40,176 nucleotides of DNA, from the IMG/VR virus record IMGVR_UViG_3300012202_000004, positions 1 through 40,176 of that record; one strand, given 5' to 3'. Source of the DNA: a virus. Below are positions 1 to 40,176 of this stretch, one piece after another. Position 1 is the stretch's first letter; every line of letters starts with the position of its first letter. The position numbers and the translations under genes are program-made. The notes beneath the pieces were generated by a model, which was not told the DNA's origin, made no database searches, and saw nothing but the letters and a program-made list of their open reading frames with translations.

Positions 1-123
1 AACTAAAGCAGCTTCAACCGCTTACGTCACGACTGGTATTGCGAACGCTATAGCGGCTGTAAACCCTGCTATTGCCGTGACTGTAGCAACCACCCAGGCA
101 AGTGACACAAGCACATTAACCTA
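1..123. repeat. Terminal direct repeat, left copy
   Basis: These 123 bases are identical to 40054-40176. The repeat lies in the middle of the tail-fibre gene and joins its two halves in frame. That is what an assembler leaves when it opens a circular or circularly permuted molecule. Real phage ends would not be expected inside a fibre gene, so I read it as contig closure and not a packaged terminal repeat. Confidence 0.93.
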
Positions 124-1543
124 CAACAATGGCGTGGCTGGTATAGGCGCGACACTCACAGGCACAAATAACACCGCTCTTACCATAGACGGTGTGACGC
201 TCACCTCGCTCACGCAGCGCGTATTAGTCAAAAACGATACCCAGGCACCCTCTGGTGCCTTTAACGGCATATACATGCTCACACAGCTTCAAACGGCCAT
301 ACTACCTCCTATTTTGACGCGTGCGCTTGATTACGACGCTCCAAGCGATATAAATAACACCGGGGCTATCCCGGTTGTGAGCGGTACGGTAAATACCACT
401 ACTTCGTGGCTTTTGACCTCAAATGTCACTACGGTAGGTACAGACCCACTAACGTACGTAAAATTTTCGGCAAATCCGACTACCGTACTTTCCAACACAC
501 TCACCAGTGCTCAAGTATTTGTCGGTAACTCAAGCAACGTAGCGACGGGTGTTGCGGTGTCAGGAGACTTAACCGCAGCAAACACGGGTGCATTTACGGT
601 GGCTAAAATTGCTGGTACGACCGTCTCCGGCACCACAGGCACAACGAACGTGGTATTTTCAGGTACGCCTACTATAACCACCCCAGTACTAACGGGCCTG
701 CCAACCGGCACAGGCGTTGCTTCCGCCGCCACAGCCTCAACGCTCGTAGCTCGTGACTCAAATGCCAACATTTCTGGCAATAACAACATACAGGGCTTTA
801 CCACGACTGCCACCGCTGCGGGAACGACTACCCTAACCGTCGGTAGTACGTACCAGCAATACTTCACTGGCTCAACAACACAAACCGTCACGTTGCCTGT
901 AGCTACAACCATGGTAAACGGCCAGCAGTTTTTTATTGCAAACAACAGTACGGGGTTGGTCACGGTACAAACCTCTGGCGCAAACAGTTTGATTGTATTG
1001 GCAGCCAGTACGTTTGCGTTCGTCACTTGTATCAATACGGCAGGCGGTACAGGTACCGCTTCATGGAACGCAGAATACAGAGGCGTCAACATCACTAGCG
1101 GTAAGGTATTGGCAGTTACGAATACCATCACTCTTTCTGGTACGGACGCTACGACTATGACATTCCCTTCCACCACTCAAACGGTTGCGGGGCTTACATC
1201 CACACAAACATTCACCAATAAACGTGTATCTCGTCGTGTCGTTACTACCACGCAGTCGGCAACGCCTACCATAAATACCGATAACACTGATGTTGCGGCC
1301 ATTACGGGCTTAGCACAGGCCGTTACCTCGTTCACCACCAACCTATCAGGTACCCCTGTCGCGGGAGACTTCCTCGAAATCCAAGTTACTGACAATGGCA
1401 CGGCACGCGCTCTCACATTCGGCGCGTCGTTTGCGGCATCAACAGTGGCACTGCCAACTACTACGGTTATCTCGACCTTATTACACATTCTTTTTGAGTG
1501 GGACACTACTTCTTCAAAATGGATACTAGTCGCAACCGCATAG
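2..1543 (+). CDS. Tail fibre protein, C-terminal part (gene wraps from 39557)
   Basis: The frame is open from base 2 and continues the gene that starts with GTG at 39557. Joined across the closure the protein is 679 residues. The sequence is rich in Thr, Ser, Ala and Gly, as in beta-structured fibre shafts. It has a STKAASTAYV motif just before the junction, common in phage fibres, and a C-terminal domain with TNKRVSRRVV followed by alternating beta segments ending in W-I-L-V-A. It is probably a trimeric host-binding fibre. The next gene starts 4 bp downstream. An internal GTG at 77 is not the true start. Confidence 0.85.
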   Translation, partial: TKAASTAYVTTGIANAIAAVNPAIAVTVATTQASDTSTLTYNNGVAGIGATLTGTNNTALTIDGVTLTSLTQRVLVKNDTQAPSGAFNGIYMLTQLQTAILPPILTRALDYDAPSDINNTGAIPVVSGTVNTTTSWLLTSNVTTVGTDPLTYVKFSANPTTVLSNTLTSAQVFVGNSSNVATGVAVSGDLTAANTGAFTVAKIAGTTVSGTTGTTNVVFSGTPTITTPVLTGLPTGTGVASAATASTLVARDSNANISGNNNIQGFTTTATAAGTTTLTVGSTYQQYFTGSTTQTVTLPVATTMVNGQQFFIANNSTGLVTVQTSGANSLIVLAASTFAFVTCINTAGGTGTASWNAEYRGVNITSGKVLAVTNTITLSGTDATTMTFPSTTQTVAGLTSTQTFTNKRVSRRVVTTTQSATPTINTDNTDVAAITGLAQAVTSFTTNLSGTPVAGDFLEIQVTDNGTARALTFGASFAASTVALPTTTVISTLLHILFEWDTTSSKWILVATA

Positions 1544-1547
1544 GTAT

Positions 1548-2531
1548 ATGAGAACCTTCCTACATAAACTAATGGTTGATATAACGCGACATCCGCGTGA
1601 GGTTGTTACCCCTGACATAGATTTTAGGTGGGACAGTGGAAATTCTATAGTCTGGAAATGCTTTAGAGCTTATGAGTACTTATTTGGTAGGAGAAGTGGC
1701 ATACGTTTTGAGTGTTCATCTTGGTACCAAGATGGTATATCATATAGAACATTTGGAACGTGGGAAAATGTTTTTGTATTTGCCGAAACCACGTTACGTG
1801 ACTTTTTTAAAGATTTAATACCTAGATTTAAAATAATACGCATACCTATTTTAGTAACTCATAGCGGGTTACAATTTAATCAATCACCTTTTAGATTTGC
1901 AATTGGTTTTGACGTTGCAGAGAATACTACCAGTACAACTACACTTTCTCATACTGTTACAGGTTCTAATGTGTATCTATTTGCTTCTACAGCCTTTGGT
2001 ACACCTCCGGGAACACAAACAACTGCAACATATAACTCGGTTTCCATGACCTCTAGTGCTACCGTGGTATGGATAGGTACGGATGTAACCAATGGTCTTT
2101 TTCTTGCTGGGCCCTCAACAGGAACACATAATATTTCATTAACCAGTAGCGGTGGCGGTATTGTGGCAAATTCCTATTCAGGAGTTAGCCAATCTGCACC
2201 GGATACTTACGGCACAAATACCTCTACAAGTTCTGCGAGTATACCGTTAACTTTAAATACTGCAACCGCGAACTGCTGGATGGTTATGCTGGTTACTGGT
2301 GATAATGGTACAGGTTCTGCAAGTACCAACGCTACCGTACGTGCTAATGCTAACGGATACGGTGCCTCAACGCCTGCCAGCTTTGACAGCAATAGTAACA
2401 TTAGCACAGGCAGTTTCACTATGACAACCACTTCGTCCACTGGGACAAAATTTGGACAAGTAGGTTATAAGTTCGCACAGGTAGCAGGTGCCGCCGTCAA
2501 CAGCGGCTTCTTCTTCGCCGCAGCACAATAA
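1548..2531 (+). CDS. Putative receptor-binding or fibre-tip protein
   Basis: 327 residues. Residues 1-115 are rich in Arg, Phe and Trp and look globular. From about residue 125 the sequence becomes a Ser/Thr/Gly-rich beta domain with a Gly-Gly-Gly turn and a PDTYGTNTSTSSASIP stretch, a style common in jelly-roll phage tail proteins. It sits between the fibre gene and a coiled-coil membrane protein, 4 bp after the fibre stop, so a tail-tip role is likely. The N-terminal half differs in composition from the rest, which could reflect domain swapping. I do not recognise a specific family. Confidence 0.6.
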   Translation: MRTFLHKLMVDITRHPREVVTPDIDFRWDSGNSIVWKCFRAYEYLFGRRSGIRFECSSWYQDGISYRTFGTWENVFVFAETTLRDFFKDLIPRFKIIRIPILVTHSGLQFNQSPFRFAIGFDVAENTTSTTTLSHTVTGSNVYLFASTAFGTPPGTQTTATYNSVSMTSSATVVWIGTDVTNGLFLAGPSTGTHNISLTSSGGGIVANSYSGVSQSAPDTYGTNTSTSSASIPLTLNTATANCWMVMLVTGDNGTGSASTNATVRANANGYGASTPASFDSNSNISTGSFTMTTTSSTGTKFGQVGYKFAQVAGAAVNSGFFFAAAQ

Positions 2532-2534
2532 CAT

Positions 2535-2834
2535 ATGGCAATAAAACAATCTCAGTTGGACATAGCCATAGCAGAATTAAATGTTCTGCTTACAACAGTG
2601 GTTAAAGATGTTTCAGAAATCAAACAGCGTCTATCTATCATGGATGAGCAATTTGCACGTAAGGAACAGTTAGATAAACACTCAAGTCGCGTCGATGAGT
2701 TGGCAAACAACCTACAGACGCAAGAGATTAACCTAGCCGTAACACGTTCCCAGCTTAAAACATGGGGCATAGTAGGAGGAATTATTATTACACTTATTTC
2801 TACTTTTATATCCACTTTGCAGATACATATATAG
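2535..2834 (+). CDS. Coiled-coil protein with C-terminal membrane segment (XhlA-like)
   Basis: 99 residues. Residues 1-70 form a predicted coiled coil with heptad-like Ile/Leu spacing. Residues 75-95 (WGIVGGIIITLISTFISTL) are one clear membrane segment at the C-terminus. This coiled-coil plus C-terminal TM layout is that of XhlA-type haemolysin/holin accessory proteins. It starts 3 bp after the preceding gene and ends 1 bp before the next. It may help lysis or anchor a tail component; a second holin candidate lies at 14911. Confidence 0.6.
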   Translation: MAIKQSQLDIAIAELNVLLTTVVKDVSEIKQRLSIMDEQFARKEQLDKHSSRVDELANNLQTQEINLAVTRSQLKTWGIVGGIIITLISTFISTLQIHI

Positions 2835-2835
2835 T

Positions 2836-5001
2836 ATGAGTTTTCATGTAGAACGCACAACGGGAGATATTGTATGGGATGGATTTGAAAATGGCATTTC
2901 TACTTCTCCTCATAAAGGAATCGCTAATATACAAAACGGCAACATTACTACTGAACCGGGAGAAGTGCTAGCTTCATACGGAAGAGTCAAGCAAAACCAA
3001 TCAGGAGACACTACTACTGCACAAAGTTTAACGCGTATAGACGCTAGTCATTTCTCAACTTCTACCGCACTTACAAACGGTCAGTGGATTACCATATCAA
3101 ACTCCACTATCAGTGGATTAACTAACGGCACTTCGTATTACGTACAAAATTCAAACGGAACTACATCGGGAGTGAGTGCATCATCTTTTCAATTAAATTC
3201 TATCTTTACTTTTACCGGAAGTCCTTTAGGAGGATTTGGTACTGGCACCGCTAACTTTGTATTTACAAAAGTGCTAGGACAGCCTATTGCCTCTGCTATT
3301 GAACCGTACGTAGGAACAAGTCAGCAATTTAGGTATTATATTTTAGACGCTCAGGGCCTTGTATGGGTATATGATACCGGGAATGTTAATAGTCCTAGCA
3401 CAGGAACCTTGGGGTGGTTTTTACCTAATACAGATGTAACCTACTTTTCAGGTTCTTCCGCACCATCAGGAATTGCCATACTAAATGGCTGGATACTGGT
3501 GTTTGATAGCTCTACCATCAGATGTAAACCTACAGTCAATTTAGGGTCAGGATTTGTTAATTTCACTAATGCAGGTATGTCTACTCTAGGTGGTAACATT
3601 CCTCATTTTGCCTACGTGGGTCGTCAAGGAAAATGTTACTACACTGACGGTAATCGTCTCGGGTCAATATTCCCTAATAGTTCGTTGACGGTTACGGGGC
3701 TGCCGAACATTCAATCGTACTGCGGGTATAGCGCATCGACAGTTAATGGTACCGTTTCTACTCTTATAAACGGCAGTTTGCCGACAAATGGCTTACCGAC
3801 AGGCTCAGGAGGATTACGGGTGCCTGTTGTATTTTTCACTGACGCAAGTGGAACGCAACCAACCAACCTTACCGCAGGAACGATTTTCTATATAGAAATG
3901 AACAATGGAACTGCTGCATTCCAGGCATTCGCCGCATCAACAGGCGGTGCCGCTATTGATATGTCATCAGGAGCGACTGGCAATCAATACTTCAACACAT
4001 TCTTTCCTACTTCTGCCGGAGGAATCGCATCTATAGTCTATACGCCTCAACGGTTAAACTTGCCGTCATTTGAAACTGCACAATGTATGGTAGAAATTGG
4101 GGATGAAATAATCATCGGAACCAATGGCGATACATTATATCCGTGGGATCAAATCAGTCCGCGATTCGATGCTCCTATATCACTACCCGAAAGGAATACC
4201 ACTAGCTTACTAAATGCTAATAATATGGCGTACGCTTTTGTAGGCAACAAGGGTAATGTGTATATCACCAATGGCAGTGTTGCTTCATTGGTGATAAAAA
4301 TACCTGACTACTGCGCTGGCGTACCGGGTACGCCGAGTTCGTACATTGAGCCCTATTTTAGCTGGGGCGGGTCAGCGTATATTCGCGGAAGAATTTACTG
4401 CTCAATCTTAGACCAAACAGCCACTAAGGCAGGCAACTGTGGGGGTATATGGTCATTCACACCGACACAAAATTCATACAACATTGACCAGGATGTTGGT
4501 ATTGCTGTTCGTCTTGAAAATCAAAATAGTTACGGTACATATAACGGTGTCGCGCCTATCATCATAGCCTCACAAACGCAAAACGCTATCTCACCACAGT
4601 ACTGGACAGGGTGGTATTCCAGTATAAGCTCTCCAACCTATGGCATTGACTTTACGGCTACCACTCCTATTGGCAACACTGTAGTTGAGTTAGATATTGT
4701 AGAAACTGGCACTATTCTTGGCGAGCAGAGACAATCATTTCAAAACATTGAGTATAAGTTATCCTCTCCTTTAGTTGCTGGCGAGTCGATTGCAATAAAT
4801 TATAGACTGAACGCTACTAGCAGCTGGCAATCGGCAGGTATAGTAAACGCAGAAAGTAATACTGAACTAGCTGCCTATATAGACCAACTATTGTTTGAAA
4901 AAACACAGTGGATTCAGCTACAATTGATTTTAACACCACTGGCCAGTACCACCAGCTCATTCACTCGCTTAACTGAGTTAAGGCTTAGACGTAAAATATA
5001 A
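2836..5001 (+). CDS. Large tail protein, probable nozzle / tail-tube B equivalent
   Basis: 721 residues, almost entirely beta-rich with repeated short strands and Gly/Asn turns (e.g. LDAQGLVWVYDTG, YAFVGNKGNVYITNG), suggesting a beta-propeller. Size, position and neighbours (fibres upstream, adaptor downstream) fit the nozzle proteins of short-tailed phages such as T7 gp12 or P22 gp10. The assignment is structural inference; no signature motif is visible. Residues 95-150 and 330-390 have a more repetitive Thr/Ser/Gly composition and may be inserted domains. The stop overlaps the next start by one base (TAATG). Confidence 0.6.
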   Translation: MSFHVERTTGDIVWDGFENGISTSPHKGIANIQNGNITTEPGEVLASYGRVKQNQSGDTTTAQSLTRIDASHFSTSTALTNGQWITISNSTISGLTNGTSYYVQNSNGTTSGVSASSFQLNSIFTFTGSPLGGFGTGTANFVFTKVLGQPIASAIEPYVGTSQQFRYYILDAQGLVWVYDTGNVNSPSTGTLGWFLPNTDVTYFSGSSAPSGIAILNGWILVFDSSTIRCKPTVNLGSGFVNFTNAGMSTLGGNIPHFAYVGRQGKCYYTDGNRLGSIFPNSSLTVTGLPNIQSYCGYSASTVNGTVSTLINGSLPTNGLPTGSGGLRVPVVFFTDASGTQPTNLTAGTIFYIEMNNGTAAFQAFAASTGGAAIDMSSGATGNQYFNTFFPTSAGGIASIVYTPQRLNLPSFETAQCMVEIGDEIIIGTNGDTLYPWDQISPRFDAPISLPERNTTSLLNANNMAYAFVGNKGNVYITNGSVASLVIKIPDYCAGVPGTPSSYIEPYFSWGGSAYIRGRIYCSILDQTATKAGNCGGIWSFTPTQNSYNIDQDVGIAVRLENQNSYGTYNGVAPIIIASQTQNAISPQYWTGWYSSISSPTYGIDFTATTPIGNTVVELDIVETGTILGEQRQSFQNIEYKLSSPLVAGESIAINYRLNATSSWQSAGIVNAESNTELAAYIDQLLFEKTQWIQLQLILTPLASTTSSFTRLTELRLRRKI

Positions 5002-5597
5002 TGCTTACTCCTCAGGACGAAAATAGAATAAACCAACTGATTCAAGCGCAACTACAAAAAGGTAGTGGTCAGAATCGTTTTAGGTTAGTGGATATTCCAC
5101 GACACACCCATGACGGCATTGATAGCATCCAAGTTAGCCAGGCAGACATCATACCAAATATACGTGCCAGCGGTTCTATTACATTTGCTACCTCTACGGA
5201 ATACCGGTTAGGTATTACATTCAATCCCACCTCAGTATGGTTTTACGGTAACGCAGTCCATAGGACGGCAGGAACAATTGACATACGTGCCCATGTCGTG
5301 GGTAACGCTCAATTAGGGCCAACATATAATTTCCAAGCTCAAACTACTACCTCAGTCCAAATTGGCGGTGATGTACAGAATTCAATCCAGTCCTCTACTA
5401 TGTTTTTGATTGACTCTAGCACCTCTCCTGTAACAGTAAGGGCAATTACGGATGAATTGCATCTTGTCGAAGTGGAGTATCCAGGAACCTCTATAGCTGC
5501 ACGAGCTACGGTAGTCAACTACAGTGCAGAGGCAGTGATTATAGACGTTAGTTTAGCAGCTGGTTGGACAATCGTAGGTAACTATTTAGTGACATAA
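5001..5597 (+). CDS. Tail fibre-like protein with HTHDG motif
   Basis: 198 residues. Residues 1-25 are a Gln-rich helix (ENRINQLIQAQLQKG). Residues 35-40 read HTHDGI, a motif common near the start of phage fibre and spike domains. The remainder is beta-rich. It overlaps the upstream gene by one base and is followed by a 42-bp gap holding a candidate promoter for the adaptor gene. Likely a minor tail protein; exact role unknown. Confidence 0.55.
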   Translation: MLTPQDENRINQLIQAQLQKGSGQNRFRLVDIPRHTHDGIDSIQVSQADIIPNIRASGSITFATSTEYRLGITFNPTSVWFYGNAVHRTAGTIDIRAHVVGNAQLGPTYNFQAQTTTSVQIGGDVQNSIQSSTMFLIDSSTSPVTVRAITDELHLVEVEYPGTSIAARATVVNYSAEAVIIDVSLAAGWTIVGNYLVT

Positions 5598-5627
5598 TTT
5601 ACCAGTTAAAATAACCTGTAGATACAT

Positions 5628-5633
5628 TACAAT
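5628..5633 (+). promoter_or_regulatory. -10 element for a leaderless start at 5640
   Basis: TACAAT ends exactly 6 nt before the ATG at 5640, which would put the transcription start on the start codon. No convincing -35 or TGTTGATAA box is visible. It lies inside the late operon, so it could be a secondary promoter. Confidence 0.35.
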
Positions 5634-5639
5634 GACATC

Positions 5640-6542
5640 ATGCTGACCACTACCGGTGTTGAGACTCAATGGGCAGACATTACTCAAAATGCTACTACTG
5701 CGAACAAAGCTCGTGGTCTAAAATTGTACAATCAACAGACTCGCTACTATGCGACTAAGTACTGGTTTACTGAGGTAGCACAAAACTACCCCGGAGGCAC
5801 CGTAGCGGGTCAAATGGACTACAAAGAGCCATATGACATGAAGGATATTGTGGACTTCTACATCGTGGCTGGCTCTCTTAGATATACGCTCACAGAAGCA
5901 CCTAACGCTGCTTTTTGGGATCAGCTTCAATTCGCACAATACTCCTCCGACATACCCCAGTACTATTGGCGGTTCAATGGCGTGACTAGCGTCTTTCCCA
6001 CACCTGCCTCGACCGGCAATCAGTTAACGTGGCGGTATAGGCGGCGTTTGGTTGATATTTCCCTAGAAGACTACACCACCGGAACTGTATCGGTAACTAA
6101 CTTAACTTCTACCATAACGGGCTCGGGTACCAGTTGGTTTAGAGGCATGGCAGGCAGTTGGATTCAAATTACCAATAATGCGACTAGTGCAACTACTAAC
6201 GGAGACAACGCGTGGTATCAAATTTTTAGTGTAAATAGCACCACCTCACTAACTTTGGTTAATCAGTACCAAGGTTCTACGGTCACGGGTGGTTCGTACA
6301 CTATTGGTCAAACTGCCATTATACCCGAGGACTATCAAGACATTCCTCTATACTCATCGTTACAAATTTATTTTACCTCTATAGTGCCTGATAAAGGACA
6401 AGCAGGTTTTTATAGAGGGCTTGCTGAGATACAAGAGACGAAGCTGGATGCAGAATTTGGCAATAAAAGTACTGATGTTCGCATTACAGCGGCAGATGCA
6501 GAACTTAGTAATCCTAATCTGTACATCAGAAGCATTGGATAA
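5640..6542 (+). CDS. Head-tail adaptor / connector protein
   Basis: 300 residues. The N-terminal 90 residues are helical and Tyr/Trp-rich (YNQQTRYYATKYWFTEVAQ), the centre has an ITNLTSTITGSG beta insert typical of connector proteins, and the C-terminal region is helical again (YRGLAEIQETKLDAEFGNKS). This order resembles gp4/gp11-type adaptors below the portal in short-tailed phages. It lies between tail and ejection-protein genes. The start is preceded by A/T-rich DNA without a Shine-Dalgarno site. Family assignment is inference. Confidence 0.55.
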   Translation: MLTTTGVETQWADITQNATTANKARGLKLYNQQTRYYATKYWFTEVAQNYPGGTVAGQMDYKEPYDMKDIVDFYIVAGSLRYTLTEAPNAAFWDQLQFAQYSSDIPQYYWRFNGVTSVFPTPASTGNQLTWRYRRRLVDISLEDYTTGTVSVTNLTSTITGSGTSWFRGMAGSWIQITNNATSATTNGDNAWYQIFSVNSTTSLTLVNQYQGSTVTGGSYTIGQTAIIPEDYQDIPLYSSLQIYFTSIVPDKGQAGFYRGLAEIQETKLDAEFGNKSTDVRITAADAELSNPNLYIRSIG

Positions 6543-6559
6543 TGTCAATATAATAATTT

Positions 6560-7999
6560 ATGGCTGGAATACTACAACAATTTGCCCCGAAAGGTAATCA
6601 ATCAGCGGCCGCTACACAAGCCGGTGCTATTCCTGGTAACCAATCCGCAGCAGCGACTAATTTTCAATCAATTTCAGGACAGAAGGTCGCTAAACCAATC
6701 TATCAAGCTGGCCAGTCTTTGCCTGTGGGAATTAAGGCAGCCAATCCAGTAGTAGATAATGCTGCAAAACCTGATAATACTATTGCCTCAACATACCAAT
6801 CATCAAACGCACCAATAGCATCAAATGCTTCAACTAATTATAATCCAAACGCAAACTATAATGCCGGAACAACACAACAGCAACCACCGGCAGGTACTCC
6901 CGTACAACAGCTTTCTAATTTAGGCACTTCTACGGCTGGCTCTTCATTTAACTCATCTCCTGGTATTTTAAACTCGTTGCTCGCAGCCTCAAATAAAAAC
7001 TCTGCAATCGGTCAATCTGCTGTGGATACCTCTAATAACTACGCTAAGCAAATAGCTGATGTAAGTAATACATTTAACAATGCAGCAACTGGCGACCAGT
7101 CTACTGGCTCGGTCGGTGTCGGAGGAGGCAACGCGAATCTAGAATACAACGCTCTATCTAATAGAATTAACGCGCTATCTCAAGCGCAAGACGCCTCTCT
7201 AAAAGGCACCGCCCAGCAACTTACAGGACAAAGTCAACAACAATCTGGCCTATTGGGTGCATTAGGCTTACAAACTCCAGCAAATAAGTTTATAACTACA
7301 CCATATTCTAATCAGATACTTGACGCTAATGGAAACGCAGTAGGTGGCGGATCAGCGGGTGCTCTTCCCCCACAAGCTCAGTCATTCGTTAATGATATTG
7401 CTAGACAAGTAAGGGATGGTCAAATGACTCGTGATGAAGCAACCAGTCAACTTTCTGCATATGGACAGCCAGGTCTACAAGCACTTAATAGTGCTTTAGG
7501 TTCAGGATTCAACACCAATGCCTCAAATGCAAGTGCTACCACAACTGCAACAGGCCAGCAAATACAAACAGCAGCAGATAGTACAAATAAGGCACTCGAT
7601 ACACTCGCTTCTAGCTTTAGTTCTCTTAACGGACTAGAGACTGGCGGTATACCACTCACTAACAGCATTGCACAATGGATAGGTTCAAATCTTGGAGATT
7701 CTGCTCTAACACAATACAAGACTAATTTACTTGATGCGCGTTCTCAGCTTATTGGAGTACTTAGTTCTTCGGGAGGGACACCTACTGATAATGAATCTAA
7801 AGCAAATCAATATCTACCTAATGATATGACCCCGCGACAGTTCCAACACAATGTAGGTACTGCACAGAACCCTGGTATAGTCCGTCAACTTATAGCTCAA
7901 AAAGTAGGTTCCTTTACTACTTCTGGTCAACAAAATATAAATGCCCAATCAAACACAAATACCGGGTCATCAATTACCTGGGACTCAATCGTCAAATAG
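6560..7999 (+). CDS. Gln/Asn/Ser-rich putative internal virion (ejection) protein
   Basis: 479 residues, low complexity, very rich in Gln, Asn, Ser, Ala and Thr, especially residues 1-140. A helical region follows, with QAQSFVNDIARQVRDGQMT at about residues 271-290. It overlaps the transglycosylase gene by 59 bp. Large, low-complexity or helical proteins next to a virion lytic transglycosylase are typically ejected with the DNA in podoviruses. No domain is recognisable, so the role rests on position and composition. Confidence 0.5.
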   Translation: MAGILQQFAPKGNQSAAATQAGAIPGNQSAAATNFQSISGQKVAKPIYQAGQSLPVGIKAANPVVDNAAKPDNTIASTYQSSNAPIASNASTNYNPNANYNAGTTQQQPPAGTPVQQLSNLGTSTAGSSFNSSPGILNSLLAASNKNSAIGQSAVDTSNNYAKQIADVSNTFNNAATGDQSTGSVGVGGGNANLEYNALSNRINALSQAQDASLKGTAQQLTGQSQQQSGLLGALGLQTPANKFITTPYSNQILDANGNAVGGGSAGALPPQAQSFVNDIARQVRDGQMTRDEATSQLSAYGQPGLQALNSALGSGFNTNASNASATTTATGQQIQTAADSTNKALDTLASSFSSLNGLETGGIPLTNSIAQWIGSNLGDSALTQYKTNLLDARSQLIGVLSSSGGTPTDNESKANQYLPNDMTPRQFQHNVGTAQNPGIVRQLIAQKVGSFTTSGQQNINAQSNTNTGSSITWDSIVK

Positions 8000-9941
8000 C
8001 CTTATACCTTCAGACCCTTCACAGGCTGACCCTAGCGTTATTAAAGTAATGCAGGCTATTAAAAATGTGGAAACACAAGGCTCTAAAGACCCATACAACC
8101 AATCAGGTGATAATGGTGATTCGCATGGCGCATACCAGTTTAACAAAAATAATTATAAAAATTGGGCAACGCAGTATGGAGTTGACCCTAATGACTTCTC
8201 AGCTTCAGCACAGAACAAGGTTGCCTATGCGCGTATAAAAGACCTAAAAAATCAAGGATTGCAGCCAGAGGAGATAGCTGCTAAATGGAATGGCGCAAAA
8301 GTTGACCAAAATACAGGAAAGCTTACCTATGTAAATCCTGCGTATGGTGTTAAGTTTCGCTCTGCATTACAAGGTTCACAAGCTACTCAAAATCAACAAT
8401 CCAGCAATCCTACGGGCACTGAAACAGCAAATGCTTCAGACGGTGCCGCACAAAATAATCAAGAAAGTATTTTAGGAAAGTTAGTGAACTTTGCATTTCC
8501 TATTGCAGGGGATGTTGGTGCCGATATACAGGGTAAGGCAGATAAGTCGCCCTTACAACAGCTAGGCGATGCTGGTCTTTCTGCCTTATGGTTTGCCCCA
8601 GGAGTAGGAGAGGGGGCTGAAGCAGCTATACGGGGCGCTGGCTTGCTTGGAGAGACTGGAGCTAAGGTTGCCGGGCAAGCGCTTGGCGGCGTGGCTACCG
8701 GGTATGCTTCTGATATATCTTCTAAACTTTCACAAGGAAATACAGATGCTGGGAGCGTATTAACACCAGGCATAGGAACTGCTACAGGTGGTCTATTGGG
8801 TGGTGCGTTGGGTAAGTTAGGCTCTAAGTATTCTACTGATGGTGTAGTAAACAGCGTAACAGATTCAAATAACGCTGTATTGGGTAATACTAAAACAGGT
8901 GCAAGTAAACTTGAAGATTCTTTTTCAAAAGATAAAAACCCAGGTGCACTTCTAGCTCAAAAAGGTATCAATATATCGCATGAAGTTAATCCTGATACGG
9001 TAGCCTATGATGTGGGTACGCACGCCAGTAGTCTTAGAGATGATGCTAATACACTTACTGATACGCTCACAGAAGCGCTTAAACGAGTGCCCGGTTCAAC
9101 TTCTGCTACTGATTTAGAGAATAGCCTCATCAATTCGGCTGCTTCAAAAGCACCTGATAAAATAACTGCTTCTGAACAGATAAACCTTATTAAAGAGGAA
9201 TTTAGTAAAATACGTTCACAATATGGTAAACAATTATCACCAGCAGATTTAAATGAACTTAAAAAGAGAGCATGGAATCTGTCCCATTTTGATGCAGCAA
9301 CTACTGACCTGTCTCGTAAAACACAACGTATGATTGGCAATCAGTTAAAAACAGAAGTTGAGAATTCTGTAGATAAAGCAAATCTACCTAATATAAAAGG
9401 TTCTGATGTTAAAAATATGAACGAATATATAGGCCAGCATTTAGATGCCGCTGACCACTTAGTAGGTAAGAATGGTAAAGGTGGTTTAAACGGCAGAAAA
9501 GCCCCTGGGGGTAGGTTAGGCGATATGTTAAAGAGCCAAGCAGGCACAATAGTTGGTGGCGCATTAGGACTTCCAGCGGGCCCGGCTGGTGCCCTCATGG
9601 GTGCGTTAGCAGGACATTATGGAGGTAAATTACTTGGCAAAGGAGTTAGATTTGCAGAATCTTCACCTATTAAATCTGCAATACTTAAACGAATGATACA
9701 AGAAGACCCGGAAGTGGTACAGAAAATGATTGCATATTCTAAACAAACGCCTCAAGGACTTGAAGCTATAAAAGAGCAACTAGCTCAAAAAGGTATCAAT
9801 ATATTTAAAGGGTCAACACAGAAAGCCAAGGTTTCACCGCGGCCTGGTATTTTAGATACACTGGCTAAAAAATCAGCAAAAGGACTTATTGTGGGAAGTG
9901 GTGCTCGCGCAGGGTCGGCTTTCAATTCCCAAGGCCAATGA
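7941..9941 (+). CDS. Virion-associated lytic transglycosylase / ejection protein
   Basis: 666 residues. Residues 32-140 look like a transglycosylase-type domain: a helix with Glu44 (IKNVETQG), then SHGAYQFN near residue 61 and a helical tail. It would nick peptidoglycan during DNA entry. The rest is Gly/Ala-rich with hydrophobic glycine-zipper stretches near residues 200-270 (GALGKLGSKY follows) and 525-555 (GALGLPAGPAGALMGALAG), suited to membrane insertion by an ejected protein. The 59-bp overlap with the previous gene suggests coupled translation. It is the last late gene; a convergent small gene overlaps its final 20 bp. Confidence 0.7.
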   Translation: MPNQTQIPGHQLPGTQSSNSLIPSDPSQADPSVIKVMQAIKNVETQGSKDPYNQSGDNGDSHGAYQFNKNNYKNWATQYGVDPNDFSASAQNKVAYARIKDLKNQGLQPEEIAAKWNGAKVDQNTGKLTYVNPAYGVKFRSALQGSQATQNQQSSNPTGTETANASDGAAQNNQESILGKLVNFAFPIAGDVGADIQGKADKSPLQQLGDAGLSALWFAPGVGEGAEAAIRGAGLLGETGAKVAGQALGGVATGYASDISSKLSQGNTDAGSVLTPGIGTATGGLLGGALGKLGSKYSTDGVVNSVTDSNNAVLGNTKTGASKLEDSFSKDKNPGALLAQKGINISHEVNPDTVAYDVGTHASSLRDDANTLTDTLTEALKRVPGSTSATDLENSLINSAASKAPDKITASEQINLIKEEFSKIRSQYGKQLSPADLNELKKRAWNLSHFDAATTDLSRKTQRMIGNQLKTEVENSVDKANLPNIKGSDVKNMNEYIGQHLDAADHLVGKNGKGGLNGRKAPGGRLGDMLKSQAGTIVGGALGLPAGPAGALMGALAGHYGGKLLGKGVRFAESSPIKSAILKRMIQEDPEVVQKMIAYSKQTPQGLEAIKEQLAQKGINIFKGSTQKAKVSPRPGILDTLAKKSAKGLIVGSGARAGSAFNSQGQ

Positions 9942-10080
9942 GTTTTATGAAAATGGCAACCATAAACCAAAAAGCAACTATGGATACCTGGTCTTTGTAG
10001 GTTAAATCTCCTCGCTTATGCCACCAGGCAAATAATGCTGAACCTAAAAAAATACTAACTACTAATAGTACTATACTCAT
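9922..10080 (-). CDS. Small two-span membrane protein
   Basis: 52 residues: MSIVLLVVSIFLGSALFAW forms a first membrane segment, then a charged loop (HKRGDLTYKDQ), then VSIVAFWFMVAIFIKLIGL as a second. It starts 8 bp after the stop of the 83-residue exported-like protein, so the two form one leftward operon. Its end overlaps the convergent late gene by 20 bp. Two-span proteins this small act as holins, antiholins or superinfection-exclusion proteins; nothing in the sequence decides between them. Confidence 0.65.
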   Translation of the reverse strand: MSIVLLVVSIFLGSALFAWWHKRGDLTYKDQVSIVAFWFMVAIFIKLIGLGN

Positions 10081-10088
10081 ATAAGTGA

Positions 10089-10340
10089 CTATCCTCCACA
10101 GACAATATCAAATTGATTGGAACTGCCATACCAACAGATGTCGTTGAACGGTTTAAATAGCTCAACTGGTTTTGTGATAGGTGCAGCTTTAGGAGCTACT
10201 ACTTTAATGGGTTTAGGTGTAGTAATAACCTGCACAATAGTAGCGGGTGCGATTACGTGTCCATACCAATCAATCACCGCTCCATTGGGAGTGATATAAA
10301 AACTAGCTAACATGGCCGCAGTCGCTATAGCTGTGTGCAT
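10089..10340 (-). CDS. Small exported or membrane-anchored protein, leaderless
   Basis: 83 residues from the ATG at 10340. Residues 2-17 (HTAIATAAMLASFYIT) are a hydrophobic segment that could be a signal peptide or anchor. The middle has a Lys/Pro-rich linker (TTPKPIKVVAPKAAPITKP), and two Cys at the C-terminus (CWYGSSNQFDIVC) could form a disulphide. I chose 10340 over an upstream ATG at 10355 because a full TTGACA/TATACT promoter ends exactly 6 nt before it. Leftward, against the late genes, with the two-span membrane protein downstream: a candidate exclusion or host-modification operon. Confidence 0.65.
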   Translation of the reverse strand: MHTAIATAAMLASFYITPNGAVIDWYGHVIAPATIVQVITTPKPIKVVAPKAAPITKPVELFKPFNDICWYGSSNQFDIVCGG

Positions 10341-10346
10341 GGCGCT

Positions 10347-10374
10347 AGTATACATACATATAAATATATGTCAA
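10347..10374 (-). promoter_or_regulatory. Sigma70-like promoter of the leftward membrane operon
   Basis: On the minus strand TTGACA (10374-10369), a 16-bp spacer, TATACT (10352-10347), then 6 nt and ATG at 10340. This is the best consensus promoter in the window and directly supports leaderless initiation. Confidence 0.75.
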
Positions 10375-10431
10375 ATTGCTATACACACCCTTGCTTTATA
10401 TAAAAATAGGATAGGGATTATACTGTAGTTA

Positions 10432-10797
10432 ATGGCTAGACCCTTTTCTAATCCAATCGTACTACAGTCAATGTTAAAAGACCGTCAAGAAGGGTGGTCT
10501 TTAGCGAGTCTAGCGCATAAATATAACGTAAAGAGTAATCGTAGCATTGTGTATTTGTGCCAAAAGAATAACGTATATCCTCCTCTAAAGCCTAAGGTAA
10601 TCTATTACACCATAGCCCCAGACTTAGCAATCATATTTAGACACACGGTAAAACACTTTTCTATACAACAACAATTTGAACCCCAGATAAATAAAAAACG
10701 GTCTGAACTTTTAGATAGAAGTAACTGGTGGTGTGTTGAAGAATTTGTTAAGAAAGGTAACTATTCAGGTAAGCCTATGTATTCGTTTTCTTTGTAA
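10432..10797 (+). CDS. HTH DNA-binding protein
   Basis: 121 residues. Residues 10-50 (LQSMLKDRQEGWSLASLAHK, then YNVKSNRSIVYLCQ) look like a helix-turn-helix of the kind found in resolvase/transposase-type HTH proteins. The C-terminal half has no recognisable domain (RSNWWCVEEFVKKGNYSGKP). A TATACT hexamer lies 7 nt before the ATG. It is a single gene between divergent units and a plausible regulator, perhaps of the late genes or of the TGTTGATAA promoters, but that is untested. Confidence 0.6.
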   Translation: MARPFSNPIVLQSMLKDRQEGWSLASLAHKYNVKSNRSIVYLCQKNNVYPPLKPKVIYYTIAPDLAIIFRHTVKHFSIQQQFEPQINKKRSELLDRSNWWCVEEFVKKGNYSGKPMYSFSL

Positions 10798-10815
10798 CTA
10801 TGCTATATTAAAAAT

Positions 10816-10968
10816 ATGTCAAATCGTCTAACCGAGATAATGCGTGTCCATGTGTCGCACAATATACCTTTTCACGACCCACTGACACCATATTCTTCAA
10901 CGTGGTTTACCACTGGCGAGATTTATTCATCTATCATATATGAAAATAGGAAAGTGCATGTGGTGTAA
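10816..10968 (+). CDS. Small protein of unknown function, leaderless
   Basis: 50 residues (MSNRLTEIMRVHVSHNIPFH at the start, ending ENRKVHVV). TGC-TATATT at 10802-10809 is an extended -10 ending 6 nt before the ATG. The gene contains one of two copies of a 22-bp repeat (10852-10873). No family recognised. Confidence 0.45.
   Translation: MSNRLTEIMRVHVSHNIPFHDPLTPYSSTWFTTGEIYSSIIYENRKVHVV
10852..10873 (+). repeat. 22-bp direct repeat, copy 1
   Basis: Begins GTGTCGCACAATATACC and is identical to 13298-13319. This copy is inside a small gene, the other is intergenic. Read on the minus strand both contain GGTATATTGTGCGAC, which resembles an extended -10. Confidence 0.8.
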
Positions 10969-11043
10969 TGTTGTAAGGCGAGATTTGTAAGGAATAAAAT
11001 AGGGCATTTTACTCACTTGTTTTTCATGGTAAAGTGTTATATT

Positions 11044-11274
11044 ATGAAGCTCAAGTTTTCTCTGCATTTCCAGGAACGCATAATAGAGCGTAGTCTTAAT
11101 GTTGACCACGTTAAAGCTGCTATTCGCAACCCGGATACCTCAGAGGCTACTTTTGAAGGTCGCAGACGGGTTACTAAATCGATAGATGATAAGAAAATCG
11201 AGGTGGTATACTTTAATGAGGGCTTTAGAGACAGAAAAGAAGAGTATATTATTATAACTGCTTACTATCTCTAA
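11044..11274 (+). CDS. DUF4258-like protein, possible toxin
   Basis: 76 residues from ATG 11044. The pattern FSLHFQERIIERSLNVDHVK, then a short strand R-R-V-T-K-S-I, and a C-terminal KIEVVYF...IITAYYL strand pair is that of the DUF4258 family, related to small RNase-like toxins. The next gene, 5 bp downstream, is DUF2283-like, a usual partner. In-frame TTG 11017 and ATG 11026 exist upstream, but TAAAGT at 11030-11035 supports 11044 as the start. It may confer defence against other phages or stabilise a carrier state. Confidence 0.65.
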   Translation: MKLKFSLHFQERIIERSLNVDHVKAAIRNPDTSEATFEGRRRVTKSIDDKKIEVVYFNEGFRDRKEEYIIITAYYL

Positions 11275-11279
11275 ATTAT

Positions 11280-11519
11280 ATGAAAATAAATTACGATAAA
11301 GTAGCTGATGCAATTTATTTCAGGATGAGCGAAGGGAATGTGGCAAAAACTATAAAGATGAGTGACCGTCTAGTTGCTGATATTGATAGCAATGGTAATA
11401 CGGTAGGCATTGAGATGTTGGACGCTTCAAACCAATTGGGAGATATTGCTAGTCTTGAAAGAAATGTACTAGAAGGGATTCCTCTTCAAATTATTTCTGG
11501 AACTCCAGTAACTGCTTAA
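11280..11519 (+). CDS. DUF2283-like protein, possible antitoxin
   Basis: 79 residues. The start MKINYDKVADAIYFRMSEG, then LVADIDSNGNTVGIEMLDAS, is the typical DUF2283 pattern (Tyr-Asp...Asp-Ala-Ile-Tyr-Phe). These small beta-rich proteins are commonly paired with DUF4258 toxins. Here toxin precedes antitoxin, and the unit ends at a strong bidirectional terminator. Confidence 0.7.
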   Translation: MKINYDKVADAIYFRMSEGNVAKTIKMSDRLVADIDSNGNTVGIEMLDASNQLGDIASLERNVLEGIPLQIISGTPVTA

Positions 11520-11523
11520 TTAA

Positions 11524-11552
11524 CAAGAAGCCCCCTAACGGGGGTTTTCTTG
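11524..11552. terminator. Bidirectional intrinsic terminator
   Basis: CCCCC-taac-GGGGG stem extended by A/T pairs, with TTTTCTTG on the plus strand and a matching U-rich tract on the minus strand. It separates the convergent DUF2283-like gene and methyltransferase gene. Confidence 0.85.
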
Positions 11553-11581
11553 ACCTAACGTGCTAATACATTAAGAGTGTT

Positions 11582-12208
11582 TTAAATAGTAATAGTCACC
11601 ACCATAGTTTCAAGAAATTTAGGGGTATATTCTGATAAAAGCCAGTAAATACTAGCCAGTATTTTGCGCTTAATGCCTCCTCTCCAAAGAGTACCTAGTG
11701 TATAGATATAACCAAACGTAAAATTGGTTATGCCATTTTTTTGCAACAATACCGCCATAACCTTCTTATTAAAGTAGCAGGTATGGTCAGGATTAACATT
11801 TGGTTCGTCGTGGGTTAATTTCTCGATAATAGGGAAGAAGCTAAAAGCGTTTGGAGTAGTGAGTATTAAACGTCCCTGGGGTTTCAAATGACTTTTACAG
11901 GCTTGGAGGAATAAGCCCGCATTAGAGATATGTTCTATGAGGTCACCAGCAAATATAACGTCGAACTTAATAGGAAAAGAAAAGTCCTCCGCGGAGCCTT
12001 CTAAATAGTACGGCTGTGGGAACGTTTGAGTATTAAATTCCAAATCTACACCATATACATGGTCACTTTTAGCCTTTAAGAAAGCATGGGGCCATGAGTT
12101 AATATCTCCATCTCTAGTTGCTTGACCCACAAAACCAACATCGAGCACGTATGTACCGCGTTCTATATCCAACGCTTCTATAAGCGCCTTCTTATTCTTA
12201 AAAATCAT
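11582..12208 (-). CDS. Class I SAM-dependent methyltransferase
   Basis: 208 residues. Motif I YVLDVGFVG at residues 20-28, an acidic motif II VYGVDLEF near 52, FDVIFAGDLIEHI near 85-97, and LILTTPN near 120 give a Rossmann methyltransferase of the Methyltransf_11/23 type. The second motif I glycine context (VGFVGQA) is slightly unusual. These enzymes usually modify small molecules, lipids or surface glycans rather than DNA; no DNA-MTase motif (DPPY, PC) is present. It is a lone gene behind a 120-nt leader with strong alternative pairings, so expression is probably RNA-controlled. Confidence 0.8.
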   Translation of the reverse strand: MIFKNKKALIEALDIERGTYVLDVGFVGQATRDGDINSWPHAFLKAKSDHVYGVDLEFNTQTFPQPYYLEGSAEDFSFPIKFDVIFAGDLIEHISNAGLFLQACKSHLKPQGRLILTTPNAFSFFPIIEKLTHDEPNVNPDHTCYFNKKVMAVLLQKNGITNFTFGYIYTLGTLWRGGIKRKILASIYWLLSEYTPKFLETMVVTITI

Positions 12209-12328
12209 CGCAAAGTCTATTAACTGTTAAACAGAACACCGCCCCATCAGATAGGAAGACTTTGCGAGTAAACCTACCGTCTCGGACGGTGTTCTGTTGC
12301 AAAGTCTTTAGCCCTATGGGGTGTGTCA
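12209..12328 (-). promoter_or_regulatory. Switch-like structured 5' leader of the methyltransferase mRNA
   Basis: Read on the minus strand: a segment 12321-12299 pairs with 12265-12242 (CCCCAT/ATGGGG, ATAGG/CCTAT, AAGACTTTGC/GCAAAGTCTT). A 12-bp pairing, 12298-12287 with 12241-12230, interleaves with it as a pseudoknot or alternative, and a hairpin ACCGTC-cga-GACGGT (12290-12276) competes with the 12-bp pairing. A second AGACTTTGC copy (12218-12210) lies directly before the ATG and can take the place of the first. This is what a start-codon-sequestering switch would look like. An extended -10 (TGTTACAAT, 12343-12335) sits just upstream. Confidence 0.6.
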
Positions 12329-12334
12329 TGGACG

Positions 12335-12343
12335 ATTGTAACA
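12335..12343 (-). promoter_or_regulatory. Extended -10 promoter for the methyltransferase
   Basis: TG-T-TACAAT on the minus strand. Transcription would start near 12328, at the 5' edge of the structured leader. No clear -35. Confidence 0.45.
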
Positions 12344-12404
12344 TAGTAGGGGAGTTTGTATACGTTTCTTATACACAACGAACAAGAACGACTGTCAAAA
12401 GTCG

Positions 12405-12413
12405 TGATATACT
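12405..12413 (+). promoter_or_regulatory. Extended -10 promoter for the tRNA
   Basis: TG-A-TATACT, 38 nt upstream of the tRNA. It predicts an RNA starting near 12420. A small hairpin ACGACT-gtcaaa-AGTCGT overlaps its upstream edge. Confidence 0.5.
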
Positions 12414-12437
12414 TAACTTAGTTTTTGAGCCTTGAGC

Positions 12438-12551
12438 AGAGGAAGTATACCGGGTTGTGGCGAAACTGGTAGACGCACTAAAATGTCATCTTAGCACCTA
12501 TTGTAGGTATGCGAGTTCGAGTCTCGTCAGCCCGACCAACATACTTCCTCT
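12438..12551 (+). repeat. 11-bp inverted repeat clamping the tRNA
   Basis: AGAGGAAGTAT (12438-12448) and its exact complement (12541-12551) flank the tRNA with two unpaired bases on each side, so the precursor has an 11-bp helix stacked below the acceptor stem. A further GAGC/GCTC pairing is possible outside. It may guide 5' and 3' processing or protect the RNA. Confidence 0.8.
12451..12538 (+). tRNA. Leucine-type (class II) tRNA with anticodon GUC
   Basis: 88 nt including encoded CCA. Acceptor CGGGTTG/CAGCCCG (one G.U), D-arm GCG...CGC with A14, GG and A21, T-arm GCGAG-TTCGAGT-CTCGT, discriminator A, and a long variable arm ACCTA-ttg-TAGGT. The D-arm wording TGGCG...TGGTAGACGC is that of tRNA-Leu. 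The anticodon arm CTAAA-ATGTCAT-CTTAG puts GTC at 34-36, an aspartate anticodon, with an A-C mismatch next to the loop. If charged by LeuRS, which in many bacteria ignores the anticodon, it would insert Leu at Asp codons; it could also be a decoy. Confidence 0.85.
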
Positions 12552-12723
12552 ATTCAGCTCTCAAATACAGAGACCTATGAAGTATATTTCGTTCTACGCG
12601 TTTCCACGCTCTGAACGATAAGAAGCTGTAAACCAGCCAAGTAATACCTTAGAGTATATCACGGTTATTTGCCTGTCAAAGTACTTAGAAGATAAGTTAT
12701 ACCCTCAAAATATCCTATAAAAG

Positions 12724-12732
12724 TGGTATATT
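12724..12732 (+). promoter_or_regulatory. Extended -10 promoter of RNA A
   Basis: TG-G-TATATT, with a predicted start near 12739 at the base of the first hairpin of RNA A. The same wording AAAGTGGTATATT recurs at 13082. Confidence 0.5.
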
Positions 12733-12738
12733 TCTAGT

Positions 12739-13000
12739 GAGCCCAAACGGGTTCAATTATTAGCTCTAATTTAATCTGTATGATTATTCTACTGCTAGAA
12801 AAATTGAGCCTTGCTCTTTCTGAAGGTTTCTGAATCCATTTACGTTGAAAAAGGTAAGTGAATCATAAGACCCTGCGATTCGTAGAAGAATCTTCAGAGA
12901 TAAACGGTCATGTTCTACCATGAACGCTCAAGTATGCTTCTGAGGCGTATACAGAGTTTGGCTCCGCTATACCACCATTATGGGTGGTATTTGCGTTTTA
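12739..13000 (+). ncRNA. Candidate structured RNA A
   Basis: About 260 nt with no credible protein gene. It opens with GAGCCC-aaac-GGGTTC and includes TCTGAAG (near 12828) pairing with CTTCAGA (near 12893), an inner CATTTAC...GTAAGTG hairpin, GTTC-taccat-GAAC, and a final hairpin ATACCACC/GGTGGTAT (12969-12990) followed by TTGCGTTTTA as terminator. Together with its promoter this looks like a discrete transcript between the tRNA and RNA B. No known family recognised; large phage RNAs such as GOLLD and ROOL also sit beside tRNA genes. Confidence 0.5.
12969..13000 (+). terminator. Intrinsic terminator of RNA A
   Basis: 8-bp perfect stem ATACCACC/GGTGGTAT with a 6-nt loop, then TTGCGTTTTA. Confidence 0.6.
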
Positions 13001-13035
13001 TAGGATATTTTAAAAGTACAAATTTTGTGCTAAAA

Positions 13036-13041
13036 TATAAT
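13036..13041 (+). promoter_or_regulatory. -10 element of RNA B
   Basis: Consensus TATAAT. A start 6-7 nt downstream falls on the first bases of the 23-bp stem of RNA B. Confidence 0.55.
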
Positions 13042-13045
13042 GTCA

Positions 13046-13275
13046 AGTTCTCTGATATCTCTCATCCTAAAATTAGCAAAAAAGTGGTATATTGGCTTTT
13101 ATTTTCGCCTAATACGTACTTCTACCAGGCACTCTTCACGTGTTTAGGTAGGTGAAGACTTACGTTTATACGGTACTTTGACCGCCAAGACACTTAAGTT
13201 GTTCCTTAATGGAACTATACCCGTTCGAGCGGGAATAATACTCGCGAGGATGAGAGATATCAGAGAACTTTTTGT
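13046..13275 (+). ncRNA. Candidate multibranched RNA B with a 23-bp closing helix
   Basis: 13046-13068 is perfectly complementary to 13247-13269 over 23 bp, and the right arm is followed at once by TTTTTG. A TATAAT box ends 4 nt before the left arm. Inside are ACGTA/TACGT enclosing TCTTCAC/GTGAAGA (13114-13165), GTTCC/GGAAC (13201-13215), and CCCG-ttcgag-CGGG (13220-13233). No open frame of note. Promoter, closed multibranch fold and U-tract coincide within a few bases, which strongly suggests a stand-alone RNA of about 228 nt. Function unknown. Confidence 0.7.
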
Positions 13276-13297
13276 ATTTACCACACCACATTTTTTA

Positions 13298-13319
13298 GTG
13301 TCGCACAATATACCTTTTC
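13298..13319 (+). repeat. 22-bp direct repeat, copy 2
   Basis: Identical to 10852-10873. It lies between RNA B and the promoter of the lysis genes and could be a regulatory site. Confidence 0.8.
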
Positions 13320-13322
13320 CGC

Positions 13323-13363
13323 TGTTTATTATATACCCGCCATAGAAAAAAACAAGGTATACT
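13323..13363 (+). promoter_or_regulatory. Promoter of the lysis genes (variant TGTTGATAA class)
   Basis: TGTTTATTA (13323-13331, 7 of 9 matches to TGTTGATAA), 26 bp, TATACT (13358-13363), 6 nt, ATG 13370. This would be a leaderless start driving peptidase, small protein and lysin. Confidence 0.6.
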
Positions 13364-13369
13364 ATACAC

Positions 13370-14194
13370 ATGACAAAAGGCACATTTCCCTCTCGACCAC
13401 CACATACGAACTACGATTATATAAAGACGCATCATCCTGAACTGTATGCGGGTACGCGTACGTTAAGCGAAGAGTTGCAGATAAAGACTGGCTCACCTTC
13501 CTTCCCAGATGAGTATTTTACCGATAGTGACCCATTATTTAGAAATCAAAACTCTGAAGGATTGCCCGATGCGTGTACGAGCTATGCTACGTCTGCCATT
13601 GCCATCAACCTTGGTGTCTCCGGTGCAACACCACAAGACTTGGAGGCAATCACTCACTCTAACGCATTGGGAGGATTTACCTTAATAGGTGCACTGGACA
13701 TTGCACGTAAAATACTTAAATGGCTTACGGCCACCTACCAAGTGAAAGCCTATCAATTAGACTACTTTGACACGTTTAGACTGGCTCAAATGAGCGGTAT
13801 ACCTGAAAAACGCTCGGTAACTCTTGGTATGCCATGGCTACCTTCAACTGAAAATGCGGCACTGTCGGGTACTAAAATACTGCCTATGCCCTCACAGGAC
13901 GAGCTACAGCGGGCTATAAACACACCCTTTCAAGTAGTGTGGCACAACCCTATGCTTGACGGTTTTACGACCATTAACGGCCAACAAGTCTACCGTGTGA
14001 AGTCATGGCAAGGCCCGAGTGTTGACTACCTCTACTTCACCCGAGAGTATATCAACACCATCATGCAGAATAAGTACTGTGTAGCATACACAGCCACCAA
14101 CACCCCGATAGACGGCCTCACCATACAAACGATTGATATGTCCATTGTCGATAAATGGATTAGCTATATTAGAACGTGGATAGGTATACAGTAA
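13370..14194 (+). CDS. Papain-like (C1) cysteine peptidase
   Basis: 274 residues. Q60 and C69 in NQNSEGLPDACTSYATSAI match the oxyanion Gln and catalytic Cys of the papain family. His192 in VVWHNPMLDGF is the likely catalytic His, and YRVKSWQGPSVDYLYF matches the conserved NSWG-x-G-x-x-Y-F segment, except that the usual Asn before Ser-Trp is Lys211. No signal peptide. It is the first gene of the lysis unit, so it may cut a cell-wall or surface-layer protein during release, or process virion proteins. Phage C1 peptidases in lysis cassettes are uncommon. Confidence 0.7.
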   Translation: MTKGTFPSRPPHTNYDYIKTHHPELYAGTRTLSEELQIKTGSPSFPDEYFTDSDPLFRNQNSEGLPDACTSYATSAIAINLGVSGATPQDLEAITHSNALGGFTLIGALDIARKILKWLTATYQVKAYQLDYFDTFRLAQMSGIPEKRSVTLGMPWLPSTENAALSGTKILPMPSQDELQRAINTPFQVVWHNPMLDGFTTINGQQVYRVKSWQGPSVDYLYFTREYINTIMQNKYCVAYTATNTPIDGLTIQTIDMSIVDKWISYIRTWIGIQ

Positions 14195-14196
14195 CT

Positions 14197-14343
14197 ATGA
14201 CTGAAGAAGAAATAATAATAAAATACTCAAAATTTCTTGCAGGCGAACCCGCTGACGGAGGATTGACTGTAGAAGAAACTAAACAATTTTTGATTGAATT
14301 CTTACAAGAAATACAAAAAGTTATATGTGGCAGACCTTTATAA
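14197..14343 (+). CDS. Small acidic protein of the lysis unit
   Basis: 48 residues (starts MTEEEIIIKYSKFLAG, then GGLTVEETKQFLIEFLQEI), mostly helical and acidic. It starts 2 bp after the peptidase stop and overlaps the lysin start by 19 bp, so translation is probably coupled. No membrane segment. Function unknown. Confidence 0.6.
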   Translation: MTEEEIIIKYSKFLAGEPADGGLTVEETKQFLIEFLQEIQKVICGRPL

Positions 14344-14843
14344 AGTGGCTCGATGAACTACTTTACAATATAGTTTATGGTTATAGGCATACGATAAACC
14401 AAGATTATACGCTAACCACTATACAAAACATGCCTCCAGACGTTCAAAACAAGCCTGTAGCGACTCCTATACATAAAAGCCGTATACAGACATGGGCTAA
14501 AGCAATAGGTGCTAACGAGGGCGCTAATCCAGCCCTAAATAATCCCGGCAACCTAAAACTAAGTACGTTAACGGCTTCATGGGGTGCTACAAAAGGTCAC
14601 CAAGCGTCTGATGGTGGTTGGTTGTGTCAATTCCCTACCCAGCAAGCTGGCTTTACTGCCTTATGCAACTTTCTGACACTTGCAGCCGAAGGTGAGTTGA
14701 TTATCTCTCACCCTAAACCATGTAGTCTGCAAACCTTTACGGTTAGATATGCCGGTAATCCTCCCCAAGGATATATAGACAGAATTGGTTTAGCGCTTGG
14801 GGTACCTCTAACGACTGATATTGCTACTTTATTGTGCTGTTGA
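14325..14843 (+). CDS. Endolysin, lysozyme-like
   Basis: 172 residues. Residues 55-80 (WAKAIGANEGANPALNNPG, then NLK) contain a Glu (E65) followed by an NNPGNLK motif, seen in phage lysozyme/muramidase-like domains. The core ends near residue 165 after FTVRYAGNPPQGYIDRI. Residues 1-20 (WQTFIKWLDELLYNIVYGY) are hydrophobic and aromatic and may be a membrane-associating helix. It lies between a cysteine peptidase and a holin candidate. The stop TGA lies inside a TGTTGATAA box that drives the next gene. Confidence 0.7.
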   Translation: MWQTFIKWLDELLYNIVYGYRHTINQDYTLTTIQNMPPDVQNKPVATPIHKSRIQTWAKAIGANEGANPALNNPGNLKLSTLTASWGATKGHQASDGGWLCQFPTQQAGFTALCNFLTLAAEGELIISHPKPCSLQTFTVRYAGNPPQGYIDRIGLALGVPLTTDIATLLCC

Positions 14844-14877
14844 TAACTAACCTTTACCTATAAAAGTACGCTACTAT
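14838..14877 (+). promoter_or_regulatory. TGTTGATAA-class promoter for the holin
   Basis: TGTTGATAA (14838-14846), 25 bp, TACTAT (14872-14877). Predicted start near 14884, 27 nt before the GTG start codon at 14911. Confidence 0.6.
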
Positions 14878-14910
14878 TACACTAGACTTATAAGATAATA
14901 AATAACTATC

Positions 14911-15108
14911 GTGGATAACGGAGAAATCGTGTCATTGACAGCACTTATTACAGGTATTCTTACTGCTTTCGGAGCAGGAAATATTGTACCTGTAATTGGC
15001 CCGGCAATTAACGTCATTCTTGCATTAGTAACATTAGGCACAGCAATTGCATCAGTTGTATCACATCGCAATAAGACAAATGCTATGGTTGCCGCAGGTA
15101 TTAAATAG
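14911..15108 (+). CDS. Holin candidate
   Basis: 65 residues from GTG. Two hydrophobic segments, roughly 7-26 (VSLTALITGILTAFGAGNIV) and 27-50 (IGPAINVILALVTLGTAIAS), with a charged C-terminus (SHRNKTNAM). Size, topology and position next to the lysin fit a class II holin. It has its own promoter, which would allow lysis timing separate from lysin synthesis, and is followed by a bidirectional terminator. Confidence 0.65.
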   Translation: MDNGEIVSLTALITGILTAFGAGNIVPVIGPAINVILALVTLGTAIASVVSHRNKTNAMVAAGIK

Positions 15109-15139
15109 TATACTTAAACTACCTTATACATAGGTACAC

Positions 15140-15229
15140 AAAGAGCCACCTTATCTTGTACGGTGGCTCTAAGTGTCTTTATCCAGCGATTACCGTTTCT
15201 GATAATGATGGTGTCGGTATCGCTTATGT
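15140..15229 (-). ncRNA. Candidate small RNA F
   Basis: Minus-strand segment beginning after a TATAGT hexamer (15241-15236). It contains GCGATACCG pairing with CGGTAATCGC (9 bp, one bulge) and ends in the AGAGCCACC/GGTGGCTCT hairpin followed by TTTGTG. No open frame. Its promoter is weak by eye and overlaps the end of the RNA C terminator. Confidence 0.35.
15142..15170. terminator. Bidirectional intrinsic terminator after the holin
   Basis: AGAGCCACC and GGTGGCTCT, 9-bp perfect stem with an 11-nt loop; AAGTGTCTTT follows on plus, TTTGTG on minus. Confidence 0.75.
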
Positions 15230-15239
15230 AATAATACTA

Positions 15240-15384
15240 TACAAAATCGCCCCGGTTGCAGTAGGGCGACTAGGACGGTAAGAACTATACGTAAGCATCA
15301 TGGAGTGTGACATGTACCGTGTAGGTTTTAGCCACTGTAATGTTCTCGCTTTTTTATATGTTATTGCTTACTAAAGGAGCCGTA
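15240..15384 (-). ncRNA. Candidate small RNA C
   Basis: About 145 nt on the minus strand, with a TGTTGATAA-class promoter at its start and the hairpin TCGCCC/GGGCGA (15269-15247) plus TTTTG at its end. The longest ATG frame inside is 14 codons. The segment carries an ATGATG...GCTTACG region that can pair with downstream DNA of RNA F. Function unknown. Confidence 0.45.
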
Positions 15385-15390
15385 CTGTTA

Positions 15391-15431
15391 ATAGTACGTT
15401 ACATATTTAATAAGCAATGTGGTTATCAACA
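15391..15431 (-). promoter_or_regulatory. TGTTGATAA-class promoter of RNA C
   Basis: On the minus strand TGTTGATAA (15431-15423), 26 bp, TACTAT (15396-15391). No protein gene follows within 240 nt. Confidence 0.6.
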
Positions 15432-15571
15432 GCATGGAGAGTAAAAACAGCACTATGACTAAAGGCATGTTACCTTTCTCGTCCATATCGGTATCTAAGC
15501 AAAGTTACCTTAGAAGTAGGTGAAGAAAAAGTCCCACGTTAATGGGACTCAAGTCTGCGGCACGCAGGGAG

Positions 15572-15790
15572 TCATGCCGGGTTCATAACCTCTTTACCAG
15601 TCCGCAGAAAGCCGACCAGATTGCGTTCCTGCCATAGTGTGAAGCAATTACAAGTCTGACCAAAGCGTACCACATTACCATACGTATCAACGGTGACAGT
15701 GCGTGTCCTGCCAAGCGCAATACCGCAGTTGCCAAAGCATTGGTCATACAGCACCTCTTTGAGAGAGCGTACGTGCAGTTTTGGGTTCAC
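15572..15790 (-). CDS. Small Cys-containing protein, last gene of the leftward operon
   Basis: 72 residues from GTG, preceded by AAAGGAGG, the clearest Shine-Dalgarno sequence in the window. Cys residues in CFGNCGIALGRTRTV and GQTCNCFTLW suggest metal binding or a disulphide pair. The strand pair RTRTVTVDTYGNVVRFG looks beta-structured. Family not recognised. The strong ribosome site sets it apart from its neighbours and may compensate for a long structured leader. Confidence 0.6.
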   Translation of the reverse strand: MNPKLHVRSLKEVLYDQCFGNCGIALGRTRTVTVDTYGNVVRFGQTCNCFTLWQERNLVGFLRTGKEVMNPA

Positions 15791-16192
15791 AATACCCTCC
15801 TTTGTTTGATGTATATATGCTCTGACTCTAAGGCTTCAGCTTTAAGGTAGGTATACCAATTAGCTGAACCGGGATTGCTCCCACTTAAAGTGCAGAGTGT
15901 ATATACACCAATGTATTTTATTGATGTGCGGGTGGGGAGCGTTTATGGACTTACACCATTTATTCTTTAGCCATCGGTGCCGAAGCTCCGATTCCGCTCA
16001 AGCATTATCCCTTGCACTTGAGCCACACGCCCCATCCACACACCAACTGTTATTTAAAAATTGCTAACTGGGAAAACCGGTTAGATGAAAAGGTCTTTCA
16101 ACCACCGCGCCAATTGCCTTTTCAAGCTCGGCTATTACGGTTCTTCTTCTTGCGGTTTGCCCAGTCAACAATCTTTAACTCTATCTCACATA
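15791..16192 (-). other. 400-nt structured stretch without a clear gene (minus strand)
   Basis: It follows a TGTTGATAA-class promoter. On the minus strand: 16165-16153 pairs with 16079-16067 over 13 positions with one mismatch, enclosing TGAAAAGG/CCTTTTCA; then GCTCAAG/CTTGAGC, ATCGG/CCGAT, GCTCCC...GGGAGC, the palindrome GTGTATATACAC (15897-15908), and TTCAGCT/AGCTGAA. It is probably a long leader or one or two non-coding RNAs. A short minus-strand frame without a usual start (VDWANRKKKNRNSRA) ends inside it, so coding cannot be fully excluded. Confidence 0.45.
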
Positions 16193-16232
16193 ATCTTAAC
16201 GTGCTTTTTTGCCTACAGATGAGTTATCAACA
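16193..16232 (-). promoter_or_regulatory. TGTTGATAA-class promoter, minus strand
   Basis: TGTTGATAA (16232-16224), exactly 25 bp, TAAGAT (16198-16193). It lies over the 3' end of the zinc-finger gene and would drive the structured stretch and the 72-residue gene. Confidence 0.6.
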
Positions 16233-16375
16233 CTATAGAACCTCTTAAACTGTTTGGAGGAACGGAAGCACTTATTGTCACAGTAGCTTCTGGGTATGAA
16301 GTCAGAGCGAAAGGGCGTAAACTTACCACAACCCTCCTTTTCGCATATTTTATTGGATAGAGTGACTGGTTTCAT
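16196..16375 (-). CDS. Small zinc-finger protein
   Basis: 59 residues from ATG 16375. Two Cys pairs, C-E-K-E-G-C and C-D-N-K-C, spaced by about 17 residues, form a zinc ribbon; the C-terminal third is basic (KQFKRFYSVDNSSVGKKAR). I prefer this start because it lies 4 bp after the upstream stop; a longer frame would overlap that gene by 68 bp. Probably binds nucleic acid. The same finger style occurs in the nuclease gene at 22493. Confidence 0.6.
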   Translation of the reverse strand: MKPVTLSNKICEKEGCGKFTPFRSDFIPRSYCDNKCFRSSKQFKRFYSVDNSSVGKKAR

Positions 16376-16379
16376 ACCC

Positions 16380-16676
16380 TTACTGTACACCCAATAACTG
16401 GCCGATAAACTGCTGTGTCTCTTTAGTTTGGTCGTCCCATGAGTCAAGCTCTAGGTTCCATTGCGCTCTGCCTACTAAATGGTCTACAGCTTCAAACCAT
16501 TTTTTAGCAGATATTTTTTTGCTTTTCTTTATAGCACGAAGTACCACAGCAAGTGTTATCCTATCGTCACGATAATTTATTAAGCCTTTAAACGGCGCAG
16601 GAATTATCACTGATATATTTCTACTCATCACATCAGGTACTAATTCCTGAATCTTTTTCTTTATTTTGTCGGTCAT
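16380..16676 (-). CDS. Early protein of unknown function
   Basis: 98 residues, basic N-terminal half (MTDKIKKKIQELVPDVMSRN, RAIKKSKKISAKKWFEAVDH) and acidic C-terminal half (LELDSWDDQTKETQQFIGQ). Predominantly helical. Its ATG overlaps the stop of the upstream zinc-finger gene (ATGA), so the two are translationally coupled. No family recognised. Confidence 0.6.
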   Translation of the reverse strand: MTDKIKKKIQELVPDVMSRNISVIIPAPFKGLINYRDDRITLAVVLRAIKKSKKISAKKWFEAVDHLVGRAQWNLELDSWDDQTKETQQFIGQLLGVQ

Positions 16677-16812
16677 ATAAGTAGGTCTTTATTTTTAGGT
16701 TCACCACATATTCTACAGACATATATTATTATTTTTATTGCAAAACGACTTTCACTAATACCAGTTGTTTTTTAGTCTTAATATATTCGTGTATATGTGA
16801 ATTTATTTCCAT
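16673..16812 (-). pseudogene. Small CxxC protein split by a frameshift at an A6 run
   Basis: Two frames make one sensible protein: MEINSHIHEYIKTKK from ATG 16812, then after a -1 shift on the run AAAAAA, TTGISESRFAIKIIIYVCRI and CGEPKNKDLLI. The second part has a CxxC zinc knuckle, and its TGA overlaps the next ATG as usual in this operon, which supports its reality. Without the shift the first frame stops after 25 codons. It could be programmed slippage, a real mutation or a sequencing error. Confidence 0.5.
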
Positions 16813-16817
16813 ATAAG

Positions 16818-17102
16818 TTACCTAAGTTCGTTAGCTTTAGCGCGAATAAGTGATGCTATGGTTTTATAAGCACGTTGTATGGTGTCTGCTTGACTCAATG
16901 ACTTAAAAACATCTTCACCTGCTCTTGCGTCAACCTCATCAGCAATCGCTATTAGCTCTTGGTGTATGAAGGAGAGCACTTCGTTTGGTGTTGTTGTTTC
17001 AGGAAAAAACCAATCAAAACGCGGTGTGCCAAGCTCTTTCGAGTCTTTGCTTTTACGACAGAACTTCTCTGCGAACCTATATCTTAGTGTAGTTGGTTTC
17101 AT
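16818..17102 (-). CDS. Early helical protein of unknown function
   Basis: 94 residues. Residues 30-90 are helical (PNEVLSFIHQELIAIADEVD, then SLSQADTIQRAYKTIASLIR). The N-terminus is basic. The start overlaps the stop of the upstream gene by 4 bp. No family recognised; position in the recombination/SSB-like cluster suggests a role in DNA metabolism. Confidence 0.6.
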   Translation of the reverse strand: MKPTTLRYRFAEKFCRKSKDSKELGTPRFDWFFPETTTPNEVLSFIHQELIAIADEVDARAGEDVFKSLSQADTIQRAYKTIASLIRAKANELR

Positions 17103-17596
17103 ATTATTTTACTTACCTGATAACCTGCTTCTTTAACTACCTTAATTGCACGCTCAAGGTCTAAGTTACTAAGTGATGAGTTTTCAGTGTCGGAGGACTT
17201 AGTGCTTTCGCGGACGAAGGCAAACCAGCAGCCGGCAATCCAGTCACTGTCGAACCAAGGGAGGCGGGCACTACGCTCGGAGTCATTCCACCAGACGTAG
17301 CAAACGAGCCGCCGGCCATCGAAGACTGCTTGTGAGCCTAAAGCTACTATTCCCTGATATTTACCTATACCGCTGTCTTTATTCTGTTCGTACCAGTCAA
17401 ATAGTTCTGTAGCATTTGCGGGTACACAACCGTCTTTTTTAAGCTCTTCTATAACCTCATCACTGGTAATATATCTATCAAAGTGTTTGAGTTCTATCTT
17501 ACCGCGTATGGGTTCAGGCTTAAAAAGCTTTTCGATATTTTCATTAACGTAATAGAATGAATCTGGATTGAGTAGTTTTTTAGGTTTTGTTTTCAT
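17099..17596 (-). CDS. Early protein of unknown function, Trp-rich
   Basis: 165 residues. The middle section (FDGRRLVCYVWWNDSERSAR then LPWFDSDWIAGCWFAFVR) is rich in Trp, Phe and Cys; the ends are charged. It overlaps both neighbours by 4 bp. The GC-richer stretch 17200-17330 corresponds to the Trp-rich region. No family recognised. Confidence 0.65.
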   Translation of the reverse strand: MKTKPKKLLNPDSFYYVNENIEKLFKPEPIRGKIELKHFDRYITSDEVIEELKKDGCVPANATELFDWYEQNKDSGIGKYQGIVALGSQAVFDGRRLVCYVWWNDSERSARLPWFDSDWIAGCWFAFVRESTKSSDTENSSLSNLDLERAIKVVKEAGYQVSKII

Positions 17597-17961
17597 ACTG
17601 TTTCCCCTCCATACATAGACACTATTTCAGGTGCCATAGCTATTAAGTTAGTCATGAGGTTTTCGTAGTAGGTCTTGAACTCTATACCGTTATCGTCTTT
17701 GAGCCAGATGCCGTAGATACGGGCCCGGAATATCTGTGAGGCCGTGCGTGTGTCTTTGAGTTTAAGTCTCTCGCCACTGTCACTCAGCGTTTCAATGCGT
17801 ATCGGTTTAAAGACAGCGGTATAGGTGTGGTTGCCGTCTTCGTTATCACTTTTCGTCTCTGAGATGATAGAGCCTTCTAAAAGCACTTTAAAGTTATGCC
17901 CTATTTCGATACGGTTGGGTGACTCGGCTTTACCTGATAGACGGAGTAGGTAGGTATCCAT
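17593..17961 (-). CDS. Early protein of unknown function
   Basis: 122 residues, beta-rich N-terminal two thirds (YLLRLSGKAESPNRIEIG, HTYTAVFKPIRIETL), helical end (YYENLMTNLIAMAPEIVSMY). It immediately follows the SSB-like gene (3 bp gap) and overlaps the next gene. The co-occurrence suggests a single-strand-DNA or recombination function, but no motif shows it. Confidence 0.6.
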   Translation of the reverse strand: MDTYLLRLSGKAESPNRIEIGHNFKVLLEGSIISETKSDNEDGNHTYTAVFKPIRIETLSDSGERLKLKDTRTASQIFRARIYGIWLKDDNGIEFKTYYENLMTNLIAMAPEIVSMYGGETV

Positions 17962-17964
17962 AGA

Positions 17965-18522
17965 TTAAAAAGGAAGTTCGATTGTTTCCTCCATTGAGTT
18001 CCAGCCTGATACATACCACTCAACAATAGCTTTATGGTTGGTGCGGATTTCTTCAAACGTCATTTCGTTATATGCGGGCATATTGGTAAGCATAATAGTG
18101 GCGTCTCGAAAGGCGGCGGCCAGCATAATACCCTTATTCTTATTCTCCTGCGCCTGTGTCACATGCTTAAAGGTAGTTTCTTGTGCCTTTTCTATATTGG
18201 CTGCTTTTGTTTCCATTGCCTTTGCACCACCACCAAAGCTACGCGTTGGCGTACTACGCGCTACCACTTCACCGTCATTCTTAGGCGCTGGTCGGTTAGG
18301 ATAGAGGGCAAATTTATGAGTGCTTGGATTTTGCCACAGGTTGCCTTCAATGGTATGGCCCGGCATAAGTGTGTCAAACTCTTTAAAAGCAATAGTGCCA
18401 TCCTTGTTTGTTTTATTGATAGATACGTTTTCAGTTACTTTACCATTCTCAATACCCTCTACTAAGATTGCGACAATCCAAGTGTCCGACTTTTTCTCCA
18501 TCCAATCTATGCGATAAATCAA
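17965..18522 (-). CDS. SSB-like protein with acidic Pro-Phe C-terminal tip
   Basis: 185 residues. Residues 1-75 are beta-strand rich (VAILVEGIENGKVTENVSI, DTLMPGHTIEGNLWQNPSTH), compatible with an OB fold. Residues 76-125 form a flexible charged linker. The C-terminus, MEETIELPF, resembles the acidic ...D-D-I-P-F tip through which bacterial SSBs recruit partners. A helical section (126-175) replaces the usual Gly/Pro tail, so this is not a canonical SSB. I infer single-stranded DNA binding; not proven by a signature motif. Confidence 0.5.
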   Translation of the reverse strand: MIYRIDWMEKKSDTWIVAILVEGIENGKVTENVSINKTNKDGTIAFKEFDTLMPGHTIEGNLWQNPSTHKFALYPNRPAPKNDGEVVARSTPTRSFGGGAKAMETKAANIEKAQETTFKHVTQAQENKNKGIMLAAAFRDATIMLTNMPAYNEMTFEEIRTNHKAIVEWYVSGWNSMEETIELPF

Positions 18523-18523
18523 A

Positions 18524-19075
18524 TTAGTTCACTTCACCCACCAAACTTTGAAAGTAAGGGGTTAGTTTCTTTTCATCTTCTCTTTTGCGAGGGTGATGGA
18601 AGTGGCATAGTGTAATGCCATTGGTTAATTTATAACGTAATTCAGGGAACTTTGCGTAACTTAATATGTGATGAACTTCTATACGACCTGCACAATCTGG
18701 ATTAGCTATCTTGCATTTGAAGTTATCTCGTAGCCAGACTTCTTTTCTCCAAGCATTATATGCTCCACTTCTTCTATCTTTAGCATCATCGCCATATCTT
18801 TGTAAGGAACTTCTATCTACTTTCCAACGTGGATGCTTTGTTTTATCTTTGAATCTCTCTAATTTAGAGTTGCTAATTTTGAGCGTAATTTCTGGTGAAT
18901 GTTTTCTCCCTTTCATTCCAGACGTTTTACCTAAACGAGCATTCCTCATTTTCTGCAACGTTTGAGGCGAAAATTTATGTCCTATCTTAAATTGTGTCGC
19001 TTTGGTTCCTTGTCGTATTTTTTCTATCACTTCTTTTGGCAATTTTCGACCAAGCATATGTATCCCTCTGGCCAT
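18524..19075 (-). CDS. Free-standing HNH homing endonuclease with NUMOD3 motifs
   Basis: 183 residues. NUMOD3-type DNA-binding repeats at about residues 45-75 (ARLGKTSGMKGRKHSPE, then LKISNSKLERF). HNH domain at 121-161: C121, C128, H135-H136, N152, and CHFHH at 157-161, with R-C-K-I and L-C-H-F-H framing. Such enzymes spread by cutting a sequence in related phages. It sits 1 bp before the SSB-like gene in a very compact operon, so the target may be the flanking sequence in empty-site relatives. Confidence 0.85.
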   Translation of the reverse strand: MARGIHMLGRKLPKEVIEKIRQGTKATQFKIGHKFSPQTLQKMRNARLGKTSGMKGRKHSPEITLKISNSKLERFKDKTKHPRWKVDRSSLQRYGDDAKDRRSGAYNAWRKEVWLRDNFKCKIANPDCAGRIEVHHILSYAKFPELRYKLTNGITLCHFHHPRKREDEKKLTPYFQSLVGEVN

Positions 19076-19084
19076 AATATTTGA

Positions 19085-19285
19085 TTATTCCTCAAAGTGG
19101 TTATAATCGGAGTTAGTTAAAGGCTGGTCGTCATCGTATCCCCTTATATAGTCCTGCGTGCTGCGTTCATTCTGGTCAAACTCTTTTGAGAGCATGGAAC
19201 GTAAGGTGCTTTTATTATTGACATCTAAGTGCATTACTTGCTCTTTTGCGGCTACTTCTTTTGCGATATAGTCTTGTTTTTCCAT
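19085..19285 (-). CDS. Small acidic early protein
   Basis: 66 residues; N-terminal helix (KQDYIAKEVAAKEQVMH), C-terminal Asp-rich tail (YIRGYDDDQPLTNSDYNHFE). The start is in a TAATATGGA context shared by several genes of this operon. No family recognised. Confidence 0.55.
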   Translation of the reverse strand: MEKQDYIAKEVAAKEQVMHLDVNNKSTLRSMLSKEFDQNERSTQDYIRGYDDDQPLTNSDYNHFEE

Positions 19286-19290
19286 ATTAT

Positions 19291-19449
19291 TTATTCTTTA
19301 GGAATATGAAATTCTCCACATTCGCAATTACATCCGTTATGTCTACACATTGATGTACAATCGTGATAGCAAAATCCTTCACCTTTATCTATCTGCACTT
19401 CATTTTCTGGTTGAATATCGTGTGTTACCTTTAATTTAATTGTTTTCAT
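19291..19449 (-). CDS. Small Cys-rich zinc-binding protein
   Basis: 52 residues. Six Cys and four His in the second half (CYHDCTSMCRHNGCNCECGE) suggest a compact zinc site. Overlaps the upstream gene by 14 bp. No family recognised. Confidence 0.55.
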   Translation of the reverse strand: MKTIKLKVTHDIQPENEVQIDKGEGFCYHDCTSMCRHNGCNCECGEFHIPKE

Positions 19450-19600
19450 ACTTAGAAAGTTTTTCTTTTAAATCAAGTATTGCTTCATCAAGAGTGGGAA
19501 TAAGTCCTTTTTCTTCTAGCTCTTTCTTTGTTGCTTCCATAAAACCTACAAGCTCTTGCATCATTAACTTTGTTACACTGCTCATTTTTTCGTAGTTCAT
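19436..19600 (-). CDS. Small helical early protein
   Basis: 54 residues, all helical and charged (MNYEKMSSVTKLMMQELVGF then EATKKELEEKGLIPTLDEAI). Overlaps both neighbours by a few bases, typical of a coupled operon. Function unknown. Confidence 0.55.
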   Translation of the reverse strand: MNYEKMSSVTKLMMQELVGFMEATKKELEEKGLIPTLDEAILDLKEKLSKYENN

Positions 19601-19794
19601 AGTTTATTTTTTAGATATGTAACTTCTTCTTCTGAAAGGACAGACTTAATTACGTCTGAAATCTCTAGTAAACTAAGTCCACCTCTCTGCTCACGGGTTT
19701 TTTTGAGTGAGACTATAAGCTCATCTCGTGTCCACTCGGATATAAGTAACTGTCTTTGTTTCTGCAACTCTTCTCTTAGTTGTTTAGCGTCCAT
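19597..19794 (-). CDS. Small coiled-coil early protein
   Basis: 65 residues, helical: REELQKQRQLLISEWTRDEL, SLKKTREQRGG, then LEISDVIKSVLSEEEVTYLK. The LSEEEVTYLK ending resembles EF-hand-like short helices but no metal loop is seen. Overlaps the next gene by 4 bp. Confidence 0.55.
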   Translation of the reverse strand: MDAKQLREELQKQRQLLISEWTRDELIVSLKKTREQRGGLSLLEISDVIKSVLSEEEVTYLKNKL

Positions 19795-19795
19795 A

Positions 19796-20005
19796 TTAAG
19801 GTCTACTAGCTTTTATAAACTTTATGCCCTTCGCAAAAACATATCTGACTGTCTCTGACCACTGGAGTTTTACCGGCCTATAGTCATACTTGATAGTGGC
19901 TATAGGTTGTTTACCCCATTCGTGCCAGGCTTCCTGTTCGACGCGCTTTTGTATTTCATTCTTAACCGACCAGTCTGCCGGATTGTACATATTAGTTTTC
20001 TCCAT
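19796..20005 (-). CDS. Small early protein of unknown function
   Basis: 69 residues. Helix (ADWSVKNEIQKRVEQEAWHE) followed by a basic, aromatic region (IKYDYRPVKLQWSETVRYVF). Overlaps the upstream zinc-ribbon gene by 14 bp. No family recognised. Confidence 0.55.
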   Translation of the reverse strand: MEKTNMYNPADWSVKNEIQKRVEQEAWHEWGKQPIATIKYDYRPVKLQWSETVRYVFAKGIKFIKASRP

Positions 20006-20225
20006 AAAAGTTATTTAATTCTTCTACGCTGATTTTGCCTTTTTGAAGTAGCCGGGCATTTTTATAGTTTACTAAATCGGACAACGACCATCCTTCAAAT
20101 CTTTTAGCTTGCTGTTGTATCGCCCAGCCACATTCACACGAACGACTAGAAGAGTGTCTATGGGTAATATGTTCAGTGATATACCCTCGTTCGTCGCACT
20201 TATCACATTTTATTTTATCTTCCAT
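19992..20225 (-). CDS. Small zinc-ribbon protein
   Basis: 77 residues from ATG 20225. A CDKCDERGYITEHITHRHSS segment then CECG gives a DnaJ-type or transcription-factor-type zinc ribbon. The C-terminal half is helical with a short EELNNFYGEN end. The upstream in-frame ATG at 20279 is less likely because the TAATATGGA context matches neighbouring starts. Confidence 0.6.
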   Translation of the reverse strand: MEDKIKCDKCDERGYITEHITHRHSSSRSCECGWAIQQQAKRFEGWSLSDLVNYKNARLLQKGKISVEELNNFYGEN

Positions 20226-20294
20226 ATTAGTTACTTCGCTGTCAGCTCCTACCCACTCAGTGCGAGTAAGAGCTGGCAACGCCTGAGTTATTTG

Positions 20295-20474
20295 TTAATT
20301 CGGTATAAACACCTGCGCCGCACTAGCGAACTGTATGCCTATCCATGCGTACAATGCTATGACTGCACTTATCTCTGCTAGACCTAGAAGTAACCTGTAT
20401 CTGATGTTACGTGCGTGGCGCTTTTCTTTCTTGTAACCACTGGTGATGTATCCTACTTGGTACATGTTAGTCAT
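20295..20474 (-). CDS. Small single-span membrane protein
   Basis: 59 residues from ATG 20474. A basic N-terminus (YKKEKRHARNIRYR) precedes one membrane segment (LLLGLAEISAVIALYAWIGI). Overlaps the upstream stop by 8 bp. Candidate for inner-membrane early function such as superinfection exclusion. Confidence 0.55.
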   Translation of the reverse strand: MTNMYQVGYITSGYKKEKRHARNIRYRLLLGLAEISAVIALYAWIGIQFASAAQVFIPN

Positions 20475-20604
20475 TTTTATGTGCTGATACTGAATCGAAA
20501 TCTTCATACCAAGATACTGAACCATCTTTATTGATGTGATAGAAACCTTCCTTATTTGACTTCAAGTATTCTTCTTTAGTCATTCTATTTTCTTCTTTTT
20601 CCAT
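20467..20604 (-). CDS. Small charged early protein
   Basis: 45 residues (MEKEENRMTKEEYLKSNKEG then FYHINKDGSVSWYEDFDSVS). The second half is a WYED-type beta hairpin. Follows the zinc-ribbon gene by 1 bp. Function unknown. Confidence 0.5.
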   Translation of the reverse strand: MEKEENRMTKEEYLKSNKEGFYHINKDGSVSWYEDFDSVSAHKND

Positions 20605-20605
20605 A

Positions 20606-20752
20606 TTATTTATATTTAATAATAAAACTTTTAACCCACGTCTCGTAATTACACCCTAAACATTTTTCCATTATTACTGAACGACCTTGTACTATTCGAT
20701 GGCTTAATAATAAGTGACATTTTTCACAATTTGGACAGATAGGGTTTTCCAT
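20606..20752 (-). CDS. Small zinc-ribbon protein, first gene of the leftward operon
   Basis: 48 residues. Two CxxC pairs, C-P-N-C near residue 6 and C-L-G-C near residue 31, form a zinc ribbon (MENPICPNCEKCHLLLSHRI start). It lies directly after the structured 20.8-kb leader. A TTATAA/TATAAA sequence 5-6 nt before the ATG could alternatively make it leaderless. Confidence 0.6.
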   Translation of the reverse strand: MENPICPNCEKCHLLLSHRIVQGRSVIMEKCLGCNYETWVKSFIIKYK

Positions 20753-20781
20753 ATTCTTTTATAAATGAACTTGATAAAGTG

Positions 20782-20911
20782 CTGATTCACTGAGAGGGAC
20801 TCACAAAGACAGAGTGCTTTGACGTTTGTACTATCCTTTTAATCGCACAGTACTTGTTTGTGAGTCGGCCGTCTTTCAGACTCTGAGCCGTTCCCCCTCT
20901 CAGTGAATCAG
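20782..20911 (-). ncRNA. Structured leader of the leftward early operon
   Basis: Outer arms 20782-20798 and 20895-20911 are perfectly complementary over 17 bp. Just inside, GACTCACAAA pairs with TTTGTGAGTC (10 bp, overlapping the outer arm by one pair). Competing hairpins are GAGTC...GACTC, CAAAG-cactctgt-CTTTG and GTACT...AGTAC. On the minus strand a TATACA (20926-20921) ends about 6 nt before 20914, so the RNA would start at the stem. It is the leader of a long run of genes and could be an antitermination element (put-like) or a switch. Confidence 0.55.
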
Positions 20912-20935
20912 ACTAAGAAGTGTATATAGTTGCTA

Positions 20936-21151
20936 GTGGGGAAAAATCAGATACGCGACCTCAAGTCGGCGATTACGGGAGTGAATCATACAGCGTTTTT
21001 GAACGCGATTTGCCTTATTGATTATTCGGCAACACCCCACAATCAACTTGGTGTAGTTAGTGGATTTATCCCCCATCAGCAACCATATTTCAAAGAGGTG
21101 TACCGTCCACATAACAAATCAAACAGTAAGAGCGAGTCTCAAACCAGTTGA
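20936..21151 (+). CDS. Doubtful small protein
   Basis: 71 residues from GTG 20936, with TATAGT ending 5 nt before it. The composition (GKNQIRDLKSAITGVNHTAF, then polar C-terminus KSNSKSESQTS) is acceptable but there is no family, no coupled neighbour and no ribosome site. The region 20912-21263 holds nothing else that I can support except the promoter at 21229. Confidence 0.25.
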   Translation: MGKNQIRDLKSAITGVNHTAFLNAICLIDYSATPHNQLGVVSGFIPHQQPYFKEVYRPHNKSNSKSESQTS

Positions 21152-21212
21152 CCGTCTATGGAAGGTGCCTCTACTAGAAATAATACACCCTATAAAAATA
21201 CCGTCAAGTGAC

Positions 21213-21221
21213 TTATCCACA
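21213..21221 (+). promoter_or_regulatory. DnaA-box-like site TTATCCACA
   Basis: Perfect match to the bacterial DnaA consensus, just upstream of the rightward early promoter. It also resembles the reverse complement of the phage TGTTGATAA box (TGTGGATAA), so its meaning is ambiguous. Confidence 0.4.
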
Positions 21222-21228
21222 GCGCCAC

Positions 21229-21257
21229 TTGTACTCTTAATTCTTCTATGGTAGACT
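21229..21257 (+). promoter_or_regulatory. Rightward early promoter
   Basis: TTGTAC, 17-bp spacer, TAGACT with an upstream TGG, then 6 nt and ATG at 21264. No TGTTGATAA box, consistent with host sigma70 use early in infection. Confidence 0.65.
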
Positions 21258-21263
21258 ATATAA

Positions 21264-21407
21264 ATGGATAAGAAAAAGAAGAAGCCGAAATTGCCAAAGC
21301 ATGTGCGATTAACATTGAGAGATTGGGAGCAGTTGCGCCGTGTAGCGTTCAGAATGCACACGCCAATGGCAACGCTTGTATCTAAACTTATAGTTGAACA
21401 TTTATGA
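21264..21407 (+). CDS. Ribbon-helix-helix DNA-binding protein, leaderless
   Basis: 47 residues. A basic tail (MDKKKKKPKLPK), a strand HVRLTL, helix RDWEQLRRVAFRMHT and helix PMATLVSKLIVEHL give a ribbon-helix-helix fold of the Arc/CopG kind. It is the first gene of the rightward early operon and its ATG coincides with the predicted transcription start. It is a good candidate for an early regulator. The stop overlaps the next ATG. Confidence 0.7.
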   Translation: MDKKKKKPKLPKHVRLTLRDWEQLRRVAFRMHTPMATLVSKLIVEHL

Positions 21408-21688
21408 CCCAACGTGAAGCGTCAGTGAGGCTACTAGCCACCCAACTAGGTAAATGGTTTAAAAGCTATGAACTGGTACAAAAGACTATCGACGGAAAGT
21501 TCACGGGTATATCCCCTATGGAACGTCTGTACGAACTCACCAAGATAGGCTACTTCGACTCCAAGACCTACCGTTACTTTTTAGAGCATAGAAAAGTCGG
21601 GAAGTACGCGGAGTTCCGGGTGAGTCACCGTGAGGCACTGCCAAAGAATAGTTATCAATTATTTCATCTATATAAACAAACGGTATGA
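21404..21688 (+). CDS. Early protein of unknown function
   Basis: 94 residues, basic and aromatic; helix-rich N-terminal part (REASVRLLATQLGKWFKSYE) followed by GISPMERLYELTKIGYFDSK and KTYRYFLEHRKVGKYAEFRV, a winged-helix-like pattern. Overlaps both neighbours by 4 bp. May be a DNA-binding accessory protein. Confidence 0.55.
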   Translation: MTQREASVRLLATQLGKWFKSYELVQKTIDGKFTGISPMERLYELTKIGYFDSKTYRYFLEHRKVGKYAEFRVSHREALPKNSYQLFHLYKQTV

Positions 21689-21873
21689 ATAACACACATT
21701 TTATAACAATAAAAGGTTTCTCTAAACTTGATGTAAATAGATTTCCGGTGCTTATATGTGCAAAATGTAAAGAACCAACTGTAGCAATTTCAGTACAAAA
21801 AGGAGATGCTGTATGTGAGGTACATTTAGATATACATCAATTACTAGACAAGAACAATAATACTAATTATTAA
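21685..21873 (+). CDS. Small zinc-finger-like protein
   Basis: 62 residues. C-A-K-C near residues 25-28 and C-x-x-H (CEVHLDIH) near 44 form a small zinc site. Coupled to the upstream gene. Function unknown. Confidence 0.55.
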   Translation: MNNTHFITIKGFSKLDVNRFPVLICAKCKEPTVAISVQKGDAVCEVHLDIHQLLDKNNNTNY

Positions 21874-21880
21874 CACTTAT

Positions 21881-22042
21881 ATGGAAAAGAAAATAATCCA
21901 AGGTTTTGTTTGGGAAAGTTCTGGTCATGCTCATATTATGATTGTAACTGAAGACGGTGAATTATATAAAAGCTATGGTGGAGAAGCTACTACAGAACCT
22001 GTATGGTTAAAAATAGTTTTACCATTAAGTGAAAAGAAATGA
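21881..22042 (+). CDS. Small early protein
   Basis: 53 residues (MEKKIIQGFVWESSGHAHIM, then IVTEDGELYKSYGGEATTEP), beta-rich. The stop overlaps the next ATG by 4 bp (ATGA). No family recognised. Confidence 0.5.
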   Translation: MEKKIIQGFVWESSGHAHIMIVTEDGELYKSYGGEATTEPVWLKIVLPLSEKK

Positions 22043-22287
22043 AAATACGAACAGGAATAGATTGTGTCTGTAATTACGAATATATCTGTGTGTACCACTA
22101 CACTAGATTAGTTACCCGAGCTTTAAATATATTAGCTATATTAGGCATGTTATTTTCAGCGTATATTGCTTATACAAATAATATTTTAGTTGGTTTTTTG
22201 TCTGCTGCGATATTAATTATTTCCATAATATGCACTTACTTTGTAACTAAAGTTATGAAGGATATCATATCTGATGATATGATTTAA
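22039..22287 (+). CDS. Small two-span membrane protein
   Basis: 82 residues. Two hydrophobic segments at about 30-46 (LNILAILGMLFSAYIAY) and 49-69 (ILVGFLSAAILIISIICTYF). N-terminal Cys residues (CVCNYEYICVYH). Early gene, so exclusion or host-membrane functions are possible. Confidence 0.55.
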   Translation: MKIRTGIDCVCNYEYICVYHYTRLVTRALNILAILGMLFSAYIAYTNNILVGFLSAAILIISIICTYFVTKVMKDIISDDMI

Positions 22288-22289
22288 TA

Positions 22290-22451
22290 ATGGCAAACTA
22301 TTATAATTCAACTTTTAAACGGAAACCTGCTGCCAAAGGAATTAAGAGGTCAAAACTACGGAAACTTGGTAAAACCCCGGCAGCGGTCATTAAAAGGCGC
22401 ATACAAGCCCTCTTGAGGCAGATTGCCATACTGCGTGATAAAGACTGTTGA
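22290..22451 (+). pseudogene. 5' remnant of a split NinG-like nuclease gene
   Basis: 53 codons. Its last 36 residues (KRSKLRKLGKTPAAVIKRRI then QALLRQIAILRDKDC) align with residues 2-36 of the intact gene at 22912 (RRIQSLLRQIAILRDKNC), then it stops at Cys-TGA-TAA. The N-terminal extension MANYYNSTFKRKPAAKG is absent from the downstream copy. I read it as the original 5' end of the gene, cut off by insertion of the nuclease cassette. It may still be translated. Confidence 0.7.
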
Positions 22452-22486
22452 TAAGTACCCGAATAGACCTATTCATGGTATATAAT
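22446..22486 (+). promoter_or_regulatory. TGTTGATAA-class promoter of the homing nuclease
   Basis: TGTTGATAA (22446-22454), 26 bp, TATAAT (22481-22486), 6 nt, ATG 22493. The box itself supplies the TGT-TGA-TAA that ends the split gene, so the promoter lies exactly at the insertion junction. Confidence 0.7.
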
Positions 22487-22492
22487 TAGTAC

Positions 22493-22915
22493 ATGCATAA
22501 GTTAGAATGTTTAGTATGTGATAAGCAATTTGAATCAAAATGGCAAAGAACTAAAACTTGTTCTTTAGAATGTCATAGAACTAGAATAAGAAAAATAGAA
22601 GGCAGATTCGCTGATGAATATATACCTAATGGTTCTGTCGGGGCATTAGCAGAACTTGTAGTTTCGGCAGATTTGCTTTCTAAGGGATTTTCAGTATTTA
22701 GAGCACTATCACCATCTTGTTTCTGCGATTTGATAGCTGTAAAAGGAAATAAATCCTTAAAAATTGAAGTAAGAACAGGTTATCTACATTCAATTACTAA
22801 AAGACTAAATTTTCCTACTAAAACTAATGAACAAACTGACTGCTTTGCAGTCTTTGAAAGAAATTCAAAAGAAATTTTTTATCTTACTAAAGATAAAAAT
22901 GAATTTAAATTATGA
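22493..22915 (+). CDS. PD-(D/E)XK homing-type endonuclease with N-terminal zinc finger, leaderless
   Basis: 140 residues. Zinc finger C6-C9-C23-C27. Nuclease core: Glu54 in GALAELVVSADLLSKGF, Asp79 in CFCDLIAV, and Glu92-x-Arg94 in LKIEVRTGY. This is the pattern of I-Ssp6803I-like and related small PD-(D/E)XK homing enzymes, with the usual ExK/QxK written as ExR. It lies between the cut-off 5' remnant and the recoded full copy of the NinG-like gene and overlaps the latter by 4 bp. It is probably the driver of the insertion. Confidence 0.75.
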   Translation: MHKLECLVCDKQFESKWQRTKTCSLECHRTRIRKIEGRFADEYIPNGSVGALAELVVSADLLSKGFSVFRALSPSCFCDLIAVKGNKSLKIEVRTGYLHSITKRLNFPTKTNEQTDCFAVFERNSKEIFYLTKDKNEFKL

Positions 22916-23325
22916 AAAGAAGTTATATAGCTAAGCTAGGAAAATCTGACTTCTCTAAAACAAAGAGGAGGATTCAATCCTTGCTCAGACAAATAGCTAT
23001 TTTACGTGACAAAAATTGTGTATTAAATAGATATTCTATTACAGGGGCATGTTCCGGCCCGTTTCAAGCCGAGCACCTTGCGTCTCGCAGCATTTCTATC
23101 AGCTATGGAGATATGCGAAACATTGTACTACTTTGCCAACGACATCATATCTTTTGGAAGCCACAGAACTCGCGCATATACTGGGAACTTATAGAACAAA
23201 TAATCGGCCCGGTACGTTGGAACTATATTAAGCTCGTGGAAGCGGATAAGAAGCCTTACAAGATGGATTGGCTACTTGTGGAAGTCTCCCTGCAACACCA
23301 ATTAAGCAGCTATGAAAAAAACTAA
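22912..23325 (+). CDS. NinG-like HNH nuclease, rebuilt 5' end
   Basis: 137 residues. Basic N-terminal helix (residues 12-34), then C36 and C47, E54-H55, N70 and CQRHH at 75-79: an HNH-type metal site arranged as in NinG/Rap-like recombination proteins, which act on Holliday junctions. The first 36 residues duplicate the remnant at 22290 at protein level, with many silent base differences. The gene follows the homing nuclease with an ATGA overlap. Confidence 0.65.
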   Translation: MKRSYIAKLGKSDFSKTKRRIQSLLRQIAILRDKNCVLNRYSITGACSGPFQAEHLASRSISISYGDMRNIVLLCQRHHIFWKPQNSRIYWELIEQIIGPVRWNYIKLVEADKKPYKMDWLLVEVSLQHQLSSYEKN

Positions 23326-23512
23326 ACTCTCTTCCGATAACGAACCATACTACGCTGTGCTTTGTACAGGTGGTTATGCTCTTAAAAATGCCCTTATCAT
23401 GGGTGTATTTGCGTCAAAAATAGAAGCCACTGAGGTAATGAACCGGGAAGATTTACGCCTGTGTCCGGCAAAGCATGTAATTAAAAAATGCAAGGTTGAA
23501 GTTACGTTTTAA
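23312..23512 (+). CDS. Small early protein
   Basis: 66 residues (EPYYAVLCTGGYALKNALIM, then VFASKIEATEVMNREDLRLC). Overlaps the upstream gene by 14 bp and precedes the next by 1 bp. Mixed alpha/beta; resembles small sensor-like folds but no family is recognised. Confidence 0.55.
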   Translation: MKKTKLSSDNEPYYAVLCTGGYALKNALIMGVFASKIEATEVMNREDLRLCPAKHVIKKCKVEVTF

Positions 23513-23513
23513 T

Positions 23514-23714
23514 ATGTCATTTATCCAAGAAACCGTACAATGCACCAACTGTAAGCTATATCACAATATAGCTCTGGGTACTTTTGGGTATGGCTGGCCT
23601 AATAAGTGCAGGTTTTGTGGTGTAGACACAGTATTTAAACAAATACAAAGTGGCTGGCACGCCGACAATGATGGTAGTTGGAAAGAAACAAGTTTACGGG
23701 ACGATTTTAAATAA
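23514..23714 (+). CDS. Small zinc-ribbon protein, last gene of the rightward early operon
   Basis: 66 residues from ATG 23514. CTNCKLYH near residues 9-16 and CRFCG near 32-36 form a rubredoxin-like zinc ribbon, then a Trp/Asp-rich C-terminus. Convergent with the 129-residue minus-strand gene. Confidence 0.6.
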   Translation: MSFIQETVQCTNCKLYHNIALGTFGYGWPNKCRFCGVDTVFKQIQSGWHADNDGSWKETSLRDDFK

Positions 23715-23747
23715 GTTAGTCTGTAAAATCTGTGGGCGATTGTTAAT

Positions 23748-24137
23748 TTAGAACGTGCTTATATCGTTGAAACTTTTAGCTTCGTCACTGTACGAATAAT
23801 TTACACCATTAGTGCTATTCAACATATATTGTTGAGAAGTACCTGTGACTGAATTACCTCCACAATAAGACTGGTAACTATCATACCAACCCCGTTGGGC
23901 GTACGGTTTCTCTATATACCGTATGTTTTCAATAATGGTAGAACGAGTAGACATTTTGTTTATCAACTCTCTAAGAAACTTTATTTCTTCTTTAAGAGAG
24001 TCTGTGTCTCGTTCCTCACTTTGCTCGCTAAATAGTATTTGTCTTGCTTCTTCTTGAGTAATTATCTTGTCTTTGACAAGTTCACGCACTTCATCGGGAT
24101 TTGGTAGCTTACTCAGCCGCCATTTAAGGTTTTTCAT
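23748..24137 (-). CDS. Coiled-coil protein of unknown function
   Basis: 129 residues. The N-terminus KWRLSKLPNPDEVRELVKDK followed by IITQEEARQILFS is a helix with an EEAR-type motif I have the impression of from candidate-phyla phages. A coiled coil follows (DSLKEEIKFLRELINKMS). The C-terminal third is Tyr/Ser/Asn-rich and disordered, which suggests surface display or self-assembly. It is a lone gene, with two possible RNA units upstream on the same strand. Confidence 0.6.
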   Translation of the reverse strand: MKNLKWRLSKLPNPDEVRELVKDKIITQEEARQILFSEQSEERDTDSLKEEIKFLRELINKMSTRSTIIENIRYIEKPYAQRGWYDSYQSYCGGNSVTGTSQQYMLNSTNGVNYSYSDEAKSFNDISTF

Positions 24138-24199
24138 TTTGTGTTATTTAGCCCACAGATTTCAAATACCAACCTACCAATAACTATATCATCAAAATA

Positions 24200-24364
24200 A
24201 TTAGTCCCACACTCCGCGTAGTAGTCGCGTTAAGAGTATGGGACTGATAGTGTTCGATTTTAACTGTCTAGCAAAACTAGAACAAGTATCCTATTTAAGC
24301 GCCGAGGTGACTATCACAGTGCTGGCCGCCGAGCCAGAGTCAGCTACAACTCACTCTGGCGAAT
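24200..24364 (-). ncRNA. Candidate structured RNA D
   Basis: Promoter TGG-TATACT (24379-24371) on the minus strand, then hairpin GCCAGAGT/ACTCTGGC, a helix GATAGT...ACTATC enclosing TCTAG-ttttg-CTAGA, and a 12-bp hairpin 24245-24234 with 24214-24203 plus inner CGCG/CGCG, then AATTATTTTG. The 12-bp stem contains one U.G pair on the minus strand but a C-A mismatch on the plus strand, which indicates that the minus-strand RNA is the functional one. It could be free or the leader of the 129-residue gene. Confidence 0.55.
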
Positions 24365-24370
24365 GTTTTT

Positions 24371-24379
24371 AGTATACCA
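24371..24379 (-). promoter_or_regulatory. Extended -10 promoter of RNA D
   Basis: TG-G-TATACT, start predicted near 24364. It lies just downstream of the RNA E terminator. Confidence 0.5.
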
Positions 24380-24382
24380 CGC

Positions 24383-24416
24383 AAAACCCCGGCGGAACTT
24401 TCGTCTGGCCGGGGCG
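24383..24416 (-). terminator. Intrinsic terminator, minus strand
   Basis: CCCCGGC (24387-24393) pairs with GCCGGGG (24408-24414), 7 GC pairs at least, followed on the minus strand by TTTTGC. Confidence 0.7.
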
Positions 24417-24525
24417 TTACTACTTTAAAGTTTAACACGTTAGCACAGGTTCAGTCTCGCGTTGACTATACGGCCGTACTTTCCTCCTACAAAGCTAAAG
24501 CTATGGGGGACATGCATATATTAAC
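24383..24525 (-). ncRNA. Candidate small RNA E
   Basis: A minus-strand segment of about 143 nt between a weak TGTTGATAA-class promoter and the GC-rich terminator CCCCGGC/GCCGGGG + TTTTGC. No open frame of note. It contains the palindrome TACGGCCGTA. Size and layout match RNA C. Confidence 0.3.
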
Positions 24526-24526
24526 A

Positions 24527-24565
24527 CACTTACATGAAAAGTCTATGAGGTTTGAGTTATCAACA
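24527..24565 (-). promoter_or_regulatory. Weak TGTTGATAA-class promoter
   Basis: TGTTGATAA (24565-24557), 24 bp, TAAGTG (24532-24527). The -10 is poor; the box is exact. Confidence 0.35.
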
Positions 24566-24568
24566 TAT

Positions 24569-24574
24569 TATATT
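24569..24574 (+). promoter_or_regulatory. Candidate -10 of the replication operon
   Basis: TATATT, predicting an RNA start near 24581 and a 150-nt structured leader before the O-like gene. No clear -35. Confidence 0.4.
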
Positions 24575-24628
24575 AGACTAAATGAAGAAAAGGTGAAATA
24601 GTTAGTGTATGTATCAAATCGTAAGTAT

Positions 24629-24643
24629 CAACAATAATTGTTG
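24629..24643. promoter_or_regulatory. Dyad-symmetric operator candidate
   Basis: CAACAAT-a-ATTGTTG, perfect 7-bp arms, 2 bp upstream of the three-way junction and downstream of the predicted start. Suitable for a dimeric repressor. Confidence 0.45.
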
Positions 24644-24644
24644 T

Positions 24645-24718
24645 GCAAAAGGAGTTGCTGATGTCTCTTCGGAGGCGAGGTTTCTTACGAACCCTATACA
24701 GTCGGCAGCTCCTTTTGC
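24645..24718 (+). ncRNA. Three-way-junction RNA element in the O-gene leader
   Basis: Arms 24645-24660 and 24703-24718 pair over 16 bp on the plus strand with two U.G wobbles; on the minus strand these would be A-C mismatches, so the plus-strand RNA is the selected one. Inside are CTC-TTCG-GAG, a C(UUCG)G tetraloop hairpin, and GGTTT-cttac-GAACC. It ends 13 nt before the O-like start codon. It may be a riboswitch-like control or a replication RNA. Confidence 0.6.
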
Positions 24719-24731
24719 GTTGCAATGAGTT

Positions 24732-25451
24732 ATGGCCTCTCCTCAAAAAGAGAACGGGTTTACACCAGTCGCTAATGAAATAGTCGAAGCATTGGCGCGT
24801 ACCCGTATAAATGGTGAAGCCATGCAGGTGCTTTGGGTTATTTTGCGTAAAACCTATGGTTATCAAAAGAAAGAAGACGCAATAGCACTATCACAGTTTG
24901 TTGAGTTTACAGGCCTTAAAAGACAAACTGTTTATAAAGCAATACATAAATTACTTATGCTAGGAATTGTAACCCAAAAAGGTTCCACTATTGCAAATAA
25001 GTATTGCTTTATAAAGAATTATGCGTTATGGAAACCGTTACCCAAAAAGGTTCGTGGAACCCAAATAGGTTCAAAGCGAACCCAAAAAGGTTCCAAATGG
25101 AACCCAAATAGGGTACTACAAAAGAAAAAAGAAAATATACAAAAGAAAGAACCCGCATCGCAAGACGATGCTATGGTTACTAGTGTTATTAAAGCTTTTG
25201 AAGTGGTAGACCCTAAGAACAAAGGCTATTACGGAAATACCACCCAACGCAAAGCCTGTGGCTTTCTCATAGAGGAATATGGCTTAGAAGAAGTCTTAAA
25301 GCGCGTGGGCGTACTTCCTCGAACAAACAAAGTGCCATACTTTCCCTCAATTACAACTCCCCACCAATTAAAAGAAAAATGGGTACAGCTACAAGATAGA
25401 GTCCAACAAAAGCGTACCGAATTACAGGCCAAAAAAGTAAAAGTGATATGA
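24732..25451 (+). CDS. Replication initiator, phage O-like
   Basis: 239 residues. Residues 8-95 (FTPVANEIVEALARTRINGE, then QVLWVILRKTYGYQKKEDAI, SQFVEFTGLKRQTVYKAIHK) are the winged-helix N-terminal domain of lambda O/ReplicO proteins, which binds origin iterons. A Lys/Gln-rich linker (110-140) is encoded by the iterons themselves, and a helical C-terminal domain would recruit the helicase or its loader. Overlaps the next gene by 4 bp. As in lambda, the origin lies within the gene. Confidence 0.85.
   Translation: MASPQKENGFTPVANEIVEALARTRINGEAMQVLWVILRKTYGYQKKEDAIALSQFVEFTGLKRQTVYKAIHKLLMLGIVTQKGSTIANKYCFIKNYALWKPLPKKVRGTQIGSKRTQKGSKWNPNRVLQKKKENIQKKEPASQDDAMVTSVIKAFEVVDPKNKGYYGNTTQRKACGFLIEEYGLEEVLKRVGVLPRTNKVPYFPSITTPHQLKEKWVQLQDRVQQKRTELQAKKVKVI
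24971..25116. other. Replication origin: five iterons in the O-like gene
   Basis: AACCCAAAAAGGTTCC-type repeats at 24971, 25039, 25058, 25079 and 25101 (16 bp each). The last four are spaced 19-22 bp, about two helical turns. Each is an imperfect dyad (GAACC-N6-GGTTC). They are followed at 25117-25155 by a one-strand A-rich tract. Iterons plus A-rich flank inside the O gene is the lambda-ori layout. Confidence 0.75.
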
Positions 25452-25870
25452 AATACAAAATAAAGTTAATTACGGGCTTCCGACGCGACCAAGAATACAG
25501 CATAGACGCCAATGAAGCACACAAGGCTTATTACCTATTTGATAATCCCGATACTCGTTCAACATTTAGTAATGGACTGGCTATCAAAGGCGACCAAATA
25601 CAGGAAATCGTACCAGACTTCCAAGGCACAATGGGTTGGAATGCCACGCATGTGTTAGACAGTGACGACCATAATGAACTGGCAAAACTCGGAGTAGATA
25701 GAAAATTACGCAGCATCATGAGCGCAGCGCGGGAGATAGCTAAACTTGGAGAACAAACCGACTTACATACGCTTCTAAGCAAGCTATTAAAAACAAAATA
25801 CCCACAATTAGCTGCGCCAGCCCAGCGCACGGGAGAAATGAAAAGCATTAGTGAAATAGCAGGTTCCTAG
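25448..25870 (+). CDS. Replication-module protein of unknown function
   Basis: 140 residues. Residues 1-75 are beta-rich (IKLITGFRRDQEYSIDANEA, LAIKGDQIQEIVPDFQGTMG); residues 76-125 are helical (ELAKLGVDRKLRSIMSAARE, LHTLLSKLLKTKYPQ). Coupled to the O-like gene by an ATGA overlap; position P would normally be a helicase loader, but no such motif is visible. Confidence 0.6.
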   Translation: MKYKIKLITGFRRDQEYSIDANEAHKAYYLFDNPDTRSTFSNGLAIKGDQIQEIVPDFQGTMGWNATHVLDSDDHNELAKLGVDRKLRSIMSAAREIAKLGEQTDLHTLLSKLLKTKYPQLAAPAQRTGEMKSISEIAGS

Positions 25871-25907
25871 CTCACCTCATAGTCTTTAGCAAGTAAGAGA
25901 ACTAAAT

Positions 25908-26132
25908 ATGCCTAACGAACAACAAGCTCACGAAACTAAACACTGGGTTAAAGAATATAATGAGGCAAATTTTACCTGTGTATTTGATAAAGACGGTAAT
26001 ACATATAAAGCTAAGTTACCCGGAGGAGATATTATGAGATGTAAAACAATAGAACAATTAAAACCACATATAGAAAATGCTATTAAGAATGCAAAGATTT
26101 TATCTGTTGATAACCCATATATCCCTAAATAA
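25908..26132 (+). CDS. Small protein, paralogue of the next gene
   Basis: 74 residues (KHWVKEYNEANFTCVFDKDG, then IEQLKPHIENAIKNAKIL). The layout strand-strand-helix with W-x-K...F-x-x-x-F-x-x-D...Y-x-A, then a helix ending in AI, matches the 26150 gene, suggesting an old duplication. Its last codons contain a TGTTGATAA box. Confidence 0.55.
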   Translation: MPNEQQAHETKHWVKEYNEANFTCVFDKDGNTYKAKLPGGDIMRCKTIEQLKPHIENAIKNAKILSVDNPYIPK

Positions 26133-26143
26133 GCGTATATAAT
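26105..26143 (+). promoter_or_regulatory. TGTTGATAA-class promoter
   Basis: TGTTGATAA (26105-26113), 24 bp, TATAAT (26138-26143), 6 nt, ATG 26150. Confidence 0.6.
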
Positions 26144-26149
26144 AAACAT

Positions 26150-26350
26150 ATGTTTAATCATCCTATAGATAAAATAACGGATATGAAATGGAGAAAAATT
26201 CCTAATGCCTTAGGATTTGAAGCATTTTTTGAAAGAGACACACAGAAATATAGGGCGGAAATAACAGCATCCGTAGCACTATCATTAAGCACAGTTGAAG
26301 ATACCTTAGCCGCTTGTGAGAAAGCTATTTTATATGCTAAACCGATATAA
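26150..26350 (+). CDS. Small protein, leaderless, paralogue of the previous gene
   Basis: 66 residues (MKWRKIPNALGFEAFFERDT, then QKYRAEITASVALSLSTVED). See the 25908 gene for the shared pattern. Its own TGTTGATAA-class promoter separates it from the replication operon. Function unknown. Confidence 0.6.
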   Translation: MFNHPIDKITDMKWRKIPNALGFEAFFERDTQKYRAEITASVALSLSTVEDTLAACEKAILYAKPI

Positions 26351-26358
26351 TAAAATTG

Positions 26359-26398
26359 TGTTGATAACTCGCAACACATATATTTAACGTGGTATAGT
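26359..26398 (+). promoter_or_regulatory. TGTTGATAA-class promoter of the late operon
   Basis: TGTTGATAA (26359-26367), 25 bp, TGG-TATAGT (TATAGT 26393-26398). Start near 26405. It is the last promoter of this class before the packaging and structural genes, so it is the best candidate for the late promoter. Confidence 0.65.
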
Positions 26399-26411
26399 AA
26401 GGATAATTATT

Positions 26412-26606
26412 ATGTTTAATATAAGAAATATATTTATGTCAGACGACACAAATGAAACTCAGCCAGGAATACCTGAGTCAGTTGAACCAAAGGTAGAAGA
26501 AGCTATTCCCCAAGAGTATATTGATGCTGGCAACACAGAGTATTCTGGTACCTCAGAGACAGGTAAAGACGTAGGACGTCACTACGACGATTCGAACGAT
26601 AACTAG
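26412..26606 (+). CDS. Small acidic protein
   Basis: 64 residues, very acidic (MSDDTNETQPGIPESVEPKV, then a GRHYDDSNDN end), probably disordered. An AAGGA precedes the ATG by 8 nt; an internal ATG at 26436 is an alternative start. First gene of the late operon. Acidic mini-proteins can mimic DNA, but that is only a thought. Confidence 0.5.
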   Translation: MFNIRNIFMSDDTNETQPGIPESVEPKVEEAIPQEYIDAGNTEYSGTSETGKDVGRHYDDSNDN

Positions 26607-26618
26607 CACTTAACAGTC

Positions 26619-26804
26619 ATGGGAACTACAAGATATTCTAAATCTAATAAATCGTTAAATAAAAAGAAGCTAGTAGTTTCTTATATGCCTGGTGAAAAAT
26701 GTTTACAATCATCAAACCCAAAAACCATGTCAGTACTGGTTAGTAAATATCCATCCACAATGAGTGATAACTGGTTTGAGCATATATTAAGCTTATTGCA
26801 CTAA
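26619..26804 (+). CDS. Small basic protein
   Basis: 61 residues, Lys/Ser-rich N-terminus (SKSNKSLNKKKLVVSYMPGE), C-terminal NWFEHILSLLH. Lies between the acidic protein and small terminase. No family recognised; coding status moderately sure because of the tight operon context. Confidence 0.45.
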   Translation: MGTTRYSKSNKSLNKKKLVVSYMPGEKCLQSSNPKTMSVLVSKYPSTMSDNWFEHILSLLH

Positions 26805-26825
26805 CCGTAGCTGAACTAGTAAAAC

Positions 26826-27230
26826 ATGGGAACTGTTAAGCAAAGAATAGTGGCAAGAAGGGTTGCAAAGGCAATCAATGACGGTGAACAAATAACTGGT
26901 GCCCAGATACTAGCAGATGCTAACTATTCCCTTGAAGTTCAGAAGAAACCCGGCACTATACTGAACAGCCCCGGAGTCAAGGAAGAGTTGGATAAGCTAG
27001 GCTTTAGTGAGGAAAATGCTCGCATGGTTGTGGGTCAGATATTGTCCGATGACACTGTGCGACCTGAGCCACGTTTAAAAGCCGCTGAGTTAGTGTTTAA
27101 AGTGCATGGTTCATTTGCTCCTGAAAAGCATGAGAACAAAAACCTCAATGTGAATGTAGAAGTAGGAGGCATAGACTTACAAAAGCTTGCAGATGAAACG
27201 GCTGCTAAACTACGAGAACAAAAAACATGA
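26826..27230 (+). CDS. terS: Terminase small subunit
   Basis: 134 residues. Residues 1-60 form an HTH-containing domain in which ANYSLEVQKKPGTILNSPGV is the usual small-terminase pattern (Gly/Asn-Tyr-Ser...Pro...N/S-P-x-V). A helical oligomerisation section follows, then a Lys/Glu-rich C-terminus. It recognises the packaging site and works with the large subunit at 29917, but GroEL, GroES and three small genes lie in between, an unusual separation. Overlaps the next gene by 4 bp. Confidence 0.75.
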   Translation: MGTVKQRIVARRVAKAINDGEQITGAQILADANYSLEVQKKPGTILNSPGVKEELDKLGFSEENARMVVGQILSDDTVRPEPRLKAAELVFKVHGSFAPEKHENKNLNVNVEVGGIDLQKLADETAAKLREQKT

Positions 27231-27409
27231 ATGAAATAATAATTGCTTTTTGGCTTATACCCATACTTTCAGCTGCATTATTTGGTTATTTGTTCTATAT
27301 TTGTTGGTCATTCGACAAACGAATCGAAAAAATAAAGAAATCTTGGCCACTAGAATTACAAGAACGCTTAAAAAAAATGCAAAAACACTTTGAAAATACA
27401 CACCGGTAG
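27227..27409 (+). CDS. Small single-span membrane protein
   Basis: 60 residues: an N-terminal membrane segment (IIIAFWLIPILSAALFGYLF) followed by a basic amphipathic helix (KRIEKIKKSWPLELQERLKK). The layout resembles a spanin or a membrane-anchored adaptor. Coupled to small terminase. Confidence 0.55.
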   Translation: MNEIIIAFWLIPILSAALFGYLFYICWSFDKRIEKIKKSWPLELQERLKKMQKHFENTHR

Positions 27410-27442
27410 TTAATTGAGCCCGACAACTCAGACCTAAAAGAC

Positions 27443-27664
27443 ATGACACTTTGGAAGAGATTAAATAATCTATGGAAGTTGAGTGAGTATAATCCTCAAT
27501 ACGAAATAGAAACTCTTAACGAGAGCGTTACTGTCAAAGATAAGTTGATAATTACAAAACCCACCTGGTTTGCTCATAACACACAAGGCTCCATAATCTC
27601 TCCCGATAACTCAGACCTTTTCCATAGCACAAACACATTAAAAGAATTACTTAATGACCAATAA
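27443..27664 (+). CDS. Small protein upstream of GroEL
   Basis: 73 residues (MTLWKRLNNLWKLSEYNPQY, then KLIITKPTWFAHNTQGSIIS). The C-terminal segment PDNSDLFHST is echoed just upstream of the start, where the frame reads PDNSDLKDMT, so a short duplication spans the gene. The stop overlaps the GroEL start by one base. Function unknown. Confidence 0.5.
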   Translation: MTLWKRLNNLWKLSEYNPQYEIETLNESVTVKDKLIITKPTWFAHNTQGSIISPDNSDLFHSTNTLKELLNDQ

Positions 27665-29199
27665 TGTCCAAACAAGTTTCAACTGACCTTACAAAGGTTT
27701 TAAAAGGATTGCGCGTAACAGCGCAGACGGTTAAATCAACCATGGGCCCCAAAGGCCGTAACGTAGGACTCTCAGACCCGTCTGGAGCAGCACATGAGAT
27801 AACGAATGACGGTGTGTTTATAGCAAGTCAAATCTGCTTTGAAGATAGGGAGGAAGACTTCGGTGCCTACATGGTACGCAACGCTTGCGATAACACCAAC
27901 GACAGTGCGGGTGATGGTACGACTGGTACTGCTGCGGTATTGCTTGAAGTAGTAGAGCAATCCATTAAACGTCCTGAAAACGTAATGGAAGTGCGCCAGT
28001 CGCTCTTTGATGCAAGGGACAAGGTAGTAAAGGAAATCAAGAAGGTATCGCGGGCAATCAAGACTGACGCCCAAATTGAACAAGTGGCGACCATATCTGC
28101 TGAGTCGGAGGAGTACGGCAAGATGATTACGGAGGTGATTAAGAAGGTGGGCAAGCAAGGCACTATCACCCTAGAAGACTCCCGCACCTTCTTTACCGAT
28201 TATGAGGTTGTGGAAGGCTATGAGAGCTGGACGGGCTTCATGTCCCAGTATTTCATCACCAACAAAGAGAAAGCAACGGCTGAGTACGATAAGGTACACG
28301 TCGCTATATTTCAGCACAAAATATCCACTGTTGCAGATATTAAGTACTTGGGCGAGCTGCTCCAAGCACACAACATCAATCGGCTAGTTATTGTCTGCCA
28401 CGATATTGAAACGGTCATGCTCAATAACTTTGTAGCGAACTATCTCTCTCCGCAAGGTTTGAAAAATGTGGTAATACGTGCGGCCAACATTGACCTGCTT
28501 GAAGACATTGCTTCGGTAGTAGGCGCGACAGTGATTGGAGGCCAGACGGGTGTAGAAGTTGAAAAGATGACCGTGGAGCATCTAGGTATAGCTGACCGCG
28601 TGATTGTAACGGAGAAGAAGAGCTTGTTCTTCAAGAAAGGCTCTAAGACAGCCCATAACCAGTCTATTCGCCTCAAACAGCTTGCAGAGAATACCACCAA
28701 CCAATATGAGAAAGAGAAATACTTCGAGCGGGCTGCCAAGCTCAAAGGAGAGATTGCTGTCATCCGTGTTGGCGCTAAAACAGACCTTGAGAAGCGCTAC
28801 CTTAAAAAGAAGCTTGAAGACGCAGTTAACGCCACGCAATCTGCTATCGAAGAAGGTGTGGTGGAAGGAGGTGGAATTGCACTATACCGTATTGCCGAAG
28901 CACTGGAGCCGAAAACCATTGGCGAGCAAATCGTCAAAGAAGCCCTCAAAGCGCCTCTGAAGACTATTATCGAGAATGCAGGCAAGGATTACACCGAGAT
29001 TGTCAAGAATCTGCCCGCTAAGATGGGGTACGACGCCAAGACGGACAAATACGTGGACTTAATCAAGCAGGGCATTATAGACCCAACCAAGGTGGTTCGG
29101 TGCCAGATTGAGAACGCCATAGGTACCGCAGGCACCTTTATCACCATGTCCGCCATAGTGACGGATATACCTCCTAAACCACATGGCAACCAATCCTAA
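27664..29199 (+). CDS. groEL: Chaperonin GroEL
   Basis: 511 residues (host forms are usually about 540-550). GPKGRN at 28-33, ITNDGV with Asp49 and GDGTT with Asp84 are the nucleotide-binding and catalytic residues of the equatorial domain. VEDA-like LEDAV and EEGVVEGGGIAL near 400-415 are also present. The usual Gly-Gly-Met tail is missing; the protein ends VTDIPPKPHGNQS. It should form a folding ring, probably for the coat or another late protein, with the GroES two genes on. The equatorial and C-terminal motifs are intact, so it is likely active. Confidence 0.97.
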   Translation: MSKQVSTDLTKVLKGLRVTAQTVKSTMGPKGRNVGLSDPSGAAHEITNDGVFIASQICFEDREEDFGAYMVRNACDNTNDSAGDGTTGTAAVLLEVVEQSIKRPENVMEVRQSLFDARDKVVKEIKKVSRAIKTDAQIEQVATISAESEEYGKMITEVIKKVGKQGTITLEDSRTFFTDYEVVEGYESWTGFMSQYFITNKEKATAEYDKVHVAIFQHKISTVADIKYLGELLQAHNINRLVIVCHDIETVMLNNFVANYLSPQGLKNVVIRAANIDLLEDIASVVGATVIGGQTGVEVEKMTVEHLGIADRVIVTEKKSLFFKKGSKTAHNQSIRLKQLAENTTNQYEKEKYFERAAKLKGEIAVIRVGAKTDLEKRYLKKKLEDAVNATQSAIEEGVVEGGGIALYRIAEALEPKTIGEQIVKEALKAPLKTIIENAGKDYTEIVKNLPAKMGYDAKTDKYVDLIKQGIIDPTKVVRCQIENAIGTAGTFITMSAIVTDIPPKPHGNQS

Positions 29200-29389
29200 A
29201 CTGGGCGTATGGAAGAAAGACCCGCGGGGCGTGGAGTACATATCGTTCACCATGCCAACGGAGTTTGAAGGCGAAATAACGGTGTTTAAGTTTACGCACA
29301 AAGGAGAGCAGTACACCGTAACCTCTAATAGCACTAATAAGATTCTAGGTGTAATCGTCCTCATGGACCCTAAAAAATATGAAGATTAA
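29183..29389 (+). CDS. Small protein between GroEL and GroES
   Basis: 68 residues, a compact beta protein (YISFTMPTEFEGEITVFKFT, then YTVTSNSTNKILGVIVLMDP). Overlaps GroEL by 17 bp and GroES by 11 bp, so it is co-translated with both. No family recognised. Its place suggests a chaperonin cofactor or substrate; that is inference. Confidence 0.6.
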   Translation: MATNPKLGVWKKDPRGVEYISFTMPTEFEGEITVFKFTHKGEQYTVTSNSTNKILGVIVLMDPKKYED

Positions 29390-29675
29390 AGTAATACCAC
29401 TGGGCAAGAAGCTGATGCTAGATATACCCGAAACATCTGCCGGGGGCATTAACATTATCCAGGGAGCACAGATTCAAGAACAAGGGGTAATTTTAGCAGT
29501 TGGCCCCGATGTCAGCAAAGCTAAACAAAATGGGTTTACTAATAATCAATTTGAAGTTGGTCAAACTATACAATTCAAAGCCTGGGCGGTTGATATCATC
29601 ACTATCGACAAGCAAAAGTACTACTACATTGACGCCGATAGTGACGCTATATGCGGCCTTGTTAAGCAAAAATGA
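29379..29675 (+). CDS. groES: Co-chaperonin GroES
   Basis: 98 residues. The beta-barrel start VIPLGKKLMLDIPE, the mobile loop ETSAGGINIIQGAQ with a hydrophobic Ile-Asn-Ile tip where GroES has Ile-Val-Leu, then GVILAVGPDVSKAK and VGQTIQFKAWA are the ordered GroES elements. It would cap the phage GroEL at 27664. The loop is variant, which could tune specificity for the phage ring. The stop overlaps the next ATG (ATGA). Confidence 0.93.
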   Translation: MKIKVIPLGKKLMLDIPETSAGGINIIQGAQIQEQGVILAVGPDVSKAKQNGFTNNQFEVGQTIQFKAWAVDIITIDKQKYYYIDADSDAICGLVKQK

Positions 29676-29911
29676 GTTGCCTCGTACACAACCCCAAGAC
29701 TTTACTGAGCACCCCAGAGGTTGAAGTAGCCTACTGCACGGAATGTAAGACGCGGGGCTACTTCCGTAAGGGATTTGATGGTAGAGATGACCCAAAATAT
29801 CGAGAGTTTTTTAGGAGAGACACACTCCAACCTACGCAGAATCTATACTACAAAGTGCACCCGTACAAAATGTCCGTTTCGGGACAAAACAACATACAGC
29901 TATTTGGCTAA
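29672..29911 (+). CDS. Small protein with Cys pair
   Basis: 79 residues. C-T-E-C near residues 23-26 with two further potential ligands (Cys3, His6) suggests a zinc site; the remainder is basic and aromatic (RGYFRKGFDGRDDPKYREFF). Lies between GroES and large terminase, 5 bp before the latter. Function unknown. Confidence 0.55.
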   Translation: MSCLVHNPKTLLSTPEVEVAYCTECKTRGYFRKGFDGRDDPKYREFFRRDTLQPTQNLYYKVHPYKMSVSGQNNIQLFG

Positions 29912-29916
29912 CTACA

Positions 29917-31563
29917 ATGCAAGAACTAGCAAATACACCTACGGTAGATATTGCTAGGTTGGCCGAGTTGAATATCCACGTATTTCTTGAACACTACGCC
30001 ATAAAGAACCAACAGGGATTGAAGCTAGAGTTTAAGGACAGACCTTTTCTATGGGACATATTTGAAGATATGTCACCTTTGCAGGTGGTACTCAAACCGC
30101 CGCAAATTGGCATGACTACTTTGGAGATACTCAAGAGTATGTGGGTTGCTAAAAACTTAAAGCGAGACATCATTTACACCCTTCCCACCCAGACAGACGT
30201 TAACGACATGGCAGGTGGCGTCATAAACCGTTTAATAGCTCAGAACCCTATTCTCGGAGAGTGGATTAAAGACCATGATACTGTCAATCAAAAAGCGGTG
30301 GGGGAGAACATGATTTACTATCGTGGCACGTTTACAAAAAAGCAGGCCATGATGGTACCGTCGGGTCTGAACATCCACGACGAGGTAGATGCCTCAGACC
30401 CTTCCATCATTGAGCAGTACGAGACCCGCCTGCAATCTCGTTCCGATGGTATGCGGTGGTATTTTAGCCACCCATCGGTAAGTGATTATGGGGTTGATAA
30501 ATACTGGAAGGTAAGCGACCAAAAGCACTGGTTCGCTTTATGTCCTCATTGCGATAAGAAAAACTACTTAAGTTGGAGTATGTCAGACCAAAGCGATATG
30601 TCTATAAATTTTGAAAGTGGTCGCTTTCGGTGCAAGGTGTGTAAAAAAGACTGGACTGATGAAGAGCGAGCTTTTGCCATACGCAAGGGAACATGGATTA
30701 AGAAATATAGAGATAAAGATTTTTCGGGGTACTGGGTATCGCAGTTGATGTGTAGCTGGATACCAGCGTCGAAGATTATTGCAGACTATAAAGATAAGGG
30801 GCCGGAGTATTTTTATAACTACGTGCTGGGGCTTCCGTATACTGGCGGTGATGCCAAACTCACCCAGCAGCACCTATTCTCAAACCTCACCAACAGAGAA
30901 GCTGATGTGGCCGATGTTGATGAACGGGTGGTCATTGGCATAGATACCGGACTTCGACTTGACTACGTGCTCGGCAACGCACGCTTAGGGCTCTTCTTTC
31001 AAGGTGACTCCGACACCTACGGCCCGCTAGATACGTTTATGAAGCGGTGGAAGAACGCGGTTGCAGTCATGGATGCCGGAGGAGATTTAATAGGCTCTCG
31101 GGCCTTTGCAGCTCGCTACCCAGGCAGGGTATTTTTAGCCTATGCAGGCACCGACCGTAAGACAACTGAATTAACACGGTGGGGTCAGAATGAGGAATCA
31201 GACTCAGTGACGTATGACCTCAATCGCATGTGGCAGCTATGTGTGGATGAAATTCGTACTCGGAAACTACCCCTGCAAGGCACTGAGAACGACTGGTGGG
31301 AATACTGGCTCGACTGGAAGAATATGTCCCGCATAAAGATTGAAGACTCAGTCTCGGGCATGTTTAGAGGCATTAAGTGGGTGCGTAACGGTCGTAACCA
31401 CCGAGCCTCTGCGACGCTCTTCTGGCGCATTGGCATGATGCGCTATGGCACCTTGGAGCAAGCCTCACTGATTGGAAGAAACGAACCTATAGGAAACATG
31501 GGGTACGAATCCAAAGACGGTACCACTATTTTACCATTAGTAGACAAGAGATTTAACCTATAG
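29917..31563 (+). CDS. terL: Terminase large subunit, GpA-like
   Basis: 548 residues. ATPase: Walker A KPPQIGMTT at 60-68 and Walker B LNIHDEVDA with D155-E156. A zinc ribbon, C207-x2-C210 and C237-x2-C240, separates ATPase and nuclease, a GpA-family hallmark. Nuclease acid residues: VVIGIDTG near 341-348 and VAVMDAGGD near 386. It pumps DNA into the head. Lambda GpA packages from cos, so cohesive ends are possible here. Transcribed with portal and head genes; 10 bp to the portal. Confidence 0.92.
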   Translation: MQELANTPTVDIARLAELNIHVFLEHYAIKNQQGLKLEFKDRPFLWDIFEDMSPLQVVLKPPQIGMTTLEILKSMWVAKNLKRDIIYTLPTQTDVNDMAGGVINRLIAQNPILGEWIKDHDTVNQKAVGENMIYYRGTFTKKQAMMVPSGLNIHDEVDASDPSIIEQYETRLQSRSDGMRWYFSHPSVSDYGVDKYWKVSDQKHWFALCPHCDKKNYLSWSMSDQSDMSINFESGRFRCKVCKKDWTDEERAFAIRKGTWIKKYRDKDFSGYWVSQLMCSWIPASKIIADYKDKGPEYFYNYVLGLPYTGGDAKLTQQHLFSNLTNREADVADVDERVVIGIDTGLRLDYVLGNARLGLFFQGDSDTYGPLDTFMKRWKNAVAVMDAGGDLIGSRAFAARYPGRVFLAYAGTDRKTTELTRWGQNEESDSVTYDLNRMWQLCVDEIRTRKLPLQGTENDWWEYWLDWKNMSRIKIEDSVSGMFRGIKWVRNGRNHRASATLFWRIGMMRYGTLEQASLIGRNEPIGNMGYESKDGTTILPLVDKRFNL

Positions 31564-31573
31564 TGTTAACGTA

Positions 31574-33472
31574 ATGGCTTTTACCACAGAAAGTGTATTT
31601 AACAGCATTAGAGGCGCACAAGGCGTCTTTGATGATGTAAACAAGGGACTGCCGCATAATAATAAAGGCGAGCAGGAAGAGGTGCCGGACTATGACTCCA
31701 CCCTGGATGATGAAGAGATTTTAACGACTGCAAAGTATTGGATTAACCGATACGAGAACTATATTAAGGAAATAGAAGTCTGGCAGAAGGACAATGAACG
31801 TTACTGGCTTGGCAAACAGTACAATCCGATTGAGCAGGCGGGCACGACCAAACGTGCGACGGTAGATAACGCAATCTTTGAGGCACTGGAAACCTTCCTT
31901 CCCCTAGCCACCCAGACTAACCCTGACCCCATAGTAGCTTCTGACTCGTCTCCCGAAGGCCAGAAGTTGGGCGACCTCATCCGTCAAACGATTTCCTACC
32001 AGGCTGATAGGCAGTTGCTTCGCATGAAGCTCAAGTCACAAATGCGTGACTGGGCTTTGTATTTCACGGGGGTCATGAAGGTGTACTGGGATGCTTCCAT
32101 AAAGGACATAGTGACTGATATTATCCCTCCTAAACGCCTCATACTTGACCCTGACGCATGTATTGACGAAAAGGGTAAGTATCACGGTGAGTACATCGGC
32201 GAGTACAAAAAGGTATCCGGCAAAGAGCTGGTAAGACTATTCCCCAGCAAAAAACAGGAAATCATGGAAAAGGTTGGCGAGGGAGAGGAAAACACCCGCA
32301 CCTACATGATTGAGTGGACAACCCCCACTGACCTATTTTGGACACTGGGCACTGATATTGTGTTGGATAAGACAAAGAATGTGAACTGGAACTGGGACGG
32401 AGAAGTAGAGGTACATAACCCGGAAGACCCGGAGAATCCCACCAAGCAATTTATACAGGGGAAAAACCACTTTAAGCAGCCTGAGATTAACTACCTATTC
32501 CTGTCGGTATTTAACCTCCATAAACAGCCCCACGATGAGACAGGACTTATCTACCAGGCTATTCCCATGCAGGACGTAGCCAATGAACGTCTAATCCAAA
32601 TCCAGCAAAACGTCAAGAAGATGAACAACGGCGTGTCGCTCAATGGCCTATTCTTCACCAAAGAGCAAGCCTCCCAAGCCCTCAGTCAGTGGGAGAAGGG
32701 CGGGGGTATCTGGGTGCCCAACGAACAGAAAGCGCAAGGACGCCTTGATGAAGCTATGCGATCATTCGACCAGAAACCGCTACCCTCGGATGTATACCGT
32801 GCGTATGACTCCGGCCGCGACCGTCTAACGGGCATATTCGGCACCTCTGGCTCTACACCCGCCGGTATCACTGACCAGAAAGATGTCCGGGGTAAGATTA
32901 TGGCGCAGCAAATGGATACCTCCCGTATCGGCGGAGGTATCACTACCTATCTCGAACAGGTAGCGGACACTTGGTACAACTGGCAACTGCAAATGATGTA
33001 TGTGTGGTATGACGATGAAAAACTCGTTGCTGCTATTGGTGAGTCAGGTGCCCAGCAATTAGTTGGTATCCATAACCAAATGCTTGACCGTCCTGTGGTC
33101 ATAACCGTCAAAGAGGGTTCTATGGTGCCTAAAGACCCCCTAACAAAGCGCAATGAAGCAGTTGACCTGTGGGGTTCGGGTGCTATTGACCCCATTTCAC
33201 TCTACAAAGCACTAGAGTTCCCCGACCCGTACAATCAGGCAAAGCAACTCCTAATCTGGCAGATGGTGTCTAAGGGACAAGTTCCACCCACCATGATGTT
33301 CCCTGACTTTCAGGAGCAACAGCAGCAAATGCTACCCGGTGCACCCGGCGCACAACAAACTCCGGGAGGGGCACCTGCATCTACACAACCAGTGGAGCAG
33401 CAGACACAACAGGCGCAACAACCCGTTAGCCAAGCGAGTCAGCAAATAATGCAAAGCGTACCGCTGCAATAA
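31574..33472 (+). CDS. Portal protein
   Basis: 632 residues. Helical with a central beta-rich wing; LILDPDACIDEKGKYHGEYI, EQVADTWYNWQLQMMYVWYD and GITDQKDVRGKIMAQQMDTS are patterns of podoviral portal proteins. The last 70 residues are Gln/Pro/Ala-rich (a barrel or disordered tail). It forms the dodecameric DNA channel bound by terminase. Between large terminase and scaffold, as usual. Confidence 0.85.
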   Translation: MAFTTESVFNSIRGAQGVFDDVNKGLPHNNKGEQEEVPDYDSTLDDEEILTTAKYWINRYENYIKEIEVWQKDNERYWLGKQYNPIEQAGTTKRATVDNAIFEALETFLPLATQTNPDPIVASDSSPEGQKLGDLIRQTISYQADRQLLRMKLKSQMRDWALYFTGVMKVYWDASIKDIVTDIIPPKRLILDPDACIDEKGKYHGEYIGEYKKVSGKELVRLFPSKKQEIMEKVGEGEENTRTYMIEWTTPTDLFWTLGTDIVLDKTKNVNWNWDGEVEVHNPEDPENPTKQFIQGKNHFKQPEINYLFLSVFNLHKQPHDETGLIYQAIPMQDVANERLIQIQQNVKKMNNGVSLNGLFFTKEQASQALSQWEKGGGIWVPNEQKAQGRLDEAMRSFDQKPLPSDVYRAYDSGRDRLTGIFGTSGSTPAGITDQKDVRGKIMAQQMDTSRIGGGITTYLEQVADTWYNWQLQMMYVWYDDEKLVAAIGESGAQQLVGIHNQMLDRPVVITVKEGSMVPKDPLTKRNEAVDLWGSGAIDPISLYKALEFPDPYNQAKQLLIWQMVSKGQVPPTMMFPDFQEQQQQMLPGAPGAQQTPGGAPASTQPVEQQTQQAQQPVSQASQQIMQSVPLQ

Positions 33473-33514
33473 TTACCAAGTGAATTTAAAACAAAAAGTG
33501 CAACAATAAAGTAT

Positions 33515-33664
33515 ATGGCTAAATATGAGAAGGAGAAAGAAAAAGAACCCAGGAACCCAAAGGTTCCTCCCACGACCGCAATGTCGGGCCACGGTCGTAA
33601 CTGCAAGTGTAAGTCATGCAAAATGCGTAAAGACATGGCCATGAAAGGTGCGGCAACTGAATAA
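33515..33664 (+). CDS. Small basic Cys-rich protein
   Basis: 49 residues, Lys/Glu-rich N-terminus, then CKCKSCKMRK, a compact three-Cys metal or disulphide cluster. In the head operon between portal and scaffold. Function unknown. Confidence 0.5.
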   Translation: MAKYEKEKEKEPRNPKVPPTTAMSGHGRNCKCKSCKMRKDMAMKGAATE

Positions 33665-33665
33665 C

Positions 33666-33845
33666 ATGAAAGAGAATAAATTTGATACGGGAGTGGGGAA
33701 AAAAGTGAGCATCGAATCTGGCTCGTACAGCCATGCTCCTAAAGAGGGTAAAGCGGGCAAGTTTCGCTCTGCCATGGCAAAAAAGATTAAGTCAGCCAGT
33801 AATTTGGAAGACCTACGCAAGGTTAAAACCAAAGACCGCTACTAA
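33666..33845 (+). CDS. Small basic head-operon protein
   Basis: 59 residues, Lys-rich (GKKVSIESGSYSHAPKEGKA, then AMAKKIKSASNLEDLRKVKT). Starts 1 bp after the previous stop. Could bind nucleic acid or the capsid. No family recognised. Confidence 0.5.
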   Translation: MKENKFDTGVGKKVSIESGSYSHAPKEGKAGKFRSAMAKKIKSASNLEDLRKVKTKDRY

Positions 33846-33966
33846 TTACCAATAGGATATATTCCTGTTTCATATAGTGTAACGATATAAGGTCCTGGAC
33901 ATACCTATAAAGTCCTGTATTAAGTTCCCTAAAAGTTCTTGGTTTTCTTTAAACCTTGCGTAAGAT
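33846..33966 (+). other. 121-bp gap with a leader element shared with 37638
   Basis: Short hairpins (AGGA-tatat-TCCT; GGTC...). The end, AAAAGTTCTTGGTT...AAACC near 33930, matches AAAGGTTCTTGGTT...AAACC near 37638, in both cases just before a start codon. Possibly a shared late control element. Confidence 0.4.
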
Positions 33967-34803
33967 ATGGCAAAAGAATCGTTGATTCCCGCAGAAGAAC
34001 TAGCTGACTTGCCCGAGCAAGATTTTCCGAAGAATGTTCCTCAGAAAATTGACGACTCGCACATCTCCGAATCCATTAACGAAGAACAGGAGGAGGACGA
34101 TGAGCAAGAGATTCCTGAAAAGTCTGAAAAGGAACCTAAGGATGAAGCTAGAATTCCGCAGCGTAGATTCGACCGCGTGTACGCCGAGAAGGAAACTTTA
34201 AAGCGTGAAAAAGCAGAAGCTGACCAGCGTATAGACCGTCTGGCAGGCATGCTTGAACAACAACTGACTGCTTCACAGCAGAAAGAGGTCGCTCGTACGA
34301 CTCCTGATAAATGGAAGAAGATACTCGGGGAAGATAACCCATTAACTGACCAATTTTATGCTCTTCTTGATGAAGAGATGACCGCTCGGGAGCAAAAGGC
34401 CGCCGAGCGGGCGCTCCACCAGTGGGAAGAGAAGCAGACGAATGAGTCAACGCAAATCGCCGAACGGGTAAACGACCTAACGGACGCGCATGAGTCATTC
34501 GCTGACACGATTGGCCTGGATACGTCAACCGAACAGGGTGACGACCAAATGGCTAAAATCCTTGCAATACAGGATGAGTTGACCCCGACGGGTAAAGATG
34601 GAAAGTATAGCCAACCGCTGATTCCCATACAGGTTGCCTATGAGGTATACAAGGCGCGTTCTGCGTCCGTGGTAAACCCCCAGAAGCAACGTAAAGCCCA
34701 AATATCGCAAATCGTTTCTTCAGGAAGAGGAGATGTAAACTCTTCTCGAACGCCCAACAGAGGTCGTCCTGACCCCGGTGGCTGGCGTAAATTCTTCAAT
34801 TAA
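33967..34803 (+). CDS. Capsid scaffolding protein
   Basis: 278 residues, strongly acidic N-terminal third (NEEQEEDDEQEIPEKSEKEP), then a long coiled coil (YAEKETLKREKAEADQRIDR) and a basic C-terminus (PNRGRPDPGGWRKFFN) that could bind coat protein. Position directly before the coat gene and composition are typical of scaffolds. Confidence 0.8.
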   Translation: MAKESLIPAEELADLPEQDFPKNVPQKIDDSHISESINEEQEEDDEQEIPEKSEKEPKDEARIPQRRFDRVYAEKETLKREKAEADQRIDRLAGMLEQQLTASQQKEVARTTPDKWKKILGEDNPLTDQFYALLDEEMTAREQKAAERALHQWEEKQTNESTQIAERVNDLTDAHESFADTIGLDTSTEQGDDQMAKILAIQDELTPTGKDGKYSQPLIPIQVAYEVYKARSASVVNPQKQRKAQISQIVSSGRGDVNSSRTPNRGRPDPGGWRKFFN

Positions 34804-34826
34804 CCCTAACATTACTGTAATTATTT

Positions 34827-35888
34827 ATGGCAACTAGCCCTGGCTTTGATAACCGCGTAGACACTCTTACGCTCGACTATCTGGCCCCCTACGTTGTAGA
34901 TACCGTTCTACGTGAAAACGTCTTTGCACTTCGCATGCTTGGCAAGTCAAAGAAGTTCGAATCTTCGACCATGGACTTCCCGATTATTTACTCGACCGGA
35001 GTAAACGGTACGTCGTTCTTGGGCTTTGACGAGCTTCCGACGGCAGCCTCAGACACCCGCGTACTGATGGTCTATAACCCTCGCTTCTACGCTACTAACT
35101 GCGCTCTCCCTGGTTCTGACATCATGGCTAACAATGTACCTCAGAAGGTGCTTGACTTGGCTGAGATTGAAATGAAACAGCGTGCCCAGGTAATGGCCAA
35201 CTCCGTCGGTGTATTGTTCTACGGTTCAGGTACCGGCAACAACAACAAAGACTTCCTTGGTCTTAACGCACTCGACGACGACGGTACGACCGTGAGCACT
35301 ATCGGTAACTTGTCTCGCACAAACTTCCCTACCCTCAACGGTACGTTTACCCAAAACCAAACTACGCTGACTCTATCAGTCATTCGTACGCTGTTCAACA
35401 CAATCGGTGACTCCGGTGTGGAACCGACCATCAACATCATGGACAGGCCGACATGGTCGCTCTATGAAAGGCTCCTCCAGCCGCAGGAGCGCATCGTTAA
35501 AGAAGTGGACAATGCTCCTAACTTTAAAGGATACTCTGGCTTCAAACTGACCGGCCTTGAGTGGGCAGGCATGCCGGTGATTGCCGATAGGCAGTCGTCT
35601 AACGCAGGCTTCTCCGGTTTCTGGTGGATGCTCAACGAAGATTATATGGATTGGTACGGTCTGCCGAACGCCACAAAAGAGTTCGGGGGCCAGCCAATCA
35701 AAGTAGCCTGCCGCTACATTGAGGGTAACTCGTACGACTCGATGCCTGACAGCCTTGGCTTTAGCTGGACTGGATGGATTAAGTCATACAACCAGTTCGC
35801 GTACAACAGCTTCGTCGTTCTCGGAGGCAACATGATTACTACCGACCCTCGTCGTCACGGTAAAATATCAGGCCTTACTACGGTCTAA
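34827..35888 (+). CDS. Major capsid protein
   Basis: 353 residues. MATSPGFDNRVDTLTLDYLA start, spine-helix-like EIEMKQRAQVMANSVGVLFY near 115-135, TINIMDRPTWSLYERLLQPQ, and a C-terminal beta region match HK97-fold coat proteins of podoviruses. The strong preference for unusually regular codons here and in the next genes fits high expression. Likely substrate of the phage GroEL/GroES. Confidence 0.85.
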   Translation: MATSPGFDNRVDTLTLDYLAPYVVDTVLRENVFALRMLGKSKKFESSTMDFPIIYSTGVNGTSFLGFDELPTAASDTRVLMVYNPRFYATNCALPGSDIMANNVPQKVLDLAEIEMKQRAQVMANSVGVLFYGSGTGNNNKDFLGLNALDDDGTTVSTIGNLSRTNFPTLNGTFTQNQTTLTLSVIRTLFNTIGDSGVEPTINIMDRPTWSLYERLLQPQERIVKEVDNAPNFKGYSGFKLTGLEWAGMPVIADRQSSNAGFSGFWWMLNEDYMDWYGLPNATKEFGGQPIKVACRYIEGNSYDSMPDSLGFSWTGWIKSYNQFAYNSFVVLGGNMITTDPRRHGKISGLTTV

Positions 35889-35950
35889 CAACTAATCACC
35901 TATGACTGCGTGAGTGAAAACAATAACGCAAGTAGGTCACTAAAAAGATT

Positions 35951-36205
35951 ATGGCATCAACAAATTCATGGGCACGATACGAACCGTATCTTCGGTACAA
36001 AAACGTCTCTTCATCTACCTTCGTATCAACCAACTCAGTCGTAGTTGCAGATACCGAAGTGTCAGCTAACTCAGTTATTATCTTTATTCCGAAAGCAGCC
36101 CCGATAGGCGTTTGGTTCTTACAATCAAAAACTGCCGGTGTTGGTTTCACTATTGGTTCTACTGACGCTGAAAATAACATAGCGTTCGACTATATCATCC
36201 TCTAA
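35951..36205 (+). CDS. Small beta-rich head protein, decoration candidate
   Basis: 84 residues, all beta (VSSSTFVSTNSVVVADTEVS, then AAPIGVWFLQSKTAGVGFTI). Directly after the coat gene. Size and composition suit a decoration protein; no family recognised. Confidence 0.5.
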   Translation: MASTNSWARYEPYLRYKNVSSSTFVSTNSVVVADTEVSANSVIIFIPKAAPIGVWFLQSKTAGVGFTIGSTDAENNIAFDYIIL

Positions 36206-36206
36206 T

Positions 36207-36755
36207 ATGACTACAACTAAAAAAATACTGACGTTCGTGGTTGCAGTCATTGTTGGTGTCGCTATATATGGCGCGTACCTATATCCGCAAAGTTCTGCAT
36301 TATTTGGGGCATCCGCTGGTGGTTCAACTTTCGCAACGGCACGTATCGCTGACGTAGCGGTAAACCTCGCCAACCCCGGTGCAAACGGCACCTCAACTTC
36401 TATCCTGAACACCGATACCAATAACAGGTATCCGGTATCGTTAGACGTAGGATGCAGCGGTGTAGGAACCTCACAGACTGCTTACACGGGCGCAGGTTTG
36501 GCCGCATTGACCCTCTCAGTAGCTACCTCTTCAACGGCAGCTCCTGCAACCAACGGTAATACCAACTTCCTCGGTGCCGCAACCCTTACGATTGCTACCA
36601 CTACGACACAGTTCGTGATTGCCTCTTCGACGGGCATCATCCCAGGTAATACCACTCCGGGAGCAGTCTGGGGCCCAGGGTCGTATCTCACCTTTACCTT
36701 CAACGCTACCAATACGGCAGCCTGTACGGTGGGTGTTAAGTTCATCAGTGCTTAA
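36207..36755 (+). CDS. Membrane-anchored or exported beta protein in the head operon
   Basis: 182 residues. Residues 5-27 (KKILTFVVAVIVGVAIYGAY) are a positively charged start and one membrane segment, like a signal anchor. The rest is Thr/Ala/Ser-rich beta with two Cys (about 74 and 173). Such proteins are frequent in candidate-phyla genomes. A signal anchor amid virion genes is unusual; it may coat the cell surface or act in release or exclusion. Confidence 0.6.
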   Translation: MTTTKKILTFVVAVIVGVAIYGAYLYPQSSALFGASAGGSTFATARIADVAVNLANPGANGTSTSILNTDTNNRYPVSLDVGCSGVGTSQTAYTGAGLAALTLSVATSSTAAPATNGNTNFLGAATLTIATTTTQFVIASSTGIIPGNTTPGAVWGPGSYLTFTFNATNTAACTVGVKFISA

Positions 36756-36779
36756 TTATTAAATAACTACTAATTCAAA

Positions 36780-37571
36780 ATGGCAAAAGTAGGCTCAGCA
36801 ATCCTTGGTGCTCCGCAAGACTTGTTTGTTTCGACAAGTAATCAGCAGGCAGACTTGGGTGCGCTTATGGCAACGGGCGACGGTAATTGGTACCGATACG
36901 CCTTCACAGGTGCTACGGCTCTTGTGTCGGGTACGCTTCTACAAGCACCTGCACAGATTACGACGCACCAACAATTAACCCCAACTGCAACTAGCGCAAC
37001 TATTGTGGCTAACACGCAAGCTCCCGCTTCAACCACGGTTGGCACAAACGTGTACCCCACCATTACGGTTACGCTTGGTGCAACTAACGCGGTAACCGCA
37101 AACCAGTACGCTGGCGGTTGGGTGTCAGTTTCCGCAGACTCAGGTTCAGGTGGAGTAAAAGGGGCTAAGTATTCAATTATCTCTCACCCAGCAGCAGCAG
37201 CAGCAGCTTCTCTGACGCTCACGCTTGGTGAAGGTATATTCAACTTGGTTACTACGTCAGCAAAAATCGACTTGATTACGAATCCTTGTAACGGTGTAAT
37301 AATTGCTCCGACGACGCTCACGGGCGCTCCGGTCGGCGTAGCTATCATGCCTTCAACGATTAACTTCTACGGCTGGATTCAGGTTGGCGGTATAGCTTCT
37401 ATTCTGAACGACGCTGGTGGCACTATCACGGTTGGCAACTCGGTCGTTCCTTCTACCACGGTAGCAGGTGCGATTAAGTCAGCAACGGGTACGCTTCCGG
37501 TAATCGGCGTATCAACGCAAACCGCAATCGCTTCGGTCAACTCGTTGTTCCGTCTCGATTCGCTTCTCTAG
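36780..37571 (+). CDS. Minor head / decoration-like protein
   Basis: 263 residues, Ala/Thr/Gly/Val-rich and beta (NQYAGGWVSVSADSGSGGVK, IMPSTINFYGWIQVGGIASI). An Ala run (AAAAAAS) lies near 139. The pattern FYGWIQVGG...AGGTITVG resembles phage capsid-stabilising proteins. It is the last gene of the coat block. Confidence 0.55.
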   Translation: MAKVGSAILGAPQDLFVSTSNQQADLGALMATGDGNWYRYAFTGATALVSGTLLQAPAQITTHQQLTPTATSATIVANTQAPASTTVGTNVYPTITVTLGATNAVTANQYAGGWVSVSADSGSGGVKGAKYSIISHPAAAAAASLTLTLGEGIFNLVTTSAKIDLITNPCNGVIIAPTTLTGAPVGVAIMPSTINFYGWIQVGGIASILNDAGGTITVGNSVVPSTTVAGAIKSATGTLPVIGVSTQTAIASVNSLFRLDSLL

Positions 37572-37671
37572 TTCACTCTCCCTGTCCCCCTATGTGAGGG
37601 ACAGGATAGAGCGAGGTAGACTCGTTCTTATCAATTAAAAGGTTCTTGGTTATCCTAAACCCTGCTTATAC
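37572..37671 (+). terminator. Hairpin in the gap after the coat block
   Basis: CCTGTCCC-cctatgtga-GGGACAGG, 8 bp, near 37579-37604, without a strong U-run. It may be a partial terminator or mRNA-stability hairpin setting coat expression above downstream genes. The second half of the gap has the leader element shared with 33930. Confidence 0.45.
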
Positions 37672-38256
37672 ATGAAAAAGCCAGATATTTTTGACCCGGC
37701 GAAGAAGTACGTATTTACTAATTGGTCTGCCGAAGATTGGGAGTTTAAGTACGCGAATCCTGACTTTAAATTTGTGCCTCCGGCAAATGCAGACGACTAT
37801 ACCCAGAAGGAGTTAAAGCGCATGTGGGACATTGCGTATAAGACCAACTACTATAAAACCACCAAGGTTAAGGCAGGAGAATTGGTAGAAGTTCCCGAGT
37901 GGCTGGCGTTCCTTATGGCTAAGCACTTTGTTGACCGCGAGTATGTTAAGGCGGTTGAGGATAAACATGGCCCGCTCTCTAAAGCAGCGAATAAGGGCGT
38001 AACGAACGAAAAAGCCGAGAGCGAGATGCTCACTATGCACTCTTCTTCCTTCAGGGACGAACTTGAGGAAAAGACTATCCGCATCATCTCTTCTACAGAA
38101 GAGTCACCCGCCCTTGTGGCCCTCCGTGAGCAAATCCGCGCCGAGGAGCGTGCCAAGTTAGCCGAAAAAGGAAAAATAGAACTTGACATACAGACTAAAG
38201 AAAAGGAGCTTAAACCTAAAAAGAAAGAGGAGGAATTTGCTGACGCGCATGCGTAA
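37672..38256 (+). CDS. Head-operon protein of unknown function
   Basis: 194 residues. N-terminal 60 residues globular and aromatic (YVFTNWSAEDWEFKYANPDF), later parts charged and helical, ending in a Lys/Glu run (KEKELKPKKKEEEFADAHA). Overlaps the next gene by one base. It might be a structural protein that binds the shell. Confidence 0.5.
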   Translation: MKKPDIFDPAKKYVFTNWSAEDWEFKYANPDFKFVPPANADDYTQKELKRMWDIAYKTNYYKTTKVKAGELVEVPEWLAFLMAKHFVDREYVKAVEDKHGPLSKAANKGVTNEKAESEMLTMHSSSFRDELEEKTIRIISSTEESPALVALREQIRAEERAKLAEKGKIELDIQTKEKELKPKKKEEEFADAHA

Positions 38257-38963
38257 TGAAACTGCTGTCAATTAAGGAGACGGTTGCTCGAAAAGACAAG
38301 CAACAACAGTTGCAGGCCATTCGTGCACAAGAAATTGGCGAAACCCTTGAGAGCAGACGTACGCAGCTAAACGATTTGGAGGCAGAGTTCGACCAGAAAC
38401 TCTCCCATCAACAATCGCTTTGGGCTGAAGAGGTAGAAAAACACGCACTGTGGCGCAATCAAGCACAGGCAGAAGTCATGACCCTTGAAAACAAGCGGTA
38501 TTTAGCCCTTTTACCACTTGAGAAACAACAGGAAGAGCTTAATAATGAAAGGGAGGCACTCGAAGCAAGTAAATCTGCTTTCAGTGCAGAAAAACAGCAC
38601 TTTGAGGAACTCAAAATGGCTCTAAAAACCCGTTTGGATGAGGTGGCTGAGCGAGAGTTACGAGCTACGAATACCGAATACGAGCTTACAGTGCGTAAAC
38701 AAGGTATTGACCAGCAAGGAACCTCTATAGCGGCACAGTCTAAAGAACTGACGGCACGTTTGATGGAGTTTTCACGTGAAATGCTTGCTAAAACGACCAA
38801 TTTGGCAGAGCGCGAAAAGACGCTCAAAGCACAAACAGACGGCAATGCCGCACAGGTCGCCCGACTGGCTGGCTGGGAGCAGGAATTGAAAAACGAACGC
38901 CGTGGGCTCCAAGACGGATATGAACAACTGGCACGTTCTAAAATAGAAATACTAAACAAATAA
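38256..38963 (+). CDS. Long coiled-coil protein
   Basis: 235 residues, Gln/Glu/Ala/Leu-rich with heptads nearly throughout (ESRRTQLNDLEAEFDQKLSH, ALEASKSAFSAEKQHFEELK). Could be a rod-like fibre base or assembly factor. Coupled to the previous gene. Confidence 0.6.
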   Translation: MKLLSIKETVARKDKQQQLQAIRAQEIGETLESRRTQLNDLEAEFDQKLSHQQSLWAEEVEKHALWRNQAQAEVMTLENKRYLALLPLEKQQEELNNEREALEASKSAFSAEKQHFEELKMALKTRLDEVAERELRATNTEYELTVRKQGIDQQGTSIAAQSKELTARLMEFSREMLAKTTNLAEREKTLKAQTDGNAAQVARLAGWEQELKNERRGLQDGYEQLARSKIEILNK

Positions 38964-38966
38964 TAT

Positions 38967-39284
38967 ATGGCCGTAGGAACAGTTTTACCCGATGATAATG
39001 ATAAGCCGACTGCTATTGGCACCTATGTCAACATAACAGGCACGGGTAATACAGTTATTAAAACCTTGCCAGGCTTCCTGTATAGCATCACCTTCAATAC
39101 TGTCGTCGCAACTGGCGTGATTACCATTTTTGACAACACTACCGCCACAGGAACTAAAATAGGTACTATCACTATTCCTGCCAACCCGCAACCTTCAACT
39201 ATATTCTTTAACCTTTCATTCTTAGTTGGCTGTAGTATTTCTGTTGCCACCGCTACCCAAGACCTAACAGTCGTCTATCGCTAA
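38967..39284 (+). CDS. Small beta-sandwich virion protein
   Basis: 105 residues, beta-rich (YSITFNTVVATGVITIFDNT, then GTITIPANPQPSTIFFNLSF). 3 bp after the coiled-coil gene and 1 bp before the repeat protein. Probably a tail-side or decoration protein. Confidence 0.5.
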   Translation: MAVGTVLPDDNDKPTAIGTYVNITGTGNTVIKTLPGFLYSITFNTVVATGVITIFDNTTATGTKIGTITIPANPQPSTIFFNLSFLVGCSISVATATQDLTVVYR

Positions 39285-39285
39285 T

Positions 39286-39555
39286 ATGAACGCTCATTTT
39301 GATGAAAACCACACCCCCACACTCACCGCTATCAGTTCCTCTGATGGCTCTACTATCATAAATGTAAACGCAGACCCTGCTACGCATATTTTGCAGGTTG
39401 CAGATAATTCAACTGGCTCTGACTTAGGGCCTACAAGTGCCAAATTTGATGAAAATAGGGTACCTGTGTTAATGGCAGTCAGTTCGGCTGACGGAGTTAC
39501 CCCTGTGGCCGTATATGCGGATAGTAGTGGAAATTTACTAGTTAAAAGCACCTAA
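39286..39555 (+). CDS. Two-repeat fibre-attachment-like protein
   Basis: 89 residues made of two copies of one module: HFDENHTPTLTAISSSDG...NADP and KFDENRVPVLMAVSSADG...YADS. A third copy (SFDNNHVPSLMAVSNADG...FADP) begins the fibre protein just downstream. It therefore looks like a pared-down fibre base, perhaps an adaptor for the fibre. Confidence 0.6.
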   Translation: MNAHFDENHTPTLTAISSSDGSTIINVNADPATHILQVADNSTGSDLGPTSAKFDENRVPVLMAVSSADGVTPVAVYADSSGNLLVKST

Positions 39556-39556
39556 C

Positions 39557-40176
39557 GTGGCTGATACTTCCTCATTCGATAACAACCACGTACCCAGCTT
39601 AATGGCTGTGTCTAATGCGGATGGTACAAGTCCCGTTAAGGTGTTCGCAGACCCGGCAACTCATCGTCTATTGGTTAGTGCAACGGGTGGTGGCACTGGT
39701 ACCGTGACCAATGTTTCAGTAGTCTCTGCAAATGGCTTTGCAGGCACCGTTGCTAACCCTACTACCACGCCTGCCATAACAGTTTCTACCTCTATAAACT
39801 CTCCAGTACTTGCAGGTAATGGTACAGCTCTGTCTGCCGCGACTACTACTGGCTCTGGCTCCACGGTCGTTCTATCAAACACGCCAACGCTCGTGACTCC
39901 AATAATTGGTGCGGCCACGGGGACTTCACTAGCTTTGGGCGGTGGCACGGCCCTTACTACCACCAACCAAACAGGTACTGGAAACTTGGTGCTTGCTACT
40001 GCACCCACAATGTCTAACCCAGTGGTAGGTACCCAAACTTCTAGTGATAACTCAACTAAAGCAGCTTCAACCGCTTACGTCACGACTGGTATTGCGAACG
40101 CTATAGCGGCTGTAAACCCTGCTATTGCCGTGACTGTAGCAACCACCCAGGCAAGTGACACAAGCACATTAACCTA
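39557..40176 (+). CDS. Tail fibre protein, N-terminal part (continues at base 2)
   Basis: Starts with GTG 1 bp after the repeat protein. Residues 1-40 are the FDNNHVP module; a Gly/Thr-rich shaft with TSINSPVLAGNGTALSAATT follows. The frame runs off the window and continues at base 2 through the 123-bp overlap. See the entry at 2-1543 for the rest; the complete protein is 679 residues. Confidence 0.8.
   Translation, partial: MADTSSFDNNHVPSLMAVSNADGTSPVKVFADPATHRLLVSATGGGTGTVTNVSVVSANGFAGTVANPTTTPAITVSTSINSPVLAGNGTALSAATTTGSGSTVVLSNTPTLVTPIIGAATGTSLALGGGTALTTTNQTGTGNLVLATAPTMSNPVVGTQTSSDNSTKAASTAYVTTGIANAIAAVNPAIAVTVATTQASDTSTLT
40054..40176. repeat. Terminal direct repeat, right copy
   Basis: Identical to bases 1-123; see there. 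Confidence 0.93.

Follow-up and report, generated by a model that had tools for sequence, protein, structure and literature searches.

A probable DnaA-box variant at six promoters of a phage suggests that host DnaA serves the virus as a switch for its genes

A box in place of the -35 element

The viral DNA analysed here (40,176 nucleotides; referred to as the window, i.e. the whole stretch) contains a recurrent short word, TGTTGATAA, which raises the question of what this word does at the promoters it accompanies and which protein reads it. A preliminary description had reported seven exact copies, and all were found: 14838+, 15423-15431(-), 16224-16232(-), 22446+, 24557-24565(-), 26105+ and 26359+. 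By chance 0.50 copies are expected according to dinucleotide shuffles, which yielded 2 copies at most and seven or more in 0 of 100 cases, while a third-order Markov model predicts 0.76. The top enriched 10-mer of the window is TGTTGATAAC (six copies vs. 0.16 expected, P 2e-8).

As had also been claimed, 6 of the 7 copies are followed by a good -10 hexamer, with 24-26 bp between the box end and the hexamer. The probability of this outcome is about 2e-7, because the background for such a -10 at 24-26 bp is only about 5.4-5.5% per site. The mean -10 score downstream of TGTTGATAA was highest at 24-26 bp and lower at all other gaps. A blind scan that combined all 8-10-mers with gap windows, run on the window as well as on 16 other contigs, ranked TGTTGATAA with the 24-26 bp gap first by a wide margin. 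The sites, and the ORF behind the first of them, are as follows:

14838-14877, + strand: promoter; box TGTTGATAA 14838-14846, gap 25 bp, -10 TACTAT 14872-14877
14911-15108, + strand: ORF downstream of the 14838 promoter; 65 aa, hydrophobic
15391-15431, - strand: promoter; box TGTTGATAA 15423-15431, gap 26 bp, -10 TACTAT 15391-15396
16193-16232, - strand: promoter; box TGTTGATAA 16224-16232, gap 25 bp, -10 TAAGAT 16193-16198
22446-22486, + strand: promoter; box TGTTGATAA 22446-22454, gap 26 bp, -10 TATAAT 22481-22486
24557-24565, - strand: seventh copy of TGTTGATAA, lacking a -10 at 24-26 bp and excluded from the class
26105-26143, + strand: promoter; box TGTTGATAA 26105-26113, gap 24 bp, -10 TATAAT 26138-26143
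26359-26398, + strand: promoter; box TGTTGATAA 26359-26367, gap 25 bp, -10 TATAGT 26393-26398

With a bipartite matrix the six class sites scored 20-24 and the runners-up 15.2 (24557-) and 14.0; the class is set apart, with no gradation of weaker sites into the background. The variant preceding the lysis promoter (13323), which had been counted among the members, had to be dropped, as its score of 11.4 is at background level (12 sites scoring at least 11 seen vs. 8 expected). The -35 elements had rightly been called poor, since the best -35 hexamers at the six promoters match at 2-3 of 6 positions and are thus no better than random (mean 2.9). If the -10 hexamer is placed at -12 to -7, gaps of 24-26 bp put the centre of the box at -41 to -43, in agreement with its proposed location near -42 at the class II position; all six promoters exhibit class II geometry, i.e. 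a site near -41.5, a weak -35 and an intact -10. This is a real promoter class, in which a box at about -42 replaces the -35.

The 26359 promoter lies just upstream of gene 26412 and the long structural operon on the + strand (GroEL, terminase, structural genes) and is likely the late promoter, as had been suggested. The start codons of genes 22493 and 26150 are located six bp past the -10 of the 22446 and 26105 promoters, respectively, predicting leaderless mRNAs. The 15391-15431(-) promoter faces a gap with a sole tiny ORF followed by a hairpin near 15146-15190, and its output is perhaps a short RNA. ORF 15572-15790 would be transcribed from the 16193-16232(-) promoter with a leader of ~400 nt, and a terminator-like hairpin is present at 15529-15550. 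Several other identities for the elements were considered and rejected. A second half-site indicative of a dimer is present only at 26359 (hairpin TGTGTTG...CAACACA) and absent at the other boxes; the remaining IHF consensus was absent on inspection; and promoters of the sigma54, FliA or ECF types do not fit in spacing, the -10 being plainly sigma70-type. The Rfam scan matched a tRNA only.

DnaA-type words in the phage and at dnaA loci

Read in reverse, TGTTGATAA is TTATCAACA, a known DnaA-box variant, which is listed as a DnaA box of the linear-chromosome origin of Cyanothece 51142 (PMC4674748); TT(T/A)TCAACA is a motif proposed for mollicutes (PMC3322544). TTATCAACA has the form of a DnaA box, i.e. 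it is a non-palindromic 9-mer one letter away from TTATNCACA (position 6), although the differing base is a conserved one, which counts against the DnaA reading. In the vicinity of dnaA in 31 genomes from the phylum of G008, the likely host phylum, TGTTGATAA was found 13 times vs. 3.0 expected, TGTGGATAA 22 vs. 2.1, TGTGGAAAA 23 vs. 3.2, TGTGTATAA 10 vs. 0.9 and TGTGCATAA 8 vs. 0.4, whereas the control words TGTAGATAA (2 vs. 1.2) and TGTCGATAA (1 vs. 1.1) stayed at expectation. Of 192 genomes, 4 contain the pair TGTGGATAA-N1-30-TGTTGATAA, which is found within 1 kb of dnaA in 3 of them; the control pairing with TGTAGATAA is likewise present in 4, but in none of these near dnaA. In addition, putative dnaA promoters in the likely host phylum contain TGTTGATAAC between their -35 and -10. 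Judged by these sequences, the phage box is most likely the DnaA-box variant TTATCAACA, read as TGTTGATAA toward the promoter.

The best sigma70 promoters (10374-, 21229+) had been described as lacking the box. This is literally correct for the 9-mer, but TGTGTATAG precedes the -10 of 10374- by 26 bp, and TGTGGATAA is common to both promoters of the 21207-/21229+ pair. DnaA-type words at such promoters are:

21180-21257, both strands: divergent early promoters, DnaA box TGTGGATAA 21213-21221(-) between
21207, - strand: leftward promoter of this pair; TTGACG-16-TATTAT, -10 21180-21185, gap to TGTGGATAA 27 bp
21229, + strand: rightward promoter; TTGTAC-17-TAGACT, -10 21252-21257, gap 30 bp, ATG 21264 leaderless
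10347-10424, both strands: divergent promoters, TGTGTATAG 10379-10387(-) between, both leaderless
10374, - strand: leftward promoter of this pair; TTGACA-16-TATACT, -10 10347-10352, gap to TGTGTATAG 26 bp
10419-10424, + strand: -10 TATACT of the rightward partner of 10374-, gap to TGTGTATAG 31 bp
12335-12413, both strands: divergent promoters, DnaA box TGTGTATAA 12369-12377(-) between
13328-13370, - strand: candidate member; TGTGTATAG 13362-13370, gap 28 bp, TATAAT 13328-13333

The 12335-12413 pair directs transcription leftward to a methyltransferase gene (TACAAT, gap 28 bp) and rightward to a tRNA gene (TATACT 12408-12413, gap 30 bp). Membership of 13328-13370(-) is doubtful; the site and the start of gene 13370, which runs on the opposite strand, overlap. 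Alongside TTATCAACA, the DnaA-type words of the window read TTATCCACA, TTATACACA and CTATACACA, likewise at most one letter away from TTATNCACA. For the nine oriC words in the window, a -10 at 24-28 bp, a range picked post hoc from the window itself, is present in 8 of 9 cases vs. 4 of 59 one-letter neighbours (P 6e-7), and all four TGTGNATAR words have a strong -10 at 26-28 bp (P 7e-8). Several promoters are located with their -10 6-7 bp before the start codon, and the mRNAs would therefore be leaderless; such starts were counted at 12 of 73 genes vs. 5.5% of other ATGs (P 0.001).

Host and related phages

The host of the virus is probably a tiny member of the Patescibacteria, judging from a capsid relative in a TM7 phage and a relative in a 1-Mb bin whose phylum mostly lacks uL30; relatives in bins of other phyla limit this assignment. 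The tRNA gene matched only generic tRNA arms. DnaA-type words occur in divergent gene gaps of two related phages: relative G004 carries TGTGGATAA at 4820(-) with -10s at 24 and 29 bp, and TM7 phage MG269973 carries TGTGGAAAA at 24742(-) with -10s at 28 and 29 bp. The enriched CTGTGGAAAA of the TM7 phage was rejected as an equivalent, as it is mostly coding and fits the -42 rule only in the divergent gap. In terminase relatives (60-65%), TGTTGATAA is absent at promoters; some bear a distinct word outside the TGTTGATAA class, GTAGTACCACTAC, 18-21 bp before the -10. Searches via lysis and early proteins returned none or one weak relative, and Megablast of the region against phages gave no match. 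In IMG/VR, TGTTGATAAC plus TATAAT was mostly chance among the matches listed, the pattern with a leaderless ATG (23 vs. 9 for the reversed-word control) was mostly coding chance, and no other phage with several box, -10 and leaderless-ATG promoters emerged from this pattern search. Of 192 genomes, 4 contain the TGTTGATAAC-N22-26-TATAAT pattern and 1 contains its reversed control, and a wider DnaA-type word plus TATAAT pattern was found 77 times vs. 23 for the reversed control in host-phylum genomes, a comparison confounded by word frequency; no clear promoter class of this kind was detected in these chromosomes.

Candidate readers of the box and known systems

Host DnaA is the first candidate because the word is enriched at host-phylum dnaA loci and DnaA-box words are found at the strongest promoters as well as in two related phages. 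The preliminary description had envisaged an activator, perhaps phage-coded; the class II position fits an activator, but a box private to a phage factor is not supported, since the DnaA-box variant is enriched at the dnaA loci. Host DnaA would bind the variant box, centred around -41 to -43 ahead of the sigma70-type -10, and would hold RNA polymerase on promoters lacking a usable -35, as class II activators do. We give about even credence to the reading that DnaA acts in this way at at least six phage promoters; host identity, DnaA binding, activation as opposed to repression, DnaA as opposed to a phage protein, and timing are what we infer here. Weighing against this reading are the absence of TGTTGATAA from promoters of the terminase relatives, the other box found in some of them, and host chromosomes in which no clear class of this kind was seen. 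With the canonical boxes (TGTGGATAA, TGTGTATAA/G), which lie between divergent promoters of better quality, DnaA could tune early transcription in both directions. A tentative generalization is that Patescibacteria phages use host DnaA as a general transcription activator, with canonical boxes at divergent early promoters and the variant box replacing the -35 for later genes; their hosts probably have few transcription factors, and phage gene order would follow the level of DnaA or the state of replication.

Alternatively, TGTTGATAA might be read by a protein that the phage itself encodes, such as 10432 (HTH) or 21264 (small and basic), which would activate delayed genes as MotA does in T4 and C in Mu; the resemblance to a DnaA box would then be incidental or mimicry. 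We regard this as rather unlikely. The exact, undegenerate sites limited to one phage, the different box GTAGTACCACTAC of the relatives, which would be natural if each phage had its own pair of box and factor, and a distant homologue of 10432 in G005 are in line with it. However, the word covers the span of a DnaA box and agrees with it at 8 of 9 letters, canonical boxes are similarly placed in this phage, in a relative and in a TM7 phage, and the scanned phage proteins contain no Pfam DNA-binding domain besides that of the O-like replication protein. None of them matched DnaA, and the predicted fold of 10432 (pLDDT 51) is too uncertain to use.

It is improbable that host RNA polymerase itself reads the box as a UP-like or -35-proximal element without a separate regulator. 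The fixed position beside the -35 and the 77 vs. 23 matches mentioned above would agree with this, but the word alone is already about twice as frequent as its reverse in one host-phylum genome, correctly spaced consensus -35 hexamers show no clear enrichment among the matches (6/77 vs. 4/158, P 0.08), and a UP element, being AT-rich, would not look like an exact 9-mer. Of similarly low probability are operators of a repressor, phage-coded or DnaA, that silence the promoters in the manner of immunity operators or stoperators. In favour of this, the intergenic gaps contain repeated identical sites, several genes are repressed by DnaA, its own among them (PMC8203912), and TGTTGATAAC has the cited position in the putative dnaA promoters; yet the box is clear of -10 and start, and the six promoters, having no usable -35, need help rather than blocking. 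A role in replication (DnaA recruitment or titration), with promoters adjacent by chance, is very improbable despite the boxes being DnaA-box words and an origin-like array mixing TGTTGATAA and TGTGGATAA in the unrelated gut phage L113, as the sites are single, scattered and strictly spaced to the -10 with no array, and the phage encodes an O-like protein of its own in a gene that contains repeats.

Taken together, the sequences suggest that host DnaA serves the virus as a switch for its genes. If true, a replication initiator would be a global phage activator, tying viral expression to host replication control. The layout also offers a rule for locating starts in such phages, namely an ATG about 6 bp past a -10 that follows a DnaA-type word at 24-28 bp. 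In the literature collection searched, no paper dealt with the promoters of Patescibacteria phages or with how their genes are regulated. Class II activators such as CRP and lambda CI sit at about -41.5, and the phage promoters share this box position and the weak -35; a 9-bp word without palindromic symmetry points to a monomer-type site like that of DnaA. The stoperators and start-associated sequences of mycobacteriophages are likewise short words repeated in the intergenic gaps of one phage, but stoperators bind the immunity repressor and a fixed distance to the -10 is not their hallmark. In T4 middle promoters, too, the sigma70 -10 is retained and an asymmetric phage box of ~9-10 bp stands in for the -35; the MotA box, however, is centred at -30, lies 12 bp (12 +/- 1) from the -10 and tolerates changes (PMC2988021), whereas the box described here is invariant, of other sequence and spaced by 24-26 bp, outside the MotA range. 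DnaA is a transcription factor with boxes near sigma70-type promoters, as in E. coli nrdAB, B. subtilis sda and oriLambda/pR, and in lambda host DnaA stimulates a phage transcript via the beta subunit of RNA polymerase (PMC8203912). The phage promoters resemble these in having DnaA boxes near a sigma70-type promoter, but the known cases are single promoters of varied geometry, whereas here one variant occurs at six promoters at a fixed distance replacing the -35, and canonical boxes occupy three divergent pairs.

Box promoters in the window

The window, a virus record of 40,176 bp from IMG/VR whose genes include those for a large terminase, a portal protein, GroEL and an O-like replication protein, contains seven exact copies of TGTTGATAA against 0.5 expected; none of 100 shuffles reached seven. 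Extended by a 3' C (six copies), the word is the top-enriched 10-mer. Six of the seven copies are followed by a good-quality -10 starting 24, 25 or 26 bp past the box and, since a -10 of such quality has a background rate of 5.4% at this distance, P is ~2e-7. A matrix scan gave these six sites scores of 20-24, followed by a clean drop to 15.2, 14.0 and background.

14838, plus strand: box promoter; small hydrophobic protein 14911 downstream
15423, minus strand: leftward box promoter; stretch without good genes ahead
16224, minus strand: leftward box promoter; stretch without good genes ahead
22446, plus strand: box promoter; PD-(D/E)XK-like gene 22493, then gene 22912, downstream
26105 and 26359, plus strand: box promoters; small genes 26150 and 26412 downstream, with GroEL, terminase and structural genes following on the same strand

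In a blind search of all 8- to 10-mers combined with gap windows, TGTTGATAA with its gap came top, outscoring every unrelated window word by several orders of magnitude and exceeding the best words of 16 other contigs. Matches to the -35 were at random level. The copy number, the -10 spacing and the poor -35 of the preliminary description were thus confirmed. Two points need correcting: the copy at 24557 (minus strand), the seventh, was excluded from the class, and the near-box word at 13323, counted as a lysis promoter variant, does not qualify. A 22-bp perfect direct repeat, GTGTCGCACAATATACCTTTTC, is located at 10852-10873 and 13298-13319, one copy just 5' of the lysis promoter, and a 24-bp perfect inverted repeat, AAGTTCTCTGATATCTCTCATCCT, at 13045-13068 and 13247-13270, spaced 178 bp.

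The -10 ends 5-7 bp ahead of the start codon in 12 of 73 genes as compared to 5.5% of other ATGs (P 0.001). Among the 12 are 22493 and 26150, each following a TGTTGATAA box, as well as 10340, 10432 (HTH protein) and 21264 (small basic protein) at divergent canonical boxes. The mRNAs of such genes would be leaderless, and the close spacing lends indirect support to use of the predicted promoters. As the small genes 26150 and 26412 precede GroEL, terminase and structural genes on one strand, the late promoter is probably a member of the class. Two mostly non-coding stretches with a hairpin at their end (15384-15146 and 16186-15529, minus strand), which box promoters would drive, may represent phage short RNAs. 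GroEL (511 aa) lies in 27664-29675, where the protein at 29379-29675 appears GroES-like by eye; a GroEL/Cpn60-type gene is also present in relatives and the TM7 phage, so carrying a chaperonin may be characteristic of this phage family. At 11017-11519, a DUF4258 gene adjoins a DUF2283 gene, possibly a small two-gene module.

The likely host and its DnaA boxes

Among named phages, the nearest capsid protein belongs to a phage of TM7/Saccharibacteria, which also has a chaperonin gene, and a 1-Mb genome bin contains relatives of the terminase, GroEL and portal protein. Ribosomal protein uL30 is missing from 56 of 59 genomes of the phylum of this bin, an absence that we take to be a mark of Patescibacteria. 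The host thus likely belongs to the group of the bin and TM7. The tRNA at 12451-12538, called Asp (GTC), has a body with a long variable arm resembling tRNA-Leu, D and T arms matching host-phylum tRNA stretches, and an inverted repeat (AGAGGAAGTAT/ATACTTCCTCT) on its flanks.

Read in reverse, TGTTGATAA is TTATCAACA, which departs from the DnaA-box consensus TTATNCACA at a single letter over an identical span. For the Cyanothece 51142 linear chromosome, TTATCAACA is among the listed DnaA boxes (PMC4674748), and TT(T/A)TCAACA has been discussed as a proposed mollicute motif (PMC3322544). At 31 dnaA loci of the likely host phylum, TGTGGATAA and TGTGGAAAA are the top two enriched 9-mers; TGTTGATAA is also enriched (13 vs 3.0 expected, spread over 12 loci), and TGTAGATAA and TGTCGATAA are not. 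In four genomes TGTGGATAA occurs within 30 bp of TGTTGATAA, the pair lying at most 1 kb from dnaA in three; when TGTAGATAA replaced the box word, none of four genomes had the pair near dnaA. In several host-phylum genomes, TGTTGATAAC separates a -35-like from a -10-like hexamer close to the dnaA start, the position expected for autoregulation. An unrelated gut phage (L113, 5067-5131) has TGTTGATAA and TGTGGATAA, each in both orientations, arranged as an origin-like array just past a primase/helicase-like gene. The O-like replication gene of the window contains five or six AACCCAAAWAGGTT repeats (24971-25112), resembling a lambda-type origin.

DnaA-type words at phage promoters

The oriC-type word set defined at the host-phylum dnaA loci was then applied to the window. 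Nine such words are present, eight of which have a -10 at 24-28 bp, as compared to 4 of 59 one-letter neighbours (P 6e-7); TGTGTATAG at promoters accounts for two of these four. All four TGTGNATAR words lie 26-28 bp ahead of strong -10s (P 7e-8, the words being chosen post hoc), and three (10379, 12369, 21213) are located between divergent promoters, the opposite -10 being at 30-31 bp. Hence, the "best sigma70 promoters", initially set apart from the class, carry the canonical DnaA-type word.

The divergent layout recurs in relatives. G004 (38.7 kb; terminase 60% identical) has one TGTGGATAA in its divergent early gap, the -10s lying 24 and 29 bp away, and the TM7 phage has one TGTGGAAAA, likewise in a divergent gap, its -10s lying 28 and 29 bp away. 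The layout is not universal: none of the other contigs examined has such a DnaA-box site in its divergent gaps. In the TM7 phage (L162, MG269973, 24672-24720), two TTCTATATAGAA palindromes, likely operators, adjoin the DnaA box. L131, an 82-kb phage, was retrieved with the TGTTGATAAC-TATAAT pattern, so its presence is partly selected. It carries TGTTGATAAC/TGTGGAAAAC words in triple arrays immediately 5' of three TTGACA promoters, an independent hint that both words belong together and to promoters.

L131, 8088-8129: TGTTGATAAC + TGTGGAAAAC array
L131, 8691-8722: TGTTGATAAC + TGTGGAAAAC array
L131, 9832-9873: TGTTGATAAC + TGTGGAAAAC array

Candidate factors acting at the box

Phage-specific factors possibly act at the box promoters, since the terminase relatives have no TGTTGATAA promoters and some of them carry a different repeated dyad, GTAGTACCACTAC, ahead of -10s in late-gene gaps. 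The dyad (GTAGT-ACC-ACTAC) lies 18-21 bp ahead of the -10, near the start codon, and is possibly the relatives' own promoter box.

L004 and L008, 4311 and 6655: dyad
L006, 4754 and 6898: dyad
G005, 15709 and 21056: dyad

The host-phylum genomes searched showed no clear equivalent of the phage box promoters. The initial interpretation, an activator, perhaps phage-coded, switching on a second gene class, is supported in part and redirected: these are most likely DnaA-box promoters served by host DnaA. The six promoters keep the -10 without a -35, and their box is centered at -41 to -43, taking the -10 hexamer as -12 to -7. This is the position of class II activators, from which bound DnaA would activate transcription. 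Whereas the sequence words, their spacing, their enrichment and the divergent layout of relatives are direct observations, the host, the binding of DnaA, activation and timing are inferred. DnaA both activates and represses transcription and stimulates oriLambda transcription via the RNA polymerase beta subunit (PMC8203912).
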